The position numbers were made by a program, and so were the translations under genes. This document shows, one piece after another, positions 1-49,221 of a stretch of DNA of 49,221 nucleotides. The stretch covers positions 1 through 49,221 of the forward strand of contig LJUY01000016.1 of the NCBI GenBank assembly GCA_001304015.1, in the 5' to 3' direction. Positions within the stretch are counted from its first letter, which is position 1, and each line of letters begins with the position of its first letter. Origin of the DNA: a candidate division Zixibacteria bacterium SM23_81. GTDB taxonomy: Bacteria > SM23-81. Below the pieces are notes generated by a model. That model saw nothing but the letters and a program-made list of their open reading frames with translations. It made no database searches and was not told the origin of the DNA.

Positions 1-1720
1 CAGCCATGGGCGCAAAACCAGCTACATCGGCGTAGGCTGAAGAGTCCGCATACAGCACAGAATCAGGCATGGGCGCCGATCCGGCCACATCCGCATAACC
101 CGCCACCCGGGCCGTATCCGCCAAAACAGCATAATCGGCCGTGTCTGAATAGACCGCATGCGTCACAGAATCAGCCATAGGCGCCACTGCTGCATAATCG
201 GCCGTGTCCGCATAGACCGCATGGGTCACCGAATCCGGCATGGGCGCCGAACCGGCCACATCCGCATACCCAGAGGAGTCCGCATAGCCAACCGAGTCAA
301 GACTTGAGGGAAAGAAAGCGGTGGTCTGCACTGTCCCATCAGGAAATTTGAAACCACCTGTTGTGGAGCGGACAATACCCTCCACCTGAAGTTTCTCCAC
401 CGGAACCGGCGTTCCGATGCCGATGTCGCCATTTTGCTGAACGACGAAGTTCGCAGTCCAGGTCGATCCTTGGTCTGCGCTCGCAGCCACTGTAAAGATA
501 TTATTGGAACCCTGGCCGTCAGTAAACATAATCATTTGTCGATTAAAACCGTTATTGCTGCCAATTAAAATGCCGCCATAGTCAATAAACTCGCTCCCCA
601 AATTACTCACCTCTTGAATCTGAAACTGCTCAACTGCGGCTCCAAATCTCATTGCACCTTGGAGGTGTAACTTCGCCTGTGGACCCATCAGCCCGATGCC
701 CACGTTACCCGATACTGCAGAGTACATGTCACTGCCAGAAATCGCCCAGTCGCTGTCTGTCCCAGCTAAGTCGGCATAGGCGACCGAGTCTGGCATAGGT
801 GCAAACCCAGCCACATCCGCATACCCAGATGAATCCGCATACCCAACCGAGTCAAGACTTGAGGCAGAGAACGCAGTGGTCTGTACCGTACCATCCGGGA
901 ACTTGAAGCCACCGGTTGTGGAGTAGACAACCCCCTCAACCTGCAGTTTCTCCAGCGGGGTTGGCGTGCCGATGCCGATGTCGCCATTTTGCTGAATAAC
1001 GAAGTTCGCAGTCCAGGTTGATCCTTGATCTGCGCTCACAGTCACGGTAAAGATATTATCTGAAGCCTGGCCGTCGGTAAACAACATCATTTGCCGATTA
1101 AAGCCGTCATTGCTTCTAATCCCAAGGCCTCCAAAATCGATAAAATCGCTAATATCGCGAGTCACCTCTTGAATCTGATATTTCGCAGTGGCGGACCCAA
1201 ATCTCAAGGCGCCCTCGATTTGTAACTTCGCCGTTGGACTCGTTAGCCCGATGCCCACGTTTCCAGAAACAGCGGAATACATGTTATTGCCCGCAATCGT
1301 CCAGTCACCGTCACCGACAGTTATCCGAGCATAATCGGCGGTATCGGCTTCAGCAGCTCTAAATGCATATCCTACACTCAAAATCCGCCGCCTCGGCGCC
1401 AGCTCGGGATCGGCTTCCACCTGTACGCCAAGCCAGCGTTGTGGACCACTAAAAACCGTATCTGAGATAGCGTTCACGCTGCCCAGCAAAACGTTGAAGA
1501 TTCCACGACTCACCACCACAGGCTGTGTTTCACTCCATATCTGAGTTCCCCCCGTTGAATCGGTATAGATGGAGAAAGTCATGGAGACGGTGGTGTCCAA
1601 CGCCACGCCGTTAGTGTCGGTAAGCGTCCCCTGAAAATTCATCAGGCTAGGTACATCGGCATATGCCATCATCGAAAGCGAGAACATCACCAGAACCCCT
1701 ACAAAAACGATCGTTTTCAT
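1..1720 (-). CDS. Secreted repeat-rich surface protein, C-terminus outside window
   Basis: The frame is open from an ATG at 1720 to the window edge (573 codons), with AGGAG about 8 nt upstream. Residues 1-21 (MKTIVFVGVLVMFSLSMMAYA) are a signal peptide. An N-terminal segment containing NFQGTLTDTNG follows and is predicted to be beta-rich. Two long units of about 185 residues come next, each with SAVSGNVGIG, an FTDGQ segment, QNGDIGIGTP and TTGGFKFPDGTVQTTAF. The protein then runs into short degenerate repeats such as YADSSGYADVAG and DSVTHAVYADTADYA. The 'GNVGIGT' and 'FPDGTVQTTA' motifs are typical of tail-fibre-like or adhesin-like surface proteins whose C-terminus often carries a chaperone or sorting domain; that part lies outside. 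A cell-surface or fibre role is inference. Confidence 0.8.
   Translation of the reverse strand, partial: MKTIVFVGVLVMFSLSMMAYADVPSLMNFQGTLTDTNGVALDTTVSMTFSIYTDSTGGTQIWSETQPVVVSRGIFNVLLGSVNAISDTVFSGPQRWLGVQVEADPELAPRRRILSVGYAFRAAEADTADYARITVGDGDWTIAGNNMYSAVSGNVGIGLTSPTAKLQIEGALRFGSATAKYQIQEVTRDISDFIDFGGLGIRSNDGFNRQMMLFTDGQASDNIFTVTVSADQGSTWTANFVIQQNGDIGIGTPTPLEKLQVEGVVYSTTGGFKFPDGTVQTTAFSASSLDSVGYADSSGYADVAGFAPMPDSVAYADLAGTDSDWAISGSDMYSAVSGNVGIGLMGPQAKLHLQGAMRFGAAVEQFQIQEVSNLGSEFIDYGGILIGSNNGFNRQMIMFTDGQGSNNIFTVAASADQGSTWTANFVVQQNGDIGIGTPVPVEKLQVEGIVRSTTGGFKFPDGTVQTTAFFPSSLDSVGYADSSGYADVAGSAPMPDSVTHAVYADTADYAAVAPMADSVTHAVYSDTADYAVLADTARVAGYADVAGSAPMPDSVLYADSSAYADVAGFAPMA
233..1320 (-). repeat. 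Two 555-bp direct repeat units inside the surface-protein gene
   Basis: Matching landmarks recur exactly 555 bp apart (for example GACTTGAGG at 301 and 856, CGATGTCGCC at 421 and 976). 555 bp is 185 codons, so the reading frame is kept. The copies have diverged by point changes, with the QNGDIGIGTP and GGFKFPDGTVQTTAF parts most conserved. This is an internal duplication of one protein module, not a mobile element. Confidence 0.85.
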
Positions 1721-1875
1721 GACTAAGCTCCTATGAGGATAGGGTTTTTAAAAGTAACGGAATCTTCAGATCGCCTGATACTGATGAATAAATGATGACA
1801 CTCTTTGGAAAAAATCTTCCAACAATAAAAAAACCTCCTAAAAACTACACCTAAACTTACTGAAAGTATACGAGT

Positions 1876-1904
1876 ATTCTATTACAATTACGAGCATTTG
1901 TCAA
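1876..1904 (-). promoter_or_regulatory. Sigma-70-type promoter P1 for the surface-protein gene
   Basis: On the minus strand the site reads TTGACA (1899-1904), a 17-nt spacer, then TAGAAT (1876-1881). A run of eight T bases lies just upstream of the -35 box. The predicted start near 1869 gives a leader of about 150 nt. The T-tract plus CTTGACAAA arrangement is shared with the promoters at 16701 and 25050. Confidence 0.7.
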
Positions 1905-2887
1905 GAAAAAAAATTACCTCGTTCCAAAGCTTAAGAGAATACCGCAGTCGAGGCTCATAAAATATATGTTTGTTCCGAGCGTTTTCAGGACAAAGGGAAA
2001 CAAAAATAAACTGGAACAGCGGCGAAACTTAGCGCAATAAAGATCTTGAGGACCTTAAAATCTCAACACTTTTGGAAGTTTTATCTATCAGAACATGAGT
2101 GATATCGAAGTGGGCTGAATCAGAATCCTTAAGTCCTCGAGTCTTTTTCACACAAGAAGCACTCTCAGAACCTCATGAATCCAAGCTTGTTTCGTCGATA
2201 ACACGCCTATTTGCCCACCTCTATTAGCTGCACATCAAACTCTCCCGCCCGGTTAGATCTGGATATCTCCTGCTGTGAACAGTTTACTACTATCACTATG
2301 TATGTCCAGTTATGCTGGGGATCGCCGATGTCTTTAGAACTCGCCCAAAGTGTCAGTGGGCAGTAAGCAAGAGACAGTCCCCCCTTTCACCCCAATACAC
2401 TGAGGATCCGGGGTTCGGGATCTCGCCTAAATCCCACCCAAAAGGGCTCAATATCTTGAGCCCTTAAATTATTCATAATTCCCGGTTCCCGATTTCACCT
2501 CGAATCTTAGAATCCTTGAATTCCCGACCCCTATCTTTTCGCGATCCACAAATCACCTCTTTTTCTCTTGACAAACAACAGCACTGTCTTTACCCTATCA
2601 CTAAACTACTCCAATTCGTTCTCCTCTCCACCACACCACACTAGGGGTACGGGACTCGGGATTCGGGCCCTCACCCAAACTCCGCCTAAGAGGGATTAAT
2701 ATATTGAGGTTCTATATTATTCAAAGATCCTTGTTTCCGATTTCGCTTCGAACCCTGGAATCCTTGAACCCTCGCCTCTATCTTTTCACGATCCACGATT
2801 CACGAATCACGTCTTTCCCCTTGACAAACCTGGCATCTTGCTTTACCCTATCTCCAGGACACTTAAAAATTTCCTAGTGAGGTAACA
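1905..2887. other. Intergenic stretch without a gene, partly repetitive
   Basis: No convincing coding frame or RNA gene was found in this stretch of nearly 1 kb between the divergent surface-protein and acetyltransferase genes. The right half holds two diverged copies of one sequence, annotated separately. The sequence between 1905 and about 2400 shows nothing recognisable. Confidence 0.6.
2408..2849 (+). repeat. Imperfect direct repeat (2408-2596 and 2648-2849), each copy ending in a promoter
   Basis: Both copies run from a GGG(T/A)(T/C)TCGGGAT-like start, through a CCCGATTT/TCCGATTTC block and GAATCCTTGAA, to CTATCTTTTC(G/A)CGATCCAC. Each then has TTGACA-17-TACCCT, at 2568-2596 and 2821-2849. 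The second copy is the likely promoter of the acetyltransferase gene at 2888. Fragments of the same 'CACGATTCACGAATCACG' type recur at 33640 and 38300. Confidence 0.65.
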
Positions 2888-3790
2888 ATGGACATCGCCA
2901 CCATCGCGCGAGAGGATTTGGCAGATCTGAGTCGCTTCTGCAACCAGAATATCGAATACGACCAATTCACGCTACAGCTTATCGAAGACAAGATCTTTGG
3001 AGACCCTCACTTCGACCCGGAAAACGTTCTTGTGGGCAGGGAAGAGGGCCAAATCGTGGCCTTCATGCCTGGGCTGTGGAAGCAAAAGGACGATCGGCGA
3101 ATCGGCTGGATCAAGTGGTTTGCCGTGGAGAGGGGAAGGAGACGAGAGGGAATCGGCTCACGCCTGTTGGAGGAGCTGGAGACAAGGTTCCGGAATCACG
3201 GAGTTCAGGAGATCCGGGTTTCCGATAGCGCTCCCAACTATCTTCAACCGGGCATTGATCCTCGCAACACAGAGGCCGTGGCCTTTCTGCTCAGGAAAGG
3301 GTATACCAAGACAGGGGATTTCTTCCATATGGAGGCGGAGCTGGCCTCACAAGACCTGGAGACCAGAGAAAGCGAGAAGGTTTTAGAAAGGGAGGGCTTC
3401 AGCTTTCGCCGGTTGGAGCCAGAGGATCGCCAGAGCTTTATGACCTTTCTGGCCGGAGATCCCCGAGAGGACGCTTACCGGGTGGACAAATGTTACCGGC
3501 AACAACCCATTAGTTGCCACATCGCACTTCATGGGGGCAACGTGGTGGCTTACGCCCAGTATGATGTGGATCGTCCGGGATGGTTCGGAGGTATGCGCAC
3601 TGCCGAGGAGTTCCGCCAGGCCAAAGGATTGGGCACCATCCTCTTCAAGCGGTGCCTGGCAGATATGCGTCGCCTGGGTTACCAGAAGGCCCTCATAGGT
3701 TGGGTAGCCCCCCTTTATTTCTATGCCAAGGTGGCCAACGCTAGAGTCTGCCGAACTATGTGGCTGTTGACGAAAAAATTGGAGAGTTGA
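2888..3790 (+). CDS. Tandem GNAT-family N-acetyltransferase
   Basis: This 300-residue protein has two GNAT folds. The first (about residues 1-160) contains the acetyl-CoA loop in RRREGIGSRLLEEL. The second (about 170-300) contains QAKGLGTILFKRCL. Transfer of an acetyl group from acetyl-CoA to an amine is expected; the substrate cannot be read from sequence. Tandem GNAT proteins of this length include mycothiol-synthase-like enzymes, but nothing here supports that substrate. The ATG has GAGG 5 nt upstream and follows a TTGACA-17-TACCCT promoter. It stands alone between repeat-rich spacers. Confidence 0.85.
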   Translation: MDIATIAREDLADLSRFCNQNIEYDQFTLQLIEDKIFGDPHFDPENVLVGREEGQIVAFMPGLWKQKDDRRIGWIKWFAVERGRRREGIGSRLLEELETRFRNHGVQEIRVSDSAPNYLQPGIDPRNTEAVAFLLRKGYTKTGDFFHMEAELASQDLETRESEKVLEREGFSFRRLEPEDRQSFMTFLAGDPREDAYRVDKCYRQQPISCHIALHGGNVVAYAQYDVDRPGWFGGMRTAEEFRQAKGLGTILFKRCLADMRRLGYQKALIGWVAPLYFYAKVANARVCRTMWLLTKKLES

Positions 3791-4329
3791 AAGAGTTCGG
3801 AGAGGTTGGAGTTCGTATTGATTGAAAAACCGGGAATCGGGAAAGAAACCAAGGAGTTCGGGATTCGGGAAAACCAAAACATACTTGTCATTCTGAACCG
3901 CTGAGTGGAACGAAGCGGTGAAGAATCTCTGCCGAAATGAAATCAGGGGTGCTATCGAATTAGAATCCCACCGTGTGGCTGATGAGGAAAAGTTTGGAGA
4001 GTTGAGAGAGTTTGGAGAGTTGAAATAAATGAGATGCTCGAAGCTCGTCAGTCGATGCTCGATGCTCGACCAGCTACCCTTTTTTGTCATTCCCGCGCAA
4101 GCGGGAATCCAGCGTCTTTTCCCCCGGTTCCCAAACTCAGTTTGGAAGCTCTTTAAAGACGGATGTCGCTCTTGTGTCAGGAGATTGCCGCGTCGGGCTT
4201 GGCGGAGTTTATCCTGAGCGAAGCGAAGGACCTGCCTTCCTCGCAATGACCGCTTATGTTAAAGGTTTGGAGAATAAAAAAGGGCGAGGAAACCTCGCCC
4301 CTACAGCATATCAGCTGTCAACCGTTTTT
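3791..4329. repeat. Cluster of dispersed intergenic repeats
   Basis: No gene is supported here. The stretch holds short pieces typical of genome-wide repeats: a perfect hairpin ATTCCCGC-GCAA-GCGGGAAT at 4089-4108, TCATTCTGAACCGCTGAGTG near 3890, TTATCCTGAGCGAAGCGAAG near 4208, and tandem GAGTTGAGAGAGTTTGGAGA-like runs near 3790 and 4005. Open frames crossing it on both strands are compositional artefacts. Confidence 0.65.
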
Positions 4330-5883
4330 TCACTGCTTGCTGCCTTCTGCTAGCTGTTCCTCTCCCAGCCGCCAATTCAATTCCCTCCGTCTCTTCAGGG
4401 CCCGATGACGAGCTACTGTCTTGTTCCACAACTTCATCCTCTCGTCCCGTTTGGCATCGGTGTTGTCCGGATGCCGTCGGTAACGGTAGAGAACCTGGTG
4501 CACTCGATCCAGATCGTACTTCTCGGTGACCTTCAGGACCAGATCGTAATCTTCGCCATAATGACCCAGTTCTTTCTCATCGAAGCCACCGAACTCGGCG
4601 ATGACCTTCTTATGCCACACCCGCACGGCACCCGCTCCATCACAGCGCATAATGTTGTTGCGGCTATACTCCAAATGTTTGATGACGCCAAACTCTTCCA
4701 GGACATCCCCAGATTCATCCATCAGGTCATAGTAGGAGACCGCCAAAGCCGCCCTGGGGTGACTCTCCAGATGGTCGGTCATGGCTTGCAGGGTCTCGGG
4801 CAGGTATTCATCATCGGAATCCAGCTGGGCTATGTACTTTCCCCGGGCAGCTCTCCAACCCAGGTTCAGAGACAGGGCTATGATGTTCTCATGATTCTCG
4901 ATTAGCCGTACCCGAGGGTCCTTCTGAGATATTTTCCTGACCACCTCTTTTGTCCTATCAGTGGAGCCGTTGTCCACCACCACCACCTCGATCTCCTTCA
5001 GGGTTCCCCTAAGAACGCTTTCGATGGCCTTGGCAATGAAACGCTCTCGGTTGTAGACGGGGATGACCACGCTGGCCAGAACGGGGAATTTCTCAGCCTC
5101 GCTGTAAGTCACCGTTTGGTTTTCGTGATCGAGAAATGCTTCCCGACGTTTGAGCATCTGCTGGCAGGCTCGCTCTATCTCCTTCTCTTCCCGCTCATCG
5201 TAGAACAGGTAAGAAAAGCCACCGTACTTGCCCGTGCCGGGGAAAAACAGCTTGGAGGCTCCAATATTGGCTGCCTCGTGCTCCTCCTCGCTGATCAGCA
5301 CGTCGTAGAGCACCTGGGGTACCTGGAGGATTTCGTATTTTTCCATAAGGCGTAACTGCAGATCATAGTCGTGGGCCGAATTGAAGCTTTCGTCCCAACC
5401 ACCTAGATCACGCAATGCCTCGGTGCGGTAAACCCGAAGGTGGCCGAAGTCGAAGCGCTCGGTGATGTCTCCGAAGAAATCCATCAGCTTCTTTCGCTCT
5501 CGTCCACCATCGGGTAGAACCTCCTGGTAGTCGGAGTAGAACATGGCTGCCTTAGGATTTTGCTCGACCGCCTGGAGCAGAGCCTTACAAGCTTCAGAAT
5601 GAAGCCTAATGTTTGGTGGCAGCTCTAGAAAGATCTCACCTTGAGCTTGAGAGAGGGCGTGATTGCGCATGCCGGCGATGTTGTCGTACAAGCCTGGCAG
5701 CTCGATGGCCCGCTTCTCCCTCTCCAGGACCTTGCGAGCCGGTAAGGAAGTTGCCCCACGACCACATTGATCCACCACCATGACCTCGGCCTCCTGGAGG
5801 ATTTGCTCTTTTAATCCCCCAAGCTGAACCTCCACCGCCTGATCCTGGCAATAGATGGGCAACATGATGGTGATCTTTGTCAT
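4330..5883 (-). CDS. Two-domain family 2 glycosyltransferase
   Basis: The product has 517 residues. The C-terminal half is a normal GT-A domain with ASVVIPVYNRERF, VVVDNGSTDRT and the metal-binding AQLDSDDEYLP. The N-terminal half looks like a second GT-A fold (ITIMLPIYCQDQ, MVVDQCGRG, SAHDYDLQLRLMEKY) but has FLELPP where the DxD motif is expected, so it is probably not catalytic alone. It likely transfers sugars from nucleotide-sugar donors to a cell-surface glycan. I chose the ATG at 5883, which has GGAGG 5 nt upstream, over an in-frame GTG at 5895. It lies 37 bp after the SpoIID-like gene in the murQ operon. Confidence 0.85.
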   Translation of the reverse strand: MTKITIMLPIYCQDQAVEVQLGGLKEQILQEAEVMVVDQCGRGATSLPARKVLEREKRAIELPGLYDNIAGMRNHALSQAQGEIFLELPPNIRLHSEACKALLQAVEQNPKAAMFYSDYQEVLPDGGRERKKLMDFFGDITERFDFGHLRVYRTEALRDLGGWDESFNSAHDYDLQLRLMEKYEILQVPQVLYDVLISEEEHEAANIGASKLFFPGTGKYGGFSYLFYDEREEKEIERACQQMLKRREAFLDHENQTVTYSEAEKFPVLASVVIPVYNRERFIAKAIESVLRGTLKEIEVVVVDNGSTDRTKEVVRKISQKDPRVRLIENHENIIALSLNLGWRAARGKYIAQLDSDDEYLPETLQAMTDHLESHPRAALAVSYYDLMDESGDVLEEFGVIKHLEYSRNNIMRCDGAGAVRVWHKKVIAEFGGFDEKELGHYGEDYDLVLKVTEKYDLDRVHQVLYRYRRHPDNTDAKRDERMKLWNKTVARHRALKRRRELNWRLGEEQLAEGSKQ

Positions 5884-5920
5884 GGGTTCCTCCACGAAGC
5901 ACCTACTTGAAAGAGTGATA

Positions 5921-7495
5921 TCAAAAAATTCTTTTCAAACTTGTATCCCGGTAATAATGGGCCAGGATCTCATGGTGCCCCTTCCCCCTCACTGCCATCA
6001 TGGTAGCGCCCACCTGACAAAGCCCCACACCATGGCCCCAACCAGCTCCACGGAGATCGATGGCCTCAATCTGTCCCCCCGAGTCCCTCTGGTAATCAAC
6101 GATAAAACAGGAGCTGTACAGATGGGTATCGGACAAAACCCAGCGGATCTCCAACTCCCTTTCCAGCACCAACGTTCCCTCTGAGCCGATAATGGCCAGT
6201 TGCGATATGCGACCCGATTCCCCCCTGGCGATTGGCCGCAGCTCCTTTAATGTCCCAATATTATGTCCGCTTTTCCGTTTTATAATCTCCTCCAACTCCT
6301 TCCGGCCATAGGAGACCTGCCAGCGGTAGTAATCTCGAGCGTAGGACAAATACTCAGGAAGATCAGGCACATCGGGGTTGCAGTAGGCCTCTGGTGTGGC
6401 CTCGATCCACTCGCGAGCCTTCGCCTCCGAGGATATGGGATAGAAAGCCTCCGCCGCCTTAGGGGATGGGGCATCGATTCCGGAGCGCATGTAGGAGATG
6501 GGCTCGCCGGGCCAAACGTGCTCGTTGGCCTCCATGATCCCGCCGCACACTTTCGAGTAACGAGCATCACACACCCGGCCCTGGGAGACAAGAACTTCAC
6601 CCCTAGTTTCCTCCATGGCTCGCCGGGATACTGGCCCTTCGCGCAGGCTTCCGTAATAACACTGGCAGTGATCGCCGTTGCACAGATCGAAGGGTTCCAG
6701 ACGATGGTGTTTGCCAGCGGTGACCAGAATGGTTGAGCGAGCCGCTACCGTCTGAGCTTTGAGCAGTTCCAAAGGACACTGGGCGCTCATTTCCGAGGAG
6801 TTCACACTGACCAGATACTCCTCGACGGGCAGTTCGTTGACGGCTAACAGCTTGCCATCATTGCCCATGAGAAATTCCATATCGCCCCGATAGGCTAGCT
6901 TTTCTCGGTGCTCCCAGTGAAAGTCGCGGCCCACAGGCGAGTCGTGTAAGACGACCTGTCCCGAGTGATGCGTTCGCACCAGCATTCGCCGTCCCAGACA
7001 CTGCACCTGACCGTCAGGTCCAACCACCTCCATGTGCCCGCGGGGAACTCCGATCATATCCGGCACCACCAAAGCATTCTGTCCCAGCTCCAGCTTGGAC
7101 AAAGCCTCTTGAGCCTCCTCTTTGGTGCCAAAAGGGCCCAGACAAATCCAATGCTCTCGATTATCCAAGATGAGCTTTCCCTTATGTTCCAGTCTCTCTC
7201 CCACTGTCATTAGACGGGCGGGGAGCCCCTGGCTTTCGCGATCCCGTAGGCATCGTCGGGCTTCTTTCTGGTCGACAAACAGATCGGTTCGAGCAAAATA
7301 GGAAAAGCTGGCAGTGCTTCCCCCCTTCAACCTCACTTCCCAGATCTCTCCCGGCTCTCCTTTGATCGCCTCGCTGTGGCAATCGTCCTCCACGCTAAAA
7401 GATCCCTCGACCTGGAAACGAATGCGCTCTTCACCTTCCACCACGGCGATGCGCACTATTGGTTGAGGTTGGCCCTGATAATCCTCAATCCTCAT
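5921..7495 (-). CDS. SpoIID/LytB-domain protein (peptidoglycan-acting)
   Basis: The 524-residue product carries the SpoIID domain in its second half: NELPVEEYLVSVNSSEM, LLKAQTVAARS, then GAGWGHGVGLCQVGA near the C-terminus. In this family SpoIID is a lytic transglycosylase acting on denuded glycan strands and LytB is an amidase enhancer. The first about 200 residues include a segment like a SPOR module (HWICLGPFGTKEEAQEAL). No signal peptide or membrane segment is visible at the N-terminus, which is odd for an enzyme of the wall. The start overlaps the murQ stop by 4 bp (ATGA), indicating translational coupling. Confidence 0.85.
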   Translation of the reverse strand: MRIEDYQGQPQPIVRIAVVEGEERIRFQVEGSFSVEDDCHSEAIKGEPGEIWEVRLKGGSTASFSYFARTDLFVDQKEARRCLRDRESQGLPARLMTVGERLEHKGKLILDNREHWICLGPFGTKEEAQEALSKLELGQNALVVPDMIGVPRGHMEVVGPDGQVQCLGRRMLVRTHHSGQVVLHDSPVGRDFHWEHREKLAYRGDMEFLMGNDGKLLAVNELPVEEYLVSVNSSEMSAQCPLELLKAQTVAARSTILVTAGKHHRLEPFDLCNGDHCQCYYGSLREGPVSRRAMEETRGEVLVSQGRVCDARYSKVCGGIMEANEHVWPGEPISYMRSGIDAPSPKAAEAFYPISSEAKAREWIEATPEAYCNPDVPDLPEYLSYARDYYRWQVSYGRKELEEIIKRKSGHNIGTLKELRPIARGESGRISQLAIIGSEGTLVLERELEIRWVLSDTHLYSSCFIVDYQRDSGGQIEAIDLRGAGWGHGVGLCQVGATMMAVRGKGHHEILAHYYRDTSLKRIF

Positions 7496-8412
7496 TTCTT
7501 CTTACCCTCGACGGCCCCCCTGACGAATCCGTCCGAGGCCTTCAGCCTTTTTCGCGCTTTCTCAGCGCTCACATGGGCTAGGATCATGACGATGGCCGTC
7601 TTGACGTGCCCCCCGGCCGCAACCAGAACCTCTGCCGCCCTATCGTAATCAACGCCGGTCACCATCATCACCACCCGTTTGGAGCGCTCCTGGAGTTTTT
7701 GGCTGGTCATCTGCAGATCGACCATCATGTTTCCGTAGACCTTGCCCAGTCGGATCATGGAGGTGGTGGTCAGCATGTTCAAGACCATCTTCTGGGCGGT
7801 GGCCGCCTTCATGCGCGTGGAGCCCATAACGACCTCTGGTCCCACCACTGGACAGATGGCCACATCCACAGGGAAGTTGATCTCCGAGCGGGGCGTGCAG
7901 GTCACATAGATGGTTTTTGCTCCCACCTCCCGGGCCTTTTTGACCGCCGCCACCACGTAAGGAGTGCGGCGGCTGGCAGCCAGGCCGCAAACCACATCCC
8001 TCCCGGTCACATCGCGCTTCATCAGATCCCGAGCGGCATCCTCAGCATGATCCTCCGCCCCCTCCACAGCACGCACCAGGGCTCCGTAACCTCCGGCGAT
8101 GATCCCCTGAACCATCTCCGGTGAAGCTCCGAAGGTGGGCGGACACTCGGAGGCATCCAGCACGCCCAGCCTTCCACTGGTCCCGGCACCCACATAGATC
8201 AGTCGGCCTCCCTTCTTGAAGGCTTCTACGATGATCTCCGCCGCCTGGGCGATGTAGGGCAGCTCTTTTTTGACGACCAGAGCAACTTTATGGTCTTCGG
8301 CGTTGATCAGCTGGACAATTTCCAGGGCTGATTTGGTGTCGATGTCCATGGTGGCCGGATTACGCTGTTCCGTCACCAATTTCCTAATTTCATCGAAAAC
8401 GGCTTTGCTCAT
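7492..8412 (-). CDS. murQ: N-acetylmuramic acid 6-phosphate etherase
   Basis: MurQ cleaves the lactyl ether of MurNAc-6-phosphate to give GlcNAc-6-phosphate and D-lactate during peptidoglycan recycling in the cytoplasm. The 306-residue length is usual. Diagnostic stretches are TEQRNPATMDID at the N-terminus, VGAGTSGRLGVLDASECPPT, EGAEDHAEDAARD with the catalytic Glu region, GLAASRRTPYV and MGSTRMKAATAQK. It is first in an operon with the SpoIID-like and glycosyltransferase genes. The start at 8412 has only a weak purine-rich site. Confidence 0.96.
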   Translation of the reverse strand: MSKAVFDEIRKLVTEQRNPATMDIDTKSALEIVQLINAEDHKVALVVKKELPYIAQAAEIIVEAFKKGGRLIYVGAGTSGRLGVLDASECPPTFGASPEMVQGIIAGGYGALVRAVEGAEDHAEDAARDLMKRDVTGRDVVCGLAASRRTPYVVAAVKKAREVGAKTIYVTCTPRSEINFPVDVAICPVVGPEVVMGSTRMKAATAQKMVLNMLTTTSMIRLGKVYGNMMVDLQMTSQKLQERSKRVVMMVTGVDYDRAAEVLVAAGGHVKTAIVMILAHVSAEKARKRLKASDGFVRGAVEGKKK

Positions 8413-8457
8413 ACTTAAAAACTCTCAAGGACTTGGAATGAAATCTATATTTCTATT

Positions 8458-8486
8458 AATTTACCACAATTTTTCCGTGGGGTCAA
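8458..8486 (-). promoter_or_regulatory. Sigma-70-type promoter for murQ operon
   Basis: The minus strand reads TTGACC (8481-8486), 17 nt, TAAATT (8458-8463). It is placed about 45 bp before the murQ start. Confidence 0.55.
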
Positions 8487-8527
8487 CACAATTCTAGTTT
8501 TCTATAATGGGAATAGCGGATTTTCTC

Positions 8528-8556
8528 TTGACATTTCTTCATGGTGGTGGTATTGT
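8528..8556 (+). promoter_or_regulatory. Sigma-70-type promoter for the flavoprotein gene
   Basis: The site reads TTGACA (8528-8533), 17 nt, TATTGT (8551-8556), and lies about 80 bp before the chosen ATG at 8636. It is divergent from the murQ promoter. Confidence 0.6.
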
Positions 8557-8635
8557 TTGAGCAGTCACGGAGGTGGTTTTTCTTTGGGCAAACGTTCAGG
8601 CAAAAGTCAGTTTGAATATAAACAGGAGGCAACTG

Positions 8636-9619
8636 ATGGTCGCACTCTCCACCACCTATATGGGATTATCTCTGCGCAACCCTCTCATCGTGGCCAGCTG
8701 TAGTTTAGTAAACAACCTCCCAGGGATTCGCCGTTGCGTCGATGCTGGTGCCGGTGCCGTGGTGCTCAAGTCTCTTTTTGAGGAGCAAATGCAGGCGGAG
8801 ACCAAGGACCTGGAGCAGGAAATCTGGCTGCCCGGCCATCCCGAGGCGTTTGAGTATGTCAGCAAGATGGGCATGGCACTGGGACCTCGAGAATATCTAA
8901 AACTAGTCAAAGAGGCCAAGGAAGCCGTTTCAATTCCCATCATCGCCAGCCTTAACTGCATATCCCCCAAATGGTGGGTGGATTACGCCAAACAGATTGA
9001 AGCGGCCGGGGCCGATGCCCTGGAGCTCAACATCTCCGTCATGCCCAGTGATCCCAAACACAACAGCGCGGAGATCGAGCGGATCACCTTCAGGATTCTC
9101 CAGGAGGTGAAAACTCGTATCGATATTCCCATTGCGGTGAAAATCGGCTCCCATTTCGCGTCTGTGGCCAGAGTCGCCGACGAATTATGCCGGCGCGGCG
9201 CCTCCGCTCTGGTTCTCTTCAATCGTTACTACCAACTTGACATCGACATCGAAAAACTCGAGCTCGCTCCAGGCTATAAGTTTAGTTCACCACATGAAAT
9301 TTATCTGCCCCTGCGTTGGATCGCCTTATTGGCAGGTCGCGTAGGCTGCGATCTGGCGGTCTCAACCGGAGTTCACGACGGGGCCGGAGCCATCAAAGGG
9401 CTGCTGGCAGGAGCCACAGCCATTCAGCTTTGTTCAACCCTATATCTAAATGGAATAGAGCAAATCGGACGCATCTTGGAAGAGATCGAATCGTGGATGA
9501 AAAAACATGGCATTGAGTCCCTCGATCAAATACGGGGTAAGCTGAGTCAGATGGAGAGCCCCAATCCCGAGCTCTATGAAAGGCTCCAATATATCAAGAT
9601 TCTGGTAGGAATTGAGTGA
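8636..9619 (+). CDS. Dihydroorotate dehydrogenase-like flavoprotein
   Basis: The 327-residue protein is an FMN-binding TIM barrel of the dihydroorotate dehydrogenase superfamily: YMGLSLRNPLIVASC at the start, GAGAVVLKSLFEEQ, GADALELNISVMPSDP, IPIAVKIGSHF and VSTGVHDGAGAIKGLLAGA for the phosphate-binding end. The usual EVNLSCPN region of true PyrD is replaced by ELNISVMPS. This matches the 'dihydroorotate dehydrogenase-like' subfamily, whose substrate is not settled, so pyrD should not be assigned. The ATG at 8636 has AGGAGG 6 nt upstream; an in-frame GTG at 8573 lacks one. Confidence 0.85.
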   Translation: MVALSTTYMGLSLRNPLIVASCSLVNNLPGIRRCVDAGAGAVVLKSLFEEQMQAETKDLEQEIWLPGHPEAFEYVSKMGMALGPREYLKLVKEAKEAVSIPIIASLNCISPKWWVDYAKQIEAAGADALELNISVMPSDPKHNSAEIERITFRILQEVKTRIDIPIAVKIGSHFASVARVADELCRRGASALVLFNRYYQLDIDIEKLELAPGYKFSSPHEIYLPLRWIALLAGRVGCDLAVSTGVHDGAGAIKGLLAGATAIQLCSTLYLNGIEQIGRILEEIESWMKKHGIESLDQIRGKLSQMESPNPELYERLQYIKILVGIE

Positions 9620-9668
9620 CCGTCTGAGAAATGTCCTTTAGATCCAGACGGAGTGAGAAAAGCCCACC

Positions 9669-10154
9669 ATGGCGGTAGATAAAAATCTCATGGGCAGATG
9701 TGGCCTCTACTGTGGCATATGCGAGATATACCGAGCATATAAAGATTCAAAAGAGCTCCAGGCCATATTAGCTGAAAGGCATCGATGTCGACCAGAAGAG
9801 GTGAGGTGTGATGGTTGCCAGGCATTGGAGCTCTCCGGATGGTCTTATGAAAAATAATGGGGAACGAATTGCAAGATTTTAAAGTGTCTCAATACCAAAG
9901 GATTCAGCTTTTGCTACGATTGTGGCGAGTATGATACCTGCCCAAAGCACGCTAAGTTCACCCAAATCTGCTCCGGTCTGGGGATGGACTTGAGAGAAAA
10001 TCTTTGGACAATCTAGGAAGGGAACGCTGAGAGATAGCTTTCAGAGCAGGGCCAAAAATGGCGTTGTCCGGAATGTGGCCGTCCCATCATCGTCTCTTAC
10101 GATTTCGACGAATGCCACTGGTGCGGAATCAAGCTCCCGGTGAGGGAACCATAA
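9669..10154 (+). pseudogene. DUF3795 Cys-rich protein gene broken by three in-frame stops
   Basis: One frame encodes a whole DUF3795-like protein of 161 residues but is interrupted by TAA at 9855, TAG at 10014 and TAG at 10035. Before the first stop are MGRCGLYCGICEIYRAYKD and RCDGCQALELSGW. After it come NCKILKCLNTKGFSFCYDC and YDTCPKHAKF. After the third come KWRCPECGRPI and ECHWCGIKL. All the Cys pairs remain and there is no frameshift. Each stop can arise by one C-to-T or G-to-A change (CAA, CAG, TGG). The likely explanation is recent inactivation; the first 62 residues could still be made. DUF3795 proteins are thought to bind metal through their Cys, function unknown. Confidence 0.8.
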
Positions 10155-10235
10155 AATGATTCCTTATTGAGCACTTCAACAACACTGTCTTTCCACAGGA
10201 CTGTTCACAACCGATTCCAAATTCAAGGAGACTTC

Positions 10236-11240
10236 ATGAAGACGGGCGTTAGCTACTATGGCAACAGAATCCCTCGACATGTCAGCGAAGACATGGAGGA
10301 TATCGCTAAAAACCACTGCACCTTTGTGGTCCACACCCTCTCGGAAAACGACCTGAAGTACTACCGCAACACCATGAGTCAGATCGTAGAGCTCTCGCAC
10401 CAAGCGGGTCTGGAAGTTTACCTAGATCCCTGGGGCGTGGGCCGGGTGTTTGGTGGAGAGGCTTTTTCTCACTTCGCTTGCGAACATCTTCAGGCTCGGC
10501 AGATCCTCTCCGACGGCAGCTCTGCACCGGCAGCGTGCTTCAACCATCCGGCCTTTGGGGAATACATGCACCAATGGACTCGGGCGGCCATCGAGACGGG
10601 GGCAGACGTGTTGTTCTGGGATGAGCCTCACTTCATCCAGCCCGTGCCGAAGAACGAAAGGGATCTTTGGGCCTGTCGATGCGAAGCCTGTCAGCAAAAG
10701 TTTCGCCAACAGTTCGGCCATCCCTTACCTTTGAAATACACCGAGGAGGTCCACCGATTTCGCCACGAATCCGTCGTTGACTTCCTTCAGGAGCTCTGTC
10801 AACTGGCCAAATCTCAAGGGCTCCAAAACGCCCTCTGCTTTTTACCCAATCAGGAGGACGAGGATAGCGAAGTGGCCCTGTGGACCCGTTTGGCCCTTAT
10901 AGACGACCTGGACATCATGGGAACTGACCCTTACTGGTGGTCACGAAAGCTGAATGTGAAGGCATATGTGAGCAAACCCGCCCAGAAAATCGCCAAGATG
11001 GCCACCGAATACGGCAAAGAGGGCCAGATGTGGGTGCAGAACTTCCTGATCACGGCAGAAACGGAGGAGTATGTGCGCATAGCCATCCGAACTTTCTATG
11101 AGGCGGGCATCAGAAATATCGCTGCCTGGAGTTACTGGGGGGCTGGCTATATGTCATCGCTGTGCTCGGAGAATCCTGAAAGGGTGTGGAAAATCCTGGG
11201 ACAGGAGTACGCCCATTTGCGGCAAATATCCAAGGATTAA
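10236..11240 (+). CDS. TIM-barrel glycoside hydrolase-like protein
   Basis: The 334-residue product looks like a (beta/alpha)8 glycosidase: DVLFWDEPHF around a strand end, WACRCEACQQKFRQQFG (the C-x-C-x2-C insert seen in several unassigned glycosidase-like families), DIMGTDPYWW and IAAWSYWGAGYMSS. The WDEP acidic pair is a candidate active site. I cannot name the family or substrate. No signal peptide is present, so it would act in the cytoplasm. The ATG at 10236 follows AAGGAG; an in-frame upstream start at 10167 would add 23 poorly conserved-looking residues. It is followed by the endonuclease IV gene. Confidence 0.6.
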   Translation: MKTGVSYYGNRIPRHVSEDMEDIAKNHCTFVVHTLSENDLKYYRNTMSQIVELSHQAGLEVYLDPWGVGRVFGGEAFSHFACEHLQARQILSDGSSAPAACFNHPAFGEYMHQWTRAAIETGADVLFWDEPHFIQPVPKNERDLWACRCEACQQKFRQQFGHPLPLKYTEEVHRFRHESVVDFLQELCQLAKSQGLQNALCFLPNQEDEDSEVALWTRLALIDDLDIMGTDPYWWSRKLNVKAYVSKPAQKIAKMATEYGKEGQMWVQNFLITAETEEYVRIAIRTFYEAGIRNIAAWSYWGAGYMSSLCSENPERVWKILGQEYAHLRQISKD

Positions 11241-11375
11241 GACCCGGATAAACCAATGAAAAGCCAAAAAGAGGAGTACTTCGCGGGATCTTCTGAGGAA
11301 AAGGACGGAGCCGGCTCAGACGAGGCTCTTCTGGAACCGCTTCCCGAGTTCGCCGAGCTGAGAGAAGAATCACCC

Positions 11376-12221
11376 ATGAGGGTAGGGGCTCATGTGTCCA
11401 TCGCCGGACACATCTATGAGGCGGTGGATCGAGCCATCAGTTACGGCTGCGACTGCATGCAGATCTTCTCCCGTTCGCCCCGGAGCTGGAGAGCCAAGGA
11501 GATCAGCCAGGAGGACTCCGCTGAGTTCCGTAAAAGAAGAGAGCACGCTGGGATCGACCCGGTGGTGGTCCACATCCCTTACCTGGTCAACCTTTGCTCG
11601 GTAGATCACATGCTGTACAAAAAATCCACCCAGGAGTTCGCCGCAGACCTGGACCGAGCGGCTTTGATAGGAGCGGACTACTTCGTCACCCACGTGGGCA
11701 GCCATAAGGGAGCTGGAGAGGAGAAAGGGCTGGCCCAGATCTCCAAAGCCCTGCGAATAATATTGACGGAAGATCCTTCCGACGTCCTGGTTCTTCTGGA
11801 GAACACCTCCGGCACAGCCAACTCCATTGGACACACTTTTCAACAGCTCCGGGCCATCATCGAAGCCGTGGATATACCCGGACGGTTGGGGATCTGTTTC
11901 GATACAGCCCACGGTTTTGAGGCCGGCTACGATATAGCCACCCTGGAGGGACTGGAGATGACCCTGGCAGAGCTGAGCCACTGGATCGGCATGGAACACC
12001 TCAAAGTGATCCACGCCAACGATTCCAAAACGGCCCTCAACTCCCGCTCCGACCGTCACGAGCACATCGGCAAGGGGCAAATCGGCCTGGAGGGCTTTCG
12101 AACTATCGTCAATCATCCTCTTCTCAGAGGCCTGCCCTTTATTCTGGAAACGCCTCACGACAAGCTTGGCGGCTATGAAGTGGATATACCCTTACTCCGT
12201 TCCCTTCGCAGGGCCAGATGA
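11376..12221 (+). CDS. nfo: Endonuclease IV (AP endonuclease)
   Basis: The enzyme cuts DNA 5' of abasic sites in base-excision repair using a three-zinc centre. The expected ligands are visible in order: HIPYL, THVGSHKG, LLENTSG, CFDTAHGFEAG, VIHANDSK, SDRHEHIGKG and FILETPHD. From the ATG at 11376 the product is 281 residues, the usual family length. The frame is open back to an ATG at 11256, which would add 40 acidic residues of low complexity. Neither start has a strong ribosome site, so the longer form cannot be excluded. Confidence 0.93.
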   Translation: MRVGAHVSIAGHIYEAVDRAISYGCDCMQIFSRSPRSWRAKEISQEDSAEFRKRREHAGIDPVVVHIPYLVNLCSVDHMLYKKSTQEFAADLDRAALIGADYFVTHVGSHKGAGEEKGLAQISKALRIILTEDPSDVLVLLENTSGTANSIGHTFQQLRAIIEAVDIPGRLGICFDTAHGFEAGYDIATLEGLEMTLAELSHWIGMEHLKVIHANDSKTALNSRSDRHEHIGKGQIGLEGFRTIVNHPLLRGLPFILETPHDKLGGYEVDIPLLRSLRRAR

Positions 12222-12374
12222 GCCGGAAGTATCTCTCGAGAGCGGCACATTCCTAGCAAAGGCCGTTACGGAATAGCTTTGCGATGGGAAACAATTTCTT
12301 CACCAAGCTCGATAAAGCGATGCGGCCAGGAGCGAGTTTTATCATTCACCAAACCTTGAAATGGAGGTGAACTC

Positions 12375-12875
12375 ATGCCTGCTTCGAGAAAGGCCATCCG
12401 TATTGAGGCCATCCTATGGCTGGTGGTGACGGCCGTGGCCATTGGATTAGCTGCGCTCCTGCTGGTCAGAAGCGCTTCTCAACGTGCCGAGCTGCGGGCG
12501 ATGCAGGCCGAGAAAGAGGCATTAGCGGCCCAGGTGGCCGAGCTGGAGACCCGATGTGCCGAATACGAAAAATGGACCAAAAACCAGCCGGGACTGTTGC
12601 CCTGGGAGGTTGAAGATCTGAAGAAGAAGGGCCTGAAGAATCCCGTGGCAGACCTCATCGCCGACCTCCAGGCTCATCCCGAGCTGGTCCCGTACAAGGG
12701 CGTCCTGGGAGGTACCATGGCCTTTGGATTCCCGGAGAAGATTTACATCTTGACCGAAAAATACGTCCTGGCCTATTTCGAGGACGGACATATCGCCGGC
12801 TGGATATTGTTGGAATATGGGGTCGCCAGAGGGGGAAAGATCACCTGGAGAGTTATCGACTCGTACCTAGACTGA
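12375..12875 (+). CDS. Membrane-anchored coiled-coil protein, unknown function
   Basis: This 166-residue protein has one N-terminal membrane helix (about residues 12-31, ILWLVVTAVAIGLAALLLV), then a coiled coil (about 35-65, rich in A, E and Q), then a compact C-terminal domain (about 70-166) ending in ITWRVIDSYLD. I do not recognise the C-terminal domain. The start has GGAGGTG upstream. The preceding 150 bp hold no other gene. An anchored extracytoplasmic domain is inferred from topology. Confidence 0.75.
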   Translation: MPASRKAIRIEAILWLVVTAVAIGLAALLLVRSASQRAELRAMQAEKEALAAQVAELETRCAEYEKWTKNQPGLLPWEVEDLKKKGLKNPVADLIADLQAHPELVPYKGVLGGTMAFGFPEKIYILTEKYVLAYFEDGHIAGWILLEYGVARGGKITWRVIDSYLD

Positions 12876-13047
12876 GGGGATGGGCAGCCTGGGGGCAAGT
12901 CCAAGATCCCTTGCCGCAGTAGAGAGACCATTTTGCATTTCAAAACGTCCGTCAGTAACGGGCACCTCGTTCATCAAAGGCGGATTCACGAGTCGGGTCA
13001 ATAGGGTTTCACCGAATGAGCAAACTACTAGGGAGGAAGTAAGCAGG

Positions 13048-14220
13048 ATGAAAGATGCCCCGAGAATATCCGATCGGGTTATGCAAATACAAAAATCCGC
13101 CATCCATGAGATGACGAGATTGTCAAAAGAAGTGGAGGACGTGGCCTTTTTGTCCTGGGCGAAGCCGACTTCGGATACGCCGGAGCACATCAAAGAAGCG
13201 GCCATTTCCGCAATAAAAAATGGACTCGTCGGAGGATATTCTGAAACCTCTGGCCTGCAAGAGCTACGTGAGGAGATCGTCAAGAAACTCAAGCGGGATA
13301 ACAGTATAGACGCTGATGTTTCGCAAATATTGGTCACCGTTGGTGCTATTGAAGGATTATCTGCTGCAGTCATGGCTTTACTCGATCCTGGCGATGAGGT
13401 TATTTTGCCATCTCCCACATACTCAACCCATATTCGACAGGTCATCATCGCTTCCGGAAAGCCCGTTCTTGTCCCAACCATCGAGGAAGAGGGATTTGTC
13501 CTGGACATGGCGGGCATCAAAAAGGCGATAAGCCCCCGGACAAAGGCGATTCTGTACTGTTCCCCTTCCAATCCAACCGGCAGTGTCTTTTCCGAAGAAC
13601 AGCTCCGTCAATTGGCCGAGGTGGTTTTGGAGAACAATCTCATGGTGATCACAGATGAAGCTTACGAATATTTTGTCTACGATAACCATACACATTTTAG
13701 CATCGCCTCCATTCCCGAGATGAGAAAGCGTGTGGTCAGCTGTTACACTTTCACGAAGACCTATGCCATGACCGGCTGGAGGATCGGCTATTTACACGCG
13801 GACGGAGAATTGATCCCTCAAATTGGCAAGGCGCATATTCCCTTTGCCATCTGTGCGCCCGTGGTATCGCAATATGCTGCGCTAGCTGCTTTGCAAGGTC
13901 CCCAGGATTGTGTAGAAGAATTTAGAGCCCATTATCTGTTCGCTCGCAATGTGATGTGTCAGCGTCTTGATCGGCTTAATTCGGTCTTTGAGTATCATAA
14001 GCCTGGCGGTTCTTACCTGATGTTCCCAAGAATATTGCTGCCGGAGGGCCAAGCCAATTCAACGGCTTTTTGCAAAAAGTTGTTGAAACAGGCCAAGGTG
14101 TCTACCACCCCGGGCATCGCTTTCGGACCAACAGGCCAGGGGCATTTAAGGCTATCATTCTGCGTTTCTGAAGAGATGATCAACAAGGCTTTTGACCGCA
14201 TGGGGAAGTATTTTGGATAA
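13048..14220 (+). CDS. PLP-dependent class I/II aminotransferase
   Basis: This 390-residue fold-type I enzyme transfers an amino group between an amino acid and a 2-oxo acid using pyridoxal phosphate. Visible marks are GGYSETSGLQELREEI, YCSPSNPTG, ITDEAYEYFVY, the PLP lysine in TFTKTYAMTGWRIGY and LRLSFCVSEE with the carboxylate-binding Arg. The substrate is not readable; it resembles the aspartate/aromatic aminotransferase branch. I chose the ATG at 13048, preceded by GGGAGGAAG, because residues before it in the frame (from 12880) do not look like the family. Confidence 0.9.
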   Translation: MKDAPRISDRVMQIQKSAIHEMTRLSKEVEDVAFLSWAKPTSDTPEHIKEAAISAIKNGLVGGYSETSGLQELREEIVKKLKRDNSIDADVSQILVTVGAIEGLSAAVMALLDPGDEVILPSPTYSTHIRQVIIASGKPVLVPTIEEEGFVLDMAGIKKAISPRTKAILYCSPSNPTGSVFSEEQLRQLAEVVLENNLMVITDEAYEYFVYDNHTHFSIASIPEMRKRVVSCYTFTKTYAMTGWRIGYLHADGELIPQIGKAHIPFAICAPVVSQYAALAALQGPQDCVEEFRAHYLFARNVMCQRLDRLNSVFEYHKPGGSYLMFPRILLPEGQANSTAFCKKLLKQAKVSTTPGIAFGPTGQGHLRLSFCVSEEMINKAFDRMGKYFG

Positions 14221-14250
14221 GGGACATTTATGGGACATTTTATGGGACAT
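14221..14250 (+). repeat. Short tandem GGGACATTT repeat
   Basis: Three near copies of (T)GGGACATTT follow directly after the aminotransferase stop. Function unknown; it may be simple slippage. Confidence 0.5.
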
Positions 14251-14293
14251 CGGCAATACTGAGAAATCTTTCAGATATTAGTGAGGAATTCTC

Positions 14294-14698
14294 GTGAAAA
14301 CCCTCCGCCTCTTGGTGCACAGTTTCATCTTGGCCTTGGTCAACATCGCCTGCATCATCGTTGGCTTCGGCATCTATCAACTCTTTAGGCCCGCGAAGCA
14401 GATCGCGATTCAGGCTCCCAGCGCGGCCTTACTTTGCATTGTTATCTTTTTGCTATGGAGCTGGTCAGTTCGGCGGCTGACTGGGCAGATTCTTTCTTTA
14501 CAGGGAAAGGGAGAGTTGGCCGGAACCTTTCTTCTGGCGCTCCTGTGGAGCCCGACCATCTTCATTCCCCTTCATTACATAGGACGAGGATATCTCACAT
14601 CCTTCGCGAACATCTGGGCAACCTGGCTTTTTCAGGTGCCCACCAACATCTTGGCCCTCCTGGCGGTCAAAAAGTGGGTTCATTCTGATAAAGAATGA
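14294..14698 (+). CDS. Small integral membrane protein, unknown function
   Basis: The 134-residue protein has about four hydrophobic helices (roughly residues 9-30, 42-57, 75-95 and 105-125) and a charged C-terminus, VKKWVHSDKE. It is probably an inner-membrane protein. The start is a GTG with GAGG 8 nt upstream. I do not recognise the family. Confidence 0.65.
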   Translation: MKTLRLLVHSFILALVNIACIIVGFGIYQLFRPAKQIAIQAPSAALLCIVIFLLWSWSVRRLTGQILSLQGKGELAGTFLLALLWSPTIFIPLHYIGRGYLTSFANIWATWLFQVPTNILALLAVKKWVHSDKE

Positions 14699-14945
14699 TA
14701 ATCTTTGATAAAATTTGATATCTATTGACCATCCATGATAATATTCATCTCCCGCCTTGAAAGCTTCAGATTGAAGGAGGAGAGCAATTTCTCCTGCCAA
14801 TTCCTTTCAAACGATCGAGTTAGCAAGGCGGTATGGAAGGCGCAACTAGTAACAGCTTACCAGTTAGAACCAGGAAGGCTGGTAGGATGCCATCCAAAGG
14901 ATTATCCCTCGAGGCGGATCTCACCTTCTAGAAGAATCTCAAAAT
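14699..14945 (+). other. Spacer with no supported gene
   Basis: The left part is A+T-rich with several TTTGATA or TGATAAT units between 14696 and 14750. No coding signal or terminator is convincing. Confidence 0.4.
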
Positions 14946-15680
14946 ATGATCGAAGTCTTCTTAGAAAAGGCCAAAGGCGGCTACATGGCTCACCTGTTCA
15001 GCCACCTGGGCTGTGTGGCCCGGGCTCGCAGCGCCAGGGGTCTTGAGAAGGCCGTCGCTGAAGCCCTGGGGCGCTATGAGGAAATCGCCAGACGACGAAA
15101 TTTCGCAGCGACTCCAGTCCGACGTCCTTTCAAAATAAAAGTGGTGGAGGAAGTCTCGGGCATGCCCATCTGGGAGTCGGGAAACCCAGCTGCCCTGTTC
15201 GGACCGGACTTGGAGGCGTTAACGCCCGAAGCGGTGCAGTCTGGCTTTCGCATCATGGAGGGACTACGAGCCGAGCTGCTGGCCAAAGTGAGGGAGCTGG
15301 AGCCTGCTCAGCTGCAAGCTCAACGCGACCCGAATCGCCGGTCCCTCGGCCAGACTCTGGAGCATCTGGCCGACTGCGAGTGGTGGTACCTGTCGCGAAT
15401 CGACGACGACCTGCCTTATTTCGAGGATAAATGCCCCAAAGGTATTTTTCCCCGGCTCGCTTGGCTGCTGGACAAGGCTCGGCAATACCTGTTGGAGCTG
15501 CCCGTTGAGAGGCAGGCTCTGGTCTTTGTGCCCCACAGGCATCCCACCTCTGATCCAGCGGAACGCTGGACGCCCAGAAAGGTGCTGCGCCGCCTGCTGG
15601 AGCACGAGTTCGAACATCTGAGCGCCATCGACCGGGATATCGCCGCGGCTAAAAAGGCGAGGCACCGTGCTGGAGGATAA
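14946..15680 (+). CDS. DinB-like protein with HicB-like N-terminal segment
   Basis: The first about 50 residues (GGYMAHLFSHLGCVARARS, then EKAVAEALGRYEEIAR) resemble the small HicB-type fold. Residues about 95-235 form a DinB-type four-helix bundle with a His in LGQTLEHLADCEWWY and a second pair in LLEHEFEHLSAID, the arrangement that binds a metal in this superfamily. DinB-like proteins include metal-dependent thiol transferases such as bacillithiol S-transferases; the exact reaction here is unknown. The 244-residue length is longer than a lone DinB domain because of the N-terminal module. The start has only a weak ribosome site. Confidence 0.7.
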   Translation: MIEVFLEKAKGGYMAHLFSHLGCVARARSARGLEKAVAEALGRYEEIARRRNFAATPVRRPFKIKVVEEVSGMPIWESGNPAALFGPDLEALTPEAVQSGFRIMEGLRAELLAKVRELEPAQLQAQRDPNRRSLGQTLEHLADCEWWYLSRIDDDLPYFEDKCPKGIFPRLAWLLDKARQYLLELPVERQALVFVPHRHPTSDPAERWTPRKVLRRLLEHEFEHLSAIDRDIAAAKKARHRAGG

Positions 15681-15722
15681 ATTATCGGAGAGTAAATTCC
15701 CTACCAAACTTGGATCAAAAGC

Positions 15723-15750
15723 AAGAGGCGGGCATAAGCCCCGCCTCTTT
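15723..15750. terminator. Bidirectional hairpin terminator
   Basis: AGAGGCGGG pairs with CCCGCCTCT across a short loop and is flanked by A and T residues. It lies between converging genes (plus gene ending 15680, minus gene ending 15824), so it can serve both. Confidence 0.8.
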
Positions 15751-15823
15751 CGCTTCAGACTTTGTGTTTCACTGTGGCTTTGCTTTCCTTCCCAATCTTA
15801 AAGGAAAGGATCGCAAATCGCTA

Positions 15824-16627
15824 TTATAGAAAAACAGTTTTCAGCGTCCACGCACCCAGAAAAAGTGTTATAACTCCGATCATCAGTTTCAGTTTCGTTT
15901 CGGGCATTTTCTTCACTGTAATGGCAGCCAGAGGGGTAGAAAGCGCTGCGCCCAAAACAAGGGGAAGAGCAAGATGCCAGTAAATCCCTCTTTTCAGGAT
16001 GAGATAGGTGATGAATCCCGCTAAACAGACAAGCCCTTCCGCCAGAGATGTGCTGCCGATGGAATTTTTTGCAGAACGGCCGGAGATGACTTGTCCCCCG
16101 GTTACTAGAGGACCATACCCCCCACCGGAGATCCCCTTGTTAAATCCGCTCAGCGCTGCGATAAGGACGAATTTCCTCCATCGAAACACTTTGTTCCTTT
16201 TAATATTTACGATGATGTACAACCCGATGGAAAAGATCATCGCCCCTATATACGCCTTAACAACCTCCTTGGGAACATTGATGGAAAAAAAGACCGCCCC
16301 CAAAGCGCCGATGATCCCCAAAACAATTAAAAGATACGTCACCTTGGCATCAAACGATCGGGGAATGTATCCCAGTGCTTGAAGCCGATGCCGACGGATC
16401 TTCTCATCCCTTCTGAAATCGAAAGAGACGTTGCCCACTCTGTGATGGCACACGCCAGCCAAAATCCCGGTTATAAATTCCGAAAAAAGCACAGCGGGGA
16501 CAATCTGAAGTGGCTGAAAGCCCATGATCAACAACAGAGGCGTTAAAGTAGTACCATAACCCATGCCAATAGTGGAGTCCACGTATTCGCACACAAAAGC
16601 CAGTGCAGCGTACAGAGCGTATTCCAT
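15824..16627 (-). CDS. TauE/SafE-family sulfite or small-anion permease
   Basis: The 267-residue protein has about eight membrane helices in the two-half layout of the TauE/SafE (DUF81) family, with GYGTTLTPLLLIMGF in the first half and GISGGGYGPLVTGGQVISG in the second. The family exports or imports small sulfur-containing or organic anions; the substrate here is unknown. I chose the ATG at 16627, which has AAGGAGG 7 nt upstream; the in-frame ATG at 16690 lies at the predicted transcript start. It has its own strong promoter. Confidence 0.88.
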   Translation of the reverse strand: MEYALYAALAFVCEYVDSTIGMGYGTTLTPLLLIMGFQPLQIVPAVLFSEFITGILAGVCHHRVGNVSFDFRRDEKIRRHRLQALGYIPRSFDAKVTYLLIVLGIIGALGAVFFSINVPKEVVKAYIGAMIFSIGLYIIVNIKRNKVFRWRKFVLIAALSGFNKGISGGGYGPLVTGGQVISGRSAKNSIGSTSLAEGLVCLAGFITYLILKRGIYWHLALPLVLGAALSTPLAAITVKKMPETKLKLMIGVITLFLGAWTLKTVFL

Positions 16628-16700
16628 GACGTCCTCCTTGAACATCATCGCTGAGTAGAGTCGGTGAATAATATCGAAGGCATCGTGCATTTATACTACA

Positions 16701-16729
16701 ATTATACTACAATCAGAGTGTTTTGTCAA
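16701..16729 (-). promoter_or_regulatory. Sigma-70-type promoter P2 for the permease gene
   Basis: The minus strand has a perfect TTGACA (16724-16729), a 17-nt spacer and a perfect TATAAT (16701-16706), with eight T bases upstream of the -35 box. The spacer holds ACTCTGATTGTAGT, a near palindrome. The about 45 bp are nearly identical to the promoter at 25050. Confidence 0.85.
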
Positions 16730-16880
16730 GAAAAAAAAGAGACGCCCAGGTGAGATTTCTAGATGCCTCGCAGGTGTGATGTGTATTTGCTTTGGAGAGT
16801 GTAAAAAAGAAGAATCTTGAGGATTCGTTACAAGATTTGTGTAGAAGGTGGGAAAAGCACTGAAGGCTTGTTAAGAAGAT

Positions 16881-17093
16881 TTAGAGGTATCCAAGTTTTT
16901 TGAGCCGCCCTTTTAATAATTTGATCTCCTCGGGTGTGAGTTTTTCCTGGTCCTCTCTGTGTAAGCTTACCAGATCGCGTAAGACATAGACGATAAATTC
17001 GTTAACGCTGCTGAAGCCACTCTCCTCGATGATGTCGCGCAATTTGTTATAAAGCTGGCGTGGTATTTTGATGGTGACCTTGTCTCTGTTCAT
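16881..17093 (-). CDS. Ribbon-helix-helix DNA-binding protein
   Basis: The 70-residue protein begins VTIKIPRQLYNKL, the beta strand of a ribbon-helix-helix fold, followed by two helices through SSVNEFIVYVLRDLV. Such CopG-like proteins bind operator DNA as dimers and often repress their own or nearby genes. A short charged tail ends in LKKLGYL. No clear ribosome site is visible. It lies between the signalling operon and the permease gene and is a candidate binder of the AGAGT/ACTCT palindromes in promoters P2 and P3; that link is inference. Confidence 0.75.
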   Translation of the reverse strand: MNRDKVTIKIPRQLYNKLRDIIEESGFSSVNEFIVYVLRDLVSLHREDQEKLTPEEIKLLKGRLKKLGYL

Positions 17094-17211
17094 AATTTAA
17101 ATGTCATTAACGATTATCGATAAGTCAATGAAAATTTCACCTTAACCTGCGAAAGTTTTTCCTGCTCATAATATAAAAAAAGTCCATCGTCTACAAGACC
17201 AGATAAGGCTT

Positions 17212-20200
17212 TCAGAAAAGCGTCCGGTAATAATGCGGCTTTTCCATGGATTCTGACATCAACGCCAATTTGTCATGTTCCCTCTTGACATAGTTCTCTG
17301 TACCCCAAATTCGCAGCGTGTGCTCAAGTTCACTTTCGCTGCCACAGGTGATGATCCGCGGCCCCATAGTAAGGCAATCTCTTATTTCAAATCTTTGTCC
17401 CCCAAGAATTTTATACTGAGGAGAAGGCGGCCGGCAGTCTACGACCACGAGATTACCCTTTGACCCAAAGGGGGTGGAGGACGTTAGGCCCAAGATAATT
17501 CTTCCATCAAAGTATACGTTTAAAGTTTTCACTGCGCCAGCGTCGCTGACGCGGAATGTCTGGCAGGCTCTGTTTTCGACATCGACGATGCTGATTTCAG
17601 CGCAGCTGATGTGTCTCCCTCTTTCTGGTTTACCGGCCATCCCAGTGGCCATCACCACTCTGCCGTCGGGAAACAGACCTATTGTGCTCATCGGCGCTTC
17701 CTGTCCCAATAACACTTTTGCCTTTTCGTCCCCAGGAGCCCATACATACAACTCTCCATCTCCACCGACCCAGTAAATTCTGCCATGACGATCGACGGCC
17801 ATAGCGTTTACCGGGCTTTCATAACATCTCAGCACTTTTACTTGATGACCTGGAATATTCCACACTCTTAGAGTTCCATCCCGATGTCCGGTGAGTATCT
17901 GGCCATCGCGATATAGGACGGCGGAACACACAGGTGTGCCATGCTTTTTTATCCTTGTTATGGTGTTTGTTTGGAAGGCAGTTATCTTCAGCTCCCCCTC
18001 GCTATCGAGGGAACATATGTCCCCGCCAACGACGACCAGATGTTCTGCGGGTCTCTCATGTGCCAGATAATAGAAGACTCGGTCGTTAAATCCGGTCAGG
18101 ACGCCAACGCTACCATCATAGCCACAGCATGCTATTTGCCCCTGCGTATAAAACGCAATTCGATTGACGCTCAAATCATCCAGCTTGATCACCTGCAGCA
18201 GATGAGGCTCCTCCTCTATATTTTCATTTGCGATCCGCGAAAAAGTCGCCTCTTGGGGAGAAAAAGGAGAAACCTCAGCTCGAGAAATTGCTTGGTTCTC
18301 AACAGAGATGTTTTCCCAACGTTCCGAAAGAGTCTGGGCATGAATTCTCAATGGCTTGGTATCCTTTTCAAATCGGCCAATCCTGATTTGGTCACCCCAT
18401 GTGTCCACCTTTTGCCTTTGGAAAACCTCGCGTATTTCCCCTCTGCTTAGCCGGGAAGAAATTGAATTGTCCAGATTGTATATCAGAACTGCACCTTCCC
18501 GGTAAAACCTCGTTTCCTCGATAACCGGCCGTTCCACAAAAGAAAGACGGGTTTTCACGCTTTCCAACAATCCCTCCCTTTCTTCCAGGTTGATTCTTCT
18601 TGTAGAGAACGTGGTTCGGAACTTGACCAAGACATCCAGATAGCCCTTCTTATAAAAAGTTTGCACTATCTGATGAAAGTAAGGTTCATCCCTCCAACCA
18701 TCCAAAATAATGAGTTTGGCGTGGGCATGACCTTCTATAAAATCGTCAAAAAACTCATCGGGATTATCCTCATTCTCGGCCACAGGATAATTTTGATAAT
18801 ATATCTGATCAACGTGTCCTTTTAGCCACCATATGCCCAATATGCGATTCAATATTCTCATGTGCGCTGGATGATCCCTTTGCAGATAGAGTATCTCATT
18901 TTCCTGTAATCCGCCAAATCCGTTCACGATTGACTCGCAGAAATAGGTTTTCCCCGTCCCAGAGTCGCCGGTTACAGCCATGACCACCGGTTTCTTTATT
19001 GAGACGAGGTGTAATAGAGTTTCTGACAGCTCATATAATCCCGTTCTGCTGGGTTTGATGGACAGGAGAGTTGTTGTTGTGAAATTGTGTAAGTAGAGAG
19101 TGTGAAGGAAATTAGGCAAGTCCAATTTTCTTAAAGCAACAGCTGTTTCTTCAAATATCTCGCTATCATTTGCTGTGAGCAACTGCATCAACGTGGCCAC
19201 GATGCTCGCGTCTATGCCCTTATACCTTTTCTTTTGCCCATGCCCAATGGTCCCCATGGCCCAGGCCAGTGAGATTCTCATCTCGCGATCAGCGCTAAGG
19301 GACCATTTGACAAGCGCAGGGAGGGCCTCAATGGCACTAGGACCAAGCTTGCCCAATGCCCAGATGGCTTCCTGTTTTTCCGAAAGCAAAGGTTGATCAT
19401 ATCCAGAAGAGCCTTCGCCCAATTGTACGTGAATACTATCAGGACCTTCCAATACATGCACGAGATGATTCAAGGCCCCCTTCTGCTGAAGATTCCCCAG
19501 GGCGTATATCAAATTGCATATGATATTGCTGTGTCCAGGATCACAAGTCTCCAGATAACTTAAAATGGTACTTGTGGAACGAATGTCCTTGAGCTCTCCT
19601 AAAAAAGCTGATGCCTCATATTGAAGACCGCTTGAGACGTCGATATCCGGGTTTGTGAGCAATTCCAGGCACGGACGTGTGAGACACTCTGGAACTGCTG
19701 TTAACTGCTTCATGACCGGGCTTATCTGTTCGCAGATGACATCATGAACAGGATTTTCTTCTTTTGTCCGCCTAAAGTTGGCCAGCAAATTGTCCATTTG
19801 ATTCCTGACCTTTTCCTCCTGTGCGATGATAGAGCTCACTCTGTTAAATAGACACTCTTTGTCCATCCTCAGTAGCTGAATGGTGTTGAAGAAGATCTCT
19901 GTCTTCAAATGACTCCTCAGTACTCTTTTCACGTCGCATACGAATTCTTCAGCTTTCTCCAAACATCTGGCTCGCCAAGCTTTCCCCCCAGAATCCCAAT
20001 CGGCCACATAAACCTCTGCATTCCATTTGTCTGCATCGTATCCGATAAAGTGGTAGAGCACTTCAATGATGATCAATAATTCATCGCTCTTTGTTGTCTT
20101 GTGATTCAAAATTCTGCCAAAAATCCTATTGGTGACCTCCCAAGAATCCTCATCTCGTATAAACGGATGTATCATGCTTCTAAGCTGTTCTTCATCCTCC

Positions 20201-20379
20201 TTGGTTTGTTTCGCCTCCCAGATTCGGAACCACAATTCGTTGGATATTCTGTCCCTGCGCGTTTGGGGATTTCTCATCCATGTGCCCTTGGGATCCAAAT
20301 AGATCAGCCCGGTGGGGTCAAATTCCGCAAGAATCGGCGCTATTTTTTTTAGCATACCTGTGAGTTCCAGTTTATTCAT
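17212..20379 (-). CDS. HEAT-repeat / P-loop NTPase / WD40 signalling protein
   Basis: The 1055-residue protein has an N-terminal helical part of unknown type (1-220), HEAT-like helical repeats (about 225-430, for example EAIWALGKLGPSAIEALP and RISLAWAMGTIG), a P-loop NTPase with Walker A GDSGTGKT (471-478) and a hydrophobic strand ending in LIILDGW (Walker B, 556-562), and a beta-propeller (about 725-1025) with WD-type blades such as GHRDGTLRVWNI and GGDGELYVWAPG. The kinase-like core resembles uridine kinase/phosphoribulokinase-type P-loops. HEAT and WD40 parts suggest a protein-binding hub switched by nucleotide. The gene overlaps the preceding response-regulator gene by 8 bp, so it is probably its output partner. 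Function is unknown. Confidence 0.8.
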   Translation of the reverse strand: MNKLELTGMLKKIAPILAEFDPTGLIYLDPKGTWMRNPQTRRDRISNELWFRIWEAKQTKEDEEQLRSMIHPFIRDEDSWEVTNRIFGRILNHKTTKSDELLIIIEVLYHFIGYDADKWNAEVYVADWDSGGKAWRARCLEKAEEFVCDVKRVLRSHLKTEIFFNTIQLLRMDKECLFNRVSSIIAQEEKVRNQMDNLLANFRRTKEENPVHDVICEQISPVMKQLTAVPECLTRPCLELLTNPDIDVSSGLQYEASAFLGELKDIRSTSTILSYLETCDPGHSNIICNLIYALGNLQQKGALNHLVHVLEGPDSIHVQLGEGSSGYDQPLLSEKQEAIWALGKLGPSAIEALPALVKWSLSADREMRISLAWAMGTIGHGQKKRYKGIDASIVATLMQLLTANDSEIFEETAVALRKLDLPNFLHTLYLHNFTTTTLLSIKPSRTGLYELSETLLHLVSIKKPVVMAVTGDSGTGKTYFCESIVNGFGGLQENEILYLQRDHPAHMRILNRILGIWWLKGHVDQIYYQNYPVAENEDNPDEFFDDFIEGHAHAKLIILDGWRDEPYFHQIVQTFYKKGYLDVLVKFRTTFSTRRINLEEREGLLESVKTRLSFVERPVIEETRFYREGAVLIYNLDNSISSRLSRGEIREVFQRQKVDTWGDQIRIGRFEKDTKPLRIHAQTLSERWENISVENQAISRAEVSPFSPQEATFSRIANENIEEEPHLLQVIKLDDLSVNRIAFYTQGQIACCGYDGSVGVLTGFNDRVFYYLAHERPAEHLVVVGGDICSLDSEGELKITAFQTNTITRIKKHGTPVCSAVLYRDGQILTGHRDGTLRVWNIPGHQVKVLRCYESPVNAMAVDRHGRIYWVGGDGELYVWAPGDEKAKVLLGQEAPMSTIGLFPDGRVVMATGMAGKPERGRHISCAEISIVDVENRACQTFRVSDAGAVKTLNVYFDGRIILGLTSSTPFGSKGNLVVVDCRPPSPQYKILGGQRFEIRDCLTMGPRIITCGSESELEHTLRIWGTENYVKREHDKLALMSESMEKPHYYRTLF

Positions 20380-21169
20380 CGCTCAATGTCACCAGATTTT
20401 TCAAATCTTCTGTGAGCCTTATCGGCTCAATCAGCAGTATCCATCCGGATCCATAGGGATCTCGCATCACCCGAGAATAGTCCTTTTCCAGCTCTCTATT
20501 GACTGAGATGACCATTCCACTCACAGGAGACCATAGTCTGTGGACATTGCCATTGCTGTCAGTGATTTTTAAGCAGGCCTCCCCCTGATTTACCATCTTG
20601 TTCTTATCTGGGAACTCTATAGAAGACAGTGCTTTTACGGTCGTCAGAAAGACATCGTGCATTCCCACGCGCACGCTGCCATCGTCCTCCACCTTGGCCC
20701 ATGAATGCTCGGGAATGCAATACAGATCAGGTATGAGCGATTCTACTATTTCTTCTTCTTCCGATTCTATTTCGGAGATTAACTTTTTCTCATAGAGTTG
20801 CGTCCTCTGCAGGGCTCGCCACACCAGGCTGCGCAACTCGCTTGGCGCGAATGGCTTCTGCAAATAGTCGAAGGCGCCCAATTTCATGGCTTGCACCGCT
20901 GTCTTAATCGACGGATACCCGGTGATCATGATTACCGGAAGATCAGGTCTGTTGTCCTTGACAGCCCTCAAGAGATCCATGCCGCTCATGCCCGGCATCA
21001 TCAGATCTACGATGATCACGTCATACCGGTTTTCCGCCTCCTTTTTCAGGGCTTCTTCTCCGCTGAGCGCCATATCCACGTTGTACATCTCTTGATCTAA
21101 GGCACTGGACATACTTTTGCAGACCGGTATTTCATCGTCCACGACTAGAACCTTGGCTCTGTTTTCCAA
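20372..21169 (-). CDS. Response regulator fused to lipoate-less H-protein (GcvH)-like domain, copy 1
   Basis: Residues 1-120 are a receiver domain: VVDDE, phosphoacceptor Asp55 in IIVDLMMPG, T83 region MITGYP and LQKPF. Residues about 148-258 match glycine-cleavage H protein: CIPEHSWAKVEDDGSVRVG, LWSPVSGMV and MRDPYGSGWILLIEP. The lysine that carries lipoate in GcvH aligns with Gly207 (7 residues before SPVSG), so this domain cannot be lipoylated in the usual way. There is no DNA-binding domain. The likely start is TTG at 21169 with GGAG 7 nt upstream. It follows copy 2 after a 124-bp gap and overlaps the HEAT/WD40 gene. Confidence 0.88.
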   Translation of the reverse strand: MENRAKVLVVDDEIPVCKSMSSALDQEMYNVDMALSGEEALKKEAENRYDVIIVDLMMPGMSGMDLLRAVKDNRPDLPVIMITGYPSIKTAVQAMKLGAFDYLQKPFAPSELRSLVWRALQRTQLYEKKLISEIESEEEEIVESLIPDLYCIPEHSWAKVEDDGSVRVGMHDVFLTTVKALSSIEFPDKNKMVNQGEACLKITDSNGNVHRLWSPVSGMVISVNRELEKDYSRVMRDPYGSGWILLIEPIRLTEDLKNLVTLSDE

Positions 21170-21293
21170 TTTTGAACTCCTAAGGATCTAAGTTCTGCTT
21201 TCCAGCCCCATGTCCTAAAAAATATCCAGACTCCACGGATCAGATCTCGACCAGGCGTTGTCCACTACTTCCAATTCTTCCGTATATCTCGAT

Positions 21294-22094
21294 TTATTCA
21301 AGGACAAATGGAGCCAGATTTTTAAGGTCCTCCTCTAAGCATGCCGGCTTGATCAATAGCAACCACCCAGATCCGTAAGGATCTCTCATCACCCGGGAAT
21401 AATCCTCTTTGAGTTCCTCATTGATGGAGATAACTCTGCCACTCACCGGCGACCACATTCTGTGGAGATTCCCGCTGGCGTCAACCACCCACAAACACGC
21501 ATCTCCTTGTCCTATCTTTTCATCTTCGTATGGGAAATCGATGGAGGTTACCTTCTTTATGGTCATCAGAAAGATATCATGAACTCCTATTCGCACATTG
21601 CCATCGTTCTCAACTTTCGCCCAGCAATGGTCTGGAATACAATACAGATCCTTTGGCGGAGGAGGTTCTGCTCTTTTTTGCTTCCCTAATGCTGCTTTAG
21701 GGATTTTTTCTTGCTCGTAAAGCCGCCTTCTCTCCAGGGCTCGGGAGACAACGCTGCGCAATTCTTTCGGCGTGAACGGCTTGGGAATATAGTCGAAGGC
21801 GCCCAACATCACAGATTGCACCGCCGTCTCCATGGTTGGATATCCTGTGACCATAATCACCACGATATCCGGCCTTTTCTCCCTCACAGCCTTCAGGAGA
21901 TCCATGCCGCTCACACCCGGCATCATGAGATCAACAAGCATGATATCATACCGGGTTTCCTGTTCCTTCTCGAGAGCCTCTTCTCCGCTCAGGGTCGTGT
22001 CAATGACGTAGTCTTCAGCCTCCAGTGCGCTGGATATACTTCTGCAGACTGGTAGTTCATCATCCACGACCAGAATTTTCACCTTGTTTTCCAT
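21294..22094 (-). CDS. Response regulator fused to lipoate-less H-protein (GcvH)-like domain, copy 2
   Basis: This is a paralogue of the next gene, 266 residues. The receiver has VVDDE, Asp55 in MLVDLMMPG, MVTGYP and IPKPF. A proline-rich linker (EPPPPKD) leads to the H-protein-like domain with CIPDHCWAKVENDGNVRIG, MWSPVSGRVISINEEL and MRDPYGSGWLLLIKP. The lipoyl lysine position is Gly208. The start ATG at 22094 has a perfect AAGGAGGTG site. It lies 16 bp after the sensor kinase gene, so kinase and regulator are a cognate pair. Output must be by protein contact because no effector enzyme or DNA-binding domain is present. Confidence 0.9.
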   Translation of the reverse strand: MENKVKILVVDDELPVCRSISSALEAEDYVIDTTLSGEEALEKEQETRYDIMLVDLMMPGVSGMDLLKAVREKRPDIVVIMVTGYPTMETAVQSVMLGAFDYIPKPFTPKELRSVVSRALERRRLYEQEKIPKAALGKQKRAEPPPPKDLYCIPDHCWAKVENDGNVRIGVHDIFLMTIKKVTSIDFPYEDEKIGQGDACLWVVDASGNLHRMWSPVSGRVISINEELKEDYSRVMRDPYGSGWLLLIKPACLEEDLKNLAPFVLE

Positions 22095-22110
22095 TTTTCA
22101 CCTCCTTGTT

Positions 22111-24090
22111 CTAAGAGTTCTTCTCCTTGGTGTCACTCACCGGGAGAAGGATACTGACCGTTGTCCCCTTTCCCACTTCGCTTTGCACCTCTATTTTCCC
22201 CCCGTGCTGTTGCACAATCCCATAGCTCACAGAGAGCCCCAGCCCAGTGCCCGTTTTCTCCTTGGTGGTAAAGAAGGGATCAAAAATCTTGGTGATGTTC
22301 TCTGTGGAGATGCCGCAGCCATTGTCTCGAAAGTTCACAGTCACAAAATGATTCTCCGACAAAATCTTAGAACTGATGAATAAATCGCCTCCTGCTGGCA
22401 TAGCCTCCAGGGCATTCAGGATTACATTGGTGAAGACCTGTTCTATTTTGTTGCCATCGATCATGATTTCGGGCAGGGCGAGATCCAAGTCTTTTTCGAT
22501 TTTGACTTTGTGAGCCAGAGCCTCGCTGCTTAAAAGTAGTAGGGTTTTTTCAATAATTTTGTTGACATCGGTAAGTTTTTTCTCGGGTTGAGTCTGTCTG
22601 GAGAATTCCAAGAGCCCCTTTACGATGCTACCGCACCGAGCCGTTTCATCTGTGATTAATTCCAAATTTTCCCTAAATCGATCGTCTTTTTTCAACTTTT
22701 CAGCGATGAGATGGCTGTTGATCAATATGGAGGTCAGGGGGTTGTTGATCTCATGGGCTATTCCTGCGGCCAATTTTCCCAAGGAAGTCAACTTCTCCGA
22801 CTGAATAAGCTGGTCTTGAGTCGCTTTGAGCTCCTCGGTCTTCTCTTTGACTTTATCCTCTAGAGTCCTGGTTAACATCTGATAGCCCTCGGTGGCCTTT
22901 TGGAGTTCCTCGGTCATCCGGTTAAAGGAGGCAGCCAGCTGACCGATTTCGTCACTCGACTGTATGGGCAACCGATATTCGAGATTTCCTCGAGCAACTT
23001 TATCTGTGGCAGAGGACAATGCTTTTAATGGCTTGACGACCTTTGTGGTGGTAAAATAAGCCACGACTGACAGGAGGATCACGCTGAGGAAGGCGATTCC
23101 CAAAAATGTGAACAAAACGCGATTTTTCAGATCAACGTACGGGGCCTCCAGCATGCCCACATAAAGCATGCCGATGATGTCTCCCTTCAAATTCATAATG
23201 GGCTCATAGGCGGTGATGTACCAGTCATTGACCACAAACGCCCGACCGATCCAGGGCAGGCCTTCGCTGATCACTTGATCATACACCTCTTTGGATACAC
23301 GAGTTCCGATAGCCCTGGAGCCATCCTCTCTCAACACGTTGGTGGAGATGCGCAGATCCCCCTGAAAGATAGTCGCCGTCCCTACATCTTTTCCTTTATA
23401 CGTCTCACCCCGGTAAACGATGTCCTTTGCCCTGTCGACAATCTCAGAGTTTCGATTCAGCAATTTCCCCCCCAGCAGGATGCCTATGAGGTCACCGTTA
23501 TAGTCGTAAACGGGCGCTGCCGCTGTGATCAGCATCCCGGAAGTTTCCTCGACCTCTGCCCTGGGTTTCGCTTTAGGAGTGAGAATCAATTCTATCCTGG
23601 CCTGATCGGCAAGATCTCCGCCCTCTTTTAGCAACTGTTCTTGGGGGATAATTTGAGTGGATACAACCTCTTTTGCATTGGTCAGAACATACTTCACGAT
23701 ATCATTATCGATTCGATCGCCGAAGAGGTCTGGTCTTCGAGCTCTGATAAGAACACGCCCCTGTTCATCGGTTAAATTCAGAATATCCAAGGATTCAGAC
23801 TCCCTGATATTCTGCAATTCCTTCAGCAGATGCTCAATGTCATTCCTCGATATGGCATCTTTCAGAAAAAATCTCACCGCCGTAAGGCGGATGATATCTT
23901 CGACATTCTCGCTTTCATCCTTGTACACTTCCCGTGCCGAATTAAGGTCTAGCCTCACTTTGTCTTGAGCCTGCTGGACAATTGTGTCGCCGATCAGGCG
24001 CATACCTACGATGACGGACAGGAAGACGCCTACCAGGATAACCACCGAGAAACTGAGAATTAACTTTGTTCTCAACGAAAAGTAGCGCAT
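22111..24090 (-). CDS. Membrane sensor histidine kinase (Cache-HAMP-HisKA-HATPase)
   Basis: The 659-residue kinase has membrane helices at about 8-32 and 324-347 enclosing a periplasmic Cache-type sensor domain of about 290 residues (GMLITAAAPVYDYNGDLIG, WYITAYEPIMNLKGDIIG). HAMP follows at about 348-400 and a coiled coil at 400-435. His446 lies in LAAGIAHEINNPLTSIL, and the ATPase part has the G1 box in VNFRDNGCGIS and G2 in TGTGLGLSVSYGI. It should phosphorylate the two downstream regulators. I chose the ATG at 24090 with GGAG 6 nt upstream instead of a TTG at 24114. The 69 bp to the DUF2490 gene suggest one transcript. Confidence 0.9.
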   Translation of the reverse strand: MRYFSLRTKLILSFSVVILVGVFLSVIVGMRLIGDTIVQQAQDKVRLDLNSAREVYKDESENVEDIIRLTAVRFFLKDAISRNDIEHLLKELQNIRESESLDILNLTDEQGRVLIRARRPDLFGDRIDNDIVKYVLTNAKEVVSTQIIPQEQLLKEGGDLADQARIELILTPKAKPRAEVEETSGMLITAAAPVYDYNGDLIGILLGGKLLNRNSEIVDRAKDIVYRGETYKGKDVGTATIFQGDLRISTNVLREDGSRAIGTRVSKEVYDQVISEGLPWIGRAFVVNDWYITAYEPIMNLKGDIIGMLYVGMLEAPYVDLKNRVLFTFLGIAFLSVILLSVVAYFTTTKVVKPLKALSSATDKVARGNLEYRLPIQSSDEIGQLAASFNRMTEELQKATEGYQMLTRTLEDKVKEKTEELKATQDQLIQSEKLTSLGKLAAGIAHEINNPLTSILINSHLIAEKLKKDDRFRENLELITDETARCGSIVKGLLEFSRQTQPEKKLTDVNKIIEKTLLLLSSEALAHKVKIEKDLDLALPEIMIDGNKIEQVFTNVILNALEAMPAGGDLFISSKILSENHFVTVNFRDNGCGISTENITKIFDPFFTTKEKTGTGLGLSVSYGIVQQHGGKIEVQSEVGKGTTVSILLPVSDTKEKNS

Positions 24091-24159
24091 GGAGCACTCC
24101 ACTTTCTTGAGCAAGCCGAAACCAAACTTTGTGTCTGGGAAGAAGTCAGAGATAAAACA

Positions 24160-24819
24160 TCATAGCGCGGCTTTCAGCTTGACTCCCACGACATGATAAT
24201 CAGTCCAGTTATCACCCTTTTCGCTGGACTGCCAGAGATAATAAGCCTCAATCTGTAGATGTTCTACTAACTGCCCCTTGAAGCCACCTGCTAGACGGTT
24301 GCGATAGAGTTTGCCCTCGTCTACAATGAGGAATATTTCATCGGCGAGATAGGGTCGAAAAAGAAATCTGGTCCAATTTGTAAGGATAGCAAAAGATAAT
24401 TTGTTCCTGTACATCCAGATATTCTCCCTGCCCTCCCTGATGCGGCGCTCAATGCTATTTCTGTCTTCAAAACCAAATTTTCGCCAGCTCCATTTAAACG
24501 TCCCGTTGAGATGTGGTCGGTTTTCTTCCTTCCAATCGCCCTCTCTTTTCTCGTAAATCTGCGCATAGTCACATCCCAGAATAAACCAAGGGGTCGCTCG
24601 CCAAGCAATACCGAAGTCCGTATATCGATAATAGAGCTTCACCATATTATCGCCCAACCTGAACTGCTGTTCCAATCCCGCTTTCCATGACTCAGAGAGA
24701 TTCACTTGCATGCCTCCCAAGCTCCAAAACTGCCAATCCCCGTCGTCGGAGGCGAAGGCTGCTAGCCCCGTCATTACTCCCAGGCAGGCGATCAGTATCA
24801 TGACCATGAGTTTTTTCAT
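24160..24819 (-). CDS. DUF2490 outer-membrane beta-barrel protein
   Basis: The 219-residue protein has a signal peptide (MKKLMVMILIACLGVMTGLAAFA) and alternating aromatic strands ending in an aromatic/hydrophobic tail, consistent with a small outer-membrane barrel. Family marks include WQFWSLGGMQVNLSESWKAG, YYRYTDFGIAWRATPWFILG and the RNRLAGGF strand. Its role is unknown. It is first in the apparent operon with the sensor kinase and sits behind promoter P3. Regulation of an envelope function is a reasonable guess. Confidence 0.8.
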   Translation of the reverse strand: MKKLMVMILIACLGVMTGLAAFASDDGDWQFWSLGGMQVNLSESWKAGLEQQFRLGDNMVKLYYRYTDFGIAWRATPWFILGCDYAQIYEKREGDWKEENRPHLNGTFKWSWRKFGFEDRNSIERRIREGRENIWMYRNKLSFAILTNWTRFLFRPYLADEIFLIVDEGKLYRNRLAGGFKGQLVEHLQIEAYYLWQSSEKGDNWTDYHVVGVKLKAAL

Positions 24820-25049
24820 CAGAATCTTCGTATTCTCAAGAATGCCGAAAAGGAGATCTCATAACGTAAGCTAGATTGATAGAAGTGTACGAGAGGAAAT
24901 CTTCATTTTTCATAAAATATTACTTTGGGGGATATGAGGACAGCCGTTCCCCCTGAACCATGATAAGGACGCCAGGCAGGCTTCTCTCTCGCAACTTTTT
25001 CCAAAACCTGTTTCGAAAACCACACCGAGTACTCTTTGCTTGCACTACA
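24820..25049 (-). other. Leader region of the DUF2490-kinase transcript
   Basis: About 220 nt separate the predicted transcript start from the DUF2490 ATG. No small gene was recognised. A long leader could hold a regulatory structure, but no defined hairpin was confirmed by eye. Confidence 0.35.
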
Positions 25050-25078
25050 ATTATACTCTAATTAGAGTGTTTTGTCAA
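25050..25078 (-). promoter_or_regulatory. Sigma-70-type promoter P3 with palindromic operator in the spacer
   Basis: The minus strand has TTGACA (25073-25078), a 17-nt spacer and TATAAT (25050-25055). The spacer and -10 edge contain the perfect palindrome ACTCTAATTAGAGT. Seven T bases precede the -35 box. It shares about 40 bp with the promoter at 16701, indicating a common regulator. Confidence 0.85.
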
Positions 25079-25150
25079 GAAAAAAATATACCTTTGCTCA
25101 CTTTTCCAGAATCTTTCCGCATCATACATGAGTTTTCCGTTTAACCAGGG

Positions 25151-26086
25151 CTATTGCTCCCTTATAAGAAAGTAGTTCTGCTGGCCATGAGTTTTTTGAG
25201 AAAGCAGGCCCTCCTCCAAGAGGGTGCCCACGAGCTTGGCTACTTCGTGCCGGTGGCGGCCCAGAGCCTGTGACAATTGCTCTACTGTGCAGGGACGGCG
25301 TCCTAGCGTTTGAAGTAGAGCCTTCCTTAACTTCCCAGAACGTCTTTTACCATACACCGAGGGGGACTGTGTAATCACGCCGGTCCGCTCACCGAAGTAC
25401 GCTTTTATCTCCTCCAGCTGCTTAGAGGTTAAAAGTCTGGCGAGGCCCTCAGCAGGCGGTCTGACAGCTGTGTTCAGATCGATATAGTCCGGCTCAATTC
25501 GGGGAAGGAGCTTCCGGATTCTCTCCAGCTCCTCGGGCCCGGAGTTGATGCCCTCCAACAGCATCACCTCCAGTCGGATACGTCCTTTGTAACGGGCACG
25601 AAAATCGACCAGTCCACCTACAATCCTTTCCAAATTCAGGGAAGAATGAGGTCTGTTCACTCGTTGAAAGGTCGCCTCAGTACCCGCGTCCAGAGATGGC
25701 AGAACAACGTCGGCCGCCAGCAGCTCCTCTTGGATCTGTCGATCCCAGAGGAGGGAGCCATTAGTGATAACCGCCACAGGGACCTCCGTCATTTTCTTAA
25801 CCCTACGGATGAGCTTCCCCAAGTCGGCGTTTAGAGTGGGCTCACCAGATCCGGAGAAGGAGACATAGTCCATCGTCGTGCCGGACTTCAGGGTGTCCTT
25901 GATCTCTTTAAGGATAAGATGAGGGAGATAGAAGCTCCCTCGCTTGACCGTCTTTCCGGTGGTGTGTCCCAGTTGACAATAGATACAGTCGAAGCTACAA
26001 ACCTTGAAGGGAATCACATCGACGCCCAGGGAGAGCCCCAAACGCCGAGAGACCACTGGGCCGTACAGGTACGAATTCTTTTTCAC
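25151..26086 (-). CDS. Radical SAM protein with C-terminal winged helix
   Basis: The enzyme has the 4Fe-4S/SAM motif CSFDCIYC near residue 33, then SFSGSGEPTLN, the SAM-binding GGE-like strand, and VAVITNGSLL. The C-terminal about 75 residues (LLQTLGRRPCTVEQLSQAL) form a winged-helix-like segment. It matches the COG0731-type radical SAM group, often placed near metal or cofactor genes in anaerobes; its substrate is unknown. I chose the GTG at 26086 (AGGAGG 5 nt upstream); a TTG at 26089 is too close to that site. It is the last gene of the metallocluster island. Confidence 0.85.
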   Translation of the reverse strand: MKKNSYLYGPVVSRRLGLSLGVDVIPFKVCSFDCIYCQLGHTTGKTVKRGSFYLPHLILKEIKDTLKSGTTMDYVSFSGSGEPTLNADLGKLIRRVKKMTEVPVAVITNGSLLWDRQIQEELLAADVVLPSLDAGTEATFQRVNRPHSSLNLERIVGGLVDFRARYKGRIRLEVMLLEGINSGPEELERIRKLLPRIEPDYIDLNTAVRPPAEGLARLLTSKQLEEIKAYFGERTGVITQSPSVYGKRRSGKLRKALLQTLGRRPCTVEQLSQALGRHRHEVAKLVGTLLEEGLLSQKTHGQQNYFLIREQ

Positions 26087-26140
26087 CAATTCCTCCTACA
26101 CTGAGAGCAGATGGCCCTTGCCAGTCCGTATATAGCAATG

Positions 26141-26395
26141 CTAACGGCCACAGCACCGTTTGGGATCGCTACAGGGATTCGTGATGCCACAGCAGGAGGC
26201 GGAATTTTGAGGCGCAGAGTTACCAATTTTGGGCGTTGGTGAGCCACCCTTGAACATGAACCCCCCGCCCCCGGTGATCAACCTCTGAACCCGGCCCCCG
26301 CACCGCGGACATCGCTTCACAGGAGGATCCTTAATGCCCTGCGCCCGCTCAAACTGATGTCCACACTTCTGACAGCGATATTCGTAGGTGAGCAT
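26141..26395 (-). CDS. FmdB-type zinc-ribbon protein
   Basis: The 84-residue protein starts MLTYEYRCQKCGHQFE and continues VKRCPRCGGRVQRL, the two CxxC knuckles of the FmdB/CxxC zinc-ribbon family. A Gly-rich segment and a Cys-rich tail (CCGITNPCSDPKRCCG) follow; the tail could bind another metal. The ATG at 26395 has GGAGGAAG upstream. It follows the DUF364 gene by 20 bp. Function unknown; such ribbons recur in this island. Confidence 0.8.
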   Translation of the reverse strand: MLTYEYRCQKCGHQFERAQGIKDPPVKRCPRCGGRVQRLITGGGGFMFKGGSPTPKIGNSAPQNSASCCGITNPCSDPKRCCGR

Positions 26396-26415
26396 GAGTC
26401 TTCCTCCACGATATA

Positions 26416-27132
26416 TCAACTTCGTATACACACAAGCCGGACCCCTTTGACCTGCCGAAAGATGGCTCCTTCCTGGATATGTGTAAGAACCATCTGGGGA
26501 TCGGCAATCTGAACTCCGCATAGAGCGTCTAAACCGTTGTCGAGAAGAACCGGCGAGAGAGGCGTTGTGGCCCCCAACATGATTCGGAAGCTGTCTTTTC
26601 GACAACTTTTCAGAATCCCATCAAGGGTGTGGTTGATCAATGTAGTGGCGCTTATGGCTATCACATCGGCCAGGGGCAGTATTCGGCCGACTGCGCTTTC
26701 TGGCAGGTCGCCTGGCTGCAGTCGTTTTTCCAGCACCCAGAGAGCTTCGGCCTGATCCTTGATTCTGGTCACAAAAGGAAAGTGGCCGATGATAGCTATC
26801 CCCTTGCCGGTCCCTTTCTCCACAATCAGTTGTTCCGCATTGACCTCCTCTCCCTGAACTTCAGGCAGCATGGAGTTGATAGCCGCCAGGCCTATACTTG
26901 TCTCCAGGAGGCTATCCGAATGAGCCAACTGGCAGAGCTCCAGGGCGGACTTTTCCGTCAAGTGGCCAGCTTGCTCTACAGGCCGGGCCGGGTGACCAGG
27001 GCACTCATCCCGCAAAGCCGATGCCAAGCCCAGGTGACGACTCAACACGGCTATCCAGTAGGCACCGACCCGCACCTCTTGAACGGGATGGTCCGGACCC
27101 AACGTGGCGATGAGATCGTCGATGGGGAACAT
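26416..27132 (-). CDS. DUF364 putative heavy-metal-chelating protein
   Basis: The 238-residue product has an N-terminal DUF4213-like part (VRVGAYWIAVLSRHLGLASALRDE) and a C-terminal DUF364 part with AIIGHFPFVTRIKD, VIAISATTLINHTLDGIL, IMLGATTPLSPVLLDNGLD and VKGVRLVCI. DUF364 is considered a metal-chelation domain and lies near molybdate, iron or cofactor genes in many anaerobes. The start ATG has GAGGG about 8 nt upstream. The frame is open upstream into the broken DUF59 gene without a stop until 27175, so an ancestral fusion or lost stop is possible. Confidence 0.82.
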   Translation of the reverse strand: MFPIDDLIATLGPDHPVQEVRVGAYWIAVLSRHLGLASALRDECPGHPARPVEQAGHLTEKSALELCQLAHSDSLLETSIGLAAINSMLPEVQGEEVNAEQLIVEKGTGKGIAIIGHFPFVTRIKDQAEALWVLEKRLQPGDLPESAVGRILPLADVIAISATTLINHTLDGILKSCRKDSFRIMLGATTPLSPVLLDNGLDALCGVQIADPQMVLTHIQEGAIFRQVKGVRLVCIRS

Positions 27133-27427
27133 AACGCTATCCCTCTCTTGCAGCGGCTTTCTCAGCTTCTCGGCCTAAACGAAACCGTCAATCTCCTCCA
27201 AAACCCTGGTCACCCCAGGCAACCCTTACAGTGTCTGCTGAATCTTGATGCCCAGCAGGCAGACGAGCAAGGTGGACCGAAAGGTCGGGAACATCTCTCC
27301 CCTGATCTCATCACCCCTTCAAATTCTGCACCAGGCTCATGTGCACCATACCCAGCCCGGTTTCCAGACCTATGACCGCTCGCAGGGCTTGGAGAACTTT
27401 TTCCTCAGGGGTTATGTTTCTTTTCAT
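27133..27427 (-). pseudogene. MIP18/DUF59 family gene, frameshifted and with two nonsense codons
   Basis: From an ATG at 27427 the frame reads EEKVLQALRAVIGLETGLG and LVQNLKG, then hits TGA-TGA. One base of a GGGG run (about 27314-27317) must be ignored to continue: GDEIRGEMFPTFRSTLLVC, LGIKIQQTL, stop TAA (27226-27228), GLPGVTRVLEEIDGFV, stop TAG (27175-27177), AEKLRKPLQE. This order matches MIP18/DUF59 Fe-S assembly proteins with a Cys-x-x-G near the middle. The stops fit single transitions from CAA and TGG. It overlaps the end of the transporter gene by 23 bp. Confidence 0.75.
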
Positions 27428-28682
27428 CCGATCTGTGCGTGGGGGCAACCAAGGGGGTAAGTTGGCTGGCCGTCAGCGCCGCCAGATTCTCGTGTCCGCT
27501 GCCATCGAGCGCTTTGTAAATCTCCACATATTTGTCACGAAGGGTGTGGAACCCGATTTCGCCCAGTTCTCTGACAATGAGTGTATCGACGCCCTCTCGC
27601 TCCACGAAGTCGTTGACCACCGCCAGACCGGCGCGAATCTCCCTATTTCGAAAGGGATTGATGAACACGTGCGTTTGCAGCACATCCCCTCCCTCCAGAC
27701 GGACCACGGCGAAGTAGGAAGCTCGCCCAAAATGGTTGGCCAGGTGAGAACTCAATCCCGATTGGTCCTCCAGAGGAATCATCACTGTTCGCCGTTGCGA
27801 TTGAAATGGCTCGATATGAACGGTAAAGCTGTCTACATGGGGAAAGCTTTCCTTCAGACGGTCTACCACCTGATGAGAGATCTGGTGACCCCGGGTCACA
27901 TCCACCGTTCGCCCAACTTCAATACTGACCTCACCAAACCAGAAAGGCCCTGCCCGACGCACCTTCAAACCATCCACCCCTCGGACACCCTCGGTGGTGC
28001 GGATGAGCTCGCTCATCCGCTTCTCCATCTTGGCATCCAGGCTGGCGTCCATTAGACCATACAAGGCCACTCGGCCATTCTTCACCCCTGCGTAGAAAAC
28101 CAGCAGGGCGAGGCCCAGAGTGAGAACTCCCTCAACGTAGGGAACCAGGAAATAGCTGGCCCCGATGGCCACTAAAACCAGCAGGGAGGTGAAGATATCT
28201 GCCCGGGATTCGTCGGCATTGGCTAACAGGCTTTGCGCGTTTATCTGCATCCCTATGCGCCTCTCCCACCGAGCCACGAAAAAGGCGAAGAGAGCGGAGG
28301 CCAAGGAGACACCCATGGCTATTCCTGGCACACTGATATCCGGTGCAACGGATATTTTGCTCAGGCCTTCCAGAAAGAGCTCCACAGCAGCGTAGATGAT
28401 GATGGCGGAGACCAGCAGAGTGGCCAAGGTCTCTGCCTTATAGAAACCGTAGGGAAATTTATGGGTGGCCTTCCGTGTGGCGATTTTCAGTCCAAACCAG
28501 GAGGCGAAGATAGCCAGAGCGTCGGCGGCGGTATGCACGGAATCTGCGACCAGGGCGATGGAGCCGCTGAGAACGCCCACGCCGGCCTTCAGCAAGGCCA
28601 CCAAGAGAGTCGTCACCGTCACGACTCCGGCGACTCGCCGTCCTTCTTTGAGATCCACCATCTCTTTTCCCCGGCTCGGCAT
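27405..28682 (-). CDS. Cation diffusion facilitator fused to a NifX-like domain
   Basis: Residues about 10-210 form the six-helix CDF transporter with metal-site motifs VADSVHTAAD in helix 2 and ANADESRAD in helix 5 (where many CDF proteins have His, here Glu). The cytoplasmic CDF tail (about 215-300) has VRRAGPFWFGEVSIEVG and FTVHIEP. The last about 115 residues resemble dinitrogenase iron-molybdenum cofactor (NifX/NifY) proteins, with SSHLANHFGRASYFAVV and VDTLIVRELGEIG. CDF proteins export divalent metals such as Zn, Fe or Mn using proton exchange. The fused domain suggests metal or cluster delivery. It is 7 bp downstream of the Mrp gene. Confidence 0.88.
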   Translation of the reverse strand: MPSRGKEMVDLKEGRRVAGVVTVTTLLVALLKAGVGVLSGSIALVADSVHTAADALAIFASWFGLKIATRKATHKFPYGFYKAETLATLLVSAIIIYAAVELFLEGLSKISVAPDISVPGIAMGVSLASALFAFFVARWERRIGMQINAQSLLANADESRADIFTSLLVLVAIGASYFLVPYVEGVLTLGLALLVFYAGVKNGRVALYGLMDASLDAKMEKRMSELIRTTEGVRGVDGLKVRRAGPFWFGEVSIEVGRTVDVTRGHQISHQVVDRLKESFPHVDSFTVHIEPFQSQRRTVMIPLEDQSGLSSHLANHFGRASYFAVVRLEGGDVLQTHVFINPFRNREIRAGLAVVNDFVEREGVDTLIVRELGEIGFHTLRDKYVEIYKALDGSGHENLAALTASQLTPLVAPTHRSDEKKHNP

Positions 28683-28689
28683 ACCTCCC

Positions 28690-29961
28690 TCAGTGATCGC
28701 AGATGTTCTCGCCCATCTCCAGAGTTCCGTCTAGATATCCGCGAACCAACTCCTCAGGCGTGAGGGAGGCAGCACCGATGACCACCTGGATGCCCTGGCT
28801 CTCAAAATGGCCCTGAGCCCGCCTGCCCATTCCTCCGGCGATGATCACCTGGGCTCCCTGTTCATGAAGCCATCTGGGCAAGGCGCCGGGCTCGTGAGGC
28901 GGTGGAGTGGCCAATGTGGTCTTTTTAATCTGGCCACCCTCTGCCTCCACCAGGGCAAACTGCTGGGAGTGGCCGAAATGAGCTGCCAGTTTTCCCTGAG
29001 ACACGGGAATGGCGATTTTCAGGGACGAAGTCTCTTTTTTCTGGGGGGCGCTCCTCTCAGATTTTGTCTCTGGGGGTAAGGTCTCCTTCCCATGCGATTC
29101 GCCCATTCCGACCAGAAGAGTTTGAACAACCCCTTCGAAGGCCTTGGCCGTTTCCGTCTTTGAATATTCGGACACGAAAGGCACGCCCTTGTCAGAGGCC
29201 TCCACCAATTGAGGATCGATGGGGATGCTGCCCAAGAAGGGCACGTTCATCTCCATGGCCATACGTTCACCACCACCCTTTTTAAAGACCTGGATTTCCC
29301 TGCCACAATGCGGACAGACCAATCCGCTCATGTTCTCGATGACGCCCAGCACGGGCACGCTCACCTGACGACAGAAGGTGATGGACTTGCGCACATCTAT
29401 GACCGACAAATCCTGAGGGCTGGTCACCACTATGGCCCCGTCGATGTTGGGGATGAGTTGGGCTACCGATAAGGGTTCATCTCCCGTGCCCGGAGGAGAG
29501 TCGATGATCAGATAGTCCAGCTTGCCCCATTCCACATCCTTTAGAAATTGCTTGATGGCCCCCATCTTCAAAGGACCCCGCCAGATCACCGCCAGATCCT
29601 GTGCGCTCAGCAGAAATCCCATGGACATCACCTTGAGATTGGCGGACATCTCGATGGGTTGAATGGTCCCCTGACCCATCCGGGGCACCCGATCTTCAAT
29701 GCCCAACAGCTTGGGTATGCTGGGACCATGAAAATCGATGTCTAACAGGCCCATATGATATCCGTCCAAAGCCAAAGTAATGGCCAAATTGGCGGCTACG
29801 GTGCTTTTCCCAACTCCACCCTTCCCACTGAGAACCATGATCTTGTGCTGTATTTCGCCCATCCTCTTGTTCAAGGCCTCCTGTTCCAACACCTGCATGG
29901 CCTCTCGATTGAGGCTCTTGGCCGCCTCCTTGCCAGTTTGCTGGCCAGCTTTCGCGCTCAT
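28690..29961 (-). CDS. Mrp/NBP35-type ATPase with C-terminal NifX-like domain
   Basis: The 423-residue protein has a deviant Walker A SGKGGVGKST (about residues 45-54), DIDFHGPSIPKLLG, IIDSPPGTGDEPLS and the Fe-S binding VCPHCG. These mark the Mrp/ApbC carriers that hold and transfer 4Fe-4S clusters. After a charged linker, residues about 315-423 are NifX-like (KIAIPVSQGKLAAHFGHSQQF, VIIAGGMGRRAQ). The same fusion is found in orange-protein gene clusters of Desulfovibrio. The ATG at 29961 has AAGGAG 5 nt upstream; a GTG at 29967 is too close to it. Confidence 0.92.
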   Translation of the reverse strand: MSAKAGQQTGKEAAKSLNREAMQVLEQEALNKRMGEIQHKIMVLSGKGGVGKSTVAANLAITLALDGYHMGLLDIDFHGPSIPKLLGIEDRVPRMGQGTIQPIEMSANLKVMSMGFLLSAQDLAVIWRGPLKMGAIKQFLKDVEWGKLDYLIIDSPPGTGDEPLSVAQLIPNIDGAIVVTSPQDLSVIDVRKSITFCRQVSVPVLGVIENMSGLVCPHCGREIQVFKKGGGERMAMEMNVPFLGSIPIDPQLVEASDKGVPFVSEYSKTETAKAFEGVVQTLLVGMGESHGKETLPPETKSERSAPQKKETSSLKIAIPVSQGKLAAHFGHSQQFALVEAEGGQIKKTTLATPPPHEPGALPRWLHEQGAQVIIAGGMGRRAQGHFESQGIQVVIGAASLTPEELVRGYLDGTLEMGENICDH

Positions 29962-30269
29962 CGTCACTCCTTTCTATGTAAGTCGACCTGCCACAAATCG
30001 CCTTCAACTCTCATATAGATTATTTACCTTGTAAACGGCCTTCAATTGTTCTTGCGATAAGTTGCTTCTTTCGCAATCTTATAATAGCTTACATCGAGTC
30101 GGCCCTCAGAGAACGACAACAGCCTGAAGGGTTATCAAACTTTGTCAAATATTTCCTTAACTTATCAAAACTCATCTTTAATTACCAGTTCTGCTCATAA
30201 AATTATGATACCAGCATAACAACCCCAAGGATATGGTACACCTCAGAGAAAATTAATTGGAGAAACCTT
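29962..30269 (-). other. Gene-free spacer upstream of the Mrp gene
   Basis: The A+T-rich spacer likely holds the Mrp promoter. An inverted pair TTGCGA/TCGCAA at about 30051-30075 recalls the GCAAT boxes of the sigma-54 regulator. A possible -24/-12 site is off by one base in spacing (see rejected items). Confidence 0.4.
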
Positions 30270-30923
30270 CTACTCCTTTAACTCTATGGCCAAGACAAAA
30301 AAGGGGGCCAGTGGTATTTGGCCAAAGGGGCCTTTCCACCAAGAAGATATGCGCATCTTAGCCCTAACGCCTAACTGACGCGATACCCTCCGGACCATGC
30401 TCATCAACGCAGGACCCGAGTAAAACCGGGTCTGAGAAAAAATTGTGGCGCGAGAGATGGCCCGTACACGACGACCGAGAGCCAACAGGCTCAGGGAGTT
30501 CAAAACACCCAATATGATCCCATTACGACTCACGCGAATGGCCTCAGCTAGGGCTTTCTCCGGGCGTGCTGTAGACTCCAGGGTGGTAATCATGGTGGAG
30601 AAATGAAAGCTCTTATCTGCGAAGGGAAGCTTGGCCGCATCACCCCAGCAGTAAACTATGTCGTTTCCGGAAAGCTGTTTGGCCTGCGAGAGCATCTTTC
30701 TCTCCAGGTCCAAGCCCCAGACCTGCCAGCCCAACTCCCGAAACCAGCGGGTGAAATGGCCCGTGCCGCATCCGATGTCCAACAACTGACGCCCCCTCGC
30801 TGGGCCCAAAGACTCCTCGATGAGACCTTTCTCTAAAACGTCGTACCTTCTCCCCCGTGAGGTCTGGTACCATGCCTCATAGATCTCAGCCACATCGGCC
30901 CAGCCGGGCTGTGTCCTGGCCAA
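30270..30923 (-). CDS. Class I SAM-dependent methyltransferase
   Basis: The 217-residue protein has motif I LLDIGCGTGHFTRWF, acidic loop GLDLERKML, CWGDAAKLPFADKSF and the post-motif region VSRNGIILGVLN, like UbiE/Methyltransf_11 enzymes. The methyl acceptor is unknown. It starts with TTG at 30923, 5 bp after the second MinD-type gene, so it is co-transcribed with the ATPases and may modify a component of that system. Confidence 0.82.
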   Translation of the reverse strand: MARTQPGWADVAEIYEAWYQTSRGRRYDVLEKGLIEESLGPARGRQLLDIGCGTGHFTRWFRELGWQVWGLDLERKMLSQAKQLSGNDIVYCWGDAAKLPFADKSFHFSTMITTLESTARPEKALAEAIRVSRNGIILGVLNSLSLLALGRRVRAISRATIFSQTRFYSGPALMSMVRRVSRQLGVRAKMRISSWWKGPFGQIPLAPFFVLAIELKE

Positions 30924-30928
30924 AGGAT

Positions 30929-31795
30929 TTACCCCCCCGCCAACTCATAGCTAATGTGTCGCCAGAGCTTCTCAATCTCCTTGGCGACAAGCCCACTGGA
31001 ATACTCCACCACAGTCTTTCCCTGTACCATAGCTTTGGTAACCACTGTGTCATAGGGAATCCTGCCCATCAGCTTCAGCTTGCGCCCACGACAAAAATCC
31101 TCCACCTGGCCGGTCAGCTCCGGGTTGAGGTCGAATTTGTTCACACAGACCAAGGCCGGAATGTGAAAATGAGCAGCCAAATCCACCACCCGTTTCATAT
31201 CGTGAAGGCCGGACAGCGTCGGCTCGGTCACCACCAACACGGCAGTGGCGCCGGCTATGGAGGAGATCACCGGGCAGCCGATGCCCGGAGCGCCATCTAC
31301 GAGAACTAAGTCCAAACCCTCCTTTTCAGCCAGCAGCTTGGCATTCTGGCGGACCACCGCCACCAGCTTGCCCGAGTTCTCCTCGGCGATGCCTAGTTTG
31401 GCGTGTACCAAGGGACCGAAACGGGTGTCGGACAAAAACCACTGGCCGGATACGTTTTCCTGGAGCTTTATGGCCTCCTCAGGGCAGAAGTGGACGCAAA
31501 CTCCACAGCCCTCACAGGCGATCTTGTCCACCACGTAATTTTCGGAGATGGCCTCGTAGCGACACACTTCTCGACATTTATCACACTGGACACAGCGCCC
31601 CGGGTCGATGACCGCCGATTTGCTGCTGCGAAAATCCTCCCGGTGTTTCACTCGTGGCTCCAAGAGCAGATGGAGGTCGGCGGCGTCCACATCGCAGTCG
31701 GCCAACACTTTCCTCTCAACTAGAGCTGCAAAAGAACCCACAATGCTGGTCTTGCCCGTTCCGCCCTTGCCGCTTATGACCACCAGCTCCTTCAC
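30929..31795 (-). CDS. MinD-family ATPase with inserted 2x[4Fe-4S] ferredoxin domain (second of pair)
   Basis: The 288-residue protein has the deviant Walker A ISGKGGTGKTS at residues 7-17, then a ferredoxin insert with CVQCDKCREVC and CEGCGVCVHFC, then the Walker B VDGAPGIGCP and VTEPTLSGLHDMKRV. Pairs of such ATPases are part of the orange-protein complex in Desulfovibrio. They probably load or move a metal cluster using ATP, with electrons through the ferredoxin insert. It overlaps the first ATPase gene by 4 bp (ATGA), which supports equal production. Confidence 0.92.
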   Translation of the reverse strand: MKELVVISGKGGTGKTSIVGSFAALVERKVLADCDVDAADLHLLLEPRVKHREDFRSSKSAVIDPGRCVQCDKCREVCRYEAISENYVVDKIACEGCGVCVHFCPEEAIKLQENVSGQWFLSDTRFGPLVHAKLGIAEENSGKLVAVVRQNAKLLAEKEGLDLVLVDGAPGIGCPVISSIAGATAVLVVTEPTLSGLHDMKRVVDLAAHFHIPALVCVNKFDLNPELTGQVEDFCRGRKLKLMGRIPYDTVVTKAMVQGKTVVEYSSGLVAKEIEKLWRHISYELAGG

Positions 31796-32655
31796 TCTTT
31801 CACCTCCACGGAGGGAGTCAAAGCCACGATGTTCTCAAAAAGCGCCCCAAATTTCTCCTCATATTCAGGCACCGAGTCGAGAATCAACTGTCCCCGGGAA
31901 TAGCCCTCGGCGATACGCCGGTCGTCGGGAATCTCCATCACAATGGGAATTTCCTCTTGGTGACAGTAATCGACCACTTTTCGATCGCCGACATCCGCTC
32001 GGTTGATGACCACACCATGGGGAAGTCCCAAGGCTCGCACCATATCTATGGCCAGCACAAGGTCGTTGAGCCCAAAGGGAGTGGGCTCTGTGACCAAAAT
32101 GCAGATATCGCTGCCCTTCACCGCCTCGATGACCGGGCAAGAGGTTCCTGGTGGGGCATCGATGATGCTGGTGCCCTTGAGGGAAATTTCCTTCTTGACC
32201 TGTCTGATTAAAGGTGGTGACATAGCCTCCCCAATTTTTAGTATGCCGTGTACAAAGTGAACCCCGTTAGCGCATCCCTTCTCGATGATCCCTATCTCTC
32301 TGGGCACTTCGGAGATAGCTCCCTCAGGGCAGACCAAAGAGCACCCCCCACAACCATGACACAGCTCCGGGAACGTGAGCACCGCGTCTTTGATGCACAC
32401 GATGGCGCTGAACTGGCAGATATCACCACACTGGCCACAGCCGGTGCACCTGTTTCGATCCACTTCTGGGACGGGCAAGCTGATCGTCTCAGAAGTATCA
32501 AAGGAGAGCCGGAGGAAGAGGTGACAATTGGGCTCCTCCACATCGCAGTCCAACAGCTGAACCTTCTGGCCCTTGCTGGCCAGACACATAGCTAAATTGG
32601 TGGCCACTGTGGTCTTCCCGGTTCCCCCTTTTCCAGAAGCGACAGCTATGATCAT
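31792..32655 (-). CDS. MinD-family ATPase with inserted 2x[4Fe-4S] ferredoxin domain (first of pair)
   Basis: The 287-residue protein begins MIIAVASGKGGTGKTTVATN. It has CTGCGQCGDIC and CHGCGGCSLVC in the ferredoxin insert, then IIDAPPGTSCPV and LVTEPTPFGLNDL. It is a paralogue of the next gene; the two probably work as a heterodimer. Established knowledge: homologous paired ATPases (DVU2103/DVU2104) belong to the orange-protein complex of D. vulgaris. Start ATG with GAGG about 9 nt upstream; 24 bp after the metallo-hydrolase gene. Confidence 0.92.
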   Translation of the reverse strand: MIIAVASGKGGTGKTTVATNLAMCLASKGQKVQLLDCDVEEPNCHLFLRLSFDTSETISLPVPEVDRNRCTGCGQCGDICQFSAIVCIKDAVLTFPELCHGCGGCSLVCPEGAISEVPREIGIIEKGCANGVHFVHGILKIGEAMSPPLIRQVKKEISLKGTSIIDAPPGTSCPVIEAVKGSDICILVTEPTPFGLNDLVLAIDMVRALGLPHGVVINRADVGDRKVVDYCHQEEIPIVMEIPDDRRIAEGYSRGQLILDSVPEYEEKFGALFENIVALTPSVEVKE

Positions 32656-32679
32656 CCCATAAATCCTCGACGTGAACAG

Positions 32680-33477
32680 TTAGCGTTGCAGATGAATGAC
32701 CTGACCCACTCCGCACTGAATATAATCCCTGCCGTATGTCTCCTGAAACATCTCGATGGCCTCTGTGCCGGTGCAGTGACAGGGGCAAGTTTTGGTGACG
32801 CCCAGGCCGCGAAACTGGCTCAGGATCTCTCTCACCTGCTTGCGGGAGGCCCCGAAAAGATGGAAGCCTCCCATCACTAAATGAGGAGGTTCTTTGCCAA
32901 TATCCTGGCTCTTCTCAACCATTTCTATGATGCCGGGATGGGCGCAGCCCGTGATGACTACCAAGCCCTTGTCGGTTGTGATAACGAGGGCCTGCTCCGG
33001 GATGGCCTTTCCCATTTCACCCGTCAGGAATGCCCCCGGGCAAATCTCCACTGGCTCCTGAACCGTCAGCAGTTTCGCATCCCTCTTCGCCACCTCCTTT
33101 TTCAGGTGATCGGGGAACGCATCCAGCATATACACCGTCACTCGAGGATTCACCCGGAGAAAATCCGTCAGACCTCCGGTGTGATCGCCGTGAAGATGGG
33201 AAAGGACGACCACCTGCACTTCTTGAGAATCCAGACCCAGTCGCTCCATATTGTCCAGGAGGATCTCCCCCTGCCCACCCGTATCGAAGAGAATGGTCTT
33301 CTCCAACCCCTGGACCAGGCAGGAAAATCCCCAGGAAGGTACCAAGCCCTTAACGAGAGCTTCGTTATCATAAACGACGGTAATGGTGACGGAATCCACG
33401 GAGGCCACCTCCCCAGCCAAATTGAAATTGGGAACTAAGGACATCGCACACAGAATCAAAATGATGTTGCCAAACAT
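32680..33477 (-). CDS. Metallo-beta-lactamase-fold hydrolase
   Basis: The 265-residue protein has the metal-binding SHLHGDHTGG, a second His in ITGCAHPGI and a late MGGFHLFG and CPCHCTG. It fits the COG1237 group (archaeal dihydropterin-ribofuranosylaminobenzene phosphate synthase-like). The hydrophobic N-terminus (NIILILCAMSLVPNFNLAGEVA) looks like a signal peptide or anchor, so it may act outside the cytoplasm; COG1237 members are usually cytosolic, so this is unusual. ATG at 33477 chosen over TTG at 33483; AGGTGAG lies about 9 nt upstream. Confidence 0.85.
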   Translation of the reverse strand: MFGNIILILCAMSLVPNFNLAGEVASVDSVTITVVYDNEALVKGLVPSWGFSCLVQGLEKTILFDTGGQGEILLDNMERLGLDSQEVQVVVLSHLHGDHTGGLTDFLRVNPRVTVYMLDAFPDHLKKEVAKRDAKLLTVQEPVEICPGAFLTGEMGKAIPEQALVITTDKGLVVITGCAHPGIIEMVEKSQDIGKEPPHLVMGGFHLFGASRKQVREILSQFRGLGVTKTCPCHCTGTEAIEMFQETYGRDYIQCGVGQVIHLQR

Positions 33478-33523
33478 GGTCAAAACTCACCTGAGCTCAT
33501 TTTAAAGATGTCACTTCTAGCTC

Positions 33524-33895
33524 GATCTATTCATAAATTTGCTTTATGCCCCGCAGAGACTCCCCCTCTGCGGACAGAGCCTAAGGAGCAAGAACTCCCC
33601 AGTTGCAAATGAGTTGCAAATCGTTTGGCGGTTTCGAAGCACGTAACGTGAATCGTGATTCGTTATTCGTGGTTCGAGAAAACCCACCAACTGCTCCTGC
33701 CAACTGCCACTGAGAGGAATCGGCCCCCATGATCCGGGAACCGGCGAAAACCGAGACTAGAAATTAGAGATTTGTGAAAATCTTGCTAACTGCCACTGCC
33801 AATTGCTGATCTCATCCCATCTCCTCAGCACCGCGGGCGAGCGCAGCTCGCCCGTATATTCCCTCCTATTGCCATTGCTATCGCCATTGCTGTGG
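33524..33895. repeat. Dispersed intergenic element, copy A, with hairpin
   Basis: No gene is present. The element begins TATTCATAAATTTGCTTTATG and holds a perfect hairpin CCGCAGAG-7 nt-CTCTGCGG (33551-33573). It continues with GGCGGTTTCGAAGC, ACGTAACGTGAATCGTGATTCG and CCAACTGCCACTG-type units. The same blocks in the same order lie at 38200-38395. Both copies separate a NifX-like gene's end from the next gene's start. Confidence 0.7.
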
Positions 33896-34567
33896 TTATT
33901 TCTTTTTCTCAAGCTCCGCAATTCGCTTTTGTATCTCATCCAGCTGTTCCGATATAGCCCGGGCTTGCTGCTTCAGCATATCCAGTTCCTGCTCCTTGGA
34001 CATCTGAGGAGGGGAACCTGTCATAGGACCCCCGGCCATACCAGCGCCCATGCCTCTTCCCATGCCTCTTCCCATACCTCTTCCCATACCCCTTCCCATA
34101 CCCCTTCCCATACCCATGCCTGGCCCCATACCACTCCCCATGCCGGGTCCGGGCATGGCAGGCTGGGGAGATTGTTGGGCGGCCTGCTCACCCGCTGCGC
34201 CGCCAGACACACCAAATTTGCTGTCCACACTGGGCCCGGATGCTGCTGAGAACACCCCGGATTTAAACTTCTCCACAGCCTCTTTGACGGGCCCGCTGAC
34301 CCCGACGATCACCTGAATGCCGGCAGCTCCAAAAGTCTGAAAGGCATTGGGGCCGCAGTTGCCCGTCAACACTGTCTGGACCTCTCGCTGGGCCAACAGC
34401 TGAGCTGACTGGATACCCGCTCCTCCCCCCAAGGCGATGTTGGGATTCTCAATCCCCTCAAACTCCATGGTATCGGGATCGACGATCAGAAAGTAAGCAC
34501 AACGGCCAAATCGGGCCTCCACCTGGTGGTCAAGGGTTGGCCCAGTGGATGTCACAGCAATTTTCAT
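33896..34567 (-). CDS. NifX/orange-protein-like protein with GMGR repeats and coiled-coil tail
   Basis: Residues 1-110 are a dinitrogenase Fe-Mo-cofactor-type domain: MKIAVTSTGPTLDHQVEARF, GRCAYFLIVD, LTGNCGPNAFQTFGAAGIQV. A linker leads to about 45 residues of Gly-Met repeats (GMGRGMGRGMGR...). The tail (about 190-223) is a coiled coil, EQELDMLKQQARAISEQLD, matching those of two DUF5320 proteins in this island. The NifX domain should bind a metal cluster or precursor in the cytoplasm. The Met/Gly/Arg repeat could bind soft metals such as copper, which is inference. Confidence 0.88.
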   Translation of the reverse strand: MKIAVTSTGPTLDHQVEARFGRCAYFLIVDPDTMEFEGIENPNIALGGGAGIQSAQLLAQREVQTVLTGNCGPNAFQTFGAAGIQVIVGVSGPVKEAVEKFKSGVFSAASGPSVDSKFGVSGGAAGEQAAQQSPQPAMPGPGMGSGMGPGMGMGRGMGRGMGRGMGRGMGRGMGAGMAGGPMTGSPPQMSKEQELDMLKQQARAISEQLDEIQKRIAELEKKK

Positions 34568-34585
34568 GAAATATCCCTTCTGCTT

Positions 34586-34798
34586 TTATGTGATTGGACA
34601 CGTCCCCGTCGGACAGGAACCACTTGGAGTGGTCGAGCCACTGGCCATCCTGACGTTCGGAACGGACAGGAGCCTTCGCATTTGGTTGCTTCCACACTTC
34701 TCGCAGCGGTGTTCCTCCGTGGAATTTGCAGAACTTTCCAGAAACTCCGTTACATGCCGACACTTCTCACATCGGTATTCGTAGATGGGCACTCTCAT
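34586..34798 (-). CDS. FmdB-type zinc-ribbon protein
   Basis: About 70 residues: RVPIYEYRCEKCRHVTEF and HRCEKCGSNQMRRLLSVP give the two CxxC knuckles. The C-terminus is Ser/Thr/Pro-rich with two further Cys (GSCPTGTCPIT). It lies 18 bp before the NifX-GMGR gene. The ATG overlaps a close GAGGTG site; a GTG at 34801 is the alternative start. Confidence 0.78.
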   Translation of the reverse strand: MRVPIYEYRCEKCRHVTEFLESSANSTEEHRCEKCGSNQMRRLLSVPNVRMASGSTTPSGSCPTGTCPIT

Positions 34799-34860
34799 CA
34801 CCTCGATCTAAAAGCAGGTTCTCAGGGAGATGTTGGCCATCCCCCTGAGAACTTGGCATC

Positions 34861-35229
34861 CTACTTTTTCTCCTCTTGACCAGCTGTCTCCAATTCCTGG
34901 ATTCGCTTATTGATCTCCTGGAGGGCATCCTCAAAGTACTTGGCTTGATCCTTCAACCCCTCCAGCTCCTGTTCAGGAGCTATCTGGGGAGAGTATGGCC
35001 AGCCAAAAGCTGGATAAGGTTGAACTCCCCAGCCAAAGCGCGCCCAGCCAGGAAGGCCAGTGGCATAATACCAGTGGCGCCAGCCACGTCCCCAACCACC
35101 ACCGCCCCAGAAACCTCGCCCAGGAATTAGATTCATGTACCCCGGCATGTCGTATCCAGCACAATAGCCGGCAGCACGTCCTGTTCTGGGACCCATTCCC
35201 ATGGGACCCGTTCTGTCTCCTCCTGGCAT
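34861..35229 (-). CDS. DUF5320 glycine-rich protein with coiled-coil tail
   Basis: The 122-residue protein starts MPGGDRTGPMGMGPRTGRAA, the hallmark of DUF5320. A Gly/Trp/Tyr-rich middle follows (GRGFWGGGGWGRGWRHW) and a coiled coil ends it (EQELEGLKDQAKYFEDALQ). Such proteins are common in anaerobes next to NifX-like genes; function is unknown. GGAGGATAAGTAA provides the ribosome site. Confidence 0.8.
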   Translation of the reverse strand: MPGGDRTGPMGMGPRTGRAAGYCAGYDMPGYMNLIPGRGFWGGGGWGRGWRHWYYATGLPGWARFGWGVQPYPAFGWPYSPQIAPEQELEGLKDQAKYFEDALQEINKRIQELETAGQEEKK

Positions 35230-35267
35230 TTACTTATCCTCCTTTCAAACAAAGTGTTAGGTGAACA

Positions 35268-35735
35268 TTACCACCCCCGCCCAAACCATCTTCGCCCCCC
35301 TCCTCGGCCCCGACCACGGCCACGGCCGAAGCCCGGCCCAAAGTATCGCGCCGGGAATCCGCGTCCGTAGAAGGGCACCCCAGCATAGGAGTATGCTGTC
35401 GGGTATCCCGTTTGTGCAAACGAAATGCCAGCTCGACCCCAATAGGGGTTCATAAAGCCGGGGGTGGGGTAACCGGCACACAAACCGGCTGCTCTCCCCG
35501 TCATGGGACCCATTCCCATGGGACCCGTTCCATCTCCGCGAGGCATCGAGATCGCCTCCTTTCCATCTATTTGCGGCTCTCTGGAGGAATAGCTCACCGG
35601 CACACCTCTGAGGCCCGCATAGCCCTGGACGCCGGGATCGCCGTCTTTCTGCGAACCTTTCAAAATGCAGTAACCCAGACCACGTCCCGTCATAGGCCCT
35701 GTGCCGTTAGGTCCTGTCCCGTCAAATCCTGGCAT
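35268..35735 (-). CDS. Double DUF5320 protein, probably two genes run together
   Basis: The 155-residue frame holds two DUF5320 starts: MPGFDGTGPNGTGPMTGRGL at residue 1 and MPRGDGTGPMGMGPMTGRAA at about residue 64. The second start has its own AAGGAGG site 8 nt upstream (35541 region), so two products, or a fusion plus an internal product, are likely. The C-terminal part is Gly/Arg/Tyr-rich (GPGFGRGRGRGRGGGRRW) with no coiled coil. A lost stop codon between two tandem genes is the simplest history. Confidence 0.75.
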   Translation of the reverse strand: MPGFDGTGPNGTGPMTGRGLGYCILKGSQKDGDPGVQGYAGLRGVPVSYSSREPQIDGKEAISMPRGDGTGPMGMGPMTGRAAGLCAGYPTPGFMNPYWGRAGISFAQTGYPTAYSYAGVPFYGRGFPARYFGPGFGRGRGRGRGGGRRWFGRGW

Positions 35736-35794
35736 GGTCCATCATCCCCTCTCTGATGTCCAACCGGTCTGGATGTCGACAATCGCATATGGGC

Positions 35795-36016
35795 TCATCT
35801 GGCCCTGCTCATGGGCATCCCGCAACTTGGACAGGTCATGCCCATACAGGGCACGCCCCTTTTGTGCGGCACCGTTTTGCCACAGTTGGGGCAAACGCAG
35901 TTACCACCTAAGCCAAGGCCAAAGCCTCCCATTCTGCCTCCTCCGCCTCCCCGGCCCATTCCTCTTCCCGTACCCGGGCCTTTCCCCGTAGGCCCCGTTC
36001 CGTCACCCCTTGGCAT
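35795..36016 (-). CDS. Small DUF5320-like protein with zinc ribbon
   Basis: The 73-residue protein begins MPRGDGTGPTGKGPGTGRGM, has a Gly-rich stretch, then a zinc ribbon NCVCPNCGKTVPHKRGVPC and CPSCGMPMSRAR. It is therefore a fusion of the DUF5320 head with a metal-binding ribbon. AAGGAGGTGA lies 6 nt before the ATG at 36016. The gene start overlaps the NifU-like gene's end by 14 bp. Confidence 0.75.
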   Translation of the reverse strand: MPRGDGTGPTGKGPGTGRGMGRGGGGGRMGGFGLGLGGNCVCPNCGKTVPHKRGVPCMGMTCPSCGMPMSRAR

Positions 36017-36452
36017 TCGACTCACCTCCTTGATTTTCACAATTCTTCAGTGCTTGATGCAAAGTGTCCACGGCTAACTTAGCGCAATGCAGGTGAGATT
36101 CTGGCAATCCACCCAGGGCTATCAACAATGTCTCCTGATTGAGGGCAGCTGCCTCGGTTATGGTTTTGCCTAAGGCCAATTGAGAGAGTACGCTGCCGCA
36201 GGCCACCGTCGGACCGCATCCATCGGTCAGAAACCCGATTTCAACGATTCGATCCTTATCGATCTTCAGACCGATGTACATGGTATCACCGCATGGGCCG
36301 GTGATAACCGATACCCCATGAGGATCGGAGATCTCTTTTAAGTTTCTTGGTTTAAGATAATTATCGATCACCCGCGGGGAGAAGATCTTACGATCCTCCG
36401 CCAGGATAAGTTCCTGAAGTTCTTTGGTCCACTGATCGGAGGCATTATCCAT
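36003..36452 (-). CDS. NifU N-terminal/IscU-type Fe-S scaffold protein
   Basis: The 149-residue product carries the scaffold ligands: Cys and Asp in ITGPCGDTMYIG, Cys in FLTDGCGPTVACGS and His-Cys in HLHCAKLAVDTLHQAL. IscU-type proteins assemble 2Fe-2S and 4Fe-4S clusters before transfer to carriers such as Mrp. The ATG at 36452 overlaps the DUF89 stop by 8 bp (ATGGATAA), a usual coupling; upstream in-frame ATGs at 36467 and 36485 are possible. Confidence 0.85.
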   Translation of the reverse strand: MDNASDQWTKELQELILAEDRKIFSPRVIDNYLKPRNLKEISDPHGVSVITGPCGDTMYIGLKIDKDRIVEIGFLTDGCGPTVACGSVLSQLALGKTITEAAALNQETLLIALGGLPESHLHCAKLAVDTLHQALKNCENQGGESNAKG

Positions 36453-37359
36453 TTGGCCGATTCCCATCTCCAAGTGCTTCAGCATCCTCTCTATCGAGGT
36501 TGTGGAGACCCGCCTCTTTGACGACCAAACTCCCTTCCTGGACGCCCAGATCCCTGGCCAGCACAGGACATTTGGCCTTCAGCAAGTAGAAGATGTGTTT
36601 ATCTATGTGACTGAGGGTCTCATAGTTACCCTGCCCTTTGGAGATGATCAGGTCGGCCGCTGCAAATCGCTGGCGGAACTCCGGCGAGCAATCCTCCAAG
36701 ATGGTCCCCGGAGCATCGGATCCGTTGTCGATCACCGGAATGAGCCCATTCAATCCGGTGTCATTCAGGTCGCTCATGGTGATGTCATTAATGGCCGGAC
36801 CTCCCCGGACCACAAATGTCACCTTCTCCCGGGGAAGATGCTCTAGAAGAAGCCGATCAAAGAAGACCTCCCCAGCGTTGTCTCCCAAGTAGAGGATGTC
36901 TTCAGCCTGATCTATGGCCTGCCAAAAGCCTGCCCTGTCGTCTATGATCAGCTCATCCGAAAGAGCTGGCTCCAGAATGGAACCTATTTTCGTCCCCAGG
37001 TCGAAACCTGGGGGACCAAAATCAAGGACATTGCCGGCAACAGCCAGCCTGAGGGCCGAATCTTTTGGATTTTCAGATCGGGCCACCATCTTTTTAACCT
37101 GAGGATAGCTCTCAGCACACAGCATGTTGTAGCGAAGTTTCTCAGCCCGGTAAGGATCTGGGTCGCCAGTTTCTTCCCGCACTATTCGGTGAATTCTCTG
37201 GCCCATATGTGGCGGGGTGAGGTTAAAGGAGAAGTCAGCGGTTTCGCGCAAAACTCGCTTCATAATTCGAGCCTGTACCCGGTCATCTTGGGTTGCCATG
37301 CGGCTGGCTTCCAGGGCCTGTCGAAAAAAACAGGGAATGCAGTCCAGAAACGTTTTCAC
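36445..37359 (-). CDS. DUF89/ARMT1-like metal-dependent phosphatase
   Basis: The 304-residue protein has the N-terminal CxxC (KTFLDCIPCFFRQALEA), LRLAVAGNVLDFG, the acidic metal site LYLGDNAGEVFFDRLL, PVIDNGSDAPGT and ISKGQGNYETLS. DUF89 proteins are metal-dependent phosphatases thought to remove damaged phosphometabolites. The GTG at 37359 comes 4 nt after the preceding NifX-like stop and fits the family's MKTFLDC start; an upstream in-frame ATG at 37407 would overlap that gene. Confidence 0.85.
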   Translation of the reverse strand: MKTFLDCIPCFFRQALEASRMATQDDRVQARIMKRVLRETADFSFNLTPPHMGQRIHRIVREETGDPDPYRAEKLRYNMLCAESYPQVKKMVARSENPKDSALRLAVAGNVLDFGPPGFDLGTKIGSILEPALSDELIIDDRAGFWQAIDQAEDILYLGDNAGEVFFDRLLLEHLPREKVTFVVRGGPAINDITMSDLNDTGLNGLIPVIDNGSDAPGTILEDCSPEFRQRFAAADLIISKGQGNYETLSHIDKHIFYLLKAKCPVLARDLGVQEGSLVVKEAGLHNLDREDAEALGDGNRPNG

Positions 37360-37363
37360 TAGT

Positions 37364-37726
37364 TCAGCCCCAGTGATCGGGAACGTCCGGACTTTGGGTG
37401 AACTCAAGCTGTTCCTTTTTGAACTTCTCTACTACTTGGCCCACGGTGCCCTGGATGCCCACCACGACCTTTACGGCCGCTTCCTTCAGGACCATGAAGG
37501 CATTAGGACCGCAATGTCCCGCGATGACAACCTCCACCCCTTTATTGACCACAGTCTCGGCGGCTTGAATGCCCGTCCAATGGTCAACGTTGAGATTCTG
37601 GTGGTTGTCTATTACCTGGACGTCCTCCGTATCGGTGTCGATGACCAGAAAGAAATTCGCCCTGCCAAACCGCTGGTCAATTTCTGACTCCAAAGTGCGG
37701 CCGGTGGATGTTATGGCGATTTTCAT
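37364..37726 (-). CDS. NifX/orange-protein-like protein
   Basis: The 120-residue single-domain protein reads MKIAITSTGRTLESEIDQRF, GRANFFLVIDTDTEDVQVID, VVIAGHCGPNAFMVLKEAAV. Size and motifs match the dinitrogenase Fe-Mo cofactor superfamily that includes the Desulfovibrio orange protein, which holds a Mo-Cu sulfide cluster. Of the members here this is the closest in size to a free ORP. GGGAG lies 6 nt before the ATG. Confidence 0.9.
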   Translation of the reverse strand: MKIAITSTGRTLESEIDQRFGRANFFLVIDTDTEDVQVIDNHQNLNVDHWTGIQAAETVVNKGVEVVIAGHCGPNAFMVLKEAAVKVVVGIQGTVGQVVEKFKKEQLEFTQSPDVPDHWG

Positions 37727-37742
37727 GGTAACTCCCCCGACT

Positions 37743-37766
37743 AGGGGGCGGCGGACACCGCCCCCT
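37743..37766. other. Strong intercistronic hairpin
   Basis: AGGGGGCGG (37743-37751) pairs perfectly with CCGCCCCCT (37758-37766) across a 6-nt loop. On the transcribed minus strand it is not followed by a T run, so it is more likely an mRNA-stabilising or processing hairpin than a terminator. Confidence 0.6.
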
Positions 37767-37783
37767 TTGCAATCCATTAATTC

Positions 37784-38152
37784 TCACTTGGTCTTTTTCT
37801 TGCCCTCGGCCTCCATATCGCCTATGCGCTGACGAATGGCCTGAAGCTCCTGATCCATGGCTTTCGCCTGGGCCTTCAAGGATTCCAGCTCTTGCTCCGG
37901 AGTCCACTGGGTCGGAGACGGCGCTCCCCAGTATGGAGGCGGATATCCCCCATATATGGCCTGCCAGCCCCAGCCGCGCCCACCACCCCAGGCGCGACCT
38001 CTGCCACCGCCCCAGGGAAGACCGCCGCGGCCAACGCCGCGAGGAAACACTCCCGGACCGTAAGCAGGACCCACACCAGGAGGACAGAAACCGAAACCTC
38101 CGCCGGTTCTCGGTCCCAAACCACGAGGACCAGTTCCATCAAATCCTGGCAT
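37784..38152 (-). CDS. DUF5320 glycine-rich protein with coiled-coil tail
   Basis: The 122-residue product starts MPGFDGTGPRGLGPRTGGGF and has a Gly/Pro/Trp-rich middle (GVGRGGLPWGGGRGRAWGGG). It ends in a coiled coil, EQELESLKAQAKAMDQELQ, that also occurs in the proteins at 33896 and 34861. AAGGAGGTG precedes the ATG at 38152; an in-frame start at 38179 is less likely. Confidence 0.8.
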   Translation of the reverse strand: MPGFDGTGPRGLGPRTGGGFGFCPPGVGPAYGPGVFPRGVGRGGLPWGGGRGRAWGGGRGWGWQAIYGGYPPPYWGAPSPTQWTPEQELESLKAQAKAMDQELQAIRQRIGDMEAEGKKKTK

Positions 38153-38199
38153 GTTCGACACCTCCTTTCTAAGAAACATCTAAATGCTTAGTGGCACGG

Positions 38200-38467
38200 T
38201 CTACTCATAGATTTGCTTCATGCCTCGCAAAGGTTCTTGCCTCTGCGGATAGGGTGTTGCCTTCGTCGTGAGTCGGTTGGCGGTATCGAAGCTGGTAACG
38301 TGAATCGTGGATCGTGATTCGTGCTTCGAGGAAACTTGCCAACTGCCACTACCAACTGCCACTTCTATTGCCATTGCCAATCGCCATTATGTTTTTCTCA
38401 AATCTCGGCTCTCGGTTTTTCAAGGCTCCATCGAATTTGATGAATAATTCGCATTGTGCTCTGCAAA
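38200..38467. repeat. Dispersed intergenic element, copy B
   Basis: The blocks follow the order of copy A at 33524: TACTCATAGATTTGCTTCATG, a slightly imperfect hairpin (CGCAAAG 38226-38232 with CTCTGCG 38241-38247), GGCGGTATCGAAGC, GGTAACGTGAATCGTGGATCG and CCAACTGCCACTA units up to about 38395. No gene is supported in it. Confidence 0.7.
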
Positions 38468-38857
38468 TCAACCCAGAAACCATGGAGAGCCTTCCCCTTT
38501 CCCCCGCCGGCGCCATCGCCGGCATCTGCCTCCGGGCCCGACCGCCAATCGCGACCGCAGCTGCCCCGTTAAGAGCAGCAGGATGACCTCCTCGATATCG
38601 CCGGTCACCCAGGGAAATACCCTCACCCCGCGCCTGGTCAGAGACCGCAGGGTAAAACGGTTGATGCCACCACAGATGACCACATCCACACCTCGCTGAT
38701 AAACCCAGTTGATTCGGGCCAGGGGATTTTGCCCCCCCATGGAGAACCTTTCCCTCCCGGTGATTTTCTCCCCATCTATCGTGATCAGTAACATGTCGGG
38801 CGCATGGTCGAAACGAGGAGAGACTCGCGATTCGAAGACAGGAATGGCTGCGGTCAT
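38468..38857 (-). CDS. NifX-like protein, first gene behind the sigma-54 promoter
   Basis: The 129-residue protein (MTAAIPVFESRVSPRFDHAP, VDVVICGGINRFTLRSLTRR, VFPWVTGDIEEVILLLLTG) is a divergent member of the dinitrogenase Fe-Mo cofactor superfamily. The final about 25 residues are very basic (CRRWRRRGKGEG). GGAGG lies 6 nt before the ATG at 38857. A TGGCAT-N5-TTGCC promoter ends about 25 bp upstream, and GCAAT boxes lie further up. It is the first gene of the island after its regulator. Confidence 0.85.
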   Translation of the reverse strand: MTAAIPVFESRVSPRFDHAPDMLLITIDGEKITGRERFSMGGQNPLARINWVYQRGVDVVICGGINRFTLRSLTRRGVRVFPWVTGDIEEVILLLLTGQLRSRLAVGPGGRCRRWRRRGKGEGSPWFLG

Positions 38858-38880
38858 GGTCAACCTCCAACCTCGTGGAA

Positions 38881-38896
38881 GGCAAGGAGTATGCCA
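38881..38896 (-). promoter_or_regulatory. Sigma-54 (-24/-12) promoter
   Basis: The minus strand reads TGGCATACTCCTTGCC, with the invariant GG and GC separated by 10 nt. This is close to the TGGCACG-N4-TTGC consensus. The predicted transcript starts about 12 nt before the gene at 38857, leaving a short leader with GGAGG. Confidence 0.75.
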
Positions 38897-38993
38897 AAGG
38901 CCAGAGATTTTTCTGGAGCGCTATAAGCTCAACTTTTAAAAGACCCTACAGATAAGAAGCCGTTGTACTCTGCGAGAACATCAAATCATTTTG

Positions 38994-39043
38994 ATTGCAA
39001 TATCGCAATATTCTGTGCTTAAATGTTGCGGATTTGCAATATT
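38994..39043 (-). promoter_or_regulatory. Upstream activator sites (GCAAT boxes) for the sigma-54 regulator
   Basis: Plus-strand reading: ATTGCAATATCGCAATATT at 38994-39012 and TTGCGGATTTGCAATATT at 39026-39043. GCAATAT recurs three times. The sites lie roughly 100-160 bp before the -24/-12 promoter, the usual position for enhancer-binding proteins. The same box occurs at 40428-40458 on the regulator's own promoter. Confidence 0.65.
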
Positions 39044-39047
39044 CTCG

Positions 39048-40388
39048 TCATTCTGCCTTTATGCCCATACGTTTCATCTTGCGCCACAGGGTGCTGGGGT
39101 GGATGCCCAAGGCCCGTGCCGTCTTACCCCTGTGACCAGCATTTGCTACCAGAGTCTCCCGGATGACCTTGGCCTCCGATTCTGTGAGGGGATCGCCCAA
39201 GGCCTCTCCCTCAATTCCCGCCGCTTTCATCCTCCCGGAAATCTCCTCGGGAAGGTGTTCCAGCTCTATCACCTTACCTCGACACAGGACGAAGGCATGT
39301 TCGATGATGTTCTCCAATTCCCGTACATTGCCGGGGAAATCGTGGCGCATGAGCAGATCTAAGACCTTCGCAGACACACCAGTTATGTGCTTTCCTTTCT
39401 TAAGGTTGAAGCTGTGAACGAAGTGTTCCACCAGCAGGGGGATATCCTCCCGGCGCTGGGCCAGGGGCGGCAGATCGATCTTGACCACATTCAGCCGATA
39501 GTACAGGTCTTGACGGTAACGTTCCCCCTCCACAAGCTCAGCCAAGTTTCTGTTGGTGGCAGCGATGACACGCACGTCTGCCTTGACGGGAGCAGTAGCT
39601 CCCAGGGGCTCATACTCCCGTTCCTGAAGCACCCGAAGCAGCTTCACCTGCATGGCCGGGGAGATGTCCCCGATCTCGTCCAGAAATATAGTGCCCCCCT
39701 GGGCCAACTTAAAGCGACCCGGCTTGTCCTTCTTGGCGTCGGTAAAGGCTCCTTTGATATAGCCGAAAAGCTCTGATTCCAGAAGGGTGTCCGGGAGAGC
39801 TCCGCAGCTGACCACCACATAAGGCCCTTCTTTTCTGAAGCTGAGGTCATGGATGGCTCGGGCGAAAAGCTCCTTCCCGGAACCGCTGGGCCCCTGGATC
39901 AGAACGGTGCTGTCGCTCTCAGCCACATCGGGAAGAACGACAAAGATTTCCTGAATCCTGTGATTCTTGCTGATGATGTCCATGAAGGTATACCTCTTGG
40001 TGATCTCCTTCTTCAGCTCCTCAAGGGCGGAGAGGTCTCGGAAGGTCTCCACACCGCCAACCACCTTGCCTGCCTCATCCCGCAGAACGGCGGTGCTGAT
40101 GCTGACAGGTACTCTGGTGCCCCGATTGTTCAGAACATCGATGGGCACGTCGATGATCTGCTGACCCGTCTCAATGGTCTTTTTCAGGGCACAGGCCGTC
40201 TGGCATATGCTGGCCTGGAAGACATCGCTGCAGCGCTGGCCGATGGCATCTTCCTGGGAGACGCCGGTGATCTGCTGGGCAGCCTTGTTAAAGGAGGTGA
40301 TCCGCCACTCGGTGTCCACGGTGAACACGCCATCGGCGATGCTGTCCAGAATGGTTGACAGAAAGCGGTCCTGTTTTTGTTTCTCCAT
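39048..40388 (-). CDS. Sigma-54-dependent regulator with Cys-containing PAS domain
   Basis: The 446-residue protein has PAS (about 8-125), AAA+ (about 138-370) with Walker A GPSGSGKE and Walker B TIFLDEIGD, and a Fis-type helix-turn-helix at the end (GKTARALGIHPSTLWRKMKR). The sigma-54 contact loop is GAFTDA instead of GAFTGA. The PAS domain has Cys53, Cys62 and Cys66 (RCSDVFQASICQTACAL), a possible metal or redox site. A homologous regulator (DVU2106) controls the orange-protein operons with sigma-54 in D. vulgaris. It sits directly upstream of the island it probably controls. Confidence 0.92.
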   Translation of the reverse strand: MEKQKQDRFLSTILDSIADGVFTVDTEWRITSFNKAAQQITGVSQEDAIGQRCSDVFQASICQTACALKKTIETGQQIIDVPIDVLNNRGTRVPVSISTAVLRDEAGKVVGGVETFRDLSALEELKKEITKRYTFMDIISKNHRIQEIFVVLPDVAESDSTVLIQGPSGSGKELFARAIHDLSFRKEGPYVVVSCGALPDTLLESELFGYIKGAFTDAKKDKPGRFKLAQGGTIFLDEIGDISPAMQVKLLRVLQEREYEPLGATAPVKADVRVIAATNRNLAELVEGERYRQDLYYRLNVVKIDLPPLAQRREDIPLLVEHFVHSFNLKKGKHITGVSAKVLDLLMRHDFPGNVRELENIIEHAFVLCRGKVIELEHLPEEISGRMKAAGIEGEALGDPLTESEAKVIRETLVANAGHRGKTARALGIHPSTLWRKMKRMGIKAE

Positions 40389-40427
40389 GACTTGCTCCTG
40401 TCCATTAGCAGTATATGGTAGAAGTTT

Positions 40428-40481
40428 ATTGCAATGCGTATTGCATTATTGCAATATACCATTTTCTCAAGCTTGTGTCAA
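40428..40481 (-). promoter_or_regulatory. Sigma-70 promoter of the regulator gene with overlapping GCAAT operator
   Basis: The minus strand reads TTGACA (40476-40481), a 17-nt spacer, TATATT (40453-40458). From the -10 box across the transcript start lies TATTGCAATAATGCAATACG followed by CATTGCAAT (40428-40458). A protein bound there would block RNA polymerase, so negative autoregulation is expected. Confidence 0.75.
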
Positions 40482-40940
40482 GGTCTATTTTTAGGATAGT
40501 ACTGCGCACCTGACATTCCCTTGGGATACGCCCCTTCTCTTTCTTTGCAACAGAATCCCTTCGGAACTAGCTTGTTAAGGCTTAAGTGTATATGGTCCTC
40601 ACCATCCAGCTCGACCTGTTGTTCCCCTCATAGTTTTCAGAGACCCCCGCATTTTGGAGCGTTTTTTGCACAATTTCATCGTACGCTAAAAAACTCGCAG
40701 CTGCTACTCCCCAAAATCATGAGCAAAATTAATACATTACTCAACTAAAGATCCGTAAGTGTACAGAATTACATATAGTTGCATAATATATGCTGCAGAA
40801 ATTAGGCAATCGCCTAAATCCTAAACTTTTTCAGCGATAAACTCTTTCTTCAGAATATAGCTATGAATTTTCTCTTGAAATCCTTTGATTTGTTGAGTAA
40901 TTTACTAGATAGGTCAATCATAATACTTAGCAAGTTCTAA
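40482..40940 (+). promoter_or_regulatory. Divergent intergenic region with promoter for the GAF kinase gene
   Basis: TTGAAA (40875-40880), 17 nt, TAATTT (40898-40903) gives a likely promoter about 40 bp before the ATG at 40941. The rest of the region (40482-40870) is A+T-rich and holds no gene I can support. Confidence 0.5.
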
Positions 40941-42698
40941 ATGGCCATGAATAAAGCGAAGTTAGAATATACTGCCAAAGCGACCCGTCGTGGTAAGCGG
41001 GCTGAGGACTTTCGAGCTTTATCGCGTCGAATATTGCGTGGCTCGAATCGTAGCGTGCCTAGAGTCGATTACCTACGAGAAGTTTCCATGATGCTGATGG
41101 AATTCTCTCTTAGCGACGCCATGGAGCTTTGGGTAAAGGAAGACCACGATTATTTTCGTTGTCGCACTGTGTTATGCCTGGCCGGGTGTTACCATTTCCA
41201 GGTCATGTCCAAGTTACAATTTAAAGAAGTGAAAAAGGTCGCGCACTCCAGGTGCGATGAGAATATTGCCCGATTGGCTTGGAAAATTATCCAAGGTCGA
41301 TTTGATGCCTCTCTATCTTCTTTCACCGAAAAAGGTAGTTTTTGGACAGGTGATCTAAAAAAAACGGACTTTCTTCCTCCAAAAACCGCTGAAAAAGGCC
41401 GCGCTGATGGTTCTTGGGACGAGGAAGACTACAAGTCGTTGGCCTTAATCCCCCTGATGATCAGCCGTGAGAACATCGGGGTTTTGCAGTTGAAAAGTCG
41501 ACAAAGGAACTTCTTCACAAAAACAGAGCTCAAGCACTACGAAAGAGTTGCTGAAACTCTTGCATTGACACTGGTGAATCAACAAGCTCAAGCTGCATTA
41601 CGCGAGCGGGTGAAGGAACTGACCTGCCTTTATGGTATCGCCAAGGCTGCAGAACGGCCTGGAGCACCATTGGGAGAGGTTCTCCAGAGCATTGTCGAAC
41701 TTTTTCCTCCTGCCTGGCAATATCCAGAGATCACGCACGGTAGAATTATAGTTGACGAACGCATTTATGCAACGCCGGGCTTTCTAGATAGTGATCAGAG
41801 GCAGGTAGCGAATATTATCGTGAGCGGAGAAGAGCGCGGGATGGTCGAAGTTGTCTATTCGGAGAAAAAACCAGACTTGTTTGAAGGCCCATTCCTGAAG
41901 GAGGAGCGAAGCCTGATTAACACTATCGCTAGGCAGGTGGCTCTGATCATCGAGCGGAGAGAGGCAGCAGAGGATAGAGTGAAGCTTCAAGATCAGCTGA
42001 GACATGCGGATCGCCTGGCCACCATTGGGCAGCTGGCTGCAGGGGTTGCCCACGAGTTAAATGAGCCCCTGGGGAATATCCTGGGATTCGCGCAGCTGGC
42101 CCAAAAGGGAGCGGAAATACCCGATCAGACAAGGCAGGATGTGGAAAAAATAATAAATGCCTCACTGTACGCCCGCGAAGTCGTCAACAAGCTGAAGCTT
42201 TTCGCCCGGCAAACCCCCCCTCAGAAAACGCAACTGGATTTAAACAAGCTGATTGAAGAAGGGCTTCTATTCCTGGAATCCAGGTGTGCTAAAGCTGGAA
42301 TTGAACTGGTACGATCTCTATCGCCCAATCTTCCAGAGATTACTGCCGATCAGGGGCAGTTGCACCAGGTTCTCGTCAATCTGGTGGTCAATTCCATTCA
42401 AGCCATGCCGGAGGGCGGCAAGCTGATCATACGAACAGCAGCTACCCCCAACCATGTCTCGCTCATTGTAGAAGACACCGGTACAGGAATGAATCATGAA
42501 GTAAAGAGGAAGATATTCATCCCCTTCTTCACGACAAAGGATGTGAATGAGGGAACAGGTTTGGGTCTCGCGGTGGTCGATGGAATTGTCCGTTCCCACG
42601 ATGGTTCCATAGAAGTCGAGAGCGAAGTTGGCCAGGGCACTCGATTTGAGGTTCAACTGCCCTTAAAGCAGCGCCAGAAAGAACAAGAGAGTGAATAG
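40941..42698 (+). CDS. Cytoplasmic GAF-domain sensor histidine kinase
   Basis: The 585-residue kinase has no membrane segment. Residues about 45-215 are GAF-like (YKSLALIPLMISRENIGVLQLK); a second sensor-like part covers about 222-340. His371 lies in LAAGVAHELNEPLGNILGF; ATPase boxes include NSIQAMPEGGKL, VEDTGTGMN and GTGLGLAVVDGI. It should phosphorylate the NtrC-type regulator encoded 2 bp downstream in response to a cytoplasmic signal. Cys residues in RCRTVLCLAGC could bind a ligand or metal, which is speculation. Confidence 0.88.
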   Translation: MAMNKAKLEYTAKATRRGKRAEDFRALSRRILRGSNRSVPRVDYLREVSMMLMEFSLSDAMELWVKEDHDYFRCRTVLCLAGCYHFQVMSKLQFKEVKKVAHSRCDENIARLAWKIIQGRFDASLSSFTEKGSFWTGDLKKTDFLPPKTAEKGRADGSWDEEDYKSLALIPLMISRENIGVLQLKSRQRNFFTKTELKHYERVAETLALTLVNQQAQAALRERVKELTCLYGIAKAAERPGAPLGEVLQSIVELFPPAWQYPEITHGRIIVDERIYATPGFLDSDQRQVANIIVSGEERGMVEVVYSEKKPDLFEGPFLKEERSLINTIARQVALIIERREAAEDRVKLQDQLRHADRLATIGQLAAGVAHELNEPLGNILGFAQLAQKGAEIPDQTRQDVEKIINASLYAREVVNKLKLFARQTPPQKTQLDLNKLIEEGLLFLESRCAKAGIELVRSLSPNLPEITADQGQLHQVLVNLVVNSIQAMPEGGKLIIRTAATPNHVSLIVEDTGTGMNHEVKRKIFIPFFTTKDVNEGTGLGLAVVDGIVRSHDGSIEVESEVGQGTRFEVQLPLKQRQKEQESE

Positions 42699-42700
42699 GC

Positions 42701-44056
42701 ATGTCGCCTTTGGATCAAAAAGAGCGTATATTGATCGTTGATGACGCCCCAGACACCTTGGAGATGATTCAGCGGAATCTCACATCCCAGGGCTATGAGG
42801 TGTTTACCGCTCCTGGTGTGGTGGAAGCTATTAAATTTCTGGAGGGCACGCCGGTTGAACTGATCATCACGGATCTCAAGATGCCCAAAGTTAGTGGAAT
42901 GGAACTGATCAGACATGTTCGCGAAAACCTAAAAGATACTGAGGTTATGATGATCACCGGTTATGCCACCGTTGAGGGAGCCGTGGAAGCGGTAAAATCT
43001 GGCGCTGAGGAGTATCTCAGCAAGCCTTTTACAGACCAAGAGCTTTTCAACGCGGTCCGACGTACACTTGACAAGTTGCATATGCGCCGGACGCAGCGGG
43101 TTCCAGCAACCGAAAAAGCCCCTTCGACATACGGTCTCATCGGTGAATCCAAGGTGATGCGCAAAGTGTTTGATTCCATTGCTAAAGCGGCCTCAACTCC
43201 AGCTACCATTCTCCTCTCTGGAGAAAGTGGCACTGGCAAGGAGTTGGTGGCCAGAGCCATCCATTATAGCAGCCAGCGGGCATCAGCTCCATTTGTTCCC
43301 ATTAACTGTGGAGCCATCCCCGGGGAGTTATTTGAGAGCGAGCTTTTTGGGCATGTTAAAGGATCTTTTACGGGCGCGAGCGAATCCAGAGCTGGTTTCT
43401 TTCAAACTGCTGACGGTGGTACCATTTTTCTAGACGAAATTGGCGAAATGAGCCTTTCCTTGCAGGTGAAACTACTTCGTGTTCTCCAGGACAAGGAAGT
43501 CTTTATGGTCGGATCCACACGTCCCCGAAAGGTTGATGTCAGAATTTTAGCGGCCACGAACATGGATCTACCAGGACTTGTCAAGAAAGGAACTTTTCGC
43601 GAAGATCTTTTCTTCCGTGTATCTGTCATCGCTATTGCAATTCCACCGTTGCGCGAGAGGAGGGACGACATTTTATTGCTGGCAAATCATTTTTTGAATA
43701 AATTTTCTGAGGAGTTTGGCAAGCCCATTCCTCGCTTTTCTGATAAGGTCCTACAGCTATTCAAGAACTATGCTTGGCCAGGGAATGTCAGAGAATTGGA
43801 AAATATAGTCCAGCAACTTGTGGTCATGACGGAAGGGAATATCATAGATATTACCGACATGCCATCGCATATGCGGTTCTCAGCTTTGCGAGGCACGGGC
43901 CTGGATCGCACCCTGGCGGAGGTCGAAACCGAACATATCCGCAATGTCCTGGCCAGCGTGAATGGAAACAAGACAAAAGCCGCTCAAATTCTTGCCATTG
44001 ATCGAAAAACCCTCCGGGAAAAGTTGAAAAACCAGCCTCCGTCCTCATCATCCTGA
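42701..44056 (+). CDS. NtrC-family sigma-54 response regulator
   Basis: The 451-residue protein has a receiver with Asp58 (IITDLKMPKVSG) and Lys108, an AAA+ domain with Walker A GESGTGKE (174-181), GSFTGA as the sigma-54 loop and TIFLDEIGEM, and a short Fis-like helix-turn-helix (NKTKAAQILAIDRKTLREKL). It is the partner of the GAF kinase. A sigma-54 promoter at 44272 and palindromes at 44070-44104 lie just downstream, so its likely target is the following Cys-motif and glutamate dehydrogenase unit. Confidence 0.93.
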   Translation: MSPLDQKERILIVDDAPDTLEMIQRNLTSQGYEVFTAPGVVEAIKFLEGTPVELIITDLKMPKVSGMELIRHVRENLKDTEVMMITGYATVEGAVEAVKSGAEEYLSKPFTDQELFNAVRRTLDKLHMRRTQRVPATEKAPSTYGLIGESKVMRKVFDSIAKAASTPATILLSGESGTGKELVARAIHYSSQRASAPFVPINCGAIPGELFESELFGHVKGSFTGASESRAGFFQTADGGTIFLDEIGEMSLSLQVKLLRVLQDKEVFMVGSTRPRKVDVRILAATNMDLPGLVKKGTFREDLFFRVSVIAIAIPPLRERRDDILLLANHFLNKFSEEFGKPIPRFSDKVLQLFKNYAWPGNVRELENIVQQLVVMTEGNIIDITDMPSHMRFSALRGTGLDRTLAEVETEHIRNVLASVNGNKTKAAQILAIDRKTLREKLKNQPPSSSS

Positions 44057-44069
44057 GCACCTCACAGAT

Positions 44070-44104
44070 TGGGGAAAATCTCCCCAGTGGTAAAAATCTC
44101 CCCA
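44070..44104 (+). promoter_or_regulatory. Probable binding sites of the NtrC-type regulator
   Basis: TGGGGAAAATCTCCCCA (44070-44086) is a TGGGGA-N5-TCCCCA inverted repeat, followed by a half site ATCTCCCCA (about 44096-44104). They lie about 170-200 bp before the -24/-12 promoter. A related TGGGAATAATGCCCCA occurs at about 46495-46510. Confidence 0.5.
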
Positions 44105-44271
44105 TAAAAACTCCCTCCATTTTAAATCCTCATCTGTCTCCTTGAAAGGAATTGAACCTCTACATCAATATCTCCCTTCCATTATATCTCATTGATTATT
44201 AACGTATTAGCCAAGAGGCCCGCTTATCCAATGGGGACCTCGAGTGTTGTCAGCTTCGTTAGAGTCTCCTT

Positions 44272-44287
44272 TGGCACGACCTTTGCC
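44272..44287 (+). promoter_or_regulatory. Sigma-54 (-24/-12) promoter
   Basis: TGGCACGACCTTTGCC has TGGCACG and TTGC with GG and GC 10 nt apart, matching the consensus exactly in the conserved positions. The transcript should start near 44299 and lead into the gene at 44366. Confidence 0.85.
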
Positions 44288-44365
44288 TTTTGCTCATATT
44301 GGCAGTGAAAGAAGAGACGTGGCGCAAGATTGAAAAACAGGGTCCTTTTTTCAAGGAGGCTTAAG

Positions 44366-44803
44366 ATGAAAACGGCCCTAAAAGAAAGACCGGCGGTAAA
44401 GCCAAAGCGTGAAAAGCTTGTGGCGAAAAAAACGCTTGTGCTGGAAGAAAAGCGGCTGGGGAAAGAAAGCCCCGTGGTGAAAGAAAAAGCTATTCAGGAG
44501 ATTCCAGAAAACATGGGTCTCTGCACCACTTGCAACGAGGCACCAAACTGCGCTCATGCAAAAAACTCGAAGAAACCGATCTTGTTCTGCGAGATGTTCG
44601 ACGACTCTCATCCGCGAATGGAGACAGCAGTCCCAGAGCAATCAGCAACCGCTGGGGAGACCAAGAAGCCTCAAGTCGCATCTGCTCCAGAGAAAAGCGA
44701 GACCAGCAAGCTTAAAGGGCTGTGTGTCAATTGCGACAACCGGGAGACCTGCACTTTTCCGAAACCCGAAGGAGGCGTCTGGCACTGTGAGGAATACGCT
44801 TAG
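44366..44803 (+). CDS. Duplicated four-Cys motif protein
   Basis: The 145-residue protein has a Lys/Glu-rich N-terminal half and two similar Cys modules: GLCTTCNEAPNCAHAK...LFC (C-x2-C-x5-C-x12-C) and GLCVNCDNRETCTFPK...WHCEEY (C-x2-C-x5-C-x11-C). Each could bind zinc or an Fe-S cluster. A single GLC-x2-C...HCEEY module is a small family I have met in anaerobes without assigned function. AAGGAGG lies 6 nt before the ATG. It is the first gene behind a sigma-54 promoter and is followed 66 bp later by a glutamate dehydrogenase gene. Confidence 0.75.
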   Translation: MKTALKERPAVKPKREKLVAKKTLVLEEKRLGKESPVVKEKAIQEIPENMGLCTTCNEAPNCAHAKNSKKPILFCEMFDDSHPRMETAVPEQSATAGETKKPQVASAPEKSETSKLKGLCVNCDNRETCTFPKPEGGVWHCEEYA

Positions 44804-44869
44804 AGAGGATCCGGCAACTTTGGCCCATTGAGACCTGTTGTTGCCGAAGTGAAACTCAAGGAGTTTGTC

Positions 44870-46213
44870 ATGAGCAGTAAAACAGTAGTTGAAAAAGTGC
44901 CAAAGGTTATCAGCGAGAGGGCCGAGCAGGTCAGCGTGGAACAGATGCCCAAGCCTGTGAAAGCCAGCGTTTACGACAACGTCACCAAACAATTCAATAA
45001 AGCTGCTGACCTCATGAAGCTTGACCGCAACATACGTAAGATTCTCGCAACCACCATGAACGAGATTGTGGTCCATTTCCCGGTGAAAATGGACGATGGA
45101 CGGATTGAAATATTTACCGGTTATCGTGTCCAGCACAACAATGCACAAGGTCCTTTCAAAGGCGGTTTGAGATTTCACCCCGATGTGGATATCGACGAGG
45201 TCCGAGCGCTGGCGACCTGGATGACGTGGAAAGCAGCCATCACCCAAATACCCTTTGGCGGTGCCAAGGGAGGGATCCAATTTGACCCTTCCGAATACTC
45301 ACGGACTGAACTTGAAAGGATTACGCGCCGGTTTACCTTCGCCCTAGGAGATACCATTGGGCCGGAGTACGACATCCCCGCGCCAGATGTGAATACCAAT
45401 CCTCAGATCATGGCCTGGATTCTGGATACCTATATATCCCTGAGGCCACCGACGCGCAGACAAAATGACCTCCATGTTGTTACTGGCAAACCAGTCGAAG
45501 CCGGAGGCAGTCTAGGGCGAGACAAAGCCACTGGCCAGGGCGTCGTGTATATGATCGAAGAGTGGGCCAAAGACCATAAGTTCGATTTGAAAGGCGCCAC
45601 CTATATCGTCCAGGGCTTTGGGAATGTCGGTTCCTGGGCAGCCCGATTGATGCAACTACTGGGAAGTAAGCTTATTGCTGTTGAGGACGCTACTGGGGCT
45701 ATTTACAGCGTCCGGGGATTAGATGCCAAACACCTTGCCGCCCACGTCAGACAGAAAGGTGGAGTTGCCGGCTACAAGATAGCCGAACCCATCGATCACG
45801 AGACCTTTATGAGAACGAAAGCCGACATCTTTATCCCTGCCGCACTGGAAAACCAAATTACTGTCGAGACAGCGCCTTGGCTAATGGTCAAGTTGGTGGC
45901 TGAAGGCGCCAACGGACCCACAGATCCAGATGGCGACGAGATCTTGCAGAGCCGAGGAATCGACCTGATTCCCGATATTCTCTGCAATTCAGGGGGTGTG
46001 ATCGTCAGCTACTTTGAATGGCTGCAGAACAAGAGAAGCGAATCCTGGGAACTCGAGGAGGTCGACCAAAAGCTGCATAAAAAGATTATCAGCGCCTATC
46101 GACGTGTTCGTGATACTGCCAGGGATCACCAAACAGATTGGCGTACGGCCGCTTATATTGTGGCCCTGTGTCGCCTGGAAAGGGTCTATAAAGAGCGGGG
46201 CATCTTTCCGTAA
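44870..46213 (+). CDS. Glu/Leu/Phe/Val dehydrogenase (glutamate dehydrogenase, catabolic type)
   Basis: The 447-residue enzyme has the substrate and catalytic Lys regions [17 protein letters not shown] and [24 protein letters not shown], and the NAD(P)-binding [10 protein letters not shown]. It resembles the RocG/GdhB/archaeal type that interconverts glutamate with 2-oxoglutarate and ammonium. The ATG at 44870 has AAGGAG 6 nt upstream. A strong terminator follows. Control by the NtrC-type regulator through the promoter at 44272 is likely. Confidence 0.93.
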
Positions 46214-46300
46214 TCAGCAGAAGAAATGGTTCCCAGAGATTAGTAATCAGAAGTGGTTTCATCTGTTTGGGATTATCTCGATAATCTATAAACGGCGCTT

Positions 46301-46335
46301 ATCGCCCGCCCCATGGGGGTCGGGCGATTTTTTTT
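46301..46335 (+). terminator. Rho-independent terminator
   Basis: ATCGCCCG and CGGGCGAT with an inner CCCC/GGGG pair form a long G+C-rich stem followed by eight T bases. It ends the Cys-motif/dehydrogenase unit. Confidence 0.9.
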
Positions 46336-46560
46336 AGCATCACATAGACTCTATCCTCTGGGGAAACATGGGCACGACGCAAACCTCAGCGATGGGAGAA
46401 ACATCCCTCTCTTTAAGGCAAAATAGTGCCATCTCGATACGTCGAACAGCTACGACGAATGACAATAATCATAAAAAAACCATGCTCTCTTGCATGGGAA
46501 TAATGCCCCACTTTTTCCCAAAATGCGGGAAAAAACACCTCGGTTTTCGGGAAATAAACC

Positions 46561-46791
46561 TTGACAAAATTCAGTCCGCAAACAATATTAAGAGACTATG
46601 CATATTATTTAATTATCAGATTACCAAATATCGTCACCTGTCTTTTCGAAAGGGGGTTCATCTGAGTCACAAATAAAACCCGCTGTCACCGGCATCAGTG
46701 ACAACGGTCCTTTTGAATCAATTTGACTCAAGCGCAGTCCTTTTTTGTTCTAGAAGCACAAACTGAGGAGCTCAACAGAAAGGAGCGGTTC
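46561..46791 (+). promoter_or_regulatory. Promoter and structured leader of the second dehydrogenase gene
   Basis: TTGACA at 46561-46566 with AATATT 17 nt later (46584-46589) is a possible promoter. In the leader, TGTCAC (46684-46689) pairs with GTGACA (46698-46703) and the stem can extend by CCG/CGG. Upstream, TTTTTCCC and GGGAAAAA form another inverted repeat at about 46512-46536. Confidence 0.45.
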
Positions 46792-48153
46792 ATGTCCGAG
46801 TTCGTGGACTCCATTATGGAACACGTGAAGGCTAAAAATCCCGCCCAACCAGAATTTCACCAAGCAGTACTAGAGGTGGTGGAATCCTTAGAGCCGGTGA
46901 TCCAGCGAAATCCTCATTATCGCAAGGCCAAGATCCTCGAGCGGATACTGGAGCCGGAACGGGTAATCATGTTTCGCGTGCCCTGGATGGATGACAAGGG
47001 CGAGATCCATGTCAATCGCGGTTTCCGCATCGAGATGAACAGCGCCATCGGGCCCTATAAAGGCGGGCTACGCTTTCATCCCACTGTAAACCTCGGCATC
47101 CTCAAGTTCCTGGCTTTCGAGCAGGTATTCAAGAATGCCCTCACCACACTGCCCATGGGAGGTGGCAAGGGTGGCGCGGATTTCGATCCCAAAGGCAAGA
47201 GCGACAATGAGGTAATGCGTTTCTGTCAGGGCTTTATGAATGAGCTGTTCCGTCACATCGGCCCGAAAACGGACGTGCCCGCGGGGGACATCGGTGTGGG
47301 CGGCCGTGAGATAGGCTTCCTTTTCGGCCAGTACAGGAAGCTGACCAACGAGTTTACCGGGACCCTCACCGGTAAGGGATTAAACTGGGGCGGATCCCTG
47401 ATCCGACCCGAAGCCACCGGCTACGGGGCGGTGTACTTTGCCGAGGAGATGCTGTCCACCCGCGGCGAAACCATGGAGGGCAAGACTTGCCTGGTCTCCG
47501 GCAGCGGAAATGTGGCCCAGTACACTGTGGAAAAGGTCAATCAGCTGGGCGGCAAAGCAATTACTCTCTCTGATTCCAGCGGCTACATCTTTGACGATGA
47601 GGGCATAGACGAGAAGAAGCTCGCTTTCGTCATGGAATTGAAGAACGTCCGCCGCGGCAGGATTAAGGAATATGCCGAAAAGTATAAGAATGTCACCTAT
47701 ACTCCTCGGGATCCCAAGGCCAATGACAACCCCCTGTGGGATCACAAAGCAGATTGCGCCTTCCCCTCAGCCACACAGAACGAAATCAACGGTCAGGATG
47801 CGCAGAATCTAGTCAAAAAAGGCGTTTACGTTGTCTCAGAGGGCGCCAATATGCCCACTACCATCGAGGGCATCAACATCTTCCTGGACAACAAGATACT
47901 TTTCGGCCCCGGCAAAGCGGCCAACGCCGGCGGCGTGGCCGTCTCCGGGCTGGAGATGTCCCAGAACAGCCTTGGCCTGGGCTGGTCCCGTGAGGAGGTG
48001 GACGAACGTCTTCATGGCATCATGCGCAGCATCCACAAGACCTGCGTCCAGGCCGCCGAAGAGTACGGTGTTCCAGGAAACTACGTCAGTGGAGCTAACA
48101 TCGGCGGTTTCATTAAGGTGGCCGATGCCATGATGGACCAGGGCCTTATCTAA
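46792..48153 (+). CDS. gdhA: NADP-type glutamate dehydrogenase
   Basis: The 453-residue enzyme belongs to the bacterial GdhA branch: [69 protein letters not shown] and the nucleotide-binding SGSGNVAQYT. It normally makes glutamate from 2-oxoglutarate and ammonium with NADPH. The ATG at 46792 has AAGGAG 6 nt upstream. Together with the adjacent dehydrogenase of another branch, the locus may separate assimilation and catabolism. Confidence 0.95.
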   Translation: MSEFVDSIMEHVKAKNPAQPEFHQAVLEVVESLEPVIQRNPHYRKAKILERILEPERVIMFRVPWMDDKGEIHVNRGFRIEMNSAIGPYKGGLRFHPTVNLGILKFLAFEQVFKNALTTLPMGGGKGGADFDPKGKSDNEVMRFCQGFMNELFRHIGPKTDVPAGDIGVGGREIGFLFGQYRKLTNEFTGTLTGKGLNWGGSLIRPEATGYGAVYFAEEMLSTRGETMEGKTCLVSGSGNVAQYTVEKVNQLGGKAITLSDSSGYIFDDEGIDEKKLAFVMELKNVRRGRIKEYAEKYKNVTYTPRDPKANDNPLWDHKADCAFPSATQNEINGQDAQNLVKKGVYVVSEGANMPTTIEGINIFLDNKILFGPGKAANAGGVAVSGLEMSQNSLGLGWSREEVDERLHGIMRSIHKTCVQAAEEYGVPGNYVSGANIGGFIKVADAMMDQGLI

Positions 48154-48231
48154 CGAGGCTCCCGCATATATGGCCAGGACTAGATAGTTCTAACGGTTAC
48201 TTCTTACTCACCAGAAAGGAGATCAGACGCC

Positions 48232-48615
48232 ATGATCGTAGGATACCTGGAAGGAACGGATGGTCAGCTTCTAACCAATTTGGTGGTCGAGGGTGTCGAT
48301 ACTCTACCTCTCAGCAATGGATGGGACGGCCATGGAAAAACCCTCGGGCATATCACCCCCAGCGACAACATCTCCCTGATAGTGGGCTATTTGCACAAAG
48401 TTTTCCATCGGGGACAGGACGTGACGGCCAAGGATGTGCTCTACAACTGCATCCTCCACAAGCTTCCCATCATGCTCATGGTTCCCGAGTGCAATTGGGA
48501 CGCCGCCCGGGAGATACTGGGAGAGGTGCAAGACGACGTCACGCTGGTTGATCCGGAAAACGTCCTGCCTGAAATCCTGAAGAAGCTGGGCAAGGATCCG
48601 AGCTGTGCGACGTGA
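48232..48615 (+). CDS. Conserved protein of unknown function downstream of gdhA
   Basis: The 127-residue protein (MIVGYLEGTDGQLLTNLVVE, SDNISLIVGYLHKVF, LYNCILHKLPIMLMVPE) is compact and alternates strands and helices. I do not recognise a named domain. It is 78 bp after gdhA with an AAGGAG site about 10 nt before the ATG and is followed by a terminator, so it belongs to the gdhA transcript. Confidence 0.75.
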   Translation: MIVGYLEGTDGQLLTNLVVEGVDTLPLSNGWDGHGKTLGHITPSDNISLIVGYLHKVFHRGQDVTAKDVLYNCILHKLPIMLMVPECNWDAAREILGEVQDDVTLVDPENVLPEILKKLGKDPSCAT

Positions 48616-48672
48616 GTCTGGGTAGCTGACAGGATAGAGGCAGGGATGGCTATCGTTGTCCGTGAGGATGAC

Positions 48673-48708
48673 AAAAAGCCTGGGAGAGCAATCTTTCAGG
48701 CTTTTTTT
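48673..48708 (+). terminator. Rho-independent terminator
   Basis: AAAAAGCCTG pairs with CAGGCTTTTT across a 13-nt loop and is followed by T bases. It ends the gdhA unit. Confidence 0.85.
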
Positions 48709-49158
48709 CATGGGCTGGAATGGAAGCCGATGGATTCTCAGGCGATGTTAGGCACTTTTCTGGACTTTATTGAACCTATAGAAAATACTTGATTTTAGTG
48801 AAAAGACGAGGTATATATTGAGCGGACATCATCTTCGTGTCAAAGGGAGTCTGCCTCAGAGATTTGCTATGCCCGGATAGATCAGCAGGTCTGTCTCGTC
48901 GATGACCAGGCCTACGCGTTTGGACGGTGCCAAAAGAGTGGAGGAGAAAAAGGGGCCGACGGCCAGGCTTGCTTGCTGCCTCAATTGCCTTCGCCGTCGT
49001 CATCCTGCTAGAGGCGCAGATACATCTTTGAGATTTTGAGCCGAGGACATCTGAGAGAGGCGGGGAAAGTGGATCCGTTGTACTACTCATACTTCGTCTC
49101 GATGAATTTGCTTCTGGTCTGTAAAAGTCAACAGCTTGCCGGACAGTTTTGGGTTTGA
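48709..49158. other. Spacer with no supported gene
   Basis: The stretch contains no frame with recognisable protein features. It may hold debris next to the possible insertion element at the window edge. Confidence 0.4.
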
Positions 49159-49221
49159 TTAAGCGGCTTGTTTTTGTTCTTTGAATTCGCTAAAAGCTGA
49201 CATGGGAGTTTTTCCGTTGTT
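49159..49221 (-). mobile_element. C-terminal end of a possible transposase/integrase gene
   Basis: The minus-strand frame entering at the window edge reads NNGKTPMSAFSEFKEQKQAA and stops at TAA. A GKTP-x2-AF segment close to the C-terminus is typical of DDE integrases of the IS3/IS481 kind. Only 20 residues are visible, so the call is tentative. Confidence 0.45.

Follow-up and report, generated by a model that had tools for sequence, protein, structure and literature searches.

Lipoate-binding proteins (LbpA) of the Hdr-like sulfur oxidation pathway are GcvH-like proteins that retain the lipoyl lysine in 95 of 95 aligned sequences (PMC6067878). In plants, BADC proteins are biotin-carrier homologues that lack the cofactor lysine and regulate acetyl-CoA carboxylase (PMC7712654). 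Among two-component systems, the nearest counterparts of the locus described here are response regulators with protein-binding, non-DNA-binding outputs. Our regulators resemble these in having an intact receiver active site, an adjacent kinase gene, and no DNA-binding domain, but their output is a GCV_H domain, and no paper describing a receiver-GCV_H fusion was found in the literature searched, which was covered in part.

The window analysed is a 49,221-nt stretch of contig LJUY01000016.1 from candidate division Zixibacteria bacterium SM23_81. A sequence-only reading of it had proposed a Cache-HAMP kinase followed by two response regulators and a large HEAT, P-loop, and WD40 protein. Gene coordinates and Pfam domains confirmed the kinase and the two regulators (RR1 and RR2) in this order on the minus strand, with the gene for the 1055-aa protein downstream. 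A DUF2490 gene ahead of the kinase also belongs to the unit. The features are as follows.

24160..24819, minus strand: DUF2490 protein of 219 aa that opens the apparent operon (Pfam PF10677, E 1.7e-21)
22111..24114, minus strand: sensor histidine kinase with Cache, HAMP, HisKA, and HATPase_c domains (Pfam)
21294..22094, minus strand: RR1, 266 aa, receiver and H-protein-like output domain (Pfam Response_reg 5.5e-29, GCV_H 1.3e-16)
21315..21650, minus strand: H-protein-like domain of RR1 (profile match), with Gly208 at the former lipoyl position and His211 in the hairpin
20372..21169, minus strand: RR2, 265 aa, receiver and H-protein-like output domain (Pfam Response_reg 1.1e-31, GCV_H 1.3e-18)
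20393..20728, minus strand: H-protein-like domain of RR2 (profile match, model, and Foldseek), with Gly207 at the former lipoyl position and His210 in the hairpin
17212..20379, minus strand: 1055-aa HEAT/P-loop/WD40 protein (Pfam HEAT_2 1.3e-8, WD40 4.8e-9)
18946..18969, minus strand: Walker A of the 1055-aa protein, GDSGTGKT, residues 471-478 (from the sequence, same in both copies)
about 18694-18714, minus strand: Walker B-like LIILDGW of the 1055-aa protein, residue 556 (from the sequence, same in both copies)
16881..17093, minus strand: 70-aa ribbon-helix-helix-like (CopG-type) ORF, family assigned by eye
15824..16690, minus strand: TauE/SafE family permease (Pfam PF01925, 1.2e-28)

By coordinates, the kinase gene lies 16 bp upstream of RR1. 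RR2 starts with TTG, preceded by a ribosome-binding-like AGGAG, and overlaps the gene of the 1055-aa protein by 8 bp, as proposed; the coordinates of the second copy of this gene, in another cassette of the same assembly, give the same arrangement.

The receiver of RR2 has the acidic pair, phosphoacceptor Asp, Thr, and Lys of a two-component regulator (D11, D12, D55, T83, and K105, RR2 numbering). D12, D55, T83, and K105 were invariant across 11 aligned fusions, as was D11 in the rows reaching that position. In most related fusion loci a kinase gene lies directly upstream, and the pair of kinase and receiver-GcvH gene is widely conserved; the window kinase shares 80.8% identity with its copy on contig C31 and 66.0% with the kinase of a sister genus. 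Neither RR1 nor RR2 had an AAA or helix-turn-helix output domain (Pfam, E 1), and they are thus not DNA-binding regulators of the NtrC, OmpR, or NarL type. The claim that the whole unit is free of DNA-binding domains holds for the two regulators in Pfam but is uncertain for the unit, because the 70-aa ribbon-helix-helix-like ORF follows just downstream. All three cassettes carry this ORF immediately downstream, whether the HEAT/WD40 gene is present or not. This would suit a route in which the regulators act on transcription through the small protein, such as by binding to it and so titrating it. We consider that route highly improbable: the ORF matched no Pfam family at 0.01 and starts 119 bp past the stop of the HEAT/WD40 gene.

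The C-terminal domain of the regulators has an H-protein fold, as had been supposed. Pfam GCV_H matched both regulators, and an AlphaFold model of RR2 (mean pLDDT 85.7, pTM 0.80) retrieved the GcvH crystal structures 3hgb, 3a7a_B, 3ab9, and 1onl_A in Foldseek, with E of about 1e-10 and TM of 0.77-0.82 by target length. The matches listed by a second structural comparison, VIA-align, were receiver domains only, and it therefore gives no information on the H-like part. The domain shares with the glycine cleavage H-protein GcvH (Pfam PF01597) the fold and most motifs (W, DPYGxGW, SPxSGxV, and xxVN), but differs in lacking the lipoyl lysine, in a hairpin extended by one residue and bearing a conserved His, and in the attached receiver. 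Since the hairpin is longer by one residue, the lipoyl position is occupied by Ser or Asn when aligned from the other side; no Lys was present in the hairpin loop of RR1 or RR2 under either anchoring. Loss of the lysine thus stood in both copies, whereas the identity of Gly207 and Gly208 depends on the alignment. Glycine as a meaningful replacement was rejected, as the residue varies across the family (G, L, E, R, S, N, or D, by alignment). With the lipoyl lysine lost, the sequence indicates that the H-like domain is unable to carry lipoate at the usual place.

Receiver-GcvH fusions form a broader family found in several phyla. Lysine at the lipoyl column was absent from all 33 fused domains (0/33), versus its presence in 64 of 118 unfused relatives. 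Conversely, 27 of 33 fused domains have a His located five residues ahead of the hairpin Pro, versus 1 of 117 unfused ones, and that single case comes from an ORF truncated at the end of its contig. In the tree, 27 of 29 fusion rows fell into one clade (SH-aLRT 85). The combination of receiver and GcvH is thus old and maintained; the conserved clade is also compatible with functions other than docking. A survey of 245 genomes of the Nitrospirota group found no new fusion among the loci retrieved, and the top matches listed had the open-frame lengths of stand-alone H-proteins.

Compared with the described carriers, the fusions share with BADC a carrier homologue without the cofactor lysine in a regulatory protein, but BADC belongs to another carrier family, is not a two-component output, and has a known client. 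One fusion carries an HdrC-like domain and so resembles LbpA in linking a GcvH-like protein to Hdr-type genes; the lysine is strict in LbpA and absent here, which places the fusions outside LbpA. The lysine-less domain could instead act as BADC proteins do on acetyl-CoA carboxylase in plants (PMC7712654), as a competitor of the genuine lipoylated H-proteins for lipoate ligase or for the enzymes they serve, with phosphorylation tuning glycine cleavage, a lipoyl relay, or an Hdr-type pathway. The genome does contain two lysine-bearing H-proteins (contigs C33 and C79) and a lipoate-ligase-family gene, the fold is close to that of GcvH, and the H-like protein LbpA is linked with the Hdr complexes of sulfur-oxidising organisms (PMC6067878); one fusion here bears an HdrC-like domain. 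We nevertheless judge such competition unlikely, as no gcvT, gcvP, or lipoate ligase gene lay beside the fusions in any locus read, and the hairpin, the feature that lipoyl enzymes read, has an extra residue and a new conserved His. Likewise, no glycine cleavage genes were found among the Pfam-scanned neighbours of the window unit.

Two similar regulators stand side by side in the window, and paired similar regulators are a layout seen with phosphate sinks. The H-like domain might accordingly be a leftover of a decayed module whose receivers drain phosphate from the kinase. This is quite improbable, however, as the domain, together with its specific new signature, is well conserved even between distant lineages, and the H-like domains of the window are 64-87% identical between cassettes, more than chance decay would leave.

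We consider it an even call that this two-component system delivers its output by contact between proteins instead of by DNA binding, through a pseudo-carrier whose docking is gated by phosphorylation. The H-protein fold, the loss of Lys, the hairpin His, the single clade that holds most fusions, the intact receiver, the upstream kinase, and the lack of a Pfam DNA-binding domain in RR1 and RR2 all favour docking. The Cache kinase would sense an extracytoplasmic ligand and phosphorylate D55 of RR1 and RR2, where the required residues are present. The output domain, having lost the lipoyl lysine and gained the conserved hairpin His, would retain the docking surface of the carrier, and receiver phosphorylation would expose or rearrange this pseudo-carrier so that a client protein is bound or released. 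Reuse of a carrier fold as a signalling adaptor, which the sequence-only reading had suggested, thus survives as the best inference.

In the window lineage, the translationally coupled 1055-aa protein would be the likeliest client. Its HEAT and WD40 repeats exceeded the Pfam cut-offs, as had been proposed, whereas its P-loop is assigned from an intact Walker A motif with only sub-threshold AAA/PRK matches and no solved relative found; a single-sequence AlphaFold model had a mean pLDDT of 37.7, too low to be of use. Two cassettes in the window's own assembly encode the protein. Their copies are 75% identical, with codon positions 83/88/65% identical, a purifying pattern, and the second cassette (L089) also keeps the DUF2490 gene (67.6% identity). 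The copy on contig C31 may stem from genuine duplication or from contamination by a relative. Of 29 genomes surveyed, the window's own was the one with the HEAT/P-loop part; the 28 others, fusion-bearing or of the same phylum, lacked it. In the sister genus the kinase, regulator, ribbon-helix-helix-like ORF, and permease are present and the HEAT/P-loop/WD40 gene is missing; the permease is 74.2% identical to that at L132 6539-7342, which there too follows the ribbon-helix-helix-like ORF. The expected conserved pairing with the fusion was therefore seen only in the window's assembly, twice. As a general partner of the fusion, the HEAT/WD40 protein was ruled out by the genome surveys. Because the pairing is limited to one assembly, a nucleotide-driven hub cannot define the system, although it may hold in the window lineage. 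Since the protein is missing from every other fusion-bearing genome, the case for its client role comes down to the gene overlap, and it is best read from the sequences as a putative lineage-specific client.

Other lineages with the same fusion may use different clients, often electron-transfer complexes encoded next door. Several fusions adjoin electron-transfer genes: a receiver-GcvH-4Fe4S (HdrC-like) fusion adjoins HdrB- and HdrA-like genes (L010), NrfD and Fe-S genes follow the fusion in four loci (L047, L011, L037, and L264), a receiver-NuoE fusion directly follows the receiver-GcvH gene (L015), and a receiver-GcvH-receiver-HycI protein precedes hydrogenase genes (L065). The Fe-S/Hdr fusion and the NrfD neighbours are physical hints of redox docking. 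All these loci would also suit a family that binds Fe-S, NrfD, Hdr, or hydrogenase subunits, with phosphorylation gating electron flow; the window copy would then be a variant of its lineage, with its redox client at another place in the genome. This seems decidedly unlikely: no electron-transfer genes adjoin its operon or the sister-genus copy, and most copies of the Zixibacteria type lack such neighbours, the fusion being next to unrelated genes or to a PAS kinase together with a pyridoxal-phosphate enzyme. That electron-transfer neighbours are not universal also counts against the docking reading. As a tentative, rather doubtful generalisation, receiver-GcvH proteins may be a cross-phylum class of two-component regulators. 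In such a class, a cofactor-stripped lipoyl-carrier fold with a hairpin His would serve as a subunit that docks under the control of phosphorylation and so determines how active electron-transfer complexes are, and its built-in forms would be the fusions of the receiver-GcvH-HdrC and receiver-NuoE types.

If docking is correct, a carrier-protein fold would join the outputs of two-component systems, as a clear case of an enzyme's cofactor carrier turned regulator. Such proteins, most of which probably pass for glycine cleavage H-proteins in present annotations, could be picked out by their signature, a missing Lys combined with a His that precedes the hairpin Pro by five residues. It would also raise the testable idea that electron transfer is under direct control that bypasses transcription, and, should the electron-transfer class be real, respiration would be controlled directly rather than via transcription.

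The apparent operon lies on the minus strand and consists, 5' to 3', of a DUF2490 gene, a histidine kinase gene, two response regulator genes (RR1 and RR2), and a gene for a 1055-residue protein:

24819-24160, minus strand, DUF2490 protein, first in transcript order
24114-22111, minus strand, histidine kinase with Cache, HAMP, HisKA, and HATPase_c domains (Pfam)
22094-21294, minus strand, RR1, receiver and GCV_H domains (Pfam)
21169-20372, minus strand, RR2, receiver and GCV_H domains (Pfam)
20379-17212, minus strand, 1055-residue protein with HEAT and WD40 repeats (Pfam)

RR2 starts with TTG preceded by AGGAG and overlaps the HEAT/WD40 gene by 8 bp. The receiver residues of both regulators are intact, and neither protein has a recognised DNA-binding domain; a rival to the proposed protein docking is that they serve as a phosphate sink. 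The HEAT/WD40 protein harbors an intact Walker A motif (GDSGTGKT, residues 471-478) and a Walker B-like motif (LIILDGW); a second copy encoded in the same assembly has both unchanged. Pfam and PDB sequence searches gave no P-loop family above threshold. Upstream of the operon, a metal/Fe-S gene cluster (26416-34567, minus strand) encodes DUF364, a cation efflux protein and an Mrp/NUBPL ATPase that both carry a NifX-type domain, a pair of MinD-like ATPases containing ferredoxin domains, a protein with a metallo-beta-lactamase fold, and a further NifX-type protein. This cluster presumably resembles the ORP cluster of sulfate reducers.

A profile of 14 H-like domains (the C-terminal GCV_H part) matched GcvH chains of known structure at 1e-22 or weaker. 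The AlphaFold model of RR2, built from an 11-row alignment, had a mean pLDDT of 85.7, and Foldseek aligned it with GcvH crystal structures at E of about 1e-10 and TM of about 0.8 by target length. Both regulators lack the lipoyl lysine: the loop is VEAVKAVSELYSP in the canonical GcvH of this genome, ITDSNGNVHRLWSP in RR2, and VVDASGNLHRMWSP in RR1, with no lysine anywhere in the latter two. Because their loop is one residue longer, the lysine column is ambiguous, falling on Ser/Asn when anchored on the other side and on Gly when anchored on the proline; with the latter anchoring, the Gly207 and Gly208 named in the sequence-only reading are exact.

The window's genome has ten GCV_H matches. Four are the regulators of two cassettes and two are H-proteins that bear the lysine; the remaining relatives lack a receiver and lie near genes for heme-type or PAS kinases, NtrC regulators, NrfD, and Fe-S proteins. 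As an alternative to client docking, the lysine-less domains of the regulators might compete with true lipoyl carriers in a BADC-like manner (PMC7712654). A recurring module (L189, L190, L193, and L090 of the window's genome) combines up to three receiver-less GcvH-like proteins, some with the lysine, others lacking it, and two apparently membrane-anchored, with NrfD, an Fe-S protein of the Tat type, an NtrC regulator, and a kinase bearing CxxCH motifs. This module often has an M54 (archaemetzincin-like) peptidase gene as its neighbour (Pfam was run for L091 only).

Protein and profile searches yielded 33 distinct domains that are fused to a receiver and of usable length, with record titles from Deltaproteobacteria, Zixibacteriota, Nitrospirae, Burkholderiales, Candidatus Sulfotelmatobacter, Planctomycetota, and others. 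None of the 33 has lysine at the lipoyl column, compared with 64 of 118 unfused relatives, and 27 of 33 have histidine at P-5 (counted from the hairpin proline), compared with 1 of 117; these counts are descriptive, with no significance test, because the fused set was retrieved in part with profiles that included fused domains, and relatedness makes the sequences non-independent. The single unfused exception (L212) is probably also a fusion, since its ORF is truncated at a contig end. In a tree of 126 domains, based on a short alignment and with modest support, 27 of 29 fused rows formed one group (SH-aLRT 85). At least two separate fusion events are likely, because the membrane-anchored fusions L011 and L037 were placed outside it.

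The most regular neighbour of a fusion gene is a kinase gene directly upstream (including L256 and L257), beyond which contexts vary (domain names in loci not run through Pfam were assigned by eye). L010 encodes a kinase with CxxCH motifs, an NtrC regulator, two receiver-GcvH proteins, a receiver-GcvH-4Fe4S fusion, and HdrB- and HdrA-like proteins, in this order; L047, L264, L011, and L037 have an Fe-S protein and NrfD downstream of the fusion. At L015, a receiver-NuoE fusion follows the receiver-GcvH gene, with NuoF/NuoG-like genes alongside. A rival explanation is that receiver-GcvH proteins gate redox complexes directly. In the Zixibacteria-type group, most fusion copies lie downstream of a PAS kinase with an additional N-terminal region, and no conspicuous electron-transfer genes were seen beside them in the loci read.

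Individual loci showed further architectures. The L010 fusion (10836-12182) joins receiver, GCV_H, and an HdrC-like 4Fe-4S domain, followed by the HdrB- and HdrA-like genes, and is putatively a receiver integrated in an electron-transfer subunit. L015 10810-11745 joins a receiver to a NuoE-type [2Fe-2S] thioredoxin-like ferredoxin (PF01257, 2e-48). L065 4054-5811 is receiver-GcvH-receiver with a C-terminal match to a HycI-like hydrogenase maturation protease, and hydrogenase-like genes come after it. Loci of the Zixibacteria-type group (L256 4403-5377, and the related loci L257 and L261) encode, upstream of the PAS kinase and receiver-GcvH pair, an uncharacterised protein whose match to the protein-kinase family is weak (PF00069, 3.6e-7, under the cut-off).

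A complete second cassette lies on an 8988-bp contig of the same assembly (C31, locus L089), in the order radical SAM, DUF2490, kinase, RR1, RR2, HEAT/WD40, and a 70-residue ribbon-helix-helix-like ORF, with 68-81% identity to the window, protein by protein. This cassette may have arisen by segmental duplication, or the contig may come from a related organism in the bin; the contamination estimate is 4%, and the assembly's sole TauE gene lies in the window. In either case, the layout is retained across considerable divergence. The two HEAT/WD40 copies are 75% identical, with codon-position identities of 83% (first), 88% (second), and 65% (third), and are most similar in the HEAT and P-loop parts (84%) and least at the N-terminus (62%). 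By this pattern, the gene is not noise within the assembly.

In a search of 98 genomes, most of them single representatives of other lineages, the HEAT/WD40 protein occurs at full length in the window's assembly only, the others matching through WD40 repeats alone. Its first 735 residues had no convincing relative among 297 genomes of the L010 phylum and, among 29 genomes with fusions or of the window's phylum, were confined to the window's own. The nearest relative compared (G001; same family, different genus) has kinase, one regulator, the 70-residue ORF, and a TauE/SafE permease, with both the second regulator and the HEAT/WD40 gene absent. Because G001 keeps the order without it, the HEAT/WD40 gene was gained in the window's lineage or lost in that of G001. 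The regulators might alternatively act via the 70-residue ORF.

The weakest step of the proposed mechanism is that the client in the window's lineage would be the overlapping HEAT/P-loop/WD40 protein, because the receiver-GcvH family works elsewhere without it. A GCV_H output domain lacking the lysine and carrying the hairpin histidine was not found described in a partial literature search, and databases such as InterPro may already list the architecture; protein-binding outputs as such are known among response regulators. In the most likely mechanism, the kinase would phosphorylate RR1 and RR2, and receiver phosphorylation would alter the docking of the pseudo-carrier domain to its client.

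Follow-up and report, generated by a model that had tools for sequence, protein, structure and literature searches.

A 20-gene island in a candidate division Zixibacteria bacterium may be an extended orange-protein system for handling metal sulfide

Results

A run of 20 genes, all on the minus strand and every one an open frame, occupies positions 25151–40388 of the window (the whole 49,221-nucleotide stretch of DNA analyzed here). Judging from their sequences, we give about an even chance to the reading that these genes form one module, an extended ORP/MrpORP system that builds an anionic metal sulfide, most likely iron sulfide, holds it and passes it on. By gene content, the known orange-protein (ORP) core looks like a pared-down version of a far larger set of genes that is distributed across many phyla.

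Gene content and borders of the island

Pfam profile scans of the island proteins recovered every domain named in the preliminary description and bore out its account of the gene content, with five NifX-like (PF02579) domains within 11.4 kb (27474–38833). Read along the minus strand, the island begins with a PAS–σ54 activator carrying a GAFTDA motif and resembling DVU2106 (39048–40388; Pfam). It is followed by nifX1, encoding a NifX-like protein with an Arg-rich, Cys-containing tail (38468–38863; PF02579, 43.4 bits); DUF5320 protein a (37784–38179; PF17253, 80.3 bits); nifX2, of the orange-protein type (37364–37777; PF02579, 83.8 bits), whose start is likely near 37732; a member of the DUF89/ARMT1-like metal-dependent phosphatase family that resembles 2g8l and 2ffj (36445–37407; PF01937, 225 bits); a NifU_N/IscU-type scaffold (36003–36485; PF01592, 87.8 bits); and a Gly/Arg-rich protein with a Cys6-His metal knuckle (35795–36040). 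Then come DUF5320 protein c, which matches in two repeats (35268–35735; PF17253, 77.3 bits); DUF5320 protein d (34861–35229; 87 bits); a first FmdB zinc ribbon with a conserved GSCPTGTCP tail (34586–34801; PF09723, 48.2 bits); nifX3, a fusion of NifX, a (GMGR)n stretch and a C-terminal DUF5320 (33896–34567; PF02579, 85.7 bits, and PF17253, 41.1 bits); and an MBL-fold protein with a hydrophobic N-terminus, overlooked in the first reading (32680–33483; PF00753, 44.4 bits).

The remaining genes encode MinD-ferredoxin (MinD-Fd) ATPases A (31792–32655) and B (30929–31795), each with a CbiA/ParA domain and two Fer4 motifs by Pfam; a class I methyltransferase (30270–30923; PF08241, 73 bits); MrpORP, the Mrp–NifX protein (28690–29967; NCBIfam NF041136, 546.7 bits against a cut-off of 450); a CDF metal exporter fused to NifX (27405–28682; Cation_efflux, ZT_dimer and PF02579 by Pfam); a DUF364/DUF4213 protein with a putative role in heavy-metal chelation (26416–27132; PF04016, 108.5 bits); a second FmdB zinc ribbon with a Cys-rich tail (26141–26395; PF09723, 59.6 bits; TIGR02605); and a radical SAM protein with a C-terminal winged-helix-like region and a single CxxxCxxC cluster motif (25151–26089; PF04055, 57.1 bits). 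Pfam names the FmdB domain Zn_ribbon_8.

With the curated PF17253 cut-off at 27 bits, DUF5320 is present in three separate proteins (those starting at 37784, 35268 and 34861) and in a copy fused to NifX, the nifX3 tail, all scoring above 27 bits, while the Cys6-His protein falls below it at 21.4 bits. The small genes are real, with dN/dS of about 0.05–0.25 in the orthologous pairs where it was computable; for nifU against C62 the synonymous sites are saturated, and three comparisons (minB against C62, duf5320a and nifx2 against G001) do not pair orthologues. The flanking two-component genes (21294–24114 and 40941–44056) showed no association with island-type loci, so the borders first proposed are about right and inclusion of these genes in the island is unsupported. 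Rfam and tRNA scans of the whole window gave no matches.

The gene set recurs across phyla

We compared 95 MinD-Fd loci from many phyla with 572 kb of control DNA. Across these phyla the added gene classes turn up repeatedly beside the MinD-Fd pair, with few exceptions on the same strand, whereas the control gave zero matches for most island gene classes; the MBL-fold gene, for example, is present in 25 of the 95 loci, and the radical SAM gene in 19 with none in the control. Two distant loci have 13 gene classes in common, and all 13 genomes with DUF5320, out of 41, are among the 17 that carry MinD-Fd. NifX domains number five here, whereas across 53 loci of relatives that span at least 13 kb the median is 2 and no locus has more than 4. 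Parts of the set are also fused to one another, as NifX–DUF5320 in this island, NifX–DUF5320–2[4Fe-4S] in loci L084 and L086, and NifX1–Cys6 in L017 and L047.

That the added genes are chance neighbours gathered round a small ORP core might be suggested by their order, which is reshuffled from phylum to phylum, and by the rarity of a few parts: CDF–NifX occurs in 2, the methyltransferase in 7 (0 in the control) and DUF364 in 7 of the 95 loci. Given the absence of most classes from the control, the shared strand and the fusions between parts, however, we consider this explanation extremely improbable. It appears largely refuted by the sequence comparison and would survive for CDF–NifX, the methyltransferase and DUF364 only, whose membership in the module is weakly supported. 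For most of the added genes, the grouping first proposed withstood the neighbourhood check. The accompanying statement that these genes lie outside the core is correct for the published Desulfovibrio set, but the wider family often carries such genes.

A σ54 promoter precedes nifX1

A consensus σ54 search of the whole window returned 6 sites against 6.5 expected, which is chance level, and the signal for σ54 came only from the comparative position test before nifX1. The promoter TGGCATACTCCTTGC (38882–38896, minus strand) lies 33 bp upstream of nifX1 and differed from shuffled sequences (P 0.004); a σ54 motif occupies the equivalent position in 14 of 31 relatives, against a background of 0.2%. 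RpoN is present in the genome, and orthologues of the activator scoring at least 430 bits were found in 27 of the 95 loci (best control match, 288 bits). By contrast, none of the longer gaps downstream in the island (288, 412, 302 and 272 bp) contained a σ54 promoter, nor did any other unit in the window have one. Since the promoter precedes the nifX1 unit only, the earlier claim that the island is under one σ54 regulator is supported for this first unit only. In other lineages the loci have a Fur-family or DUF134 gene.

Scaffold, ATPases and radical SAM protein

All four ligand positions that identify IscU/NifU proteins, three Cys and one Asp, are present in the scaffold: C65, D67 and C90 are conserved at 100%, and H133 and C134 at 96%, in 29 sequences, and its nearest solved chain is NifU-1 (4eb5). 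A second, canonical NifU_N gene is located elsewhere in the genome (C75). In ATPase A, the Walker A motif, eight ferredoxin Cys and C173 are invariant in 55 sequences, and in ATPase B eight Cys and C174 are at 100% in 86 sequences; the extra invariant Cys lies seven residues past the conserved Asp of a DxPPGxxC motif in both. The fold of ATPase A matched ApbC (Z 24.5), BchL (23.3) and the nitrogenase Fe protein (about 22). A nitrogenase cofactor pathway was ruled out by the absence of any PF00148 (NifDK/NifEN) match in the assembly, which is 92.6% complete. We also rejected the radical SAM protein as a NifB, given its single CxxxCxxC motif and lack of a NifX fusion.

NifX-like, DUF5320 and Cys6-His proteins

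In the tree, the five NifX domains fell into five separate clades of conserved types, which fits the several carriers originally suggested. nifX1 belongs to a clade of its own (37 members, support 0.98), while nifX2 shares a clade with D. gigas ORP (2wfb) at support 0.87 (40 members) and 0.98 (46 members). The closest solved structure to nifX3 is likewise ORP 2wfb, and of 23 other GMGR-tailed proteins, 22 belong to the nifX3 group, sister to the ORP clade. Both nifX2 and nifX3 lie, together with ORP, in a broad clade with MTH1175 (0.93), in a tree from which IssA is absent. Residues 113–190 of nifX3 contain 33% Gly and 1% aromatics (FWY) at a pI of 11.8, and a coiled coil is predicted at the end of the tail. 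The CDF–NifX gene adjoins that of MrpORP; its product has FieF as nearest solved chains and MamB, MamM and FieF as nearest models, all below their cut-offs.

DUF5320 proteins have median contents of 27% Gly, 15% aromatic and 4% acidic residues and a median pI of 9.6; the IssA tail has 15 Gly, 14 aromatic and 7 cationic residues of 70 and a pI of 10.7 (PMC5524996). In the Cys6-His protein, six Cys and one His are invariant in 36 sequences, with an ordered knuckle at the C-terminus and a disordered N-terminus. In a fold search with its model, the matches were all weak (E about 1 or worse) and of zinc-ribbon or rubredoxin-like type, and the protein is a candidate for the small [2Fe-2S] protein Orp5.

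Discussion

A metal-sulfide module and its alternatives

If the island is one extended ORP/MrpORP module, the PAS–σ54 activator would fire the promoter that the comparison revealed before nifX1, and the NifU-type scaffold, with its conserved ligands, would gather a cluster. ATPases A and B would then use ATP to reduce or move it. The NifX and DUF5320 proteins and the GMGR tail, by their composition and fusions, could form a polymer-like cluster store modeled on the IssA tail, which is proposed to hold thioferrate. MrpORP would hand Fe-S clusters to clients, as D. vulgaris/G20 MrpORP does in vitro (PMC6345978), and the FieF-like CDF–NifX protein may export surplus metal. The module as drawn includes CDF–NifX, the methyltransferase and DUF364, present in few loci, and contains no cysteine desulfurase, which counts against it; the 1% aromatic content of the GMGR tail, unlike IssA, counts against an IssA-like store.

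We favour iron sulfide over a Mo–Cu cluster because of the Fur-family genes (14 of 95 loci, 0 in the control), the FieF-like exporter and the lack of nitrogenase. In O. alaskensis G20, Dde_3197–3199 change together with feoA and flavodoxin (log2 about 6–7; PMC10533852). Counting against iron, these data come from copper exposure, the Fur-family genes are found at 14 loci only and may be Zur or PerR, and nifX2 is placed with D. gigas ORP, which is known to bind a Mo-Cu-S cluster.

That grouping, together with the closest solved chain of nifX3, is also an argument for the heterometal pathway of the preliminary description, by which the island would build and move the orange-protein cluster [S2MoS2CuS2MoS2], with the added genes serving as extra maturases and carriers. 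To our knowledge, a Mo–Cu cluster has been reported on D. gigas ORP only. The core and regulator do match the Desulfovibrio system (PMC6345978, PMC4641369), and G20 genes of the ORP system are up in copper-exposed cells (PMC10533852). Yet no transporter or insertase specific for Mo or Cu is encoded in the island, iron is the metal suggested by the Fur-family and NifU-type partners, and MrpORP carries Fe-S in vitro (PMC6345978), making this pathway rather unlikely in our view. The word heterometal is not upheld: no feature of the sequence specifies Mo or Cu, nitrogenase is missing, and the circumstantial signs lean to iron.

Metal detoxification, with excess metal trapped as sulfide and exported and the NifX proteins acting as sensors or sinks, would account for the exporter beside MrpORP, for the heavy-metal chelation that Pfam assigns to DUF364, and for copper-linked expression in G20 (PMC10533852). 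We regard it as improbable: an exporter in just 2 of 95 loci is not central, and scaffold, ATPases and carriers exceed what detoxification needs. Very doubtful is a cell-division or positioning role, in which the MinD-like ATPases would position a complex within the cell, an idea put forward for the ORP complex of D. vulgaris. Both ATPases have the MinD fold, and that complex was described as "putatively involved in cell division", with MrpORP at the cell poles (PMC6345978), but each ATPase also carries two ferredoxin clusters plus one more invariant Cys, the genes around them encode metal-sulfur proteins, and a polar cargo could be a metal store.

Returning to the extended ORP module, we tentatively propose a bolder version: a widespread, undescribed anaerobic system of metal-sulfide storage and trafficking, in which DUF5320, in trans or fused to NifX, would be a polymer matrix binding anionic iron sulfide. 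The matrix would be loaded and emptied by the NifU scaffold and by a MinD-ferredoxin ATPase heterodimer that may bind a shared cluster through its extra cysteines, in the manner of the nitrogenase Fe protein. The island bears on what the orange protein and its unusual cluster do in the cell and on iron and sulfide storage in anaerobes; it offers a testable tie between ORP and IssA-type iron-sulfide storage and puts forward DUF5320, the Cys6-His protein, DUF89, MBL and FmdB as names to test.

Comparison with known systems

With the NIF cofactor carriers (NifX, NafY, NifB) the island shares the PF02579 domain and a nearby radical SAM gene, but here there is no nitrogenase and the radical SAM protein has one cluster motif, unfused to NifX. 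The ligands C65-x-D67, C90 and H133-C134 are those of NifU/IscU scaffolds, although, unlike in their setting, no desulfurase lies beside the island scaffold.

Among the closest known systems are the ORP operons and complex of D. vulgaris (orp1/orp2, DVU2103–DVU2109, with MrpORP as Orp9), which have in common with the island the paired MinD-Fd ATPases, an ORP-type NifX, MrpORP, a GAFTDA activator and a σ54 promoter (PMC6345978, PMC4641369), the activator and promoter together being found here for the nifX1 unit only. The D. vulgaris genes form two divergent operons whereas the island is all on one strand, but the divergent arrangement is that of D. vulgaris and is not thought essential to the ORP family. 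Beyond the D. vulgaris set, the island has about a dozen extra classes: NifU_N, DUF89, DUF5320, Cys6, FmdB, MBL, radical SAM, CDF–NifX, DUF364 and the methyltransferase.

IssA/IssX of Pyrococcus furiosus, which stores iron sulfide/thioferrate, likewise carries a cationic, high-pI tail rich in Gly after its PF02579 domain, and DUF5320 is close to the IssA tail in composition (PMC5524996). Unlike IssA, the nifX3 tail is nearly free of aromatics, and the aromatic Gly/Arg part resides mostly in separate DUF5320 proteins; IssA particles are also reported without other proteins. We do not file nifX3 as IssA, but by analogy it may work like it.

Conservation of the island

All twenty genes between 25151 and 40388 lie on the minus strand, and Pfam confirmed every domain named in the preliminary description. 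In addition, an MBL-fold gene (32680-33483, minus strand) had been overlooked, nifX3 (33896-34567, minus strand) encodes a NifX-(GMGR)n-DUF5320 fusion, and the product of 35795-36040 (minus strand), which scores under the DUF5320 cut-off and has six Cys and one His invariant, is a small protein distinct from DUF5320 (the Cys6-His protein). Judged by sequence comparison, the short island genes are under purifying selection (dN/dS ~0.05-0.25 in the computable orthologous pairs with contig C62 of the host assembly or the same-family genome G001; nifU against C62 was saturated, and minB/C62, duf5320a/G001 and nifX2/G001 were non-orthologous pairs).

Using MinD-Fd ATPase A (31792-32655, minus strand) as query, we fetched 80 loci, labelled Planctomycetota, Deltaproteobacteria, Aminicenantes, Myxococcales, Fibrobacterota, Bacillota, Omnitrophota, WOR-3, Chloroflexota, Spirochaetes, Hydrogenedentota, Zixiibacteriota and others; related genomes gave 15 more. 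The 1343 kb surrounding these 95 anchors, which are non-independent best matches of one protein, were compared with 572 kb of control DNA from few genomes (random stretches of the host and related genomes, as well as flanks from the window itself). No control match was obtained for NifX1-3, DUF5320, the Cys6-His protein, DUF89, NifU_N, FmdB, MrpORP, radical SAM, methyltransferase or DUF364, and MBL had 26 matches around anchors versus one in the control. Nearly all recurring neighbour genes lie on the anchor's strand, and the window shares 13 gene classes, in changed order, with a Sedimentisphaerales and a Myxococcales locus. Of 41 genomes, 17 encode the ATPase, and the 13 that have DUF5320 all belong to these 17. 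The island had been correctly recognized, and its coherence holds, since the added genes recur with the MinD-Fd pair and most are absent from the control. CDF-NifX (27405-28682, minus strand), methyltransferase and DUF364, found in 2, 7 and 7 of the 95 loci, are only weakly tied to it.

Fur-family, DUF134 and TrmO genes, absent from the window, lie near the ATPases in 14, 19 and 13 of the 95 loci (for example L078:475-945, L025:3883-4200 and L032:8233-8781), with 0, 0 and 1 control matches. The host's phylum seems to be sparsely sampled, as the genome comparison returned only three relatives from it. The host assembly holds a second, near-collinear copy of nifX1 to ATPase A (C62, 1-6378), 77% identical in DNA across 4.3 kb and about as distant as G001. 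This copy is either an old duplicate or a contaminating contig; assembly contamination is 4%, and composition fits neither origin better.

Types of NifX domain

The five NifX-like domains previously counted were recovered as five PF02579 domains (27474-38833) in a search of the host's own genome, one more than the relatives' maximum. A tree of 209 domains placed nifX2 (37364-37777, minus strand) with D. gigas ORP 2wfb (40 members, support 0.87) and nifX3 in a GMGR-tailed group sister to the ORP clade; nifX1 (38468-38863, minus strand) and the MrpORP domain (28690-29967, minus strand) formed separate clades of 37 (support 0.98 and 0.91), and the CDF-fused domain stood apart. The five are therefore old separate types and not the product of a recent tandem expansion. 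Elsewhere, two same-phylum relatives join NifX, DUF5320 and a 2x[4Fe-4S] ferredoxin in one protein (L084:890-1690, L086:8603-9370), and NifX1 and the Cys6-His protein share a single open frame at L017:6032-6733 and L047:7009-7689.

Transcriptional control

The PAS-sigma-54 activator (39048-40388, minus strand) carries GAFTDA, as does DVU2106 (PMC4641369). Its orthologues reached at least 430 bits in 27 of the 95 loci, the top control match being 288 bits. The sequence TGGCATACTCCTTGC (38896-38882, minus strand) lies 33 bp upstream of nifX1; the same motif occurred 23-61 bp upstream of nifX1 in 14 of 31 relatives, versus 0.2% of random 150-base stretches, and in at most a few cases before other gene classes. 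RpoN is encoded in the host genome. The proposal of one sigma-54 regulator therefore stands for the first unit only, with its promoter before nifX1; within the window no sigma-54 site was found upstream of the later units, so that co-control of the whole island is no more than possible. Fur-family and DUF134 genes overlapped with the activator in one and three of their 14 and 19 loci, which suggests that regulators may be exchanged. A near-perfect sigma-54 site, TGGCACGACCTTTGC (44272-44286, plus strand), lies ahead of an ORF at 44330, behind a divergent kinase/sigma-54 response-regulator pair (40941-44056).

The metal and comparison with known systems

The heterometal cluster proposed in the preliminary description, read as Mo-Cu, is unproven. 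It draws on membership of the ORP clade itself and on O. alaskensis G20, in which Dde_3197-3199 changed under copper exposure; the same genes, however, changed together with feoA and flavodoxin (log2 ~6-7) (PMC10533852). Together with this response, the NifU scaffold, the Fur-family neighbours, the exporter, which comes nearest to FieF, and Fe-S carriage and transfer in vitro by Desulfovibrio homologues of MrpORP (PMC6345978), into whose curated family the island protein falls, lead us to favour iron sulfide, with an even chance at best. No nitrogenase was found in the host genome.

The island NifU protein keeps C65, D67, C90 and H133-C134, as do IscU-type scaffolds. ATPases A and B (B, 30929-31795, minus strand) conserve Walker A, eight ferredoxin Cys and, seven residues past the Asp of DxPPGxxC, one more Cys (173/174). 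By counting rather than superposition, we take this spacing to be that of Asp125 and the cluster ligand Cys132 in the nitrogenase Fe protein; the predicted fold of ATPase A (pLDDT 94.5) matches ApbC, MinD, BchL and NifH. Among 56 DUF5320 proteins from 42 loci, 51 have a conserved Cys, and the medians are Gly 27%, aromatic 15%, Pro 12%, acidic 4% and pI 9.6. The tail of IssA, for which anionic thioferrate is the proposed ligand, is first Pro-rich, then cationic, aromatic and Gly-rich, has a pI of 10.7 and holds that protein's single Cys (PMC5524996). The island is a variant of the ORP/MrpORP kind.
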